DNA of 45,771 bases from Bacteroidaceae bacterium. GTDB lineage: Bacteria; Bacteroidota; Bacteroidia; Bacteroidales; Bacteroidaceae. A program made the translations under genes and the position numbers. The DNA lies in contig JAFRNY010000088.1 in the NCBI GenBank assembly GCA_017429945.1, forward strand, positions 1 to 45,771. The letters run 5' to 3'. The notes under the pieces were generated by a model. That model saw only the letters and a list, made by a program, of their open reading frames with translations. It searched no databases and was not told the origin of the DNA. How positions within the stretch are numbered: position 1 is the stretch's first letter; every line of letters begins with the position of its first letter. Shown one piece after another: positions 1-45,771 of the stretch.

Positions 1-217
1 AAGTTTCGGATGTAATTATTTATATCAAGAATTAGAGATTTAGAGAATTGTTCAAAGCAGGCAAACATTGAATTATTAAGAATTGGAGAAAAGTTTTTGC
101 AAAGCAAAAACCTTCTTTTGATTCTTGCTAATTCATAACCAAGAGGAAAATTCTCTAATTCTCTAATTCTTGACAGATTAATAATTGAAAGATTTTGATT
201 AAAAGCATCCGAAACTT
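1..217. repeat. AT-rich long inverted repeat, MITE-like
   Basis: The first 12 bases (AAGTTTCGGATG) are exactly inverted at 206-217. Inside them, CAAGAATTAGAGA near 27-39 is inverted near 160-173 within a run of AATTCTCT units. The centre holds a smaller palindrome, TTTTTGCAAAGCAAAAA, near 95-111. No ORF is present. The layout of terminal inverted repeats around a non-coding AT-rich core fits a miniature inverted-repeat element, but the window begins at its first base, so the true left end is unknown. It could also be a decayed intergenic repeat with no mobility. Confidence 0.5.
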
Positions 218-274
218 GAATAATTGATAATTGATAATTGATAATGTATAATTGTCAATGAACAATGGTCAATA
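218..274. repeat. Heptamer tandem array (TTGATAA type)
   Basis: Seven-base units, variants of AATTGAT then AACAATGGTC-like steps, run from just after the inverted repeat up to the terminator. The same 7-bp periodicity recurs at many gene boundaries in this window. No gene is seen here. Confidence 0.6.
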
Positions 275-334
275 AAAAACCCGACGGGGTGACAGAGAAA
301 GATTAAGAGCTCTGTCATCCCGTCGGTTTTTTTT
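275..334. terminator. Bidirectional rho-independent terminator
   Basis: A near-perfect stem pairs ACCCGACGGGGTGACAGAG with CTCTGTCATCCCGTCGGT around an 11-base loop. The stem is flanked by A-runs on the left and T-runs on the right, so it can end transcripts from either side. It lies just past the stop of the ECF sigma gene, which ends at 393 on the minus strand. Confidence 0.85.
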
Positions 335-392
335 ATGAAGTGTAACCGCTACCTCGGCTCGAAGAGAGGCTTCAAGAGGAGGGAAGGCGGGG

Positions 393-986
393 TCAGTTAT
401 CTATCAGCGTCAGGTCGCGTTTGGCAGCCATCTTGCGCAGGTTGAGGATGGCATAACGCATGCGGCCGAGGGCGGTGTTGATGCTGCAGTTGGTGATCTC
501 AGCTATCTCCTTGAACGGGCGGTCCTCATAGAGGCGCATGCGAATGACGTCCTGCTGGTTCTGCGGCAGGCGCGAGATCATCTCGGCGAGGTCGGAGATG
601 GTCTGCTCGTTGTGGAAATTCGCCTCTACCGAACCTACCGAAAGGCTTAACATGTTCTGCAGACCCTTGCTGTCGTCTTCAGAGACGACATCAACAATCG
701 GGCGACTGTGGCGAACGGAATCTATGATGAGGTTACGCGCTATGCGTAAGAGCCACGGCAGGAACTTGCCGCTGTCGGTATAGCGATGTGAGCGGATATA
801 GGAGATGGCCTTAAAGAACGTCTCCTGAAAGAAATCGTTAGCCTGGTCCTCGTCGTGGACGATGGCCAAGATGTAGGCAAACAGACTCTGCTGGTGGCGG
901 TCGAGTAATACATCGAACGCGCTGTCATTGCCGTCTTCGTAGAGCTGGATGAGACGCTCATCCGACTCCATTTTGAGATTTTGCAT
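393..986 (-). CDS. ECF-type RNA polymerase sigma factor
   Basis: A 197-residue sigma-70 family protein of extracytoplasmic-function type, expected to bind core RNA polymerase and redirect it to a set of promoters. Region 2 is visible around residues 30-95 (FAYILAIVHDEDQANDFFQE, then the LPWLLRIARNLIID segment). Region 4 is at about residues 135-190, with a helix-turn-helix in FKEIAEITNCSINTALGRMR. Length and order are normal for the family. It is the last gene of a long minus-strand block and is followed by a strong terminator. No adjacent FecR-like anti-sigma gene is seen, so its signal is unknown. ATG at 986 is used; a second ATG lies five codons later. Confidence 0.93.
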   Translation of the reverse strand: MQNLKMESDERLIQLYEDGNDSAFDVLLDRHQQSLFAYILAIVHDEDQANDFFQETFFKAISYIRSHRYTDSGKFLPWLLRIARNLIIDSVRHSRPIVDVVSEDDSKGLQNMLSLSVGSVEANFHNEQTISDLAEMISRLPQNQQDVIRMRLYEDRPFKEIAEITNCSINTALGRMRYAILNLRKMAAKRDLTLIDN

Positions 987-1116
987 TACTATCTACAGAA
1001 AGTGGTTAGGAGTAATGGTCTATCGATAGGCAATGAATTTTAAAATGAATAATGAATTTTTAATTATTAGGGCGCGAAAGCGGGCCAAAACGCGTTGTTT
1101 CGGCCGCTATCGGTTG

Positions 1117-1148
1117 CAAAGATGGGTTAAATTCTTGAACTGACCAAA
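1117..1148 (-). promoter_or_regulatory. Bacteroidota-type promoter for the sigma factor
   Basis: On the minus strand a TTTG (-33, at 1145-1148) is followed after 20 bases by CATCTTTG (-7, at 1117-1124). The Bacteroidota consensus is TTTG-N19-21-TAnnTTTG, so there is one mismatch. It lies in the gap between fmt and the sigma gene, allowing separate transcription of the sigma factor. Confidence 0.55.
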
Positions 1149-1324
1149 CTTTTTGGCATTTTTTTTACTTTTCGCCCTCTCTTATCCATTATACTGCGCT
1201 TCTTGTTCCACCAGAACCGCCCCGTCCAGATGTGCACCACGAAGGAAATCAGCGGCCGCCATTCTACGCTTGCCGGCAAGCTGAATATCGGTGAGAAGGA
1301 GCGTGCCGGAAGGGAGGGAAACAG

Positions 1325-1432
1325 CTAATGCAGAATGGATAATGGATAATGGATAATGATGCTCACTATTGTCATTTACACATTCTTGATGGTGACCACC
1401 CTCCCCCTTTAGGGGGAGTGAGGAGGAGGTCT
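1325..1432. repeat. Repeat insertion inside fmt: heptamers plus GC palindrome
   Basis: GGATAAT is repeated three times at about 1334-1356. The palindrome CTCCCCCTTTAGGGGGAG lies at 1401-1418, flanked by GGTGACCACC and GAGGTCT. Read on the minus strand it encodes QTSSSLPLKGEGGHHQE and on to SIIHSALA in frame within the Fmt C-terminal domain. Other Fmt proteins, as I recall them, have no such segment. Confidence 0.8.
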
Positions 1433-2258
1433 GCTTCTCTGCAAAGAACACTTTAAGCTGCGTTTCCTTGCCATCGGCAGTGCGCAGTGTCGTCCAGGCG
1501 CCGGGATAGGGCGAGAGGCCGCGGATGAAGTCGTAGGCGCTCTTGACGGTGTGCTGATGCCAGAGTATCTGCGTATTCTCGCGTGTGAGCTTGGGAGCGG
1601 GGTGGAGAATACTTGAATGATCAATGGACGATGGCTGCTCTGATTGTCCATTTTCCATTTTCCATCAGCTCCCCCTGATCTATGGTCTCGACGGTGCCGG
1701 CGGCGATATCGTCGACGGTGCGCTGGACGAGGTCGGCGCCGAGGACCATGAGGCGGTCGTGGACATCGCCGACGGTGTCGGTGTCGGCAATGGGAACGGC
1801 CACGCGGTGGATGATGCGGCCGGTGTCGATGTCGTGGTCGAGGAAGAAGGTGGTGATGCCGGTCTCTGTCTCACCGTTGATGACGGCCCAGTTGATAGGC
1901 GCTGCGCCACGGTACTGGGGCAGCAGGGCGGCGTGGAGGTTGAAAGTGCCCAAGGGCGGCATCGCCCACACTACCTCGGGCAGCATGCGAAAGGCCACGA
2001 CGACCTGAAGGTCGGCCCTGTAGCTGCGCAGCTCCTCGAGGAATGCCTCATCCTTCAGCCGCTCAGGCTGAAGCACTGGTATGCCGTGCGCCACGGCATA
2101 CTGCTTTACGGGCGAAGCCTGCAGCGTGTCGTGATGCCGGCCCACAGGCTTGTCGGGCATCGTGACGACAGCCACTACGTTATAGTTGTTCTCTACAAGT
2201 TTGCTGAGGGAGGCGACCGCGAAGTCGGGGGTGCCCATGAAGACTATGCGCATATTAG

Positions 2259-2300
2259 AAGACCAACCCCCCTGCCCCTCCCTTGTAGGGAGGGGAGTAG
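2259..2300. repeat. GC palindromic element at the 5' end of fmt
   Basis: CCCCTCCC-TTGTA-GGGAGGGG with the outer GACC end and the flanking arm TCAAATACATTCTACT (minus strand). It lies between the upstream ATG at 2325 and the probable native ATG at 2253 of fmt. Confidence 0.8.
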
Positions 2301-2388
2301 AATGTATTTGACAGGTTGTATTCATCGTAGGTGTGTATTGATTGATGTCTAAAAAACGTGTAACTATTTATTCAAAATATGATTCTAT

Positions 2389-2733
2389 TTAACTTAAAAC
2401 ATTATCGGTATCATATAGGACTTCTTCGTTGCTGAAGCGCATGACATGAAAGCCCATTTGCTCCAGATCTCGTTCGCGCTCTGCATCATCCTCTTGTTGC
2501 TGTTGTTCGGCGTGATAGCCACCATCTACCTCGATGATTAAGCCCTCGCGTTGTGAAACGAAATCAACAATGTAATCACCTATAATATGTTGCCTGTTGA
2601 AACGAGTGCCTACATTCAAATCATGCAGCGCTCGCCAAAGAATAGATTCTGCAAGAGTCATATTGTGTCGGTTTTCTCTTGCAAATTCCTTCAGCAACTT
2701 ATATCTATCAGGTGAAGCCGTCCTATAATCCAT
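2389..2733 (-). CDS. DUF559 endonuclease-fold protein
   Basis: A 114-residue protein of the DUF559 family, related in fold to very-short-patch-repair and restriction-type nucleases; its biological role is not established. The family core is visible: FNRQHIIGDYIVDF, the acidic strand LIIEVDGGYH, and the terminal GFHVMRFSNEEVL. DYIVDF and EVDGGYH carry the likely metal-binding acidic residues. The gene looks more AT-rich than its neighbours and sits between the clc and fmt genes. Half-copies of the GC palindromic element lie on both sides (2757-2798 and 2259-2300), suggesting an inserted passenger gene. DNA cleavage activity is only inferred. Confidence 0.85.
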   Translation of the reverse strand: MDYRTASPDRYKLLKEFARENRHNMTLAESILWRALHDLNVGTRFNRQHIIGDYIVDFVSQREGLIIEVDGGYHAEQQQQEDDAERERDLEQMGFHVMRFSNEEVLYDTDNVLS

Positions 2734-2756
2734 ATATTAATATCAATTCTTGAAAG

Positions 2757-2798
2757 GTAACCGCTCCCTCCCTATCAGGGAGGGCGGGGGGAGAGTCC
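2757..2798. repeat. GC palindromic element between clc and DUF559 genes
   Basis: CTCCCTCCC-TATCA-GGGAGGG followed by CGGGGGGAGAGTCC, with the arm CTTGAAAGGTAACCG on the left. It fills the gap between the clc stop (2808) and the DUF559 start (2733). Confidence 0.85.
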
Positions 2799-2807
2799 TC
2801 ATTTGAT

Positions 2808-4592
2808 TTACTCTTCACTCAAATCATGCATCATCGTCCTATACAGTGCGGTGACGTGGCTGCGGCGGATGAAACCTTCGAAGAGGCCGTCGGCATCGAC
2901 GACGGGGAGCGTCCAAGCCTTCGTAGCGTCGAAGGTCTGCATGACGAGGTCCATAGGGTCGTTGGTGGTGAGGCGGGCAGCACAGGGCGACATGAGGTCG
3001 CGCACGTGCAGCTTATGGTAGAGCTCGGTGCGGAACATGACGTGGCGCACACGGTCGAGGACGAGCACGGCCAGGAGTTTGCCGGCATTGTCGACGACGG
3101 GGAAGATGTCGCGCTCGCTGGAAGAGATCTGGCGCACCACCTCACCCAGGTCGTCGCCGGGGTGGAGCTGCTCGTCGTAGCGCTCGATGACGGAGTCCAT
3201 AGACATGAGCGTGAAGATGGCGTGATCTTTGTTGTGCGTCACCAACTCTCCCTTACGAGCCAGACGCATAGTGTAGATGCTGTGGGGCTCGAAGAGGATG
3301 ATGGTCAGGTAGGACGACACGGCGACGATCATCAGCGGCAGGAAGAGACCGTAGCCGCCGGTGAGCTCCGCGATGAGGAAGATTCCTGTCAGCGGAGCGT
3401 GCATGACGCCGCTCATCAGGCCCGCCATACCCAGGAGCGAGAAATTGTTCTCGGGGACGAGGATGCTGTTGCCGGGGAGCATATTCCATAAGCAGGCAAA
3501 CAAGAAGCCCGAAACAGCGCCGAGGAAAAGGCTGGGCGCGAAAGTGCCGCCGCAACCGCCGCCGCTGTTGGTGGCCGTAGTGGCAAAGACTTTGAAGATG
3601 ATGATGCCGGCGAGGTAGAGCAGCAGGAGGTGTGGGGCGGCGTAGAAGAGTGAGCCTTCGAGCACCTGGTTCCAGTCGGACTGGTTCTGTCCGTTCAGGA
3701 GCAGGCGTATCATATCGTAGCCTTCGCCGTAGAGCGACGGGAAGAGGAATATGAGCACACTGAGGATTGGCGCCGCTATGATGAAGCGCTTCCAGGGCGC
3801 CCCGAGGCGCCGGAACTGATCCTCGAGCCAGTTCATGACGCGTGTGAAATAGAGCGAGATGAAACCGCAGAAGACGCCGAGGAGCAGATAGGCCGGCAAA
3901 CGCTCGATGGCGAAGGCGTTGGTCAGATGAAATTCAAAGAGGTTGCCGGTGCCCGAGATGGCGAAGGTGACTGCTGCGGCCGTCACGCATGACACGAGCA
4001 GAGGCAGCAGGCTGCCAAGGGTGAAATCGAACATCAGTACCTCGAGCGTGAACACCAGGCCGGCAATGGGCGCCTTGAAGATACCACTGACGGCACCGGC
4101 GGCGCCGCAGCCCACGAGGAGCATGACGCGCTTGGAGTCCAGGCGGAAGAAGCGACCCAGGTTGCTGCCGATAGCCGAACCCGTCAGCACGATAGGCGCC
4201 TCGGCACCGACACTGCCACCGAAGCCGATGGTGATGCTGGAGGCGATGACCGACGACCATGTGTTGTGAGCCCTGATAAAACTCTTCTTGCGCGCTATGG
4301 CATAAAGAATCTTAGTGATACCGTGGCCGATGTCGTCGCGCACGACGTAGCGGACGAAGAGGCCGGTGAGGAAGATGCCGATGACGGGGTAGACGAGATA
4401 GAGCCAGTTGGCGCCAGTGATGGAGAACTGGTGCGTCAGCAGGTACTCTATCTGCTGGATAAGCCATTTCAGCAGCAGACCGGCCAGCGCTGTGAGCACG
4501 CCGATGACCAAGGCCAGCAGGAGCATGAACTGCCTGTCGGTGATGTGCGCCGTGCGCCACTGTATGAACTTATTAAAAACGGATGACGTCAT
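2808..4592 (-). CDS. CLC-family chloride channel or H+/Cl- exchanger with CBS domains
   Basis: A 594-residue inner-membrane protein of the CLC family. The hydrophobic core spans roughly residues 20-420. The gating-glutamate motif appears as GGSVGAEAPIVLTGS (GxEGP type, with the glutamate kept) and the second anion-binding motif as GGTFAPSLFLGA. Two cytoplasmic CBS domains follow at about residues 455-585 (ISSSERDIFPVVD, DLMSPCAARLT, AWTLPVVDADGLFEGF) and probably regulate the pore through nucleotide binding. The retained gating glutamate favours an exchanger over a passive channel, but this is an inference. It starts 55 bases after tsaC and is probably cotranscribed with it. Confidence 0.93.
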   Translation of the reverse strand: MTSSVFNKFIQWRTAHITDRQFMLLLALVIGVLTALAGLLLKWLIQQIEYLLTHQFSITGANWLYLVYPVIGIFLTGLFVRYVVRDDIGHGITKILYAIARKKSFIRAHNTWSSVIASSITIGFGGSVGAEAPIVLTGSAIGSNLGRFFRLDSKRVMLLVGCGAAGAVSGIFKAPIAGLVFTLEVLMFDFTLGSLLPLLVSCVTAAAVTFAISGTGNLFEFHLTNAFAIERLPAYLLLGVFCGFISLYFTRVMNWLEDQFRRLGAPWKRFIIAAPILSVLIFLFPSLYGEGYDMIRLLLNGQNQSDWNQVLEGSLFYAAPHLLLLYLAGIIIFKVFATTATNSGGGCGGTFAPSLFLGAVSGFLFACLWNMLPGNSILVPENNFSLLGMAGLMSGVMHAPLTGIFLIAELTGGYGLFLPLMIVAVSSYLTIILFEPHSIYTMRLARKGELVTHNKDHAIFTLMSMDSVIERYDEQLHPGDDLGEVVRQISSSERDIFPVVDNAGKLLAVLVLDRVRHVMFRTELYHKLHVRDLMSPCAARLTTNDPMDLVMQTFDATKAWTLPVVDADGLFEGFIRRSHVTALYRTMMHDLSEE

Positions 4593-4647
4593 TAAGAGAG
4601 ACCTTTATTATCTGATGGTTCGTTGTTGACTGAAGAATGGCGCAGCA

Positions 4648-5241
4648 TCACTTGCGAATGACGGTGACTTCGCCCGACGGCCCCAGCTTGATGATGGACG
4701 AGGGCTCGTGGCGCGAGGTGTCGCGCTGTCGCGAGAGGCAGACGTAGTCGACGGCGGCGATGATGGCCGGGTCGATGTCGGCGAAAGTCTGCGGCGAGGG
4801 CTGACCGCTGATGTTTGCCGAGGTGCTGACGATGGCTTTCTGGAAACGATAGCACAGCTGCTGCGAGAACACTTCGGAGGTGACGCGCAGCCCCACGCTG
4901 CCGTCCTCGGCCAAGAGGTTGGGCGCCAGGCCGGCGGCGCCGTTGAGGATGATCGTCGTAGGCTTCGTGGCCAGGTCGATGATGTCCCAAGCCACGTCGG
5001 GGACGCTGCGGACGTAGCGCTGCAGACGTCCCGGGCTGTCGACGAGGCAGATGAGGGCTTTGGAGTCGTCACGCTGCTTGATCTCGAAGACTTTCTTCAC
5101 GGCCTCGGCGTTGGTGGCGTCGCAGCCGATGCCCCAGATGGTGTCGGTGGGATAAAGGATTGTGCCGCCCTGGCGGAGGACGTCGATGGCGTCGCGGATG
5201 TCAGCATTGCGCTGTTCTTTACTATTTAATTTTCTAACCAT
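4648..5241 (-). CDS. tsaC: L-threonylcarbamoyladenylate synthase
   Basis: A 197-residue YrdC-domain protein that makes threonylcarbamoyl-AMP from threonine, bicarbonate and ATP for the t6A37 modification of ANN-decoding tRNAs. The YrdC core is complete: GGTILYPTDTIWGIGCDATN, the basic KQRDDSKAL substrate loop, TTIILNG, the SVGLRV strand and the STSANISG phosphate-binding loop. It is the short TsaC type without the Sua5 domain. The gene lies 16 bases after the GH2 stop and just ahead of the clc gene. Confidence 0.94.
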   Translation of the reverse strand: MVRKLNSKEQRNADIRDAIDVLRQGGTILYPTDTIWGIGCDATNAEAVKKVFEIKQRDDSKALICLVDSPGRLQRYVRSVPDVAWDIIDLATKPTTIILNGAAGLAPNLLAEDGSVGLRVTSEVFSQQLCYRFQKAIVSTSANISGQPSPQTFADIDPAIIAAVDYVCLSRQRDTSRHEPSSIIKLGPSGEVTVIRK

Positions 5242-5257
5242 TGGATGACTGAAAGAG

Positions 5258-8200
5258 CTATCTTTTGTTTGCTGTGATGTTATTCAGAAACTCGACCTCC
5301 ACGATGCGCAGCTCGTTCTTGGTCTCACCGCCATTGGCGGCTTTGAAGAGGTCGAGCTCGCCGGCGGCCGGTTCGGTTACTTCTACGATTCCGCCGAAGG
5401 CGTCAGCGTCCTTGCCGGCGCCTTTCAGACGTATCGTTATCTCGTTGGTCTTGACGCGCTTGATGGGTTTGAGGTGGACGTAACCCAGGCTGCGCTCCGT
5501 CTCACCGCTCCAGATGAGTCGTTTGCCAGCGTATATTTCGAGGGGATAGCTGCGCAGGCGCCAGCCTGTGAGCTTGATGCAGATGTCGTCGATGAAGGCT
5601 TTCTCGCTGAGGCGATAGGTGATCCACGCGGTGGAGAGGCGGCCGTCGTTCTTCCACTCCGAGAGCTCGTTGTCGTCGAAGCTGCGCGAGGCGTGCTCGC
5701 TGTCGAAGCCGGCAGTGGCCGAGACGATCTCAATGCCTCGGGCGAGGTCGGTGTAAGAGGGCGTGAGAGGCGTCTCGCCACGGAGGAATGAAGAGGAAGA
5801 TTTTTCACTTTTCACTCTTTCACTTTTCACTCTTTCACTTTTCACTCTTTCACTTTTCACTTCCAAGCTGGCTGGCTTCACGCCTGCGGCAGAAGCTGTG
5901 AGGCGGATGGTGCCGGCCGTGGTGGTCGTTCGTACGAGGACGCGGTTGACACCGCACTCCACGGGCAGCGCGCGCGCACCGACATAATTATCGGAGATAT
6001 TCTTGGTGGCGGCAGCGTCGAGGAGGCCTTCGGGGCGGTTGTCGTCGGGGCGCTGCAACGTCCGATTGTTGCGCGAGGCTATACCGCCAATCCAAGTGGC
6101 GGGGCCCGACAGGTCGAAGTTGATCATGCGGTCGTCGAGCGGACAGCGACGGCCCTGCTCGTCGACCACTTCGACCTGACAGAGCACCATATCGGCGCCA
6201 TCAGCCTTCGTGCCTTCGGGATTCTCGATGGCCGTAAGCTTCAGCTGATAAGGTTCGCCTGCGGTCTCGAGCTCGCAGCGACTGCCGTCGGAGCCGACGG
6301 CCTCGAGCGTACCGGGTTCGTAAGGCACGCTGTCGAAGGTGAAGAGATAGCGGTACCGTTGCCGCCCCTTGCCCAGCGAACGCCCGTTGAGGAAGAGCTC
6401 GACGGCGTCGGCTGTAGAGACAACGTGAACGGGGACCGTCCCCTCCCGTTCCCCGAGAGGAGCCCCCTCCCATCCCCACCGAGGGGGGGCGGCCAAATCC
6501 TCAAGAATCCCATCGGCATCGAACGCCCCCCCTCGGGGGGGACGGGAGGGGGCATTCCAATGCCCAATGATATAGGTCCTTGGTTCCTCGGGCTCAACCC
6601 AACCGCTCCACATGACCTGATGAGCGTAGAAGGCATCTTTGGGCAGGCGCATGGCATCGGTGACGCCGCTGGTGCGGTAGTTCGATTCGCCACGATGGTG
6701 GGTGTTGGTGTCGGAGAACACTATCTTTACGCCGCCCGACGAGACGCGCGTGCCGGTGCCCGGGCGTTCGAGCCAGTAGTCGTACCAACGGCGCACCATC
6801 TCGATGGCGAACTCGTCCATATTGTGGTTAAATTCGCGGGCCGGTTTGCCGCGATAGAGCGGGCCGTCGCCCTCGCGGTGGAAGGGATAGCTCCACTGGT
6901 TCCAATACTTGCGCAGGCCCTCATCGCGGCAGTACTCCATCGCCCACATCGGGTGCTTCTTGCTTTTGTTGATATAGAGCATCTCGCCTCCGTACTCCGC
7001 CTCGTCGATGTCGAGCATCTCGCGGCTGCCGATGGCACGACCGCCATGAGGGTCGAATTCGTCGCGGATGGCCTTCATCTCCAGCATGTGCTGGCGGCTG
7101 ATGCTCTCGTTGCCACTCTCGTAGAAGAGGATTGAGGGGTTGTTGCGGTTGTAGATGATGGCGTCGCGCATGAGAGCCGTTCGCTGTTGCCAGCGTGCGC
7201 CCTCGACGTCCTTCTCGGAGTCGCCGGCGGGCATAGCCTGCGGCAGGCCTACGCGGTCGCACGATTCGATGTCCTGTTTCCAAGGCGTGACGTGCATCCA
7301 ACGCACCATATTGCCACCGCTTTCGACCATCAGGGCATTAGAGAAATCGCTCAGCCAGGCAGGCACGCTAATGCCCACGCCCGGCCACTCATTGGAGGTG
7401 CGCTGGGCGTAGCCGTGCACCATCATGACGCGGTCGTTCAACCAAATCTTGCCTTCGCCGAAGTGTGTCTTGCGGAAACCGGTGCGGGTGGAAACCTTGT
7501 CACTCAAGATCAACGCCGGCACTTTGGCAGAACCGCCGTTCCTATGCTTAAGAATCAGCCCCTTGCCCTCATTTTTTTCTACGAGGGCGGTGGAGACCGT
7601 GTAGAGATAGCCATAGCCCCACGACCAGAAGTGCAGACCTTCGACAACCTTTTCAGCAGCTACGATGGCGGTCTGGCCGGGTTGCAACGTGGTCGGTTCG
7701 CTGTCAAAGACTGCCAATGGCTGATCGCCAGCATCGATGACGGTGGTCCTGAGACGGAAGGTGCGAGCCCGTGTGTCCTCGTTCTTCACCTGGCTCTCGG
7801 CGTGGATGACGGCCTTGTGACCGGGGATGTCGAAGTCGGTGGCATAGACGTAAGTGCCTGTAGTGCCGAGATTAGAATAAAGGGGCAGCGTCTGATAAAG
7901 CTTGTCGGTGATGTGCAACCGGACGTTCTTGGGCAGGCCGCCGTAGTTGGCATTGAAGTTACGGTCGTTCCACTGATAGCGGCTGTTGAGCACGCGGTCG
8001 CGGTAGGTCCAGCTGTTGTCGCAGCGCACGGCCAACACGTTCTCACCTTCTTTAATATAAGGCGTCAGGTCGAAGCCGAAAGCCATGACGCCATTGTCCG
8101 AAAACCCGAGGTGATGCCCATTGAGCCATACGTCGGCTCCCTGCCGTGCGCCCTCAAACTCGATGAACACCTTGCGCCCCTTCAATGCCAAGCTGTCGGC

Positions 8201-8473
8201 ATCGAATGTCTTGCGGTACCAGACGACGGTGTCGGTGAGATCCACGATGTCCTTGCGGAATGCCTCGTCGCCATTGAAGGCATAAGGGAGGGTTATGCGC
8301 TGCCAGGAGGAGGACTCTCCCCCCGAACTCCCTGTTAGGGAGGGAGAGTCTAAATCCCCGATGTGCAGCTCCCAGTCGGCATTGAAGTTCAGTCGCTGTC
8401 GCTCCACAGCCACTGCCGTCTGCACGGCAACCCATGCAAACATGAAGATGACAGTAATCCTATATAGTTTCAT
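5258..8473 (-). CDS. Secreted glycoside hydrolase family 2 (beta-galactosidase-like)
   Basis: A 1071-residue exported retaining glycosidase. An N-terminal signal segment (MKLYRITVIFMFAWVAVQTA) is followed by the sugar-binding jelly roll (ADVWLNGHHLGF, NVLAVRCDNSW) at about residues 30-215, an Ig-like domain, and a TIM barrel. The acid/base is the glutamate of YESGNES near residue 455; WAMEYCRDEG near 511 is a candidate nucleophile region. Beyond residue 620 come Ig-like domains and a discoidin-like C-terminal domain. Four repeat-derived segments interrupt it in frame: 8312-8351, 6434-6492, 6522-6556 and 5764-5862. The exact substrate cannot be read; an export and polysaccharide-use role fits Bacteroidales. 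It lies between prfC and tsaC. Confidence 0.88.
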   Translation of the reverse strand: MKLYRITVIFMFAWVAVQTAVAVERQRLNFNADWELHIGDLDSPSLTGSSGGESSSWQRITLPYAFNGDEAFRKDIVDLTDTVVWYRKTFDADSLALKGRKVFIEFEGARQGADVWLNGHHLGFSDNGVMAFGFDLTPYIKEGENVLAVRCDNSWTYRDRVLNSRYQWNDRNFNANYGGLPKNVRLHITDKLYQTLPLYSNLGTTGTYVYATDFDIPGHKAVIHAESQVKNEDTRARTFRLRTTVIDAGDQPLAVFDSEPTTLQPGQTAIVAAEKVVEGLHFWSWGYGYLYTVSTALVEKNEGKGLILKHRNGGSAKVPALILSDKVSTRTGFRKTHFGEGKIWLNDRVMMVHGYAQRTSNEWPGVGISVPAWLSDFSNALMVESGGNMVRWMHVTPWKQDIESCDRVGLPQAMPAGDSEKDVEGARWQQRTALMRDAIIYNRNNPSILFYESGNESISRQHMLEMKAIRDEFDPHGGRAIGSREMLDIDEAEYGGEMLYINKSKKHPMWAMEYCRDEGLRKYWNQWSYPFHREGDGPLYRGKPAREFNHNMDEFAIEMVRRWYDYWLERPGTGTRVSSGGVKIVFSDTNTHHRGESNYRTSGVTDAMRLPKDAFYAHQVMWSGWVEPEEPRTYIIGHWNAPSRPPRGGAFDADGILEDLAAPPRWGWEGAPLGEREGTVPVHVVSTADAVELFLNGRSLGKGRQRYRYLFTFDSVPYEPGTLEAVGSDGSRCELETAGEPYQLKLTAIENPEGTKADGADMVLCQVEVVDEQGRRCPLDDRMINFDLSGPATWIGGIASRNNRTLQRPDDNRPEGLLDAAATKNISDNYVGARALPVECGVNRVLVRTTTTAGTIRLTASAAGVKPASLEVKSERVKSERVKSERVKSEKSSSSFLRGETPLTPSYTDLARGIEIVSATAGFDSEHASRSFDDNELSEWKNDGRLSTAWITYRLSEKAFIDDICIKLTGWRLRSYPLEIYAGKRLIWSGETERSLGYVHLKPIKRVKTNEITIRLKGAGKDADAFGGIVEVTEPAAGELDLFKAANGGETKNELRIVEVEFLNNITANKR
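5764..5862 (-). repeat. 15-bp tandem repeat coding (VKSER)n inside the GH2 gene
   Basis: TTTTCACTCTTTCAC-type units of 15 bases repeat four times at 5802-5862. On the minus strand they encode VKSER three times then VKSEK. Because 15 is divisible by three, copy changes keep the frame. The adjoining 5764-5800 reads SSSSFLRGETPLTPS and contains GAGAGGCGTCTC. The whole stretch forms a linker between C-terminal domains. Confidence 0.85.
6434..6556. repeat. Paired GC palindromic element inside the GH2 gene
   Basis: Two inverted copies, about 6461-6492 (AGCCCCCTCCCATCCCC...) and 6522-6554 (its near-complement), enclose about 30 bases. A further CCCTCCCGTTCCCC segment lies at 6438-6454. All is read through in frame by the GH2 gene (WNAPSRPPRGGAF to PLGEREGTVPV), in the region after the catalytic barrel. 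Confidence 0.8.
8312..8351. repeat. GC palindromic element near the GH2 N-terminus
   Basis: GACTCTCCCCCCGAACTCCCTGTTAGGGAGGGAGAGTCT-type palindrome with ends GACTCTCC and GGAGAGTC. It is read in frame as DSPSLTGSSGGESSSW, inserted before the first strand of the sugar-binding domain. Confidence 0.8.
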
Positions 8474-8488
8474 GGGTTATAACTTTAT

Positions 8489-10105
8489 TTAGAACTCCGA
8501 TGTGAAATGGAAACGGATATGCTCGAAATCCTGCTGCGCCATCTGCAGGACATAACCTGAGTCGGCGAGGAATACGTCGCGCCCCTCGAGGTCGCGGGCC
8601 ATATATTGGTACTTGCGCTTCTTGAAGGCTTCGAGCTGTGCGGCATCGTCGCTCTCGATCCAGCAGGCTTTATAGAGCGAGGCGGGTTCCCATCGACATT
8701 TGGCGCCGTACTCGTTCTCGAGGCGGTACTGAATTACCTCGAACTGCAGCTGACCTACGGTGCCTATGAGCTTGCGACCGTTGAACTGATTGATGAAGAG
8801 CTGCGCCACACCTTCGTCCATGAGCTGGTTGATGCCTTTCTCGAGTTGCTTGGTCTTCATCGGGTCGGCGTTCTCGATGTACTTGAACATCTCTGGCGAG
8901 AACGAAGGCAGGCCGCGGAAGTGGAGCTGCTCGCCCTCGGTCAGGGTGTCGCCGATCTTGAAGATGCCATTGTCGGGAAGGCCCACGATGTCGCCTGGCC
9001 AAGCCTCGTCGATGGTGCTTTTGCGCTGCGCCATAAATTGCGTGGGCGAGGAGAAGCGGACGGTCTTGCCCTGACGGACATGGAGGTAAGGGGCGTTGCG
9101 GACGAACTTGCCCGAGCAGACCTTGCAGAAGGCGATGCAGGAGCGGTGGTTGGGGTCGATGTTGGCCGTTATCTTGAAGATAAAGCCGGTGAACTTAGGC
9201 TCCTCGGGCTGCACATCGCGCTCTTCAGCCTTTGTGGGGCGGGGCGAGGGAGCTATCTCTACGAAACAGTCGAGCAGTTCCTTGACACCGAAGTTATTCA
9301 GAGCCGAGCCGAAGAAGACGGGGGCCACCTCGGCGTCGAGGTAGGTCTGGCGGCTGAACTCGGGATACACGCCCTCGATGATCTCGAGGTCGTCGCGCAG
9401 CTTCTGTGCGTCGTCCTCGCCGACCATTTTATCCAGCTCGGCGGAATCAAGCTCCACGCTCACCTTCTCGGTGACGCGCTGCTTATCGGGGGTGAAGAGG
9501 TTGAGGTTCTGCTCGTAGATATTGTAGACGCCTTTGAAGCGGGCACCTTGGTTGATGGGCCAGGAGAGGGGGCGCACTTTGATCTGCAGTTCCTCTTCGA
9601 GCTCGTCGAGGAGGTCGAAGGGGTCCTTGCCCTCGCGGTCCATTTTGTTGACGAAGACGATGACTGGTGTCTTGCGCATACGGCAGACAGTCATCAGCTT
9701 GCGCGTCTGGGCCTCGACGCCCTTGGCTCCGTCGACGACGATGATGGCGCTGTCGACAGCCGTGAGCGTGCGGAAGGTATCTTCGGCGAAGTCCTGGTGA
9801 CCGGGGGTGTCGAGGATGTTGACCTTGTACTCTGGGGCGACGGCACTGCCGTCGCTTACGCTAAGCGAGGGTGAGTCGGGGGTGTAGTCGAACTCCATGA
9901 CGGAGGTCGTAACAGAGATACCGCGCTGCTTCTCGATTTCCATCCAGTCTGAGGTGGCGGTCTTCTTGATTTTGTTGCTTTTTACGGCTCCGGCCACTTG
10001 AATCTGACCGCCGAAGAGCAGCAGTTTCTCGGTGAGCGTTGTCTTACCCGCATCGGGGTGCGAGATGATGGCGAAGGTTCGCCTACGTTCTATTTCTTGG
10101 TTCAC
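8489..10105 (-). CDS. prfC: Peptide chain release factor 3
   Basis: A 538-residue translational GTPase that recycles RF1 and RF2 from the ribosome after termination. The GTP-binding motifs are clear: [13 protein letters not shown] (P-loop), [12 protein letters not shown] (switch I region), [15 protein letters not shown] (G3) and [12 protein letters not shown] (G4). Length is close to normal, but 18 extra residues ([18 protein letters not shown], 9830-9883) sit between MEFDY and [11 protein letters not shown]; by my recollection of other RF3 proteins these are absent. The insertion is made of two overlapping palindromes. The gene lies 32 bases after rfbD on the same strand. Confidence 0.95.
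9830..9883. repeat. Two overlapping palindromes inserted in the RF3 G domain
   Basis: CGACGGCACTGCCGTCG (9838-9854) overlaps TCGCTTACGCTAAGCGA (9852-9868). Together with CGAGGGTGAGTCGGGGG they form a 54-base, 18-codon in-frame insertion. The composition differs from the CTCCCTCCC element family. Confidence 0.7.
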
Positions 10106-10195
10106 CTTGTATATTTACGATTAAATGATTTACGATTTAATGATTTGCGAGTGTCTTACTCCCCTCGCCTTTTGGAGAGGGGGCGGGGGTGAGGC
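10106..10195. repeat. GC palindromic element and AT repeat at the rfbD 3' end
   Basis: ACTCCCCTCGCCTTTTGGAGAGG with GGGCGGGGGTGAGG lies at 10157-10195 and forms the RfbD C-terminal codons. ATGATTTACGATTTA-like units at 10112-10148 carry the RfbD stop and run up to the prfC start. Confidence 0.75.
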
Positions 10196-11087
10196 TCTCG
10201 ATGCACTCACGGAGGCTGTCTTCCCAGTAGGGTATTTCGAGGTTAAATGTTTGTTTTATTTTTGTCTTGTCGAGCACGCTGTAATGGGGACGTGTGGCAG
10301 GCGTGGGATATTCGGCGGTGTGGAGCGGCCGAACATGGCAGGTGGTGATACCTGCAAGGCGGTGTATGGTCTGGGTGAAGTCGTACCACGACGTGACGCC
10401 CTCGTCCGTGAAATGATAGATACCGGGCACTATGCCTTGATTGATGGCCGCCATGATGGCTACGGCGAGGTCGCAGGCATAGGTCGGCGTGCCTATCTGG
10501 TCGAAGACGACGCCCAGTTCGCTCTTCTCACGTCCGAGGCGAAGCATAGTCTTTACGAAGTTGTTGCCAAAACGGCTATAGAGCCAAGCAGTGCGGATGA
10601 TCATTGCCGAGGGGTTAGCGGCGCTGACGGCTTGCTCACCCTCGAGCTTCGTGCGACCATAGACAGAGGCGGGGCAGGTGGGTTGGTCTTCGGTGTAGGG
10701 CTTGTGCGCCGTGCCGTCGAAGACGTAGTCGGTGGAGACCTGTATGAGCTGTCCGCCGCGGCGCTCGATGGCCTCGGCGAGGTAGCCGGGGGCGGTGGCG
10801 TTGAGGAGGCGGGCTTTGTCGGCATCGCCCTCGGCGCGGTCTACGGCGGTGTAGGCAGCGCAGTTGACGATGATGTCGATGGCATTGGCTTCGACAAAGG
10901 CGAAGACGGCCGCGCAGTCGGTGATATCGAGGGGGGCGACGGCGGACAAACCGTCGTCAACTGAACCCAAGGCAGGGTGTGCAACGACGTCGGTAAAGAA
11001 CCAGCGATGATGTGGATACTGCTGTGCTTGCAGCTGCATCTCATTGCCAAGCTGCCCGCAGGCACCTGTTACGAGAATTGTTTTCAT
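10137..11087 (-). CDS. rfbD: dTDP-4-dehydrorhamnose reductase
   Basis: A 316-residue extended-SDR enzyme that reduces dTDP-4-dehydrorhamnose to dTDP-L-rhamnose, the last step of rhamnose donor synthesis. The NAD(P)-binding motif VTGACGQLGNEM is at the N-terminus, STDYVFDG precedes the catalytic region, and the active site YGRTKLEGE supplies Tyr and Lys. ATG at 11087 is chosen because it directly precedes the Rossmann strand; the upstream in-frame extension is lysine-rich and unlike the family. The C-terminus (SLTPAPSPKGEGSKTLANH) comes from a GC palindromic element at 10157-10195 and an AT-rich repeat that supplies the stop. No other rfb genes are nearby. Confidence 0.93.
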   Translation of the reverse strand: MKTILVTGACGQLGNEMQLQAQQYPHHRWFFTDVVAHPALGSVDDGLSAVAPLDITDCAAVFAFVEANAIDIIVNCAAYTAVDRAEGDADKARLLNATAPGYLAEAIERRGGQLIQVSTDYVFDGTAHKPYTEDQPTCPASVYGRTKLEGEQAVSAANPSAMIIRTAWLYSRFGNNFVKTMLRLGREKSELGVVFDQIGTPTYACDLAVAIMAAINQGIVPGIYHFTDEGVTSWYDFTQTIHRLAGITTCHVRPLHTAEYPTPATRPHYSVLDKTKIKQTFNLEIPYWEDSLRECIESLTPAPSPKGEGSKTLANH

Positions 11088-11126
11088 TTTTCTCTTTTCA
11101 ATTTTCTTTATTATCACGGAAATCAC

Positions 11127-11304
11127 GGAAAATCACTGAAAATGGTTCCATTTAGGGAGGGCGTTAATCAGCTTGTCTGTCATCATAGATTTTCCGTGTA
11201 CTTCCGAGTTATTTCCGCTTCCTTCCGCGTTCCTTTCTCCGACTTTCGCTTCCGCGTCCTTCCGCGTTCCTATCTCCGACTCTCGTTTCTTCAATTTTCC
11301 ATCT
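11127..11304. repeat. Intergenic tandem repeats between rfbD and the DUF4924 gene
   Basis: A 27-base unit beginning CTTCCGCGTTCCT occurs at 11222-11248 and again, with two changes, at 11259-11285. Shorter CTTCCG and TCACGGAAA steps surround it (11110-11145 and 11200-11220). No coding potential is apparent in this 178-base gap. Confidence 0.65.
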
Positions 11305-11844
11305 TCAAAGATCCAATTCACCGGCCTTGTCTTTGCGCCAAGCATCGGCGAGGAGAGCCAGGAGGTGAGATATCTCATCGACAGCGGCCTGGGTCTCTGC
11401 CGATATCTCCCGCCGCTGCCATCGAAGTATCATGGTGCCGTAGAGCGCTTCAAAGCAAGTCTCGAGTTCGGATTTTGGCCTGCTGGCTTTGGCTCTGAGC
11501 TCCACGATATAGGGCAAAGCCTTGTAGTAGGCCGAGGAGTAAAACGGATGCTTGGTGCTTTCGAGCAGCTGCAGATGAAGGTCGGTGAGCATCGACAGCG
11601 TGCCACGGTTCATCTGCAGATGACCGGCTTGCACGACGCCCTCTTGGCGCATCATAGTGCAAAGGTCGCCGAGCCACTGGGCTTCGCGCTGCTGCTCCTC
11701 GGACGTGAGGTCGAAGCGCGTGACATATTCATCGCGCAGGCGGTCGGGGTCGCAGCCGTAGGCTCGGAGAGTGTCTTCGAGCTGCCACATATAGAGCAGG
11801 TATTCTGCTATATTTGTGTCTCTGAGGTGTTTGGCTATTTTCAT
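11305..11844 (-). CDS. DUF4924 family protein
   Basis: A 179-residue, mostly helical, soluble protein of DUF4924, a family I know from Bacteroidota and of unknown function. It starts MKIAKHLRDTNIAEYLLYMW and includes LCTMMRQEGVVQAGHLQMNR in its centre. No signal peptide, membrane helix or catalytic motif is visible. It lies between the LysE exporter and rfbD, an order I recall from other Bacteroidales. The start ATG at 11844 fits the usual family N-terminus. Confidence 0.85.
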   Translation of the reverse strand: MKIAKHLRDTNIAEYLLYMWQLEDTLRAYGCDPDRLRDEYVTRFDLTSEEQQREAQWLGDLCTMMRQEGVVQAGHLQMNRGTLSMLTDLHLQLLESTKHPFYSSAYYKALPYIVELRAKASRPKSELETCFEALYGTMILRWQRREISAETQAAVDEISHLLALLADAWRKDKAGELDL

Positions 11845-11845
11845 A

Positions 11846-11896
11846 ATTTCCTAATCTCTAAACCCTAAGCGCTAAACTCTAAACGCTAAACCCTAA
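11846..11896. repeat. Heptamer array (AAACCCTAA-like)
   Basis: Units such as CTAAACC, CTAAGCG, CTAAACT and CTAAACG repeat every 7 bases between DUF4924 and lysE. The stop codon of the LysE gene (11893-11895) lies inside the array. Confidence 0.75.
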
Positions 11897-12546
11897 TACA
11901 GAGTCAAGCCCAGCAATGTTGAAAACAATCCCAACAGCGAGACCACCATAACGGCCATACCGATGATACGGTTGATCAGGCCTATGCGATTGAGATCAAA
12001 TGTCGTGCGAAGTTTGTCGACTATATATGTAAGACCGTACCACCAAAGCATCGCACCTAAGAATATTGATATGTATCCCAGTATCTGCTGCCCCAGATGA
12101 TCAGGCACGACGAAAGTGAAGCGTGCGAACAATGCCAGGAAGAGGAATACTATGAGAGGATTGCTCAAGGTGACGAGGAAGGCGGTAAGACCGTTGTGGG
12201 CCAGCGTGCCCTTCTTATTAGACGAGGGTCGCAACTGAGGCTTTGTCCTGAAGGTGTAGAGTCCGAAGCCGAAGAGCAGCACGCTGCCCAAGAGCTGGAG
12301 CCAGTACATATTTTGAGGGTCCTCGATGATGTCGATGACGAAGCTCATGCCAACACCCGTGGCCACGGCATAAAGGATGTCGCTAAGCGCAGCGCCTAAG
12401 CCTGTGACGAGGCCGTACCAACGGCCTTTGTTCAGGGTACGCTGAATACACAAGACACCTACAGGACCCATAGGAGCGCTTGCCAAAACGCCCACCAAGA
12501 GTCCCTTGACGGTCAGATCTAATATCGTTATATGTTCAAACCACAT
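11893..12546 (-). CDS. LysE family transporter
   Basis: A 217-residue inner-membrane protein with about six hydrophobic segments, of the LysE/RhtB superfamily of amino acid and metabolite exporters. The family signature is near the N-terminus: VGVLASAPMGPVGVLCIQRTL followed by GLGAALSDILYAV. The substrate cannot be read from sequence. It is the first gene of the minus-strand block, divergent from glucokinase, and its stop codon is part of a heptamer repeat. Confidence 0.9.
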   Translation of the reverse strand: MWFEHITILDLTVKGLLVGVLASAPMGPVGVLCIQRTLNKGRWYGLVTGLGAALSDILYAVATGVGMSFVIDIIEDPQNMYWLQLLGSVLLFGFGLYTFRTKPQLRPSSNKKGTLAHNGLTAFLVTLSNPLIVFLFLALFARFTFVVPDHLGQQILGYISIFLGAMLWWYGLTYIVDKLRTTFDLNRIGLINRIIGMAVMVVSLLGLFSTLLGLTLY

Positions 12547-12557
12547 TATTTTGTTTG

Positions 12558-12589
12558 CAAAGTTCTCAATTTTCTTCGACTTTATAAAA
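12558..12589 (-). promoter_or_regulatory. Possible promoter for the LysE block
   Basis: Minus-strand GAACTTTG (12558-12565) matches TAnnTTTG except for its first base, with TTTT 20 bases upstream in the -33 position. It is placed just before the LysE start codon at 12546. Confidence 0.35.
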
Positions 12590-12669
12590 CTTTTTAGCAG
12601 AAAAGGCCTACTTCACTACTGAAAATGCGTTTTTTCATAAAATTCTTTCTCATAAAACAAAACTTTTTA

Positions 12670-12677
12670 TATCTTTG
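12670..12677 (+). promoter_or_regulatory. Promoter -7 box for glucokinase
   Basis: TATCTTTG matches the Bacteroidota -7 consensus exactly. No clear TTTG lies 19-21 bases upstream. Transcription would start near 12684 and leave a leader of about 215 bases before the glk ATG. Confidence 0.5.
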
Positions 12678-12683
12678 ACGCTT

Positions 12684-12900
12684 GAAATGTCTGATAAAGG
12701 CCTTGGCCCTAAGAAACAGGCATCCCGGCAAGGCATGACAAAAGGCCCTGGACTTTAGGCCGAAAGCCTCAACGGTTATCGGCATAACCATTAGGGCTTT
12801 AGCCATAACCCTTGAGCCTGTTCCCCGCACATGCCGGGGCGACGACATCAATCATAACAACCTGACAAACAACAACCAAAACTTAATCTCAAACACAACT
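12684..12900 (+). promoter_or_regulatory. Structured glucokinase 5' leader
   Basis: This gene-free stretch is rich in inverted repeats. GGTTAT/ATAACC pairs at 12774-12779 with 12784-12789. AACAGGC at 12715-12721 complements GCCTGTT at 12816-12822. CCCGGCA at 12724-12730 complements TGCCGGG at 12832-12838, which competes with the local CCCCG/CGGGG hairpin at 12823-12839. The last 50 bases are unstructured and A-rich up to the ATG. It resembles a cis-acting leader, but no known riboswitch class is recognised, and it might simply be an intergenic repeat. Confidence 0.4.
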
Positions 12901-13860
12901 ATGGAAAAGAAACCTTATGTAATCGGACTCGACCTCGGAGGCACCAACTCTGAGTTCGGAATCGTAGACCAAAATGCCAACATTATTGCTTCGACACGTG
13001 TGAAGACCGCCGGACATGGCGACGTGAACCAATACGTAGACGACTGCGTGGCAGCCCTACAGCCTATCATCGAACAGGTAGGCGGTATTGAGAAGATACA
13101 TGCAATGGGCATTGGAGCCCCCAACGGCAACTACTATAGCGGCAGCATAGAATTCGCGCCCAACCTGCCTTGGAAGGGCAAAATACCTCTCGCACAGATG
13201 TTCTCGGAGCGCCTCGGCATACCCGTGCGCCTTACAAACGACGCCAACGCCGCCGCCATGGGAGAGATGCAGTATGGTGCAGCCCGCGGCATGCAGAACT
13301 TCATCATGATCACCCTCGGCACGGGCGTAGGCTCAGGCATCGTCGTCAACGGGCAGATGGTGCTGGGCTGCGACGGTATGGCCGGCGAGCTCGGTCACGT
13401 AATCGTGGAGAAGGACGGCCGTCAGTGTGGCTGCGGCCGCAAGGGTTGCCTTGAAGCCTACTGCTCGGCCACCGGCGTGGCACGCACCGCTCGCGAGATT
13501 ATTGAGAAGACCGACAAGCCCACAATCCTGCGCGAGATTCCGCTCGACAAGATTGAATCGAAAGATGTGGCCATAGCTGCCGGCAAAGGCGATGAGGTGG
13601 CCAAGCAGATCTTCGAGGAAACGGGCCGCATACTGGGCGAAGCATGCGCCAACTTCGCTGCGTTCTCGAGCCCCGAAGCCTTCATCTTCTTCGGCGGACT
13701 GACCAAGGCCGGCGACCTCATCATGAACCCCATCAAGAAAGCTTACGACGAGAGCGTCCTCCGCATCTTCCGCGATAAGGCCAAGTTCATCGTCAGCGAA
13801 CTCGATGGCGCCGGAGCTGCCGTGCTCGGAGCCAGCGCACTGGGGTGGGAAGTCAAATAA
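12901..13860 (+). CDS. glk: ROK family glucokinase
   Basis: A 319-residue cytoplasmic sugar kinase of the ROK family, expected to phosphorylate glucose with ATP. The N-terminal phosphate motif is GLDLGGTNSEFGIVD. The catalytic aspartate lies in RLTNDANAAAMGE. The ROK zinc motif is complete in GELGHVIVEKD followed by CGCGRKGCLEAYCS. Length is standard. ROK members vary in substrate, so another hexose is possible. It has its own -7 box and a long structured leader, and is followed by a GC palindromic element just after its stop. Confidence 0.92.
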   Translation: MEKKPYVIGLDLGGTNSEFGIVDQNANIIASTRVKTAGHGDVNQYVDDCVAALQPIIEQVGGIEKIHAMGIGAPNGNYYSGSIEFAPNLPWKGKIPLAQMFSERLGIPVRLTNDANAAAMGEMQYGAARGMQNFIMITLGTGVGSGIVVNGQMVLGCDGMAGELGHVIVEKDGRQCGCGRKGCLEAYCSATGVARTAREIIEKTDKPTILREIPLDKIESKDVAIAAGKGDEVAKQIFEETGRILGEACANFAAFSSPEAFIFFGGLTKAGDLIMNPIKKAYDESVLRIFRDKAKFIVSELDGAGAAVLGASALGWEVK

Positions 13861-14042
13861 AAGACCCACCCCAAACCCCTCCCATCAGGGAGGGGAGGTA
13901 GGTTACCATTCAAGCTGAGCAAGCATTTGTATAATTAACTATGGATACAACAACAAACAGTCAAATACATTCCACATACCCCACTCCTGAAGGGTCAAGC
14001 GTCTCTTCGAGCCGAGCGGAGGGGGAGCAGGGAGGGGGTCTG
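13861..14042. repeat. Inverted GC palindromic pair spanning the glk/pepT junction
   Basis: The left copy (13861-13907) begins AAGACCCACCCC and ends GTAGGTTACCATTCAAG. The right copy (13978-14042) is preceded by CAGTCAAATACATTCCAC and ends GGGAGGGGGTCT, with an internal extension (GTCTCTTCGAGCCGAGCGG). The pair encloses the pepT start codon at 13941, and the right copy is translated as PepT residues about 13-34. Confidence 0.8.
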
Positions 14043-15254
14043 ATTGCCCGCTTCCTCGACTACGTTTCCTACGACACCCAATCCTCTGAGGAGGCTGAGG
14101 GCTGCCCTAGCACGCCCAAACAGCTCATCTTCGCACGCCATTTGGCCGACACGCTCGAGGAGATGGGCCTCGAAGAGGTGGAGATGGATGAGCAGGGCTA
14201 CATCTACGCCACCCTACCCTCCAACGTGCCCGCCGAAGTGCCTACAGTCGGCTTCATCGCACACTACGACACCAGCCCCGACTGCTCGGGAGCCGACATT
14301 CACCCGCGAATAGTCAGTAACTACGACGGCGGCGACATCGTGCTCGATGCCGACGAGGGCATAGTCACCTCACCCAAGATGTTCCCCGAAATGCTCGACC
14401 ACGTGGGCGAAGACCTCATCGTGACCGACGGCCACACACTCCTCGGCGCCGACGACAAAGCCGGTATTGCAGAGATCGTAGAGGCCATGGCATTCCTTAT
14501 GGAGCATCCAGAGATCGAGCACGGACGCGTACGCATAGCCTTCAACCCCGACGAGGAGATAGGCGCCGGCGCTCACCTCTTCGACGTTGAGAAATTCGGA
14601 GCCGAATGGGCCTACACTATGGACGGCTCAGAAGTGGGCGAGCTGGAGTACGAGAACTTCAACGCCGCAGCCGCCACTATCCACATCAAAGGCCTTAACG
14701 TTCACCCAGGCTACGCCAAGGACAAGATGCGCAACGCATGTCTCATCGCAGCCGACTTCGTCAAAGCGATGCCTAAGGACGAAGTGCCCGAATGCACCGA
14801 AGGCTACGAAGGCTTCTACCACCTCACCGGCATCAAAGCAACCGTAGAGGAAGCCACCCTCAACTATATCATACGCGACCACGACCGCCAACGCTTTGAG
14901 GAGCGCAAGGCTCACGTCGAGGACCTCGTGGCCGTGTTCGAGGAGCGCTACGGCGCAGGCGTTGTCACCGCCGACATTCGTGACCAATACTATAATATGA
15001 AGCAGCAACTTGAAGGCAAGGAACACATCATCGACATTGCACGCCGCGCCATCGAAGAAGCGGGCATGGAGTGTAAGGTCAAGGCCATACGTGGCGGCAC
15101 CGACGGCGCGCAGCTCTCGTTCAAAGGCCTCCCCTGCCCCAACATCTTTGCCGGCGGACTCAATTTCCACGGCCGCCACGAGTTCGTGCCAATTCAATCG
15201 ATGCAGAAAGCCATGCACACGGTGGTGAACATCTGCCGTATCGTTGCTGAATAA
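13941..15254 (+). CDS. pepT: Peptidase T (tripeptide aminopeptidase)
   Basis: A 437-residue M20B metallopeptidase that removes N-terminal residues from tripeptides in the cytoplasm. Zinc-site motifs are visible: [54 protein letters not shown] and [11 protein letters not shown], plus [11 protein letters not shown]. The native family N-terminus should begin near [16 protein letters not shown]. Here it is preceded by about 34 residues ([18 protein letters not shown] and on to GEQGGG) from a repeat element. No ATG lies between the element and the core, so the leader is probably translated. The gene overlaps nothing and ends 13 bases before the uxaC start. Confidence 0.95.
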
Positions 15255-15267
15255 TCTGACGACAGAC

Positions 15268-16680
15268 ATGAAAGCGTTTATGGACGAGAACTTCCTGCTC
15301 GAGACCGACATCGCGCAGGAACTATACCATCGTCATGCCGCGCCACAGCCAATCATCGACTACCATTGCCACCTCGACCCAGCAATGGTGGCCGATGATT
15401 ATCGTTTCCAGAGCATCACGGAACTATGGCTCGGCGGCGACCACTACAAATGGCGAGCCATGCGCACCAATGGTGTGCACGAACGCCTCATCACAGGCGA
15501 CGCCTCAGACTGGGAAAAGTTCGAGGCCTGGGCTGCGACCATGCCCTACTGCCTGCGCAACCCACTCTACCACTGGACACACCTCGAGCTGAAGACGGCC
15601 TTCGGCATCAACAAGCGTCTGAGCCCCCAGACAGCGCGCGAAATCTACGATGCCTGCAACGACCGCCTACAGCACGACCCCGCCTTCACGGCCCGAGGAC
15701 TGATGCGCCACTACAACGTAGAGATGGTCTGCACCACCGACGACCCCGTCGATGACCTGCGCCACCACCGCGCCGTCCGCGAGAGTGGTTTCGAGATAAA
15801 GATGCTGCCCGCCTGGCGCCCCGACAAAGCCATGGGAGTAGAGAACCCCAAGGCTTTTGGAGAGTACGTCAAGCGATTAGGCGAAGCGGCCGACGTGGAC
15901 ATACGCACTTTCGCCGACTTCACCGACGCCCTGCAGCGCCGCCACGACTTCTTTCACGCCGAAGGCTGCCGCCTCAGCGACCACGGCATCGAGGAGTTTT
16001 ATGCCGAGCCTTACACCGACTCGGAAATATCCGTTATATTTAATAACGCGTTCAACGGCGCTGAACTCACGAAGCAGGAAATCCGCAAGTTCAAATCAGC
16101 TATGCTCTACTTCTTTGCCGTGCAGGACGCCGAGACGGATTGGGTCCAACAATACCACTACGGTCCGCTGCGCAACAATTGCACTCGCCTCTTTCAGCAG
16201 CTCGGGCCCGACATTGGCTGCGACAGCATAGGCGACGCGCGAACGGCGCAGGCCATGGCACGCTTCCTCGACCAACTCGACTACGAAGGACATCTGGCAC
16301 GCACTATCCTCTACAACATAAATCCTGCCGACAACGCCATGTTGGCCACAATGATAGGCAACTTCCAGGACGGCAGCGTGGCTGGCAAGATTCAGTGGGG
16401 TTCTGGCTGGTGGTTCATGGATCAGAAAGATGGTATGGAGCGCCAGCTCAACACCCTCTCGCAGCTCGGACTGCTCTCACGCTTCGTAGGCATGCTCACC
16501 GACAGCCGCTCCTTCCTCTCATATCCCCGCCACGAATATTTCCGCCGCACTCTCTGCAACCTGCTCGGCAACGATATCGAACAAGGCCTCCTGCCCTTCA
16601 GCGGCTACGAGGAACAGCGCGTGCGGCAGATGGTAGAGGATATCTGCTACAACAACGCAAAGGCTTACTTCAGTTTCTGA
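15268..16680 (+). CDS. uxaC: Glucuronate isomerase
   Basis: A 470-residue amidohydrolase-fold isomerase converting D-glucuronate to D-fructuronate and D-galacturonate to D-tagaturonate. It begins MKAFMDENFLLETDIAQELY, the usual family start, so ATG 15268 is preferred over the upstream in-frame one at 15244 inside pepT. The metal-site motif IDYHCHLDPAMVADDYRF and LWLGGDHYKWRAMRTNGV are clear, as is the late GSGWWFMDQKDGMERQL segment. It opens the hexuronate cluster with exuT, uxuA and the SDR oxidoreductase. Confidence 0.96.
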   Translation: MKAFMDENFLLETDIAQELYHRHAAPQPIIDYHCHLDPAMVADDYRFQSITELWLGGDHYKWRAMRTNGVHERLITGDASDWEKFEAWAATMPYCLRNPLYHWTHLELKTAFGINKRLSPQTAREIYDACNDRLQHDPAFTARGLMRHYNVEMVCTTDDPVDDLRHHRAVRESGFEIKMLPAWRPDKAMGVENPKAFGEYVKRLGEAADVDIRTFADFTDALQRRHDFFHAEGCRLSDHGIEEFYAEPYTDSEISVIFNNAFNGAELTKQEIRKFKSAMLYFFAVQDAETDWVQQYHYGPLRNNCTRLFQQLGPDIGCDSIGDARTAQAMARFLDQLDYEGHLARTILYNINPADNAMLATMIGNFQDGSVAGKIQWGSGWWFMDQKDGMERQLNTLSQLGLLSRFVGMLTDSRSFLSYPRHEYFRRTLCNLLGNDIEQGLLPFSGYEEQRVRQMVEDICYNNAKAYFSF

Positions 16681-16701
16681 ATAGTCTCTTCTCTCTAAAC
16701 G

Positions 16702-16809
16702 ATTACTCTGAATACTCTGATTACTCTGATTAATCCGAATACTCCGATTAATCCGAATACTCCGATTACTCTGATTAATCAGATCACTCCGAACACTCCG
16801 AATACTCCG
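16702..16809 (+). repeat. Twelve-unit 9-bp tandem array upstream of exuT
   Basis: Twelve consecutive 9-base units of type ATTACTCTG, AATACTCCG and ATTAATCCG fill the uxaC-exuT gap. The array ends three bases before the exuT ATG at 16813, so it forms the whole translation initiation region. Copy changes would alter leader length in 9-base steps. Confidence 0.9.
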
Positions 16810-16812
16810 ACA

Positions 16813-18249
16813 ATGAAAAAATCCTCAACCTCATGGCGCTGGGTCATCTGCTCGCTCCTCTTCATGGCCACCACGGTCAACTATCTCGATCGCCAAGTTC
16901 TCTCGTTGACGTGGAAAGACTTCATAGCGCCAGAATTTCATTGGTCCAACACCGACTATGGCACCATAGCCGCCACCTTCTCACTCTTCTACGCCTTCGT
17001 AAGCCTCTTCGCTGGCAAGTTCATCGATTGGGTCGGCACCAAACGCGGTTATCTCATAGCCATATTCGTTTGGAGCATAGGCGCTTGCATGCACGCTCTC
17101 TGCGGTTTCCTGACTATGCACATACATGGTCTCGAGAGCGCCGCTGCCTTGCGCGCCGTAGAGGGCGGCAGCGCGCTGGCGCTGGCTATCTCTACGACGT
17201 CGGTGTGGCTGTTCATGGCCTGCCGTATGGTTTTGGCCTTCGGCGAGAGCGGTAACTTCCCCGCAGCCATAAAAGTCACGACAGAGTATTTCCCTAAAAA
17301 AGACCGCGCCCTGGCCACAAGCATCTTCAATGCCGGCTCGTCGGTAGGCGCTCTCGTGGCGCCACTGTCTGTACCGTTCCTGGCGAAAGCCTACGGCTGG
17401 GAGTGGGCCTTCATCATCATCGGCGGCCTCGGTTTCCTGTGGATGGGTTTATGGTGGGCTATGTACGATCGCCCCGACCGCAGTCCGCACGTCAACGAAG
17501 CCGAACTGGCATATATCAATCAGGACGACGAGCCACGCGAAGGCGAGCATAGCACGGAAAGGGAGAGAGGGATGAGCCTCCTTCGCTGTTTCAGTTTCCG
17601 CCAGACATGGGCTTACATCTGCGGTAAGTTCTTCACCGACGGCGTTTGGTGGTTTCTGCTGTTCTGGGCACCGGCCTATTTCAGCGACCAGTACGGCTAC
17701 CGCACCGACTCGGCCATGGGCGCCACGCTCCTTTTCGTTGTCTATCTCATAATCACCCTCGTGAGCATCGTGGCTGGAGGCCTGCTGCCCAAATACTTCA
17801 TGGTACGCCGGGGTATGGAGCCTTACGCCGGCCGCCTGCGTGCCATGCTAATGTTCGCATTCCTGCCCGTCTGCGCACTGCTGGCCCAACCTTTAGGAAC
17901 CTATAGCGCCTGGTGGCCAGCCATCTTCATCGGACTGGCCGGTGCGGGCCACCAGTCGTGGTCGGCCAATCTCTACAACACCATCGGCGATATGTTCCCC
18001 AAATCGGCCGTGGCCACCATCACCGGCATTGGCACAATGACGGGCGGCATCATCTCGTTCATCGTGAACTGGGGCGCAGGAATCCTCTTCGACCACTGTG
18101 CGGCCAAGGGCCCGGCCTTCCATTTCCTCGGCTTCGAGGGTAAAGATGGCGGCTACATGATTGTCTTCTGCTACTGTGCCGTGGCTTACCTCTTCGCCTG
18201 GGCCTGCATGAAAATTCTCGTTCCCCGATATAAGCCCGTGACGGTATGA
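16813..18249 (+). CDS. exuT: Hexuronate transporter (MFS)
   Basis: A 478-residue, 12-helix major facilitator of the anion:cation symporter type, expected to import glucuronate and galacturonate. The signature NYLDRQVLSLTWKDF lies after the first helix, and the cytoplasmic loop FIDWVGTKRGYL follows helix 2. The later helix VLAFGESGNFPAAIKVTTEYF also matches the ExuT/NarK-like pattern. Placement right after uxaC supports hexuronate as substrate. Its start codon abuts the 9-bp array. Confidence 0.92.
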   Translation: MKKSSTSWRWVICSLLFMATTVNYLDRQVLSLTWKDFIAPEFHWSNTDYGTIAATFSLFYAFVSLFAGKFIDWVGTKRGYLIAIFVWSIGACMHALCGFLTMHIHGLESAAALRAVEGGSALALAISTTSVWLFMACRMVLAFGESGNFPAAIKVTTEYFPKKDRALATSIFNAGSSVGALVAPLSVPFLAKAYGWEWAFIIIGGLGFLWMGLWWAMYDRPDRSPHVNEAELAYINQDDEPREGEHSTERERGMSLLRCFSFRQTWAYICGKFFTDGVWWFLLFWAPAYFSDQYGYRTDSAMGATLLFVVYLIITLVSIVAGGLLPKYFMVRRGMEPYAGRLRAMLMFAFLPVCALLAQPLGTYSAWWPAIFIGLAGAGHQSWSANLYNTIGDMFPKSAVATITGIGTMTGGIISFIVNWGAGILFDHCAAKGPAFHFLGFEGKDGGYMIVFCYCAVAYLFAWACMKILVPRYKPVTV

Positions 18250-18333
18250 CCGCGACACGTCTGCGATAGCCGTAAGATAAAAGATTCCCGTTTTGCAATC
18301 TCCGCTTGCTTTCGCAAGTTGAACTAAACGATA

Positions 18334-18368
18334 AAAGCCCGCTCAATCACAACGATTGAGCGGGCTTT
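18334..18368. terminator. Bidirectional terminator between exuT and the DUF4468 gene
   Basis: AAAGCCCGCTCAATC pairs perfectly with GATTGAGCGGGCTTT around a five-base loop. It lies between two convergent genes and has A/T flanks on both sides, so it can serve both. Confidence 0.88.
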
Positions 18369-18416
18369 AAGATTCATTTAGGCCAAGAGCCTGACTGCGA
18401 TAGCGATGGCCGATCG

Positions 18417-19151
18417 TCACCAGTCGTCGTCCTCATTGCCCACGATACCGTTCTTCAGCGCCTCCTCGACCTTGTCGATAATGGCATTGGAGTAGGCATG
18501 AGTCATGACAAGGGCTTTGGCGCAGGTGCGCTTCTGCGCATCTTTCTCCACGAACGGATAGTGGCGCGCAATCTCCCAACGCTCATCGTAGAGATTGGCA
18601 TTCGTCTTGTCGTCGGCCTTGCGCTTTGAGTCGCCATAGGTCTTGTCGTGCTTGTCGGGGATACTGAGCCAGCCGCCGCTGATGTCGGCCAGGATATCGT
18701 AGTTCTGCACGGTGTAGGTTACGCGCACACGTCCTTCTTTGATATCAAGGCGTATGATGGGCGTGATGCTGACGGAGTACTTATTGACCGTTCCCATGTG
18801 CTCCACGATGTTCTGTATGGTGCTTGAGATGATGATACAACCAGCCTCTTTGTCGTTGAGCGTAATAGCTTGCTTGTCCTTGAAGGTCGCCGTAGCCCAG
18901 TAGTTGAGGGCCACGTAGAGTTGGTCTTTAGTCTTACCGGGAGCCTGCACCACCTCTTGATATGTCAGGCTCTGGTTCTTGTCAAGCGTCAGTTGCTTGG
19001 CCAGATTCGCAGCAGCATCAAGCCATTTGTCGCCATAGCGTTCCTTGGCATATTTCTCCAAGTCGGCCGCTTTCATGACCTGAGCCTGAGCGCCGAGAGT
19101 GCCGCAGATGGTGAGGATGGCGGCAAGCATCCATTTCATAGTCTTTTTCAT
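18417..19151 (-). CDS. Secreted DUF4468 domain protein
   Basis: A 244-residue exported protein with a signal peptide (MKKTMKWMLAAILTICGT, cleavage near AQA). The rest fits DUF4468, a TBP-like-fold domain of unknown function seen in Bacteroidota. The conserved stretch includes ALNYWATATFKDKQAI, IIISSTIQNIV and VRVTYTVQNYDILAD. ATG at 19151 is chosen because it begins the signal peptide; the longer frame starts inside the promoter box. It is divergent from the DUF4298 gene. Confidence 0.85.
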   Translation of the reverse strand: MKKTMKWMLAAILTICGTLGAQAQVMKAADLEKYAKERYGDKWLDAAANLAKQLTLDKNQSLTYQEVVQAPGKTKDQLYVALNYWATATFKDKQAITLNDKEAGCIIISSTIQNIVEHMGTVNKYSVSITPIIRLDIKEGRVRVTYTVQNYDILADISGGWLSIPDKHDKTYGDSKRKADDKTNANLYDERWEIARHYPFVEKDAQKRTCAKALVMTHAYSNAIIDKVEEALKNGIVGNEDDDW

Positions 19152-19184
19152 GATCAAATTCAGCTTCTTTTGTCTATCTGGGCG

Positions 19185-19192
19185 CAAATATA
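19185..19192 (-). promoter_or_regulatory. Promoter -7 box for the DUF4468 gene
   Basis: Minus-strand TATATTTG, an exact TAnnTTTG match, 34 bases before the ATG at 19151. No convincing -33 TTTG at the right spacing. Confidence 0.6.
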
Positions 19193-19278
19193 CAAGCTTT
19201 TATATTAACCAGAGGCTTTTCTTCTTTTAAAAAAACAAAAAACGTGAACATTCACGGCCACGTTTACAGGAAAAGGTG

Positions 19279-19286
19279 TATATTTG
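19279..19286 (+). promoter_or_regulatory. Promoter -7 box for the DUF4298 gene
   Basis: Plus-strand TATATTTG, an exact match to the Bacteroidota -7 consensus. The transcript would start near 19293, leaving only about 12 leader bases before the ATG at 19305. Confidence 0.6.
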
Positions 19287-19304
19287 CGGTCAAAACCATT
19301 TATT

Positions 19305-19595
19305 ATGAATAACGGACAAATAGACAGAATCAGACAAATGGAGCAGCACCTAGAGGCTGTGCGCAGTGCCGTGGCGGCCATGACAGAAGCGCTGCGCCAG
19401 CGTGACGCAGCCCGGGAGGCTGCCGAAGCGCTCGACGCCTACTACGGCAGTGAGCTATGGCGACAAGATTTCGCCGACGACGAAGCAGGCCTACTGCCAC
19501 GCGACCTGCGGCGCGGCGTGCTCTCGGAGGACGGCATATGGAATGTACTTGCCGACTGGCGACGGCTGAACGGCTGTTTCCCCACTGACGAATAA
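19305..19595 (+). CDS. DUF4298 family small protein
   Basis: A 96-residue acidic, helical protein of DUF4298, function unknown. It has the family pattern of a long N-terminal coiled helix (IDRIRQMEQHLEAVRSAVAA) then ALDAYYGSELWRQDFADDEAG and LPRDLRRGVLSEDGIWNVLA. ATG 19305 is chosen because the longer frame would start within the -7 box. It lies 59 bases ahead of the lactonase-family gene and may be cotranscribed with it. Confidence 0.85.
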   Translation: MNNGQIDRIRQMEQHLEAVRSAVAAMTEALRQRDAAREAAEALDAYYGSELWRQDFADDEAGLLPRDLRRGVLSEDGIWNVLADWRRLNGCFPTDE

Positions 19596-19654
19596 TCACC
19601 GCTACACTCCCGACGTCTTCTTAAACAACAACTTACATCTGGCAACTTAACACG

Positions 19655-20743
19655 ATGAGAAATACATTCGCCATGATCTCGCTACTGCTCGGAGGCTGCT
19701 CCCTGCAGGCTCAAGAGAAGATAATGCTCCTGGTAGGCACATACACAGGCAACGGGAGCAAGGGCATATACTCCTTCACATTCGACCAGGCGACGGGAAA
19801 GGCCGAGGCTTTGGACTCGCTCGCGATGAGGAATCCGTCGTACCTCACCCTGTCAACCGACGGGCGCACGGCTTATGTCGTCAGCGAGACTGCTGATGAG
19901 CAAGCCTCGCTGAATATCGTAGACGTGAAGAGCAATGGCAGCTTGAGGCTTCTTACTACAACGCCTACCGCCGGCACCGACCCTTGTTATGTCGCCACGA
20001 ACGGACGTATAGCTGTCACGGCCAACTACTCCGGAGGCTCGATGAGCGCGTTCCGCCTTAGTGCTGACGGACGGCAGGCGTCCCTTGCCACACGTTTTTT
20101 GGGAAATATCGGCGGCCCAGATGCTTCGCGACAGGCAGCGCCCCACGTTCACTGTGCCTGCTTCACGCCCGACGGGCGCTACGTCCTGGCCACAGACTTC
20201 AGCGCCGACCGCATTCTCTCGTTCAGCCTTAGAGGACAGACGGTGGTGGCCAACGGCACGGCAGCACGCGTCAGCCCCGACTCCGGACCACGCCATCTGG
20301 CGTTCAGCAACGACGGGCGCTTTGCCTACCTCATGAGCGAGCTCTCGGGGCGGGTGACGGCATTCCGCTACTCCGACGGGCGGTTGCAACAGATTCAGGA
20401 AATCGTTTCGGACAGCGCAGGAGCCCGCGGAGGCGCCGACGTACATATTAGTCCCGACGGCAGGTTCCTATACTCCAGCAATCGCCTGCGCGACGAAGGC
20501 ATAGCCATCTTCGCCGTAGATACCAACTCGGGATTGCTCACCCGCATCGCTTACCAGCCTACAGGAGCTCATCCGCGCCAATTCAGCATTACGCCCAACG
20601 GTCGCTTCCTGCTCTGCTGCTGCCGCGACAGCGACAAAATTCAGGTGTTCTCCCGCGACACGCGCACAGGCCTGCTGACCGACACGCATCAGGACATTCA
20701 CGTCCGCCAGGCTGTATGCGCAGCATTTGCCGCCCCACGGTGA
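19655..20743 (+). CDS. Lactonase-family beta-propeller protein
   Basis: A 362-residue seven-bladed beta-propeller of the lactonase (YbhE/Pgl-like) family. Repeated blade motifs such as SPDGRFLYSSNRL, TPDGRYVLATDFS and SNDGRFAYLMSEL are spread evenly. The N-terminus MRNTFAMISLLLGGCS looks like a short lipoprotein signal with the cysteine at position 15, so it is probably exported. The family includes 6-phosphogluconolactonases; an exported member next to hexuronate genes more likely acts on a sugar-acid lactone, which is inference. It lies 46 bases before uxuA. Confidence 0.85.
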   Translation: MRNTFAMISLLLGGCSLQAQEKIMLLVGTYTGNGSKGIYSFTFDQATGKAEALDSLAMRNPSYLTLSTDGRTAYVVSETADEQASLNIVDVKSNGSLRLLTTTPTAGTDPCYVATNGRIAVTANYSGGSMSAFRLSADGRQASLATRFLGNIGGPDASRQAAPHVHCACFTPDGRYVLATDFSADRILSFSLRGQTVVANGTAARVSPDSGPRHLAFSNDGRFAYLMSELSGRVTAFRYSDGRLQQIQEIVSDSAGARGGADVHISPDGRFLYSSNRLRDEGIAIFAVDTNSGLLTRIAYQPTGAHPRQFSITPNGRFLLCCCRDSDKIQVFSRDTRTGLLTDTHQDIHVRQAVCAAFAAPR

Positions 20744-20789
20744 CTGAGAAACATAACTATAGCCCATAAGAAAACAAGAACCTTATATT

Positions 20790-22037
20790 ATGGAAAAAAC
20801 TTGGAGATGGTTTGGTCCGAAGGACAAGATTACGCTCACGATGTTGCGCCAGATAGGCGTTGAAGGTATTGTGACGGCACTGCACGATGTGCCACTCGGA
20901 GAAGTTTGGACGCGCGAGCAGATCCGCGCTCTCCGCGAATATATCGAAGCGGCAGGTCTGCGATGGAGCGTCGTAGAGAGCCTGCCCGTGACCGAGACAA
21001 TCAAATACGGCGGTCCCGACCGCGATGCCCAGATTGAAATCTACAAGCAGAGCCTACGCGCTCTCGCGGCCGAAGGCATCCGCACCGTTTGCTACAACTT
21101 CATGCCCGTGCTCGACTGGGCGCGCACCGACCTCCTCCACCCCAACACCGACGGCTCGTCGAACCTTTTCTTCTCGTATGCCGAGTTTGCCTACTTCGAC
21201 ATATATATATTACAACGCGCAGGCGCACGCGAGGACTGGGCACGCACGCCAACGCCGTCGCCCACAGGTGAGCCGCGCGACATACTCGCCGAAGCCGACG
21301 CACTCGCGAAGGTAATGACGCCCGAGCGCGAGCACCAGCTTGTGGAGAACATCGTAATCAAGACCCAGGGCTTCGTCAGCGGCAACTTCCGCGAGGACGA
21401 CGAGGCCCCGATTGAGAAGTTCCGCCAGTTGCTCGCACTCTACCGTGGTATCGACAAGGCACAGCTGCGCGCCAACCTGCGCTACTTCCTCGAGGCTATC
21501 ATGCCCGTCTGCAACGAGTGTAATATCAATATGTGTGTCCACCCCGACGACCCGCCCATCGAGATTCTCGGGCTGCCTAGGATTGTGCGCACAGCCGAAG
21601 ATATTCGTTGGCTGCTGAATGCCGTGCCCGACCCTCACAACGGCCTCACCTTCTGCGCCGGCAGCCTCTCAGCCGGAGCCTACAACGACGTCACAGCCAT
21701 GGCACGCGAGTTTGCGCCCCGCACACATTTCATTCACCTGCGCTCCTGCCAAATCTTCCCCAACGGCGACTTCACCGAAGCCAGCCACCTCGGCGGACGC
21801 GCCGACCTGATAGAACTGTGCCGCATCTTCATGAACGAAGAATCTGCCCGGGGGCTCTCACCTTCCTCTCAGTCGGGGGCGAGCCTTCTCCCCTTCCGCG
21901 TCGACCACGGCCGCACCATGCTGGGCGACGAAGCGCGCGGCTACAACGCCGGATATTCGTTCCTCGGACGCATGTTCGCCATGGCGCAAATGCAAGGCGT
22001 CATAGCCACCCTAGAGAAAGTGAGAAGTGAAAAATGA
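20790..22037 (+). CDS. uxuA: Mannonate dehydratase
   Basis: A 415-residue xylose-isomerase-like-fold enzyme dehydrating D-mannonate to 2-keto-3-deoxygluconate. Family motifs are clear: MEKTWRWFGPKDKITL, VCYNFMPVLDW, NMCVHPDDPPIEILGLPRI, GLTFCAGSLSAGAYNDV, THFIHLRS and RVDHGRTMLGD. Two short segments look inserted relative to the family: TPTPSPTGEP near 21250-21275 and ARGLSPSSQSGASL near 21845-21890. The C-terminus (VRSEK) and the stop codon come from a GTGAAAAATGA-type repeat. Confidence 0.95.
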   Translation: MEKTWRWFGPKDKITLTMLRQIGVEGIVTALHDVPLGEVWTREQIRALREYIEAAGLRWSVVESLPVTETIKYGGPDRDAQIEIYKQSLRALAAEGIRTVCYNFMPVLDWARTDLLHPNTDGSSNLFFSYAEFAYFDIYILQRAGAREDWARTPTPSPTGEPRDILAEADALAKVMTPEREHQLVENIVIKTQGFVSGNFREDDEAPIEKFRQLLALYRGIDKAQLRANLRYFLEAIMPVCNECNINMCVHPDDPPIEILGLPRIVRTAEDIRWLLNAVPDPHNGLTFCAGSLSAGAYNDVTAMAREFAPRTHFIHLRSCQIFPNGDFTEASHLGGRADLIELCRIFMNEESARGLSPSSQSGASLLPFRVDHGRTMLGDEARGYNAGYSFLGRMFAMAQMQGVIATLEKVRSEK

Positions 22038-22060
22038 AAAGTGAAAAATGAAAAATGAAG
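22018..22060 (+). repeat. AAGTGAAAAATG array spanning the uxuA stop and SDR start
   Basis: GTGAAAAATGAAAA-type units contain both the uxuA TGA (22035-22037) and the first ATG of the SDR gene (22055). The same GTGAAAAGTGAAAG sequence type forms the (VKSER)n linker of the GH2 gene. Confidence 0.75.
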
Positions 22061-22936
22061 AATACAATGGACAAGAACACAATTAGTCAATCACATCCCA
22101 CTCTCCCCCTAAAGGGGGAGCGGGGAGGGGGTCTTTTTTTGATTAAGGATCACGTCGTCATCATCACCGGCGGCACAGGCGTGCTCGGCCGCGCCATCGC
22201 CAAATACCTGGCCGGCGAAGGCGCCAAGGTAGTCATTCTCGGACGTAAGAAAGAAGTGGGTGATACCATCGTGGCCGACATCGTCGCCGCTGGCGGCGAA
22301 GCCTGTTTCATGGTCACGGACGTACTCAATCGTGAGCTGTTGGAGCGCAACTGCGCCGAGATTCTCGAGCGCTACGGTCGCGTAGATGCCTTGCTCAACG
22401 CTGCAGGAGGTAATATGCCAGGAGCCACAATTCCGCCCGACCGAACATTCTTCGACCTCGACCCGGCGCAGTTCCAGACCGTGCTCGACCTCAACCTCAC
22501 CGGCACCGTCATTCCCACTCAAGTTTTCCTACGCCCGATGGTCGAACAGGGCCGCGGCGCCATCGTCAACTTCTCGTCGATGGCAGCCTTCCGTCCCATG
22601 ACGCGCGTCTGCGGTTATGCTGCCGCTAAGGCGGGCATCAGTAACTTCACAGCATATATGGCCACCGAGTGTGCCCGCAAGTTCGGCGAGGGCATTCGCG
22701 TCAACGCCATCGCTCCAGGCTTCTTCATAACCGAACAGAACCGCGCACTCCTCACCAATCCCGATGGCAGCTACACCGAGCGCGGCCGCGACGTCATTCG
22801 CCAGACGCCCTTCGGGCGTATGGGCCAGCCCGAGGAGCTCTGCGGCACTATTCACTACCTTATCTCCGATGCCTCGCGCTTCGTCACCGGCGCCGTGGCC
22901 GTCGTCGACGGCGGCTTCAACGCTTTCGCCATGTAA
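22055..22936 (+). CDS. SDR oxidoreductase, probable D-mannonate oxidoreductase
   Basis: A 293-residue short-chain dehydrogenase, likely interconverting fructuronate and mannonate with NAD(P)H in place of classical UxuB. The cofactor motif VVIITGGTGVLGRAIAKYL, the LLNAAGGNMPG segment and the catalytic FSSMAAFRPMTRVCGYAAAKAG (Ser, Tyr, Lys) are clear. The C-terminus SRFVTGAVAVVDGGFNAF is typical. The first 28 residues are repeat-derived (ISQSHPTLPLKGERGGGL); no ATG lies between them and the Rossmann strand, only a weak TTG. It follows uxuA directly, which supports the role. Confidence 0.9.
   Translation: MKNTMDKNTISQSHPTLPLKGERGGGLFLIKDHVVIITGGTGVLGRAIAKYLAGEGAKVVILGRKKEVGDTIVADIVAAGGEACFMVTDVLNRELLERNCAEILERYGRVDALLNAAGGNMPGATIPPDRTFFDLDPAQFQTVLDLNLTGTVIPTQVFLRPMVEQGRGAIVNFSSMAAFRPMTRVCGYAAAKAGISNFTAYMATECARKFGEGIRVNAIAPGFFITEQNRALLTNPDGSYTERGRDVIRQTPFGRMGQPEELCGTIHYLISDASRFVTGAVAVVDGGFNAFAM
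22098..22133. repeat. GC palindromic element in the SDR N-terminus
   Basis: CACTCTCCCCCTAAAGGGGGAGCGG then GGAGGGGGTCT, read in frame as HPTLPLKGERGGGL. Only a right-type copy is present here. Confidence 0.85.
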
Positions 22937-22981
22937 GCCACTCCTTATGACTGCATATTAGTTTAGGCAGAAGAAAGACGA

Positions 22982-23138
22982 CGGCCGAAACAAGCAGGTC
23001 ACATGAGATGTTCCACATCGGTGGTCCAACTCATGCGACCCGTTGTTTCGGCCGATTCATGCGGTCGTATAAGCCAATTCAACCGGTTGCGTAGGCCGAT
23101 TCATGCGGTTGCATAGGCCGATTCAACCGGTCGCATTT
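22982..23138. repeat. 25-bp palindrome followed by four 22-bp tandem repeats
   Basis: CGGCCGAAACAAGCAGGTCACATGAG (22982-23007) is inverted at 23030-23054 with four mismatches around a 22-base loop. From 23051, four 22-base units of type GCCGATTCATGCGGTTGCATAG follow (23051-23072, 23073-23094, 23095-23116, 23117-23138), alternating ATGCGG and AACCGG. The region lies between convergent SDR and hslR genes. CGTTGTTTCGGCCG at its junction also occurs upstream of the sigma gene near 1092. Confidence 0.8.
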
Positions 23139-23164
23139 TCCAATCGCCGATAGACTTGATTTCA

Positions 23165-23722
23165 TCATGCCTCATCTTCATCGTCATCATCGCCGAGGTC
23201 GAAATCGAAGTCGCTGAAAAAGATTGGGATATCAGACGTTTGTGTATCAAAGTCGTCGAGGGCACGGCGCTCTTTCTTCGTGGGGCGCCCGGTGCCTCGC
23301 GCACGGCCCACAAAACCGCTGATGCGGTTCATCTCCAACAGTTCGTACTGCTCGGGGGCTGTGACGTTCTCGAGGATCTCGGGGATCAGCTTGGCACCCA
23401 CGCGGTGCTCAATGGCTTGGAGAATGCGGAAACTGTAGGTGACGGGCGGCTTGCGCACATCGACGACATCGCCGGCCTTGACTGTTCGCGAAGGTTTCAT
23501 CTGCGCACCGCCTATGCTGACCTGCCCTTTCTTGCAAGCGGCAGCGGCCATAGAGCGCGTCTTGAAAATGCGGGCGGCCCAGAGCCATTTGTCGATGCGG
23601 GCAACAGGGCCGGCAGCTACAGACCCACCCCCGACCCCTCCCGTCATGGAAAGACCCCCTCCCCGTACCCCTTCAAGGGGGAGAGTGGAATGATTTGGCT
23701 TTTGGTGGGATTTGTTTGGCAT
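23165..23722 (-). CDS. hslR: S4-domain RNA-binding protein, Hsp15 type
   Basis: A 185-residue protein with an S4 RNA-binding domain at about residues 42-100: ARIDKWLWAARIFKTRSMA, then ACKKGQVSIGG and SRTVKAGDVVDVRKPP. Hsp15 homologues bind 50S subunits carrying stalled nascent chains. Residues 1-40 come from two adjacent GC palindromic elements (NHSTLPLEGVRGGGL and TGGVGGGS). An internal ATG between them (M26) could be an alternative start. The C-terminus is acidic (DFDFDLGDDDDEDEA). It directly follows pth. Confidence 0.92.
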   Translation of the reverse strand: MPNKSHQKPNHSTLPLEGVRGGGLSMTGGVGGGSVAAGPVARIDKWLWAARIFKTRSMAAAACKKGQVSIGGAQMKPSRTVKAGDVVDVRKPPVTYSFRILQAIEHRVGAKLIPEILENVTAPEQYELLEMNRISGFVGRARGTGRPTKKERRALDDFDTQTSDIPIFFSDFDFDLGDDDDEDEA

Positions 23723-23805
23723 TTATAAATTATTTTCGTTTAGTTCTGTTGACTCTTCTTGAAGGTGACCACTCTCCCCCTTGAGGGGGAGCGGGGAGGG
23801 GGTCT
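23621..23805. repeat. Inverted GC palindromic pair spanning the pth/hslR junction
   Basis: On the minus strand, one copy (23766-23805) begins AGACCCCCTCCCCGCTCCCC and forms the Pth C-terminal codons ([13 protein letters not shown]). The other (23652-23688) ends GGGGAGGGGGTCT and forms the HslR N-terminus. They match as inverted repeats over about 37 bases with three differences, and enclose the pth stop and hslR start. A third partial copy lies at 23621-23645. Confidence 0.85.
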
Positions 23806-24472
23806 CCTTCTTCTTTCTATTCAACTGATTCATCGCCATCTGAATGCCAGCGAGGCAGAACGTCTTGATGGCCGCTGCGGCAGTCTTAGTGCACTCTGGG
23901 ATGAGCTCTTCCTGCTCGGGGCTGAAGCGGCCGAGTACGTAGTCGACCTGCTGCCCGGTATAGTAGTCGTGACCGATGCCGAAACGCAGACGGGCATACT
24001 GCTGAGTGCCAAGCGTCTGAGCTATATGCTTGAGGCCGTTGTGGCCGCCATCACTGCCTGCGGGCTTCATGCGCAGTTGACCGAATGGCAGCCCCACGTC
24101 GTCTACGCAAATGAGCAGATGCTCCAGTTCGATCTTCTCTTGCTGCATCCAGTAACGCACGGCGTTGCCGCTAAGGTTCATGAAGGTGCTGGGCTTGAGC
24201 AAGATGAGCTGACGGCCTTTTACGCTGATGCGCGTGACGAAGCCGTAGCGGCGGTCCTCCCACACGGTCTCGCGACCCTTGTCCTCATTGACGGAAGCGG
24301 CCAAGGCATTGACGATGCGGAAACCGGCGTTGTGGCGCGTGCCTTCGTAGTCCGGGCCTATATTACCAAGGCCCACGATAAGGAATTTTTCCATAGGAAG
24401 ACCCCCTCCCCGCTCCCCCTCAAGGGGGAGTGTGGTATCTTTGGAAAAGAGTTTCTTCAGAAAGGAGAACAT
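23723..24472 (-). CDS. pth: Peptidyl-tRNA hydrolase
   Basis: Pth cleaves peptidyl-tRNAs released from ribosomes. The core runs from [20 protein letters not shown] with the catalytic histidine in TRHNAGF, through [11 protein letters not shown] and [15 protein letters not shown], to [12 protein letters not shown]. The frame is 249 residues, about 50-60 more than usual, because repeats extend both ends: [20 protein letters not shown] at the start and [17 protein letters not shown] at the end. ATG at 24394 would remove the N-terminal extension; ATG at 24472 keeps it. It sits between rplY and hslR, an order I recall as common in Bacteroidales. Confidence 0.95.
24398..24436. repeat. GC palindromic element at the pth 5' end
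   Basis: AGACCCCCTCCCCGCTCCCC then CTCAAGGGGGAGTGTGG. On the minus strand it reads [14 protein letters not shown] just before the probable native Pth start. Confidence 0.85.
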
Positions 24473-24492
24473 TAGGGGGATGAAGGGTTAGA

Positions 24493-24535
24493 GGGGAGTT
24501 AATAGTTAATAGTTAATAGTTGACAGTTGGCAGGT
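24493..24535. repeat. Heptamer array (AGTTAAT)
   Basis: AGTTAAT repeats three times, then degenerates to AGTTGAC and AGTTGGC. It lies between pth and rplY. Confidence 0.7.
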
Positions 24536-24601
24536 CGCTACGCTTTAGCGTGGAGTGTGTAGTTGAGATTTCCTTGAAAAGGTTATGGTTATTTATAAGA
24601 T

Positions 24602-24637
24602 GAAGACGCAAAGCCCTTGAGTGTTCCTTGCGTCTTC
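24602..24637 (-). terminator. Weak hairpin terminator after rplY
   Basis: GAAGACGCAA pairs exactly with TTGCGTCTTC around a 16-base loop. The T-tract on the minus-strand 3' side is poor, so function is uncertain. Confidence 0.45.
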
Positions 24638-24652
24638 ATATCTTTTCTTGGA

Positions 24653-24695
24653 GGTAATTGCTCCCTCCCTAACAGGGAGGGCGGGGGGAGAGTCC
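24653..24695. repeat. GC palindromic element downstream of rplY
   Basis: GGAGGTAATTG then CTCCCTCCCTAACAGGGAGGG and CGGGGGGAGAGTCC. It is nearly the same copy as the one at 2757-2798. Confidence 0.85.
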
Positions 24696-24710
24696 GCTGG
24701 GGGTAGGTTT

Positions 24711-25316
24711 TTATGCCTCAGCCTCCTCAGCAGCCGAAGCGGCGCTGCGGGCGTTACGAGTCATCTTAACCTGGCATACTACGACGCTGGGCGAAGTGAC
24801 GAGCTCGAGGCCCTCGAAGCTGAGTTCGCCGACCTTGATGGTCTTACCGAGCTCGAGATTGGTGACATCGATGTCGAGGCGCTCGGGGATGGCAGTGTGA
24901 ACAGCCTTAACCTTGAGCTTGCGGACGCTGGCAGCGAGCTTACCACCAGCCTTGACGCCTGCTGCGAGACCGTTGAGCTTGATAGGCACCTCCATGACGA
25001 TGGGCTTCTCGTCGGTTATCTGATAGAAATCAACGTGCAGCACGTGATCCTTGACGGGGTGGAACTGAGCCTCCTTGAGAATAGCGAGGCACTGCTGACC
25101 ATCGACGTCGAGCTTTACGGTGTAGATCTCGGGAGTGTAGATGAGCTTGCGGAGCTCGCCCTCGCTGACAGCGAAAGCTACGGCCTTGGGCAGGCCCTGC
25201 TCGTCCTTGAGCTCACCATAGATATTGCAGGGAATCATGCCCTGCTTGCGCAGTTGCTTGGCAGCCTTCTTGCCGCCGGCGACACGTGCTGTGCCTTTGA
25301 TTTCGATTGTTTTCAT
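24711..25316 (-). CDS. rplY: 50S ribosomal protein L25/Ctc
   Basis: A 201-residue L25 protein with the N-terminal 5S rRNA-binding domain (MKTIEIKGTARVAGGKKAAK, GMIPCNIYG) and the C-terminal TL5/Ctc extension (HVLHVDFYQITDEKPIVMEV, VPIKLNGLAAGVKAGGKL). ATG 25316 is chosen as it begins the family N-terminus; the longer frame adds 17 unrelated residues. A -7 box TACCTTTG lies upstream. No repeat insertion is seen in this highly expressed gene. Confidence 0.96.
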   Translation of the reverse strand: MKTIEIKGTARVAGGKKAAKQLRKQGMIPCNIYGELKDEQGLPKAVAFAVSEGELRKLIYTPEIYTVKLDVDGQQCLAILKEAQFHPVKDHVLHVDFYQITDEKPIVMEVPIKLNGLAAGVKAGGKLAASVRKLKVKAVHTAIPERLDIDVTNLELGKTIKVGELSFEGLELVTSPSVVVCQVKMTRNARSAASAAEEAEA

Positions 25317-25394
25317 TTCGTAAAAGTTTTGTGTTACTCTAAATGAAGTTAATAAATTTTGCTTCATTCGCCATCACACGGGCGAAAGCGGGCG

Positions 25395-25402
25395 CAAAGG
25401 TA
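25395..25402 (-). promoter_or_regulatory. Promoter -7 box for rplY
   Basis: Minus-strand TACCTTTG, exact consensus, 79 bases before the ATG at 25316. No convincing -33 element is seen. Confidence 0.6.
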
Positions 25403-25497
25403 GTAATAAAAGTGTAAATGGAAAAATGAAAAGAGAAAAATATGACTTCGACTGGCATTTTTTTTGCCGACGTAATACTGTATATAAGAATAATATG

Positions 25498-25505
25498 TAA
25501 CTTTG
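25498..25505 (+). promoter_or_regulatory. Promoter -7 box for the large secreted protein
   Basis: Plus-strand TAACTTTG, exact consensus, 28 bases before the ATG at 25533. No TTTG at -33 spacing. Confidence 0.6.
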
Positions 25506-25532
25506 GAGCCATAAAACAGAAAAACATTGTCT

Positions 25533-28500
25533 ATGAGAATAAAAGCAAAGATACTGGCTGCCGCACTAACAGCCTTGGCTACAACAGCCGCAGTGGCACA
25601 GTCCGACGTCACTGCCGAATTCATCACAAATCCCTCGTTCGAGGACGACGCCGCTGCCTGCACAGACGCCGTCAAGAAGAGCGAGAGCAGCGACGGCCTG
25701 CGCGGATGGGACGTCAGCGCCATCACGGGCTGGACCACCACGCGCCCCGACAAGCAGTTGCTCATCACCGCCGACTGCTTCACCGACAACAACTTCGGCA
25801 AGACGCCTATCGCCGACGGGCAGTACGCCCTCTTCCAGCGCATGGGCTGGAACAACGGAGCCAGCACCATAACCCAGACAACCTCCAAGGCGCTGCCCGC
25901 CGGTAAGTATGCGCTCACGCTCAAGGCCAAAGCCTTCTATGCCAACGGCGGCAGTAGCGCCACCGTGCAGGTGAAAGGCGGCACGAAGAGCCTCGGCAAC
26001 GCCACCATCACCTTCGACCACGGCTCGGCAGGCTGTATGAACGCAGCAGCCTGGAAGGACGTCAGCCTCCGCTTCACCCTCACCGAAGCCTCGGCAATCA
26101 CCATAGCCACCGACATCGCATGGGTCAGCGGCGGCAGCCAGATCGCCCTCGACGACTTCCGTCTCACACGTCTTCCTGACGACACGCCCGACCCCGAGCC
26201 GGAGGTGACGCAGTTCACCGAGGGCGTTATCACGCACGACTTCGTGCCCGAGGCCGAGATGATGCAGGACCTGCTCGAGATGCTGGCGCGCTCGATGCAG
26301 TATGCCAAGTCGATCTGGTTTCAGTGTCAGGCGCCCAATTCCGTCGGCGAGGCTTGCGGCTATTTCAAGGGCAACAGCGCCGGACAGAGCAACGAGGACG
26401 GCGTGCGCACCAATGCCGACTTCGCGATGATTTCAGCCTTCCTCGTCAAATACGCCCAAGGCAAGGTCACACTGCCCGACGACATCACGTGGGACGAAGT
26501 CAAGGATATGGCCATGCGAAGCCTCGTCTTCGGTTACTCCACGCATAAAGCCAACCGCCTGAAGGTGACGTCGAACAACGCCTACTGGGGCAGCACATCG
26601 ACCTCGGACAACACCTGGGAGAGCTCGCTGTGGACCATGAGCCTCTGCTTCGCCGCACACTTCCTCGACGACCAGCTCACCGACGCGCAGCGCACATATA
26701 TATATAATATGGTAAAGGCGGAATGCAACTACGAGCTCGGACGCTCAATCCCCACAGGCTATGCCGGCGACACCAAGGCCGAAGAGAACGGCTGGGAGGC
26801 CGACGTGCTGGCCTGCGCCCTCGGCCTCTATCCCAACGACGCGCTGGCAGAGCGATGGTTCGACCGCCTGCGAGCCTTCGCCATCAACAGCTACTCGCAG
26901 GTTGACGACGCCGCCGACCAGACCGTCATCGACCCCTCCTACGACCAAAAGACCGTGGCCGACTACTACCGCGGACAGAACCTCTACGACGACTACACGC
27001 TGCAGAACCACAACCTCTTCCACACCTCCTACCAGAACGTCGTCATGCAGGAACTGGGCGAGGCACACCTGGCCCTGCTCCTCTTCCAAGGCGGCGAACA
27101 GAAGTGGAAGACCAACGCCCTGATGCACAACCAGCAGGAGGTCTTCGACCTGGTGCTCAAGCGCCTGGCCTTGGCCGACGGCGAACTGGCCATGCCCAAC
27201 GGCAACGACTGGAGCCTCTTCCTCTTCGACCAGATCACCAGTTACTCCACTGCCGCCTGCTTCCTCCGCGATGCCGACGCCTTGCTGCTCGAGAATATGG
27301 CCTACAAATACATCAAGGCACGCCAGCAGACGACAAAGGACGGATCGTGGCTCCTCAACAGCGACATTGGGCCGAGGCGCATGGGCGTAGAGGGGCACCG
27401 CGTCATGATGACTTACCTTATGCATCTCGCCGCCTCGACGGCCGACCTCCAGCCCTCGACGTGGGACGACTTCTCGGCGCGCCAGCAGGACGCATATATT
27501 TTCCGTAGCCAAAACATCGTGCGCGCCTCGTCGGCCGACCGCTTCGTCACCTTCTCGTGGAGCACAGGCCTGAAGAGCTACACGGGCTATTTCACCGACA
27601 CGACGCCCGACCGCAACAAGATCATCTGCCCCTTCCGCGCCAACAACACGGGCAACCTCATCGGCTGGTACAACGTAAGCGGCCGAGGCACCAATGCCAC
27701 GCCTACGGTCAGCGGAGTCTACGACCTCAACGAGAACGCCTTCACGATGAACGGCCGGCTCAACACCAACGATGCCACGCTCGAGAACAGCTTCGTCATC
27801 GCGGCCACCAAGGGCAACGCCGTCGTCTATCTCAACAACGTCAAGGCACTCCAGAACGCCACTATCAGCGGGCGCCGCGGCGGACTGCTGGCCATCACCA
27901 CCGACCCCTTCACCGCCGAACAGCGCACCATCTATACTGCCGAAGGAGAGTTCACCGGCAACGGAGCCGCCACGCAGACCTTCGCCACACAGTGGGCCAA
28001 CATCGACCAGTCCGTAGGCATCGTCACTCTCGGCGGCACAGGCCAGATGGCTTTCGGCGACCGCGCGCTGAACAACAGCATCCAGTGTGCCAAGTTCTAC
28101 CCGCTCTACTCGCAAGGCAACCAGAGCGTCAGCAAAGATAAAGTCGTGGACCGCGCGGCCGTCATCTACTACAGCCGCACAGACGCCGCCATGACCGAAG
28201 CCCTCCAGGCACAAGCCGCCAGCCTCGCCGACCAGCTGCCCGACGGCTGGAACGGCCTCCGCTTTACCGATGCCGACGGCACCCCCTACCTCCTCGTGGC
28301 AAACCTCGGCGGCAGCAAGAACCGTGCTGAGCTCAAAGACCTCACCGCCGACTACGGAGCACCCGTGCTCGCCTCAGAGACCTTCATCACCGACAGCCGC
28401 GGCACTACCACCGTCGCCCTCGACGCCGACCACGCCCTCATGCAACCGCTGACCGTTTACATCAAAGGCTCGGGTGTGGCAGCCAAGATGTTCAACCCCT

Positions 28501-29543
28501 GGGATGACCAACAGCTCTACATCCGTTCCATCAACGACGACAAGCAGACCGTCACCGTCACTATTCTCGCCAACGGCAAGGCCGTGAGCAAAGAGTTAGT
28601 CGTAGAAGGCACTACAATAATTCGCCTCGACGACGGCGAAATATCTGCCTACGCTGAGGAGGCCGAGGAAGCTCTGCCCGAACTCACAGCGCAGTACATC
28701 GTAAACCCTAGTTTCGAGGAGGACGTCACGTGGGGCACCACGGGCAACATCACCCTCGGCGGCACAGCCTATAACCCCTGCTACACGCAGACGGTCAAGG
28801 CCGCCAACGCGCAGCTGCCACAGGTGTTGCCCGTAGTTGGTTGGACGGCAGAGAGCACCCTCGCGCCTGCCAGCAACTACGCCCTCCTCTACTCCATGCC
28901 CTACAGCTTCACTCAGTACTGCGTCTCGCCCTCCAATGTCGGCAACAGCGCCAGCATCATGGCCGTGCCCGCCGCCTTCGAAGAGAGCGTGGGCACACGC
29001 TGCCTCTCGGTGCTTAATTCATGGACCATTGGCACAAACGCCATAAGCCAGACGACTACGTTGCCCGCAGGCATGTACGAACTCAGCTTCGACCTGCGCT
29101 ACGCCTGCCCCAACGAGAGCCGCCGCACCGCGCCCAATGTCATTGCGGCTACGGGCGGCAACGTGAACACACTGCTCTGCGGAGTAGTCATCGGCAACCA
29201 AGAGCACTACGCCCCTTACCCGACCACTGCCGACACCTGGCAACGGACGACTATCCCATTCATGCTCGACGAAGAAACGGAAGTGACCTTTCGCCTCGGC
29301 CTGGCCACGACAGCTAATCAAGGCGCTGCCAACCAGACGCGCATCTACGTTGACGACCTCCGCCTCTGCGGCATCGTAAAGCCCATCGAGGACGGCATTG
29401 AGGAGGTGAGAACGGTCAATGGTCAACGGTCAACGGTCAATGGTCAAAGTTCAAAGTTCTACGACCTGGCAGGCCGTAGGCTGTCCGACGTCCGGAGCCG
29501 TGGGCTCTACATCAACAACAATTCAAAAATAGTTGTACCGTAA
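25533..29543 (+). CDS. Large secreted protein, possible polysaccharide lyase or hydrolase
   Basis: A 1336-residue exported protein I cannot assign to a named family. A signal peptide (MRIKAKILAAALTALATTAA) precedes a jelly-roll-like module at about residues 25-225, opened by EFITNPSFEDD. A helix-rich region at about 235-660 resembles an alpha/alpha toroid, with Trp, His and Tyr motifs (LQNHNLFHTSYQNVVMQELG near 490, GNDWSLFLFDQITSY near 560, RRMGVEGHRVMMTYLMHLA near 620). A beta-rich region follows to about 1050. Near 1055 a second module starts with QYIVNPSFEEDVTW. The C-terminus FYDLAGRRLSD to GLYINNNSKIVV is a sorting-type tail common in Prevotella-like exported proteins. A toroid plus beta-sandwich is the layout of several lyases (PL8, PL12, PL21), hence the guess. 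Confidence 0.6.
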   Translation: MRIKAKILAAALTALATTAAVAQSDVTAEFITNPSFEDDAAACTDAVKKSESSDGLRGWDVSAITGWTTTRPDKQLLITADCFTDNNFGKTPIADGQYALFQRMGWNNGASTITQTTSKALPAGKYALTLKAKAFYANGGSSATVQVKGGTKSLGNATITFDHGSAGCMNAAAWKDVSLRFTLTEASAITIATDIAWVSGGSQIALDDFRLTRLPDDTPDPEPEVTQFTEGVITHDFVPEAEMMQDLLEMLARSMQYAKSIWFQCQAPNSVGEACGYFKGNSAGQSNEDGVRTNADFAMISAFLVKYAQGKVTLPDDITWDEVKDMAMRSLVFGYSTHKANRLKVTSNNAYWGSTSTSDNTWESSLWTMSLCFAAHFLDDQLTDAQRTYIYNMVKAECNYELGRSIPTGYAGDTKAEENGWEADVLACALGLYPNDALAERWFDRLRAFAINSYSQVDDAADQTVIDPSYDQKTVADYYRGQNLYDDYTLQNHNLFHTSYQNVVMQELGEAHLALLLFQGGEQKWKTNALMHNQQEVFDLVLKRLALADGELAMPNGNDWSLFLFDQITSYSTAACFLRDADALLLENMAYKYIKARQQTTKDGSWLLNSDIGPRRMGVEGHRVMMTYLMHLAASTADLQPSTWDDFSARQQDAYIFRSQNIVRASSADRFVTFSWSTGLKSYTGYFTDTTPDRNKIICPFRANNTGNLIGWYNVSGRGTNATPTVSGVYDLNENAFTMNGRLNTNDATLENSFVIAATKGNAVVYLNNVKALQNATISGRRGGLLAITTDPFTAEQRTIYTAEGEFTGNGAATQTFATQWANIDQSVGIVTLGGTGQMAFGDRALNNSIQCAKFYPLYSQGNQSVSKDKVVDRAAVIYYSRTDAAMTEALQAQAASLADQLPDGWNGLRFTDADGTPYLLVANLGGSKNRAELKDLTADYGAPVLASETFITDSRGTTTVALDADHALMQPLTVYIKGSGVAAKMFNPWDDQQLYIRSINDDKQTVTVTILANGKAVSKELVVEGTTIIRLDDGEISAYAEEAEEALPELTAQYIVNPSFEEDVTWGTTGNITLGGTAYNPCYTQTVKAANAQLPQVLPVVGWTAESTLAPASNYALLYSMPYSFTQYCVSPSNVGNSASIMAVPAAFEESVGTRCLSVLNSWTIGTNAISQTTTLPAGMYELSFDLRYACPNESRRTAPNVIAATGGNVNTLLCGVVIGNQEHYAPYPTTADTWQRTTIPFMLDEETEVTFRLGLATTANQGAANQTRIYVDDLRLCGIVKPIEDGIEEVRTVNGQRSTVNGQSSKFYDLAGRRLSDVRSRGLYINNNSKIVVP
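29414..29459 (+). repeat. In-frame heptamer array near the C-terminus
   Basis: GGTCAAT, GGTCAAC, GGTCAAC, GGTCAAT, GGTCAAA, GTTCAAA: six 7-base units totalling 42 bases (14 codons), encoding VNGQRSTVNGQSSK just before the C-terminal sorting tail. Loss or gain of a single unit would shift the frame and remove the tail. Confidence 0.85.
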
Positions 29544-29549
29544 CAGAAT

Positions 29550-30584
29550 ATGTCTTCCCACATTCTTCTAATCTATACCGGAGGCACTATAGGCATGGGC
29601 GTAAACGCCGCCACTGGGGTGCTCGAGCCGCTGGACTTCGCGCTATTGTTGTCGCACATGCCTGAACTGCAAGATATTCCGGCACACGTCGACGTCCACC
29701 AGTTCGACAAGCCTATCGACTCCAGCGACATGAGCCCTTCGTTGTGGGCTCACATCGTAGACATAATCGTTGATCACTACGACGACTACGACGGCTTCGT
29801 AGTCCTCCACGGCACCGACACAATGGCGTTCACCGCCTCGGCACTCTCATTTATGCTCGAGAACCTCACCAAGCCCGTCGTGCTCACAGGCTCACAACTC
29901 CCTATCGGCCAGCTGCGCACCGACGGGCGCGAGAATCTCATCACAAGCATAGAGATAGCCGCTGCCAAGGGCGCCGACGGTCATCCCCGTGTGCCGGAGG
30001 TGTGCATCTATTTCAGTGGCAAGCTCCTGCGCGGCAACCGTTCCACTAAGGTCAACAGCGAAGGCTTCAACGCCTTCGACACATTCAACTTCCCACACCT
30101 GGCCGATGCCGGCGTCAAGATTACCTTCCACGACGAACTCATACTCCAGCCCGACTACAACCGCCCAATGACGCCACACAAGGAGATGGACACTGGCGTG
30201 GCGGTGTTCACGCTTTACCCTGGCATCGAAGAGACAATGGTGCGCTATTTCCTCAACGCGCCCAACCTCCACGCCGTGGTCATGCGCACCTACGGCAGCG
30301 GCAATGCGCCTCAACAGCCATGGCTGATGGCAGCGCTCCAGGAAGCCAGCGACAAAGGCATCGTCGTCGTCAACATCACACAATGCGCTGCCGGCCCCGT
30401 TGAGATGGCTCGCTACAGCGGCGGCTTCCTCCTGAAGAATGCCGGTGTGATAAGCGGCTTCGACGGCACCGTGGAATGTGCAACGGCAAAACTTATGCAC
30501 TTGCGAGGCCTCAGTTCCGACCCCGCCTTCATCCGCAGGAGCATGCAACGGCCGCTCTGCGGAGAGATCTCTATCAGCGGATAG
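29550..30584 (+). CDS. ansA: Type I L-asparaginase
   Basis: A 344-residue asparaginase hydrolysing asparagine to aspartate and ammonia. The first catalytic threonine is in LLIYTGGTIGMG and the second motif is VVLHGTDTMAFTASALSF. VLTGSQLPIGQLRTDGREN is also typical. No signal peptide is visible, so it is likely cytoplasmic. It starts six bases after the large secreted gene and is probably cotranscribed with it, though no functional link is apparent. A terminator follows. Confidence 0.95.
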   Translation: MSSHILLIYTGGTIGMGVNAATGVLEPLDFALLLSHMPELQDIPAHVDVHQFDKPIDSSDMSPSLWAHIVDIIVDHYDDYDGFVVLHGTDTMAFTASALSFMLENLTKPVVLTGSQLPIGQLRTDGRENLITSIEIAAAKGADGHPRVPEVCIYFSGKLLRGNRSTKVNSEGFNAFDTFNFPHLADAGVKITFHDELILQPDYNRPMTPHKEMDTGVAVFTLYPGIEETMVRYFLNAPNLHAVVMRTYGSGNAPQQPWLMAALQEASDKGIVVVNITQCAAGPVEMARYSGGFLLKNAGVISGFDGTVECATAKLMHLRGLSSDPAFIRRSMQRPLCGEISISG

Positions 30585-30620
30585 ACTTCCGGAAACTCTC
30601 TTTTGTTTACAAAAACGCGA

Positions 30621-30664
30621 AAAAACCGTCGCCTGCAACATAAGCGGGCGGCGGCTTTTGCTTT
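30621..30664 (+). terminator. Rho-independent terminator after ansA
   Basis: CCGTCGCCTGC pairs with GCGGGCGGCGG over 11 pairs including two G-U, around a seven-base loop, then CTTTTGCTTT. A-run on the left side. Confidence 0.8.
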
Positions 30665-30833
30665 AGCTTAATATCTACCTCCCCCTACCGACGAAGAGCT
30701 GGACATAGAAGCCCTCTGCAAAAGGCTCGCTGATTGCCGAGCAACTATGGTTTTCTCGTGCCTCCAATGATGTATTATTAGGCCCTAGAATCAAAAAACT
30801 TGAAGAATTCTTCGGCCTTAAAGAAAAAAGCTG
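30665..30833. other. Gap with a short coding-like remnant
   Basis: In one plus-strand frame, about 30675-30770 reads PTDEELDIEALCKRLADCR and on to a stop, without a start codon or promoter. It may be a gene fragment, but I recognise no family. The remainder shows nothing clear. Confidence 0.25.
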
Positions 30834-30841
30834 TAATTTTG
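30834..30841 (+). promoter_or_regulatory. Promoter -7 box for the glycan cluster
   Basis: TAATTTTG, exact consensus, with a weak TTCG at 30811-30814 (19-base spacing) in the -33 position. It lies 86 bases before the first Stealth gene start. Confidence 0.55.
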
Positions 30842-30926
30842 CAGCCGCTAAGAACGGCCAATGATTCAACGGATTATCTTTCGTCGGGCTTACGACATTA
30901 TAATGCTCACTGCGACAAGGAAAAAA

Positions 30927-31922
30927 ATGGATATCGATTTCGTAATCACATGGGTTGACATGAACGACCCTAAGTGGCAATCTGAATTCTCGAAATATTC
31001 CGGCCACAAGGACAATACCAAGAATGGTGTTTCGGAAGCGCGCTTCAGGGACTACGGCTTTCTGAAATACTGGTTCAGGGGGGTCGCCAAGTTTGCTCCG
31101 TGGGTGCGTAAGATTCATTTTGTCACCAGCTGTCAGAAGCCTGAATGGCTTGATACGAGCAACCCGAAGATCCATCTGGTGAGCCACGAAGACTTTATTC
31201 CCTCGCAGTTCCTGCCTACGTTCAACTCTGTGGTCATCGAGCGCTATCTGCATAAAATTCCGGGGCTGGCCGAGCATTTCGTGTACTTCAACGATGATTT
31301 CTATATCATAAACGATGTCGCACAGGAGCGTTTCTTCAGGAACGGCCTGCCTTGCGACATAGCGGTGTTTAAGTATAATCCGTCATGGTCGCAATGGTAC
31401 ACGAGGATAAAGAACAACGTCAGAATCATCAACCGCCACTTCGACAAGAAAGAAGTGATGGCTAAGCATCACGACAAATGGTTCGACAAGAGTTATGGCT
31501 TGATGAGGTCGCGATGGAACTATTTCCTCTGGTTCTACGATAAATTCATAACCCTGCGCGTTCCACATAATGCCCAGCCTTATTTGAAATCCACATTCGA
31601 GGAAGTGTGGGCTGCCGCCGGAACGGAACTTACCGACACATCAGTCAACAAGTTCCGGGCGCTGACAGACTACACGCCCGAGTTGTTCCGCATGTGGCAG
31701 ATATGCAAGGGCGACTTCACGCCTTACAACACATATCGCGACACAAAGATGTTCCCGCTCATGGTGCGCCCCAAGCAGGCCGCCAAAGCCATCCGCCGGC
31801 AGTCGTACTCTCTCATCTGCCTTAACGACAACGTGCACATCCGCAACTACGAACTTGTGATGGAAAATATAAGGCAATCGTTCCAGCAGATATTACCTGA
31901 GAAATCAATCTTTGAGCTTTAG
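30927..31922 (+). CDS. Stealth-family glycan phosphotransferase (first copy)
   Basis: A 331-residue Stealth protein, a family of hexose-1-phosphate transferases that build phosphate-linked capsule polymers. Conserved region 1 is MDIDFVITWVDMNDPKW. Region 2 covers FRGVAKFAPWVRKIHFVTS and LPTFNSVVIERYLHKIPGLA followed by YFNDDFYI. Region 3 surrounds VPHNAQPYLKSTFEE. Region 4 is YSLICLNDNVHI with the end LPEKSIFEL. ATG 30927 is chosen since it begins region 1; earlier in-frame ATGs add an unrelated tail. It opens a four-gene cluster with a similar gene at its other end. Confidence 0.88.
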   Translation: MDIDFVITWVDMNDPKWQSEFSKYSGHKDNTKNGVSEARFRDYGFLKYWFRGVAKFAPWVRKIHFVTSCQKPEWLDTSNPKIHLVSHEDFIPSQFLPTFNSVVIERYLHKIPGLAEHFVYFNDDFYIINDVAQERFFRNGLPCDIAVFKYNPSWSQWYTRIKNNVRIINRHFDKKEVMAKHHDKWFDKSYGLMRSRWNYFLWFYDKFITLRVPHNAQPYLKSTFEEVWAAAGTELTDTSVNKFRALTDYTPELFRMWQICKGDFTPYNTYRDTKMFPLMVRPKQAAKAIRRQSYSLICLNDNVHIRNYELVMENIRQSFQQILPEKSIFEL

Positions 31923-31925
31923 ACT

Positions 31926-32813
31926 ATGAACAAGGTTATAGCCGAAATAATTGCAGGACTGATTCCTCACAAGATGACGCGCAACCGATGGCGGGGAATA
32001 CTCAGGTTTGGTCCCGTGAATGCCATACGCCTGAAAAGGCGCCTGAGGAGCGACCTGACTCGCCCCGAGCACTATCTGGCCGTGTGCGCCATCGCCAAAG
32101 ACGAGGGGCCTTACTTCAAGGAGTGGATTGAATGGCACCTGAGTCAGGGCGTCGATCATTTCTACATCTACGACAACGAGAGCTCCGACGGCACACGAGA
32201 GATATTGCAGCCCTACATCGATTCGGGGGTGGTGGAATATAAATATTGGCCGGGCCACCGTCGCCAGCTGGCCGCCTACGACGATTGTCTGGATCACTAC
32301 CGGCTCGCCTCGCGTTGGATTGCGTTCATCGACCTGGACGAATTTATCGTTCCCGTCAAGGACGCTTCGATACCTGCCTTCCTGAAACGCTTTGAAACTT
32401 TCGCCGCTGTAGAGATCAACTGGCTAGTCTATGGCAGCGGCGGACATAAGACCAAAAGCCCCGGCACGATGATGGAGCGCTTCAGATTCCACTCCCTGCC
32501 CGGCCATCGCCTCAACCGGCACGTGAAAAGCATCATAAACCCACGCGAAGTATTCACGATGATCGGCTGTCACGAGGCGGCAAAGATATCGGGCTCAATA
32601 GCTGATTCCCACGGGCAACCCGTGACGAAAAACTTCCGCGAGCGCGAGCCTCAGCAAGACATCATCCGCATTAACCATTATGCCGTAAGGTCTTATGAGG
32701 AATTCCTCGAGAAGCAGGCCCGCGGCAGAGCCAGCGGAACGCAAAAGACAGTCCGTTCGGAATACTTCGAGCAGTACGACCTTAACGACATAGAAGACGC
32801 GGGCACATGTTAA
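31926..32813 (+). CDS. GT92-type glycosyltransferase
   Basis: A 295-residue GT-A-fold transferase of the GT92 type. The family start motif is HYLAVCAIAKDEGPYFKEWI, followed by GVDHFYIYDNESSDGTREIL, and the metal site is in WIAFIDLDEFIVPV. INWLVYGSGGHKTKSPG and the late IIRINHYAVRSYEEFL also match. The sugar and acceptor are unknown. It starts three bases after the first Stealth stop, implying cotranscription. Its stop codon lies in an 8-bp repeat. Confidence 0.88.
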   Translation: MNKVIAEIIAGLIPHKMTRNRWRGILRFGPVNAIRLKRRLRSDLTRPEHYLAVCAIAKDEGPYFKEWIEWHLSQGVDHFYIYDNESSDGTREILQPYIDSGVVEYKYWPGHRRQLAAYDDCLDHYRLASRWIAFIDLDEFIVPVKDASIPAFLKRFETFAAVEINWLVYGSGGHKTKSPGTMMERFRFHSLPGHRLNRHVKSIINPREVFTMIGCHEAAKISGSIADSHGQPVTKNFREREPQQDIIRINHYAVRSYEEFLEKQARGRASGTQKTVRSEYFEQYDLNDIEDAGTC

Positions 32814-32846
32814 TTTGTCAATTTGTTAATCCGTTAATCCGTTAAT
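32810..32846 (+). repeat. 8-bp tandem array between glycosyltransferase genes
   Basis: TTAATTTG, TCAATTTG, TTAATCCG, TTAATCCG, TTAAT: the array contains the stop of the GT92 gene and ends at the ATG of the next gene (32847). Confidence 0.85.
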
Positions 32847-33626
32847 ATGGCAAAGCAGCAAGTAGTGGTATCGATGACCTCGTTCCCGGCGGCTATTCCT
32901 TATGCAGCAGAGGCCGTGCGGTCGCTGTTGAGAGGTTCGGTCCTCCCCGATAAACTGATTCTTTACCTGACATTTTCCCAGTTCCCCAAAAACGAGATTC
33001 CCGAAAGCCTAAGATTGCTGGCAGAGCAGAATCCCATTTTTGAGATTAGGAACTACGACCACGACATCCGCTCCTACCGCAAGCTCATCCCGGCACTCAC
33101 GGATTTCCCCGAGGCCGTGATCGTGACCGTCGACGACGATGTCGAGTACCATCGCCACATGCTCCGCGATTTGCTTGAGCTGCATGAACTGGTCCCCGAT
33201 GCCGTGCTGGCTCATCGCGCCAAACGCATCAAGCTGGGCAAGCCCTATCGCCGTTGGCGCAAGTTCCGCTGGTATGATTTCCTGTTCAAGCGGATTCACA
33301 GGAGTTTCCTCAACCTTCAGACGGGCGTGGGCGGCGTGCTCTACCCGCCACATTCTCTGAAGCAGGAGATGATGGACGAAGAGCTGTTCACAAGTCTGGC
33401 GCCCAGCACCGACGACATCTGGTTCTGGGCGGCAGGTGTGGCAAACGGCTTTCCCGTCATTCCCGTGCCGTTTGGCCGCAACAAGCCGCGGGGGCTGGAC
33501 AAGCCTAAGGCGCTGTCGCTGAAAACCACTAATTTCAAAGGACAAACAGACCGCAACGCCCAGGCCTTGGAGGCCATCCTCGAGCACTATCCCGATATCA
33601 GAGAACAGATAAACCCTCAACCCTAA
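32847..33626 (+). CDS. Putative GT-A glycosyltransferase
   Basis: A 259-residue protein with a GT-A nucleotide-sugar-binding pattern: VVVSMTSFPAAIPYAAEAVR, then SVLPDKLILYLT and a metal-binding acidic run in AVIVTVDDDVEYHRHML. Also visible are LQTGVGGVLYPPHSL and APSTDDIWFWAAGVANG. I do not recognise a CAZy number. It is the third gene of the glycan cluster. Its final residues (NPQP) and stop come from a heptamer repeat. Confidence 0.8.
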   Translation: MAKQQVVVSMTSFPAAIPYAAEAVRSLLRGSVLPDKLILYLTFSQFPKNEIPESLRLLAEQNPIFEIRNYDHDIRSYRKLIPALTDFPEAVIVTVDDDVEYHRHMLRDLLELHELVPDAVLAHRAKRIKLGKPYRRWRKFRWYDFLFKRIHRSFLNLQTGVGGVLYPPHSLKQEMMDEELFTSLAPSTDDIWFWAAGVANGFPVIPVPFGRNKPRGLDKPKALSLKTTNFKGQTDRNAQALEAILEHYPDIREQINPQP

Positions 33627-33677
33627 ACGATTCCCCCTCAACCCTCAACGATAAACCCTAAAACCTAAAACCTAAAC
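33610..33677 (+). repeat. Heptamer array (AACCCTA/AACCCTC) between glycan genes
   Basis: Units TCAACCC, TAAACGA, TCAACGA, TAAACCC, TAAAACC run from within the last codons of the preceding gene to the ATG of the second Stealth gene at 33678. They resemble the array at 11846-11896. Confidence 0.8.
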
Positions 33678-34613
33678 ATGGACATAGATTTAGTATATCT
33701 TTGGGTAAACGGGCACGACCCGAAGTGGATAGCCAAACGGCAAGCCAGCACAGGCGCGCTCTCATCAGCGGACGTCAACTGCAAGGGCCGCTATGAAGAC
33801 AACGACGAGCTCCGATACAGCTTGCGCTCGATAGAAAAATACGCCCCGTGGATTCACCGCATATTCATCGTCACCGACAATCAGGTGCCACAGTGGCTCG
33901 ACACCTCGCACTCGAAGATCCAAATTGTGGACCACACCGAGATCATGCCGCCGGAGTGCCTGCCCTGCTTCAATTCCGTAGTGATTGAGCACCACCTGCA
34001 CAAGATTCCGGGGCTCGCCGAGCATTTCCTTTATGCCAACGACGACATGTACCTCAATAAGCCCGTGACACCCGAGACTTTCTTTGCCAAAGACTCTCTG
34101 CCTATCATGCGCATGAACTGGAGATTCCCCAAGAAGCTGACTATCCTGTTCAAAACGAAAGTGCAGGGCAAAAAGCTGTCGAACTACAAGCAGACGATTC
34201 ATAATGCCGCCTTGCTGGTCGAGCAGAAATATGGCACCTACTTCAGCTGTAAGGCGCATCACAACATCGACGCCTATCTGAAAAGCAGCTACGAATACAC
34301 GAGACAGACGTTTGACAAAGAAATCAGCGCTACGCTCTGCAACCACCTACGCGCTGAAAATGACATTCAACGCAACATCTACTCTTACGTGCCGCTGGCA
34401 GAGAAGCGCGCCCATCTATGCTATGTCAACCAGCGCACCTCATTCCGCTTCCACATCGACAACCGAAAGTACTACGCCAAATTCAAGCGCTACAATCCCT
34501 TGTTCTTCTGCATGAACGACTCGCAGTATGCCAACGACGAAGACCGTCGCCTCGCTGCCGCCTTCCTGCAGAAGCGTTTCCCCGAAAAATCGCAGATGGA
34601 GAAAACGGAATAA
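33678..34613 (+). CDS. Stealth-family glycan phosphotransferase (second copy)
   Basis: A 311-residue Stealth protein. Region 1 is MDIDLVYLWVNGHDPKWIAK, region 2 ELRYSLRSIEKYAPWIHRIF and CLPCFNSVVIEHHLHKIPGL followed by YANDDMYL, region 3 KAHHNIDAYLKSSYEYTRQ, and region 4 PLFFCMNDSQYAND with the end RFPEKSQMEK. It shares LHKIPGLAEHF with the first copy but differs elsewhere, so the two probably act on different sugars or linkages (inference). It ends the cluster ahead of a long inverted repeat. Confidence 0.9.
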   Translation: MDIDLVYLWVNGHDPKWIAKRQASTGALSSADVNCKGRYEDNDELRYSLRSIEKYAPWIHRIFIVTDNQVPQWLDTSHSKIQIVDHTEIMPPECLPCFNSVVIEHHLHKIPGLAEHFLYANDDMYLNKPVTPETFFAKDSLPIMRMNWRFPKKLTILFKTKVQGKKLSNYKQTIHNAALLVEQKYGTYFSCKAHHNIDAYLKSSYEYTRQTFDKEISATLCNHLRAENDIQRNIYSYVPLAEKRAHLCYVNQRTSFRFHIDNRKYYAKFKRYNPLFFCMNDSQYANDEDRRLAAAFLQKRFPEKSQMEKTE

Positions 34614-34646
34614 CAGTCTTCATCAAAGCTGCAAGGGCTTGCACAA

Positions 34647-34751
34647 AAAAGGCTCAAGAGTTATCGCCAATACTCTTAAGGATTCTGAGGTAAAACAACT
34701 TGTTTTAGCTTTAATCATCAGGATGTATTGGCCATAACTCTTGAGTCTTTT
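34647..34751. terminator. Long 27-bp inverted repeat between convergent genes
   Basis: AAAAGGCTCAAGAGTTATCG... (34647-34673) is inverted at 34725-34751 with two mismatches. The 51-base interior holds a second palindrome, TAAAACAACTTGTTTTA (34691-34707). A-run left and T-run right make it a plausible bidirectional terminator for the Stealth and acyltransferase genes. The length and nested structure also fit a small mobile element. TGCAAGGGCTTGCA lies just upstream. Confidence 0.6.
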
Positions 34752-34770
34752 CTCGACATCAGTCAGCTGC

Positions 34771-35694
34771 TCACTTCGCCATGCGCGGATTAGCCCTCTG
34801 AGCCTGCCGGCGGTTGTACTCCTGGCGGCTCATACGCCAGCGGCGGTGCGTCCACAGCCACAGCTCGGGCTGACGGAGAATCGAAGCCTCGAGCATTCGC
34901 AGATAAGAAATCATATAGGGGAACTCCTCGCCCTCGGCCGGCTCGATCTTGTGCAACGAGATTCGGTAGTGGCCACGGCGGGGCTTTTCAAAATCCATGA
35001 AGATGAAGCGCGCGCCAATCCTGCGGCCTATCTCCTCGGCGCCGGTGATGTAGGCCGAGTCCTGCCCAAGAAACGTTGTCCAGTACTCTTGTACGCTGAC
35101 GTCGGGGTGCTGGTCGGAGAGGAAAGCCACGAGGAACGGCTTAGCCTCGCTGCGCAGGCGCAACACGGTGCGCAGTGTACGCCGCTGAGGGATGCAAACA
35201 CTGTTGAAGCGCTTGCGCAGACGGAGCATGAGACGGTCGAAAGCTTTGTTGCGCAGGGGATGATAAATCTGGCAGCAGGTGAGCTCTTCGGGGCAGTAGT
35301 TATACATCTGCTCGGCCCACTCCCAGTTGCCGTTGTGCCCGCAAAGGACAAAACAAGGCACGCCCTCGCGCACACACTCATCCACGAGCTCGATGCCGTG
35401 CGGCTCCACACGCCGCGCCAACTCTGCGTCGGAAATGTGCAGGAGCTTGATGGTTTCTACGACCACGTCGCACAGATGGCGGTAGAAAGCCACCTCCAGT
35501 TCCCGACGATCGCCATCGCTGCGGTCGGGGAACACGCGCCGAAGGTTCTCGCGAACGACGGCCCGACGGTAATGCACCACATGGAGCATCAGCCAGCACA
35601 AACCGTCGCTCAGCACGTAGAGCCACGTGAGCGGCAACAGTGCCAACGCACCGAAGACAATGAGGTAAAAGTTGTAAAGTATCTTATCTTTCAT
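34771..35694 (-). CDS. Lysophospholipid acyltransferase, LpxL/LpxM (HtrB) family
   Basis: A 307-residue inner-membrane acyltransferase, expected to add a secondary acyl chain to lipid A. An N-terminal membrane helix (FYLIVFGALALLPLTWLYVL) precedes the catalytic HX4E motif in VLCGHNGNWEWAEQM. Further family features are FLVAFLSDQHPDV and a basic C-terminus (WLWTHRRWRM). The exact acyl donor and position are unknown. A -7 box lies upstream; it is divergent from the lipoate ligase gene. Confidence 0.9.
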   Translation of the reverse strand: MKDKILYNFYLIVFGALALLPLTWLYVLSDGLCWLMLHVVHYRRAVVRENLRRVFPDRSDGDRRELEVAFYRHLCDVVVETIKLLHISDAELARRVEPHGIELVDECVREGVPCFVLCGHNGNWEWAEQMYNYCPEELTCCQIYHPLRNKAFDRLMLRLRKRFNSVCIPQRRTLRTVLRLRSEAKPFLVAFLSDQHPDVSVQEYWTTFLGQDSAYITGAEEIGRRIGARFIFMDFEKPRRGHYRISLHKIEPAEGEEFPYMISYLRMLEASILRQPELWLWTHRRWRMSRQEYNRRQAQRANPRMAK

Positions 35695-35717
35695 CCACTA
35701 CTTTGTTTATTCGGCGG

Positions 35718-35725
35718 CAAAGATA
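35718..35725 (-). promoter_or_regulatory. Promoter -7 box for the acyltransferase
   Basis: Minus-strand TATCTTTG, exact consensus, 24 bases before the ATG at 35694. Confidence 0.6.
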
Positions 35726-35800
35726 CGGCAACTTCTACGGAAAACAGCGCTAAAAACAAAAAAAAATGACAAAGATTGCTGCTTTATCGCGGAGATTTGC

Positions 35801-35808
35801 TACTTTTG
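35801..35808 (+). promoter_or_regulatory. Promoter -7 box for the lipoate ligase/gcv block
   Basis: TACTTTTG, exact consensus, 23 bases before the lipoate ligase ATG at 35831. Confidence 0.6.
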
Positions 35809-35830
35809 TGGCCAAAGTCGAAAACCTTAC

Positions 35831-36550
35831 ATGATTTATGTCACTTTGCCCGATGCCGAAGACCATCGCCTGAGCTTCTTTCTGGCGATGGAGGAATTTC
35901 TCGCACGCGAAAAGAACCAAGGCGACGACCTCTTCTTCACGTGGCAAGTGGACTCCACGGTGATCTTCGGGCGCAATCAAGTCATCGAGAACGAGGTGAA
36001 CCTCGACTACTGCCGCAGCCACGGCATCGCCTTCTACCGCCGTAAGAGCGGAGGCGGATGCGTATTTGCCGACCGTTCAAACCTCATGATGAGCTACATC
36101 ACACGCTCCGACGAAGTCACGACGACGTTCGCGCACTACATGCAGATGGTGGCCGACATGCTCGGCGACCTTGGCATAGCAGCTACCACGACGCAGAACA
36201 ACGACGTCCTCATCGGCGGTCGCAAGGTGTCGGGCAACGCGTTCTACCACATTCCGGGCCACAGCATCGTGCACGGCACTATGCTCTTCGACACCGATAT
36301 GCAGCACATGCTCCAAGCCATCACGCCCCCACGAACGAAGCTCGACAAGCACGGCGTAGAGAGCGTTCGGCAGCGCATCACGCTGCTCAAGGAGCACTCA
36401 GGCATCTCTATCGAAGACTTCCGCACGTTCATTCGCAAACGCCTCTGCGACCGTACGTGTGAGCTTACGCCACAGGACGTGCAGGCCATCGAGACCATTG
36501 AACAAGAGTATTTAAATCCAGAATTCATCTATAAACCCAATAACCACTAA
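35831..36550 (+). CDS. Lipoate--protein ligase family protein
   Basis: A 239-residue lipoyl/biotinyl-transferase-fold protein, likely attaching lipoate (or octanoate) to GcvH encoded downstream. The substrate loop is FYRRKSGGGCVFADRSNLMM and the adenylate lysine lies in NDVLIGGRKVSGNAFYH. HGTMLFDTD and the ITLLKEHSGIS segment also fit LplA-type enzymes. The accessory C-terminal domain is short. Its place ahead of gcvT-gcvH-gcvPA-gcvPB supports the role. Confidence 0.9.
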   Translation: MIYVTLPDAEDHRLSFFLAMEEFLAREKNQGDDLFFTWQVDSTVIFGRNQVIENEVNLDYCRSHGIAFYRRKSGGGCVFADRSNLMMSYITRSDEVTTTFAHYMQMVADMLGDLGIAATTTQNNDVLIGGRKVSGNAFYHIPGHSIVHGTMLFDTDMQHMLQAITPPRTKLDKHGVESVRQRITLLKEHSGISIEDFRTFIRKRLCDRTCELTPQDVQAIETIEQEYLNPEFIYKPNNH

Positions 36551-36590
36551 CTTTGGCCCAACAACCTCTGCAGCCAAGACACATCCGACT

Positions 36591-36645
36591 CGCCCCCTCG
36601 GGGGAAAAGGCTACGGGTTCTCCCGGGATTGCGGAGAGGGGGCTT
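36591..36645. repeat. Degenerate GC palindromic element before gcvT
   Basis: CGCCCCCTCGGGGGAAAAGG, then TTCTCCCGGGATTGCGGAGAG and GGGGGCT. It lies between the lipoate ligase stop and the gcvT ATG (36653) and does not enter the coding frame. Confidence 0.6.
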
Positions 36646-36652
36646 CGATATT

Positions 36653-37837
36653 ATGGAAAAGAAAACTTGCCTCTATGACCGCCACGTGGCACTCGGCGCA
36701 CTGATGTCGCCCTTCGGAGGGTTCATCATGCCGATCCAGTACACCAACATCACCGACGAGCACAACGCCGTGCGCCAGCACTGCGGCGTCTTCGACGTCT
36801 CCCACATGGGCGAAGTGCGCATCACCGGCCCCGAGGCCGAGCGCTACGTCCAGCACATCTTCACCAACGATGTCGCCGGCGCTCCCGTAGGCCAGATCTA
36901 CTATGGCATGATGTGTTACCCCAACGGCGGCACCGTCGACGACCTGCTCGTCTACAAGATGGGCGACAATGATTTCTTCCTCGTCATCAACGCCGCAAAC
37001 ATTGACAAGGATGTCGAGTGGATGCAACAGCAGATGCAAGGCTTCGACATCCGCTTTGAACACCAGAGCGACTACTATGGGCAGCTCGCCGTGCAAGGCC
37101 CCGAGGCTGAAGCTGTTGTAGAGGAAGTCCTCGGCCTACCGTGCAAGGAGCTGAAGTTCTATACCGCAAAGGTGGTAGCCCACCCCCAACCCCTCCCCAA
37201 GGGAGGGGAGTCCCAAGGGGATGTCGACATTGCCTCAAGCGGAAAAGAGTCCCCCTCCCTTGGGGAGGGGTTAGGGGTGGGCTCCTCTATCATCATCTCA
37301 CGCACCGGTTACACGGGCGAGGACGGTTTCGAGATCTATGGCTCGCATGAGTTCACACAAAAGGCGTGGGACAAACTGCTCGAAAGCGGGCGCTGCAAGC
37401 CCTGCGGCCTCGGCTGTCGCGACACACTGCGCTTCGAGGTAGGCCTACCCCTCTATGGCGACGAGCTCTCGGCTGACATCACACCCGTCATGGCCGGCCT
37501 CTCCATCTTCGTCAAGCTCGACAAAGAGGAGTTCATCGGCAAGGAAGCACTCGCCGAGCAGAAAGCCAACGGCGCACCCGCACGTATCATCGGCATCGAG
37601 CTGGCCGACAAGGCCATCCCACGCCATGGCTACCCCGTCCTCAACGAGGCCGGCGAGCAGGTGGGCGAAGTCACCACCGGCTACCACTGCCTCTCGGTCG
37701 ACAAGAGCGTATGCATGGCTCTGGTCAAGACCGAATTCGCCAAGCTGGGCACACCCCTGCAGGTGCAGATCCGCAAGAAGGTCTTCCCCGGCACAGTCGT
37801 CAAGAAGCAGTTCTATAATAAGAGTTACAAGAAGTAA
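36653..37837 (+). CDS. gcvT: Glycine cleavage T protein (aminomethyltransferase)
   Basis: A 394-residue T protein that moves the aminomethyl carbon from H protein to tetrahydrofolate, releasing ammonia. Motifs: PFGGFIMPIQYTNITDEHNA, GVFDVSHMGEVRITGP, RTGYTGEDGFEIYG, CGLGCRDTLRFEVGLPLYG and GYPVLNEAGEQVGEVTTGY. ATG 36653 starts the family N-terminus (MEKKTCLYDRHVALG). A 105-base, 35-residue element (37178-37282; PQPLPKGGESQG to SLGEGLGVG) interrupts the region just before SRTGYTG. The protein is otherwise complete and presumably functional. Confidence 0.96.
   Translation: MEKKTCLYDRHVALGALMSPFGGFIMPIQYTNITDEHNAVRQHCGVFDVSHMGEVRITGPEAERYVQHIFTNDVAGAPVGQIYYGMMCYPNGGTVDDLLVYKMGDNDFFLVINAANIDKDVEWMQQQMQGFDIRFEHQSDYYGQLAVQGPEAEAVVEEVLGLPCKELKFYTAKVVAHPQPLPKGGESQGDVDIASSGKESPSLGEGLGVGSSIIISRTGYTGEDGFEIYGSHEFTQKAWDKLLESGRCKPCGLGCRDTLRFEVGLPLYGDELSADITPVMAGLSIFVKLDKEEFIGKEALAEQKANGAPARIIGIELADKAIPRHGYPVLNEAGEQVGEVTTGYHCLSVDKSVCMALVKTEFAKLGTPLQVQIRKKVFPGTVVKKQFYNKSYKK
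37178..37282. repeat. Complete inverted-pair element in frame inside gcvT
   Basis: Left arm GCCCACCCCCAACCCCTCCC (37178-37214) and right arm (37247-37282, ending GGTTAGGGGTGGGC) are inverted copies with about three differences around a 32-base spacer. The total of 105 bases equals 35 codons and keeps the gcvT frame. Confidence 0.88.
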
Positions 37838-37881
37838 TTAGAAAATAAGAAATTTAGAAAATAAGAAATTTAGAAAAGGAG

Positions 37882-38162
37882 ATGATTAGGAATAATCTCT
37901 TGGCTGAGCTAAGCAAAAAATTTGCCTTGCGAATAATGAAATTGTCTAAGTAAAGAAGAGCGAAAAGAATTTGTCATTTCTCACCAAACTGAATATCGCT
38001 CTTAAAGAAGCCGGCGAAACAGATTATTGGATAGACCTCTTGTTCTTGTCCGAGACCATCGGTCAGAAAGAATTTGATTCTCTAAAAAACGATTTAAATA
38101 TAATTATTGGTACATTAATCAAGGTAATTAAGAAAACGAGAGACAATATGGATGAGGATTAA
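37882..38162 (+). pseudogene. Decayed four-helix-bundle (23S rRNA intervening-sequence type) gene
   Basis: ATG at 37882, preceded by AAAAGGAG, reads MIRNNLLAELSKKFALRIMK then stops. Another frame continues LSKEERKEFVISHQ, and a third resumes FLTKLNIALKEAGETDYWID to the end. Together these give the start, middle and C-terminal half of the four-helix-bundle protein family encoded in rRNA intervening sequences and elsewhere. The segment normally between ISHQ and FLTKLN (containing the GTSIGAN-like turn, as I recall the family) is missing, so there is a deletion plus a frameshift. It is AT-rich and sits between gcvT and gcvH. AGAAAATAAGAAATTT repeats precede it (37840-37876). Confidence 0.8.
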
Positions 38163-38211
38163 CCCTTAGCCTTTCTTATTTTCTTATTATCACAATTTCA
38201 CATTTAAGATT

Positions 38212-38592
38212 ATGGCAACATTTGAATCCGGACTCCGCTACAGCGAGTCACACGAGTATGTTCGCGTAGAAGGCGAATTTGGTTACATTGGTATCAGCGA
38301 CTATGCTCAGCACGCTCTGGGCAACGTCGTATACGTCGACATGCCTGAAGTGGACGATGAAGTCACCGCAGGCGAGGAGTTTGGCGCAGTAGAGAGCGTC
38401 AAGGCCGCCAGCGACCTCATCGCACCCGTCAGTGGCACCGTCGTTGAGGTGAATGAAGCCCTCGAGGACGAGCCCGAGCTCCTCAACAAGGACGCCTTCG
38501 CCAACTGGATCATCAAGGTCCAGCTCTCCGACCCCGCCGAACTCGACAACCTCATGGACGTCGAGGCCTACAAGGCACATTGCGAAAATTAA
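38212..38592 (+). CDS. gcvH: Glycine cleavage H protein
   Basis: A 126-residue lipoyl carrier that shuttles the aminomethyl group between P, T and L proteins. The lipoylated lysine is in GAVESVKAASDL (ESVKA motif). YSESHEYVRVEGEFGYIGIS and GNVVYVDMPEVDDEV are typical. Length is normal. An inverted-repeat element begins right after its stop. Confidence 0.97.
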   Translation: MATFESGLRYSESHEYVRVEGEFGYIGISDYAQHALGNVVYVDMPEVDDEVTAGEEFGAVESVKAASDLIAPVSGTVVEVNEALEDEPELLNKDAFANWIIKVQLSDPAELDNLMDVEAYKAHCEN

Positions 38593-38593
38593 A

Positions 38594-38756
38594 AGACCCA
38601 CCCCCGACCCCTCCCGTTAGGGAGGGGAGTGGGGAGGCTGTCATCATTTTTTGCTTAACCTTTCGTTATAATTTGTTTTTATTATAGTTTATGAACAATA
38701 ACCAAACAACGCGCCAGCCCCTCCCCTCCCTAACGGGAGGGGTCGGGGGTGGGTCT
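38594..38756. repeat. Perfect 36-bp inverted pair spanning gcvH/gcvPA
   Basis: The left arm (38594-38629, AGACCCACCCCCGACCCCTC...) and right arm (38721-38756, ...GGTCGGGGGTGGGTCT) are exact reverse complements over 36 bases. Each arm is itself partly palindromic around GTTAGG. The 91-base interior is AT-rich and contains the gcvPA start codon at 38691. The right arm is translated as GcvPA residues about 11-22. Confidence 0.92.
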
Positions 38757-40079
38757 TTCAAGTATTTCCCCCACACCAGCGAAGATTTGCAGGAGATGCT
38801 TCAGGCTTGCGGCGTTTCATCCGTCCACGACCTCTTCGCCGATGTGCCCGAGGCGGCCCGCTTCCAGCGCGACTACAACCTGCCCGACGCACTCTCCGAG
38901 ACCGACCTGCGCCTCTTCTTCGAGCAGCTGACAAGCCCGCTCGCCACGCAGCAACTCATCTGCTTCGCCGGTGCCGGTTGCTACGACCACTATGCCCCCA
39001 GCGTCGTACAGAACCTCATCGAGCGCAGCGAATTCCTCACCTCCTACACCCCCTATCAGGCTGAAATCTCGCAGGGCACGCTCCACTACATCTTTGAATA
39101 CCAGTCGATGATAGCCGAGCTCACAGGCCTCGACATCTCGAACGCCTCGATGTACGACGGCGCCACCGCCACCGCCGAGGCCGTAATGATGGCATGGTCG
39201 AATGCCAAGAAAGCCACCCGCGTGCTCGTCAGCGAGACGCTCGACCCCAAGGTGCGCCGCGTAGTCGACACCTATGCACACTTCCACGGCGTACCACTAC
39301 AGCTCATCCCCGCCAAGGACGGTGCCCTCGACCGCGACGCCCTCGACCGCGAGCTCTCCGAAGGCGGTGTGGCAGGCGTCATCGTGCAGCAGCCTAACTA
39401 CTACGGCATCGTAGAAGACTATACGGGCGTCGCCGAGAAAGTCCACGAGCAAAAAGGCATCTTCGTCATCAACGCCAACCCCTCCGACCTCGCCATACTG
39501 AAGACACCCGGCGAGTGGGGCGCCGACGTTGCCGTGGGCGAAGGCCAGAGCCTCGGTATTCCCATGACCTTCGGCGGCCCCGGCGTAGGCTTTATGGCCT
39601 GCACCGAAAAGCTCATCCGCAAGATGCCTGGCCGCATCGTAGGCCAGACGCTCGACAACCGCGGCCAGCGCTGCTTCGTGCTGACACTGCAAGCACGCGA
39701 GCAGCACATACGCCGCCAGAAAGCCACCTCGAACATCTGTTCCAACCAAAGCCTCATGGCACTCTACGTAACCATCTACCTCAGTCTCATGGGCAAAGAA
39801 GGTCTGCGCGAAGTTGCTGAGATGAGCTATGCAGGAGCCCACACGCTCTGCGACAAGCTCATCGCCACAGGACATTTCCGCCTCACCTTCCCCGACAAAC
39901 CCTTCTTCAATGAGTTCTGCCTCGACTACGACGGCGACCTCGACGCCCTGCTGGCCGAGGCCACCGAATGCGGCTACCTCGCCGGCGTCAAAGTAGGAGA
40001 GAAAACCCTCATGCTTGCCGTCACCGAACAGCGCACGCCCGAGGAGATTGAAGAACTGTGCGAGATTCTCAATAAGTAG
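38691..40079 (+). CDS. gcvPA: Glycine dehydrogenase (decarboxylating), subunit 1
   Basis: A 462-residue N-terminal half of the P protein, which pairs with GcvPB to decarboxylate glycine using PLP. Family segments: FKYFPHTSEDLQEMLQACGV, AGAGCYDHYAPSVVQNL, FLTSYTPYQAEISQGTL, MYDGATATAEAVMMAW and GFMACTEKLIRKMPGRIVGQ. Residues 1-22 (MNNNQTTRQPLPSLTGGVGG and on) are repeat-derived. No ATG lies between the repeat and the core KYFPHT, so the leader should be part of the protein. Confidence 0.96.
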   Translation: MNNNQTTRQPLPSLTGGVGGGSFKYFPHTSEDLQEMLQACGVSSVHDLFADVPEAARFQRDYNLPDALSETDLRLFFEQLTSPLATQQLICFAGAGCYDHYAPSVVQNLIERSEFLTSYTPYQAEISQGTLHYIFEYQSMIAELTGLDISNASMYDGATATAEAVMMAWSNAKKATRVLVSETLDPKVRRVVDTYAHFHGVPLQLIPAKDGALDRDALDRELSEGGVAGVIVQQPNYYGIVEDYTGVAEKVHEQKGIFVINANPSDLAILKTPGEWGADVAVGEGQSLGIPMTFGGPGVGFMACTEKLIRKMPGRIVGQTLDNRGQRCFVLTLQAREQHIRRQKATSNICSNQSLMALYVTIYLSLMGKEGLREVAEMSYAGAHTLCDKLIATGHFRLTFPDKPFFNEFCLDYDGDLDALLAEATECGYLAGVKVGEKTLMLAVTEQRTPEEIEELCEILNK

Positions 40080-40228
40080 AAGACCCACCCCTCACCCTCC
40101 CTTTAGGGAGGGAGTGAGTACCTTTCAAGATTAGTAATCATCAAGACATCATAGATATAATGGAAGAATTTACAACCAGTCAAATACATTCCACTCTCCC
40201 CCTCGAGGGGGAGCGGGGAGGGGGTCTT
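40079..40228. repeat. Inverted GC palindromic pair spanning gcvPA/gcvPB
   Basis: The left copy starts AGAAGACCCACCCCTCACCC at the gcvPA stop and ends GTGAGTACCTTTCAAG. The right copy (40192-40228) follows CAGTCAAATACATTCC and ends GGGGAGGGGGTCT. The interior carries the gcvPB ATG (40160). Confidence 0.9.
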
Positions 40229-41749
40229 CTGGGCAGACGTCTCTACGGAAACCTGATCTTCGAACTCTCGAAGAAAGGACGCAAAGGCTATAGCCTGCCC
40301 CAGGACTACGACCGCACCCACACCACTGCCGAACTGCCTGCAGCACTGCGCCGCACTGAGGCCGCACGGCTGCCCGAGTGCGACGAGCTGACCGTAGTGC
40401 GCCACTACACCAACCTCAGCCACAACAATTTCGGCGTCAACGACGGCTTCTACCCCTTAGGCTCCTGCACGATGAAATACAACCCCGTCATCAACGAGGA
40501 GATAGCCGCCATGCGTGCCTTCGCCGCCCTGCACCCCCTGCAACCCGCCGAGACTTGCCAGGGCGCACTCGAAGTCTACTACAACCTCCAGCAGTCACTG
40601 GCCGAGCTGGCAGGACTCAGCGAATTCACCCTCAATCCCTGTGCCGGGGCCCACGGCGAGCTCACGGGCCTGATGGTCATCAGGGCGTATCATGAGGCGA
40701 CAGCCCCCTCTCACCGAACCAAAGTCCTCATCCCCGACTCGGCCCACGGCACCAACCCCGCCTCGGCAGCCGTCTGCGGCCTTGAGGTCGTGGAAGTCAA
40801 GAGCCTGCCCGACGGCACCGTCGATGTCGACCACCTGCGCGAGCTCCTCAGTGAGATAGGTCCCCAGGTTGCAGCCATGATGATGACCAACCCCAACACC
40901 CTCGGCATCTTCGAGCCACGCGTGCTGGAGATCACCAAGATGGTGCACGAGGCCGGCGGCCTGATGTACTACGACGGTGCCAACCTCAACGCCCTCCTCG
41001 GCGAGTGCCGCCCCGGCGACATGGGCTTCGACGTCATGCACATCAACCTCCACAAGACCTTCTCCACGCCTCACGGCGGCGGAGGCCCCGGCAGCGGCCC
41101 CGTAGGTGTGCGCAAAGGGCTTGAGCAGTTCCTGCCTACGCCCCGCGTGGTGATGGAAAATAAGGAAATAGGAAAAGGCGAAGCACCAGCCTCTTCTAAT
41201 TCTCTTATTTTCACAATTTCCCATTCTCAGTCCGCTCCCCTTTCCGTCGGCAGCTTCTTCGGCAACTTCGGCGTGATGCTCAAGGCCTACGCCTACATCC
41301 TCAGTCTCGGTCGCGAGCACGTGAAGCAGGTAGGCCCGTTGGCAACCCTCAACGCTAATTATATCAAGGAACGCCTGCGCGACGACTACCTCCTGCCCAT
41401 ACAGGGCCTCTGCAAGCACGAAGTGGTCTTCGACGGCCTTGTGGACAAGTCCACAGGCGTGACCACGATGGATGTCGCTAAGCGCCTGCTCGACTACGGT
41501 TACCACGCTCCCACCATCTACTTCCCCCTCCTCTTCCACGAGAGCCTCATGATCGAGCCCACCGAGAACGAGTCCAAGGAGACCATCGACGCCTTCATCG
41601 ACGTCATGCACCGCATCGCACAGGAGGCTAAGACCGACCCCGAGCTCGTAAAGACCGCACCCCACAACACTCCCATCGGGCGGGTCGACGACGTGCTGGC
41701 TGCCAAACAGCCCGTGACGACGTACTGGAAAAGCGTGGAAAGCAGATGA
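40160..41749 (+). CDS. gcvPB: Glycine dehydrogenase (decarboxylating), subunit 2
   Basis: A 529-residue C-terminal half of the P protein, carrying the PLP lysine in DVMHINLHKTFSTPHGGGGP. Other family segments: NNFGVNDGFYPLGSCTMKYN, CAGAHGELTGLMVIRAYH, SAHGTNPASAAVCG and APTIYFPLLFHESLMIEPTE. The first 23 residues include repeat-derived [17 protein letters not shown], with no later ATG before the core. A second insertion at about 41150-41231 is AT-rich (MENKEIGKGEAPASSNSLIF and on) in the loop before SVGSFFGNFG. About 40-45 residues longer than usual. Confidence 0.96.
   Translation: MEEFTTSQIHSTLPLEGERGGGLLGRRLYGNLIFELSKKGRKGYSLPQDYDRTHTTAELPAALRRTEAARLPECDELTVVRHYTNLSHNNFGVNDGFYPLGSCTMKYNPVINEEIAAMRAFAALHPLQPAETCQGALEVYYNLQQSLAELAGLSEFTLNPCAGAHGELTGLMVIRAYHEATAPSHRTKVLIPDSAHGTNPASAAVCGLEVVEVKSLPDGTVDVDHLRELLSEIGPQVAAMMMTNPNTLGIFEPRVLEITKMVHEAGGLMYYDGANLNALLGECRPGDMGFDVMHINLHKTFSTPHGGGGPGSGPVGVRKGLEQFLPTPRVVMENKEIGKGEAPASSNSLIFTISHSQSAPLSVGSFFGNFGVMLKAYAYILSLGREHVKQVGPLATLNANYIKERLRDDYLLPIQGLCKHEVVFDGLVDKSTGVTTMDVAKRLLDYGYHAPTIYFPLLFHESLMIEPTENESKETIDAFIDVMHRIAQEAKTDPELVKTAPHNTPIGRVDDVLAAKQPVTTYWKSVESR
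41150..41231. repeat. AT-rich insertion inside gcvPB
   Basis: GGAAAATAAGGAAATAGGAAA, then CTTCTAATTCTCTTATTTTCAC and AATTTCCCATTCTC. It matches in style the intergenic AGAAAATAAG repeats at 37840-37876, 38173-38207 and 41745-41800, but lies in a coding frame of a GC-rich gene. Confidence 0.7.
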
Positions 41750-41802
41750 TTAGAAAATTAGATAAATAGGAAATTAGACAATAATTAAAAGAGAAATAGG
41801 CG

Positions 41803-41842
41803 AAAGGCTGCGTATGGATGAATTCCATTGCGCAGCCTTTTT
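41803..41842. terminator. Terminator after gcvPB
   Basis: AAAGGCTGCG pairs exactly with CGCAGCCTTT, with an inner TGGA/TTCCA extension, then TTTTTC. It lies between convergent gcvPB and DUF4377 genes. Confidence 0.85.
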
Positions 41843-41852
41843 CTTGTTGATA

Positions 41853-42596
41853 TCACGCCGTAACATATATGTCTATAGGCAAGCTCGAATTTATGAATAA
41901 GCAGAACTCATTGCCGGCTGAATGACTGCTCGGCACAAGGCGTATCTCATCATTAAGCGGTGAAAGGACATAGGCATAGGTTGCTTGATAGCGAGCATCT
42001 GCCTGCCATAGCGGGTGGCTCTTGTCGAGAATGTTCTCCAGGTAGATTTGTGCATGCTTGTCAAATTCGGGTGTAGGCGTGCCATCGGCGTATGTCACCT
42101 TGCCATCGGCATCCACCATATATTCACCACCTTTGGCTATGGCATACTTCTCTACCGGGCACTGCTGCTCATACTCGATGTCGGCTTCACTCTTTACTTC
42201 TTTCTCCACAGGCTCTGCCACCTCTTCCACTTTCTTGTCGGCGAGGATGCGCACCAGTTCGTAGGTTCGGTTGCTGGCATCCTGGGGAGGGTTGGCCAGA
42301 ATAGTCCGTTTCACGAGCAGCACGTATTCATGACCTCTTTCGTAAGTGAAACCCTTGATTTCACTGAAGTACAGGTTTTGCCACCTACCCGGCTCATCCT
42401 CTGTCATCACGCGCATGCACTCGATGGGGTGCTCTCCCATGCTGTCGAAGAGGTCGTACATAACGCCCGGTTCAGCGGAAACATTCATGATAATTTCCTT
42501 GGTAATGTCTTTGTCATCATCGTCGCTGCTGCAAGAGGCAAGAGAGAAAGCAGCAAGCATCGCAAAGGCGAGTCTCCAGATTTTCTTTGTTGTCAT
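41853..42596 (-). CDS. DUF4377 lipoprotein
   Basis: A 247-residue surface or periplasmic lipoprotein. The signal peptide ends in the lipobox LASCSS with the cysteine near residue 22, then an acidic DDDDKD linker that may favour export to the outer surface. The DUF4377 core follows: ECMRVMTEDEPGRWQNLYFS, IKGFTYERGHEYVLLVKRTI, NPPQDASNRTYELVRIL. The second half (LFINSSLPIDIYVTA) is unassigned. Function unknown. Confidence 0.85.
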   Translation of the reverse strand: MTTKKIWRLAFAMLAAFSLASCSSDDDDKDITKEIIMNVSAEPGVMYDLFDSMGEHPIECMRVMTEDEPGRWQNLYFSEIKGFTYERGHEYVLLVKRTILANPPQDASNRTYELVRILADKKVEEVAEPVEKEVKSEADIEYEQQCPVEKYAIAKGGEYMVDADGKVTYADGTPTPEFDKHAQIYLENILDKSHPLWQADARYQATYAYVLSPLNDEIRLVPSSHSAGNEFCLFINSSLPIDIYVTA

Positions 42597-42761
42597 TTCT
42601 GTTATGTTTTATATGTTAATGTTCTGTCTATATAAACGCGAGCCGTCGGAAATATTGCATCGTCGGGCGTTAACTGTTCTTAATTTGTATTCTGTTCTAT
42701 TTCGTATGAAGCAGGCAGCGTCGGCACTGCGGCCGACGACTGCCCATCAAAGAGAGAGTAT

Positions 42762-45365
42762 TTATAGTCGGTTCTTTTCGTCATTACCAGCACCGGTTCC
42801 CTTGTACTTGCTACGGGTGGTGTTAAATTTGTAACGGATGGTTGCAACGAAACGGCGACGGTCATAGTAGTTGCCTTGCCACAACTTGACCTGATGGTTA
42901 TAAACTAAGTTTCCGTCACGGGAGCGGTCAAGCAAATCCTCGCCAGCCAGTTTAATGCTCAAGCGGTCTTTAAAGAATGTCTTGACAAGACTGACATCGA
43001 GGACAGTATGATGATAGTCCAAATAAATGTTCTGATAATGCCCAGGGCCTTGATAACTGAAGGCAAGTTCACCAGTCAAAGTCTTGCTGAATTTGAAAGT
43101 GTTATTCATTTGTGCTTTCAGCATTGGCTTGTTCAGGGAAATGTCTCCTGCCGTTGTTTCTATTGTAAACCATTGCTTTAGGAAACCTACAGACAATTGT
43201 GGATGCCAAATGCCGAATGTAGGTGCAAGTGAGACGAAGGGCACAATCCATTTCAAACTGTTGATATTCTTGTAAGTCACCAATGTCACATTGGAGTTGT
43301 CTATCAGCTCCATCCAGTGTATGATCCGTCCGCGCTCATCGGAATAGCTGATTGAAAACTGCAGGAACTTCCACATTCCTTGAATGGAGATGTTGTGGAT
43401 GATGGAATTGTCAAGCAATGGATTACCCCGCTGCATGCCGTAACGATTAACATAGAACACATCGTTACTCAATTGACGGTAGGTAGGGCGTGTGGTCTTG
43501 GCAGAATAGGCTATCTGTGCCTGAACCATGCCTATCTGCGTGCCGAAGGATACGGACGGATAGAGGTTGCTGTAACTGCGGCTCTGATCCTCTACCAGTT
43601 GTCCACGGTCATAGTAATCGAAATTCACATGCTCGTAGCGCAGTCCTGCACGAAACCTTCCGACTTTGGACAGCATGACAGAATACTCTGCATAAGGGCA
43701 GATGCTTTGCTCTTTCAGCGTGCTATAACTGGAAGCAACGTAGTTCTGAGGATTCACGTAGTCGTCCTGTCGGTGGGTATTGGTGTACTCGGCACCGAAG
43801 TCGAGCGAGCCGCCAAGTATGGGGTAGGCCAGGGTCAGTTTCGAGGCCACCAACCTGTTTCTGACGCTGTTCTCGGCATCGAGCCGGCGGTCATCTTGTA
43901 TCTGACATGTCTCTACGATTCTGCTTTGCTCGTCATAGCCATTGTGCAGGTAGTCGAAGTTGAAGTCAATGTCCATTTTCCCGACTTTGCCGACGTAATA
44001 GGCGTTTAGCTTGTGGCTGGCATTACCTTTTGTACGCTTGTCGGTTTGGTTTTCCCATTTGTCGTAGAACTGGCCGTTTGCAGTCACATCGCTTGTCAGG
44101 GTTGTGGCGTCGTCATTAGTGGAGGGGAAGGCATATTCGTATTTGACACCAAACATGTTCTCTTCGTTGAGCGAATAGTTGAAGCCGCCCTCTATGCTGT
44201 AGTCACGGTTTACGATATCCGTTCGCATATCATTTTTTTGCTGCCACAGGGTATCGGCATGCACCTCTTGTGTCATTGATGATATCTGCAGGTACTTCCC
44301 CTTGCCCGCCCATAGAGAACCGAAGATATCCAGGCCATTGTGGCGATAGTTCATATCGAGCGAGGTTGCCTCTTGGGCCTTACGCCCCTTACGCCAGCGG
44401 CCCCAGGTATCGATGCTGAAGCCGTCGCCCGCCTTGCGTACGGTCTGTATCTTGACGATGGCGCCCACCGTCGCGTCATACTTTGCGCCGGGATTGGTGA
44501 TGAGTTCTATGCTCTTGATATCTGTGGATTTCAGTTGCTCCAGCTCTTTCAGGTCTCGCATCTGTCGGCCGTTGATGTAGATGATGGGCGACCCTTTGCC
44601 GAACACCTCGTAAGTCCCGTCTTTAGCAATGATGCCTGGCACATGTTTCAGCACGTCGTCGGCCGTGCCCATCAGACTGAGTGGGGTGTTCTCCACATTT
44701 GTGATGAGTCCTTCGCTGCCCATCTTGTATTGTGGCACATGGCCTTTCACCACCACACCGTTCATCGTTTCCGCCTCGGGTTGCATCCGTATCGTGCCGA
44801 GGTCCTCGGCGGTGCAATGAAGATAACGCGTACGGTATCCAATAAAACTAAACTTTATCAATGGGTTATCATGGCGCCAGTTCTCCCCACCCTTTGGGTA
44901 GGTGGTTGTGCCATAGGGTATCGCGAAATAGCCGCTCTCGTTACTGACACCGCCACCGAGCAGCGTAGAGTCCGCAGGATTGAGAATGGCAACATTAGCG
45001 TATGCTAAGGGCTGACCTGTCTCGTCGATAATGGTGCCTGTCAGATGGCAGTCGGTCTTGTGGGTACACTCCACATAGATTTCGTGGTCATCGGGCTTCA
45101 CGGTCATGCGAACGGGATAGAAGCCGATCATCTGCTGAATGGCATCGGGCAGTTTCTTATTCTTGATGGTGGCTGTGATGCGGAAGTCATCCAGCTCGTT
45201 GTAGAGGAAGTTGATGACGTATTCCTTCTGCTCGTTGTTCAACTGGAGCAGGGCCTCGCTGAGAGATACATTATTATATGTGTGGCTAATGCGCTGTGCA
45301 AAAGTATCATGTGGCATGCAGAGGATGCAGGCCATAAGCGTCAGAGTATATAGCGTACGTCTCAT
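42762..45365 (-). CDS. TonB-dependent-type outer-membrane receptor with STN domain
   Basis: An 867-residue outer-membrane protein. A signal peptide (MRRTLYTLTLMACILCMPHD) precedes an STN-like secretin/TonB short domain (residues about 25-100, with AYLLQL-type helix in SLSEALLQLNNEQ). A carboxypeptidase-regulatory-like domain follows (LTGTIIDETGQPLAYANVAI), then a plug (DVLKHVPGIIAKDGTYEVFG, IYINGRQMRDLKELEQL, IKSIELITNPGAKYDA) and a beta-barrel of the OMP_b-brl_3 type. No SusD partner is adjacent. Its ATG overlaps the stop of the DUF4974 gene in an ATGA arrangement, indicating translational coupling. Substrate unknown. Confidence 0.9.
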   Translation of the reverse strand: MRRTLYTLTLMACILCMPHDTFAQRISHTYNNVSLSEALLQLNNEQKEYVINFLYNELDDFRITATIKNKKLPDAIQQMIGFYPVRMTVKPDDHEIYVECTHKTDCHLTGTIIDETGQPLAYANVAILNPADSTLLGGGVSNESGYFAIPYGTTTYPKGGENWRHDNPLIKFSFIGYRTRYLHCTAEDLGTIRMQPEAETMNGVVVKGHVPQYKMGSEGLITNVENTPLSLMGTADDVLKHVPGIIAKDGTYEVFGKGSPIIYINGRQMRDLKELEQLKSTDIKSIELITNPGAKYDATVGAIVKIQTVRKAGDGFSIDTWGRWRKGRKAQEATSLDMNYRHNGLDIFGSLWAGKGKYLQISSMTQEVHADTLWQQKNDMRTDIVNRDYSIEGGFNYSLNEENMFGVKYEYAFPSTNDDATTLTSDVTANGQFYDKWENQTDKRTKGNASHKLNAYYVGKVGKMDIDFNFDYLHNGYDEQSRIVETCQIQDDRRLDAENSVRNRLVASKLTLAYPILGGSLDFGAEYTNTHRQDDYVNPQNYVASSYSTLKEQSICPYAEYSVMLSKVGRFRAGLRYEHVNFDYYDRGQLVEDQSRSYSNLYPSVSFGTQIGMVQAQIAYSAKTTRPTYRQLSNDVFYVNRYGMQRGNPLLDNSIIHNISIQGMWKFLQFSISYSDERGRIIHWMELIDNSNVTLVTYKNINSLKWIVPFVSLAPTFGIWHPQLSVGFLKQWFTIETTAGDISLNKPMLKAQMNNTFKFSKTLTGELAFSYQGPGHYQNIYLDYHHTVLDVSLVKTFFKDRLSIKLAGEDLLDRSRDGNLVYNHQVKLWQGNYYDRRRFVATIRYKFNTTRSKYKGTGAGNDEKNRL

Positions 45366-45771
45366 TTTACCACCAATGTTTTGTCTTCCATGCCGATGTT
45401 CACGGCCTCGAAGGTGTTCAACTTTTCTACGACACGCGAGAGACTGTCTTCACGCTTCCAAACAAAGTGGAAACGGAGTTGGCGAACCGCTTCATTCTCA
45501 AACTCCACGCTGACCCCGTGGGCGGCAGCAATGGTTGTGAGCATGGAGTCAAGTGGCACATTGTTGAAAATGTATGGCTCAATGGGAATTGTGTCAGCCT
45601 TCACCGTATCTGCGGGCAGAGAAGTGACTGGCTCGATGGTCGTTTGCTCCGTCGTGGGCAGTTGCGGTTTGGGGGTGCTGATGTTGCGAACAACTTGGAT
45701 GGCGGCAAAGGCAATGCCCGAAGCCAAGAGCACGCCGATGAAGGATGCGGCAATCTTGTGGGTCGCGAGGC
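45362..45771 (-). CDS. DUF4974 transmembrane protein (FecR-like C-terminus), partial
   Basis: The frame stays open to the right edge of the window, so the N-terminus is missing. A membrane segment (FIGVLLASGIAFAAIQVV) is followed by a Pro/Thr-rich linker and a DUF4974 domain at the C-terminus (PYIFNNVPLDSMLTTIAAAH, LRFHFVWKREDSLSRVVEKL). DUF4974 normally ends FecR-type anti-sigma factors that read receptor state. No FecR core is seen between the membrane segment and DUF4974. It overlaps the receptor gene by four bases. Confidence 0.82.
   Translation of the reverse strand, partial: LATHKIAASFIGVLLASGIAFAAIQVVRNISTPKPQLPTTEQTTIEPVTSLPADTVKADTIPIEPYIFNNVPLDSMLTTIAAAHGVSVEFENEAVRQLRFHFVWKREDSLSRVVEKLNTFEAVNIGMEDKTLVVK

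Follow-up and report, generated by a model that had tools for sequence, protein, structure and literature searches.

The stretch of DNA analysed here (the window; 45,771 nucleotides of contig JAFRNY010000088.1 from a Bacteroidaceae bacterium) carries palindromic arms between and within genes, among them fmt, pepT, pth and several gcv genes. Between clc and fmt, two such arms enclose a gene of the DUF559 family. The features are the following:

2260..2798, minus strand: complete element between clc (2808-4592, minus strand) and fmt, made of a left arm, a DUF559 gene, a leader ATG and a right arm
2755..2798, minus strand: left arm of the complete element, with its outer end after the clc stop and the inner flank GGTTACCTTTCAAG
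2389..2733, minus strand: DUF559 gene (PF04480, Pfam E 2.3e-32; EDxHD/Vsr-like nuclease fold), in which a stop trims the C-terminus by a few residues
2260..2320, minus strand: right arm of the complete element, forming the N-terminal leader MNTTCQIHSTPLPTREGQGGWSSN of fmt (ATG 2323-2325)
1396..1435, minus strand: solo right-type arm within the C-terminal domain of fmt
6462..6553, minus strand: arm-gap-arm doublet in a glycoside hydrolase family 2 (GH2) gene (5258-8473, minus strand), frame open throughout (from the inverted repeat, the gene call and Pfam)
8310..8346, minus strand: solo arm, in frame, close to the N-terminus of the GH2 gene 5258-8473
13862..13914, plus strand: left arm of the glk/pepT element
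13962..14041, plus strand: right arm of the glk/pepT element, lying within the open frame of pepT (ATG 13941)
22088..22134, plus strand: right arm, in frame, at the N-terminus of a short-chain dehydrogenase gene (22055-22936)
23752..23805, minus strand: left arm of the pth/hslR element, forming a 14-residue C-terminal tail of pth
23621..23692, minus strand: right arm or arms of the pth/hslR element, in frame, at the N-terminus of an S4-domain gene (23165-23722, minus strand)
24652..24695, minus strand: left arm of the rplY/pth element
24397..24438, minus strand: right arm of the rplY/pth element, read in frame as 14 residues of the pth N-terminus
37177..37283, plus strand: 107-bp doublet in gcvT, in frame
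38594..38756, plus strand: gcvH/gcvPA element, with a left arm, a gap containing ATG 38691 and a right arm in the gcvPA frame
40081..40227, plus strand: gcvPA/gcvPB element, with a left arm, a gap containing ATG 40160 and a right arm in the gcvPB frame

By inspection, the arms in the window start with AGACC, AGACT or AGCCC. A strict scan, requiring a 5' stem made up of pyrimidines only and 6 bp or longer, detects 15 hairpins in the window, and five further arms with imperfect or interrupted stems are visible (6462-6491, 8310-8346, 14005-14044, 23621-23650 and 23652-23688), so that the "about twenty copies" of an earlier note on this DNA is a correct count. The same scan detects 59 hairpins in 245,771 bp, consisting of the window and ten 20-kb stretches of the same genome, and 0, 1 and 0 in three dinucleotide shuffles of this sequence; the density is biased upward because the ten extra stretches were taken from contigs with hits already known. 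Genome-wide, the right-arm pattern has 36 matches at up to three mismatches, and its reversed control has 0.

The position of these 59 hairpins, 15 of which come from the window itself, is related to the ends of genes. Twelve lie near starts, with the outer end pointing downstream in 10 of them (p 0.04), and 16 lie near stops, with the outer end pointing upstream in 15 (p 0.0005). Random positions fall near starts in 10.5% and near stops in 10.6% of cases, and the hairpins are thus enriched 1.9-fold at starts (p 0.03) and 2.6-fold at stops (p 0.0003). Another 24 are intragenic, 12 per orientation, and seven are far from genes. The polarity towards starts that the earlier note had described is therefore real, and its distinction between these copies and ordinary REPs behind stop codons holds. 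Fixed polarity is, however, no property of single repeats, as the intragenic hairpins point both ways; it would follow from a two-ended element between co-directional genes, whose left end lies at the upstream stop and whose right end lies in the first codons of the next gene. All four sites named in the note as having a left-gap-ATG-right layout (glk/pepT, pth/hslR, gcvH/gcvPA and gcvPA/gcvPB) were recovered, with a different detail at pth/hslR, where the left arm lies within the last part of the pth coding sequence and the gap contains the start of the hslR-like ORF, which has an S4 domain. Two further sites, rplY/pth (24397-24695) and clc/DUF559/fmt (2260-2798), have the same layout. The note had also suggested looking for a linked RAYT-type or other transposase, and a linked enzyme gene is indeed present, encoding a DUF559 nuclease instead of a RAYT.

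Arms of this kind frame all five DUF559 genes of this genome, of which one has an internal stop and the window copy is slightly shortened. A terminal inverted repeat score of at least 12 is reached by 48 of 54 loci from this genome and its relatives and by 76 of 79 named loci, compared to 14 of 515 shifted windows. A score of at least 14 is found in 44 of the 54 observed loci and in 13 of 216 comparisons with flanks swapped between loci; the arms have a motif in common, so that they can be called a locus's own in part only. In a phylum-wide sample, 12 of 26 DUF559 loci reach the repeat score (control: 2 of 50), which indicates that, beyond the home group, the link between DUF559 and the palindromes is looser or has decayed further. 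The flank motif GGTnACCTTTCAAG, with up to one mismatch, occurs at 5 of 133 DUF559 loci and 0 of 262 controls and is a subfamily mark only. Hairpin excess also increases with DUF559 number, both in 37 genomes of the genus (rho 0.59, p 1.3e-4) and in 24 genomes of other families (rho 0.64, p 7e-4), in rank correlations that ignore kinship. A large excess with no DUF559 found occurs in G018 (194) and G027 (196), both of which are incomplete genomes. A 105-bp doublet of the own genome is present at 22 places in four relatives, among the matches listed. The hairpins are thus probably the two ends of one kind of small mobile element that carries a homing-endonuclease-type DUF559 gene.

The profile of the DUF559 family matches PDB 3r3p (E 1.3e-8), the predicted fold matches the EDxHD homing endonuclease family in Foldseek (E 1.9e-4), and D57, E68, D70 and H74 are invariant in 44 DUF559 sequences. 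Judged by profile and fold, the catalytic domain is homologous to that of the homing endonuclease I-Bth0305I. A passage of one study places DUF559 in the EDxHD homing endonuclease family (PMC9403480), and a passage of another describes DUF559 in Caulobacter as a Vsr-like repair protein (PMC12907096). A PADLOC check returned weak matches only, the best to a homing endonuclease model (2.5e-7), and no defence system.

Both flanking genes are co-directional with DUF559 in 123 of 129 loci. The downstream frame is open for at least 75 nt upstream of the right end in 74 of 119 loci, compared to 32 of 119 ordinary genes, and 95 of 111 loci have an in-frame leader ATG. Of 30 loci compared, 20 have the right end no more than about six codons from the model (native) start, 8 do not and 2 are undecided, and the native start is gone at pepT, gcvPA and gcvPB. 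A fixed reading phase of the right hairpin was rejected, the distribution of 60/33/12 over the three phases (28/15/7 at one per site) being a bias and no rule. Other copies are in frame inside genes, and elsewhere DUF559 is itself embedded in leuS, valS, ileS, metH and hsdR. In 10 embedded cases the frames are open through DUF559, and no intein domain was found around it in these cases, where Pfam (E up to 1e-6) detects host domains, DUF559 and the related MTES_1575 model only.

Presence of the element varies between related genomes. The gcvPA/gcvPB element is absent at gcvPB in 24 relatives among the matches listed, 24 of 29 relatives have no insert at the doublet position in gcvT, a loop that bears inserts in several relatives, and relative G003 has empty junctions at pepT and gcvPA. 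In filled/empty comparisons with G003 and G016, no convincing target duplication was found; the flanks are replaced, and the aligned pieces are 2-18% diverged. At one site filled in G003, the empty counterpart in the own genome has GACCC and GGTC four bases apart, a pair that could be a preferred target or an excision scar. Length changes in GcvPB (aa 156 and aa 302-337) were considered as element insertions and rejected, since no arms were seen and the one read as DNA is AT-rich.

Alongside the anatomy, the frame, the presence or absence between species, the link of DUF559 to flanking palindromes and the copy-number covariation, which are observed, a mechanism may be proposed. In Bacteroidota, the autonomous form would be composed of a left palindrome, a small DUF559 nuclease gene, an ATG with a short leader and a right palindrome, the palindromes acting as terminal inverted repeats, and it would lie between co-directional genes or in frame within a gene. 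A junction copy would replace intergenic DNA and the native start of the downstream gene, which would receive a new start codon, presumably the leader ATG, and a leader running in frame through the right palindrome, so that a host losing the element imprecisely would lose a useful gene with it. The arm-gap-arm copies, about 100-300 bp long, look like deletion derivatives; they would arise by internal deletion and are probably moved in trans. DUF559 is the candidate for moving the element: the nuclease may cut at the palindromes or on their behalf, or else at targets close to translation starts, and the element would then spread when the break is repaired from a copy that bears it. Given the replaced flanks and the apparent lack of target duplications, break-and-repair fits better than cut-and-paste.

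One step of this explanation can be read differently. Insertion could be random, with no targeting, and purifying selection would leave copies at starts, stops and tolerant loops, while mobility would be as proposed above. This account falls just short of an even chance, and the figures of the two overlap. It agrees with the copies in variable protein loops such as that of gcvT, and the leader protects in-frame junctions only, so that survivors would appear targeted. The closeness of the right end to the model start in 20 of the 30 loci argues against it, as does the missing native start at pepT, gcvPA and gcvPB, since an element landing at random ahead of an ATG would leave that start in place.

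It is unlikely that DUF559 is an ordinary homing endonuclease, engaged in intronless homing at fixed sites, with palindromes that belong to another mobile system and are only its preferred insertion sites or flanks carried along with it. DUF559 genes that share a site resemble each other more than expected by chance (43 site changes on the tree, minimum 26, shuffled mean 71.3, 0 of 200 as low), DUF559 is found at the same place of leuS in several families, and target duplications are not seen in the junctions compared, all of which would suit such homing. However, the two arms of a locus match in almost all cases in the home group, hairpin load tracks DUF559 number, and ordinary homing alone does not produce many dispersed doublets. 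Several DUF559 lineages also seem to share some sites, such as s0, with 7 changes on the DUF559 tree for 8 rows, of which well-supported branches force only 2.

Selection for regulatory RNA structures (attenuators, terminators or translation controls) at operon junctions is very improbable: strong hairpins do lie near stops and starts, and a hairpin in the 5' coding region could change translation, but 24 of the 59 are intragenic, presence at the same junction varies between related species, and the arms frame a nuclease gene and sit in open frames. An RNA role could have been acquired later. Least probable of all, and rejected, is that a RAYT (Y1_Tnp) transposase mobilises the hairpins as REPs or REPINs: inverted palindrome doublets with a short spacer resemble REPINs, the own genome has one Y1_Tnp match, and RAYT number leans the same way as hairpin excess in the 24 genomes of other families (rho 0.40, p 0.054), but a different repeat adjoins the own locus on both sides, the two numbers do not covary within the genus (37 genomes, rho 0.07, p 0.66; kinship ignored in both), and a Y1_Tnp match is absent from the hairpin-rich genomes G015, G016, G018, G019 and G020.

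The best-known protein-coding palindromes are those of Rickettsia. The mobile element preferred here offers a candidate enzyme gene whose ends are of one kind with those of the repeats, which makes the origin of such repeats testable. Tentatively, and with slightly more doubt than confidence, it may represent a separate class of mobile DNA, in which a homing-type nuclease with its own terminal palindromes targets translation starts and in-frame protein positions, replaces the start codons of essential genes to resist loss, and sheds protein-lengthening coding doublets across Bacteroidota; protein-coding palindromes in other organisms, for example Rickettsia, could be explained in the same way. 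An element that persists by providing useful genes with their start codon would follow a survival strategy distinct from introns, inteins and intergenic insertion, and it would explain odd N-terminal leaders and insertions (STPLPTREGQGGG and similar) as well as start-site prediction mistakes in these bacteria. No earlier description of an element that lies at gene starts or in frame in genes and supplies a new start codon was found in the searchable open literature, nor any paper that connects DUF559 with palindromes, describes the replacement of start codons or places DUF559 within synthetase genes; the search covered open-access papers, with few or no subscription papers and preprints among them. 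DUF559 would gain another likely role beside the Vsr-like repair described in a passage of PMC12907096.

The element works like RAYT/REPIN systems and like Rickettsia palindromic elements (RPEs), and it can be filed under neither. With the MITEs of bacterial transposons it shares terminal inverted repeats and apparent internal deletion derivatives of about 100-300 bp, but no linked transposase of a known family was found here, nor a clear target duplication at the junctions compared. RPEs belong to another phylum and are not known to have a mobilising gene or enzyme; here a candidate mobilising gene shares its kind of ends with the repeats, and gene starts rank among the main sites. A review (PMC10969869) describes RPEs as short palindromic elements that lie in frame in unrelated housekeeping genes and are translated into a peptide that recurs; the copies here likewise lie in frame in unrelated protein genes and encode a recurring peptide. 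RAYT/REP/REPIN systems (REPtrons) likewise have palindromes flanking an enzyme gene and many scattered non-autonomous inverted doublets, which were confirmed here at high copy, and the copy number here tracks the enzyme gene. Their enzyme is a HUH tyrosine transposase, in contrast to the EDxHD/Vsr-like DUF559 nuclease, and the one Y1_Tnp match of the own genome has another repeat beside it. At the foot of the palindrome, REPs carry a GTAG or CGTC tag (PMC3733652), whereas the window arms, by inspection, do not, and the copies here are in frame with genes and supply a start codon. The EDxHD homing endonucleases, free-standing or intron-encoded (I-Bth0305I family), have a homologous catalytic domain and conserved housekeeping genes as sites. 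DUF559 differs from them as a single domain of ~110 aa with no intein domain found, with terminal palindromes and non-autonomous derivatives, and here the host protein retains the insert or leader.

The palindrome family that the earlier note reported in the window is borne out, the hairpins being real and not a product of chance. The window is contig 84 of an incomplete, 2.96-Mb genome (82% complete), in which gene names are based on Pfam matches; pepT, glk, rplY and hslR are more specific, presumptive names, taken from the earlier note or from general usage. The arms of the window are translated as peptides in the frame of the adjoining gene:

gcvPB: 13-residue arm peptide, at the N-terminus
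dehydrogenase: arm peptide HPTLPLKGERGGGL, in the protein
pth: 14-residue arm peptide, in the protein
fmt: arm peptide STPLPTREGQGG, in the protein
pth: 12-residue arm peptide, at the C-terminus

In the window, fmt is itself divided into two ORFs on the minus strand (1182-1658 and 1621-2325) that overlap and differ in frame, which may reflect a frameshift, decay of the gene or an error of assembly. Elsewhere in the genome, one stretch (L101, G000:C47:20001-40000) holds 20 hairpins per 20 kb vs 0–8 in each of nine other sampled stretches, and its genes match several contigs per relative, like a repeated gene family.

In the window, the left arm at 2755-2798 and the right arm at 2260-2320 enclose a small gene of the DUF559 family (Pfam PF04480). 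Each of the five DUF559 matches of the genome is framed by a left and a right arm, with a host gene on either side; the host names are otherwise read from sequence alone:

glycyl-tRNA synthetase / lipoprotein: names read from sequence
dehydrogenase / ribF: ribF checked with NCBIfam
clc / fmt (window): both checked with Pfam
nrdD / nrdG: nrdG checked with NCBIfam
ispG / cysS: cysS checked with NCBIfam on a sister locus; ispG and DUF559 fused in a single open frame

A mobile element with two ends, a nuclease gene and frame-keeping insertion is well supported; no published description of such an element was found among the open-access papers searched.

PF04480 is present in 31 of 61 genomes (this one and 60 relatives), and the named records closest to the five proteins belong to Bacteroidaceae and Prevotellaceae, rumen samples being the source of many of these genomes. 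The five loci were pooled with 29 new ones from the 61-genome search, 30 fetched regions and 80 named loci, and an end-repeat score was taken as the best inverted match between the 200 bp before and the 250 bp after each DUF559 gene. With seven loci (short flanks or weak scores) and three lacking the domain by the search profile excluded, as well as one named locus with a short flank, a score of at least 12 is reached by 48 of 54 own and relative loci and, in the named set, by 76 of 79, vs 14 of 515 shifted windows, the two sets overlapping, as some named loci are apparently from the same genomes. At least 14 is reached by 44 of the 54 loci, vs 13 of 216 when flanks are swapped between loci: the arms of different elements have a common motif, yet fit their own partner far better. 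The signal is weaker in a phylum-wide sample (12/26 loci vs 2/50 controls). Because two carriers, Xylanibacter brevis ATCC 19188 and Prevotella sp. tc2-28, have strain titles, the element is not a binning artefact.

Hairpin load, counted in the same 61 genomes as CTCCC-n3..11-GGGAG minus a reversed control, tracks DUF559 count both within the genus (37 genomes; rho 0.59, p 1.3e-4) and in other families (24 genomes; rho 0.64, p 7e-4), although G018 and G027 are rich in hairpins with no DUF559 found. RAYT count shows no correlation with the load within the genus (rho 0.07) and a rho of 0.40 (p 0.054) in the other families; kinship is ignored in all four values. As to the linked RAYT or other transposase considered in the earlier note, the RAYT drops out, the only Y1_Tnp match of the genome (L036, G000:C69:12997-13344) being bordered by a repeat of its own, GGGGGTGCTCGCTGCGCTCGTACCC, that is unrelated to the arms, while another enzyme does take the place, namely the DUF559 nuclease encoded between the arms, which may move the element.

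Empty alleles are found in relatives. A plain gcvPB junction, ATGAAC or ATGAAT, is seen in the 24 relatives compared there, and the leader occurs in none of 41 other aligned loci. In the relative G003, pepT has MESERLIERFLDY where the window has an 11-residue sequence, and gcvPA reads MQFKYFPH vs ...GGGSFKYFPH in the window. All three filled alleles have lost both the intergenic DNA and the native start, and no clean target duplication was seen at the junctions compared. In gcvT, a 107-bp doublet (arm, gap, arm) is placed in a loop where such an insert is absent in 24 of 29 relatives; other inserts occur there in G029, G020, G079 and G015, where they have GC-rich arms or half-arms, and in G027.

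Both neighbours are co-directional with DUF559 in 123 of the 129 loci (139 in total) where both are callable by codon usage. The downstream stop-free frame starts -52 to +16 nt from the end of the DUF559 domain in 100 of 126 loci (hand count), and it is open over 75 nt or more ahead of the right end in 74/119 loci vs 32/119 ordinary genes. The right hairpin has an ATG in frame before it in 95 of 111 loci. Striking joins of element and host (slash) are:

fmt: ...STPLPTREGQGGGSS/LRIVFMGTPEF
argC: ...HREGHGGGS/LRVGILGAAGYTGG
argB: ...TGRAGGES/ISVIKVGG
tsaD-like: ...KREGQGVSL/LGIESSCDD

In 30 of 49 site representatives the right end was checked against NCBIfam models, whose start need not equal the native start of the species; it lies within about six codons either side of the model start in 20, further away in eight, and is ambiguous in two (L108, L166). 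The eight are:

L032 ribF, L183 rsmD, L080 asnS: about 12–14 codons inside the model start (native start apparently kept in asnS)
L123, L138, L060, L173: 10–14 codons upstream
L045: far upstream

The nuclease may aim at translation starts, or copies may merely have been left there by selection.

When the downstream gene is mapped as a label on a tree of 130 DUF559 proteins (85 rows, 27 sites), 43 site changes are needed (minimum 26, shuffled mean 71.3, 0/200 shuffles as low). Elements that share a site are thus often related, as homing or inheritance would make them. Several DUF559 lineages seem nevertheless to have reached some of the sites; with few columns and many weak forks in the tree, well-supported branches force only two changes at the largest site. 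Small copies also reach new places, since a 105-bp doublet of the genome matches at least 22 places in four relatives (87–99% identity).

A second class of inserts consists of short simple repeats (AAAAGTGAAAAATG and similar; window 5803-5861, 22017-22063 and 29411-29459), also found in the ribF of L032 and at GcvPB residue 156 of G003, G016, G064 and G018, some of them in frame within genes (KVKSERVESEGVKSER; VDKLTSKQVDKLTSKQ). A nine-base tandem array, CGATTACTC/CGAATACTC, lies at 16682-16816, ahead of the gene at 16813.

Other copies of DUF559 are embedded in genes. A further family of the order has matches in 10 of 31 genomes; there, leuS carries five intact and two decayed copies, and valS and ileS one each, all in frame and immediately ahead of the editing domain's presumed threonine-rich motif. 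The same place in leuS is filled in G038, from another family of the order, and in two class-level relatives (L332, L335). By Pfam, host domains flank DUF559 on both sides in seven of ten embedded cases (valS, ileS, leuS, two metH, two hsdR) and on a single side in the other three, which are methyltransferase-like (one is of the hsdM type). None of the ten shows an intein domain; the remaining leuS cases are named by sequence. Frames are open throughout. The leuS of G092 and G105 (L293, L294) contain weak-scoring, apparently decayed domains, in frame and without clear palindromes, possibly fossil insertions in an essential enzyme.

D57, E68, D70 and H74 are invariant in 44 DUF559 sequences, whose profile hits 3hrl at E 2.6e-27 and, at E 1.3e-8, the homing endonuclease I-Bth0305I (3r3p). 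These two are again the best structural matches of the predicted fold (mean pLDDT 86.9), Vsr ranking lower (E 0.064). In published work, DUF559 is assigned to the EDxHD homing endonuclease family (PMC9403480) and termed Vsr-like (PMC12907096).
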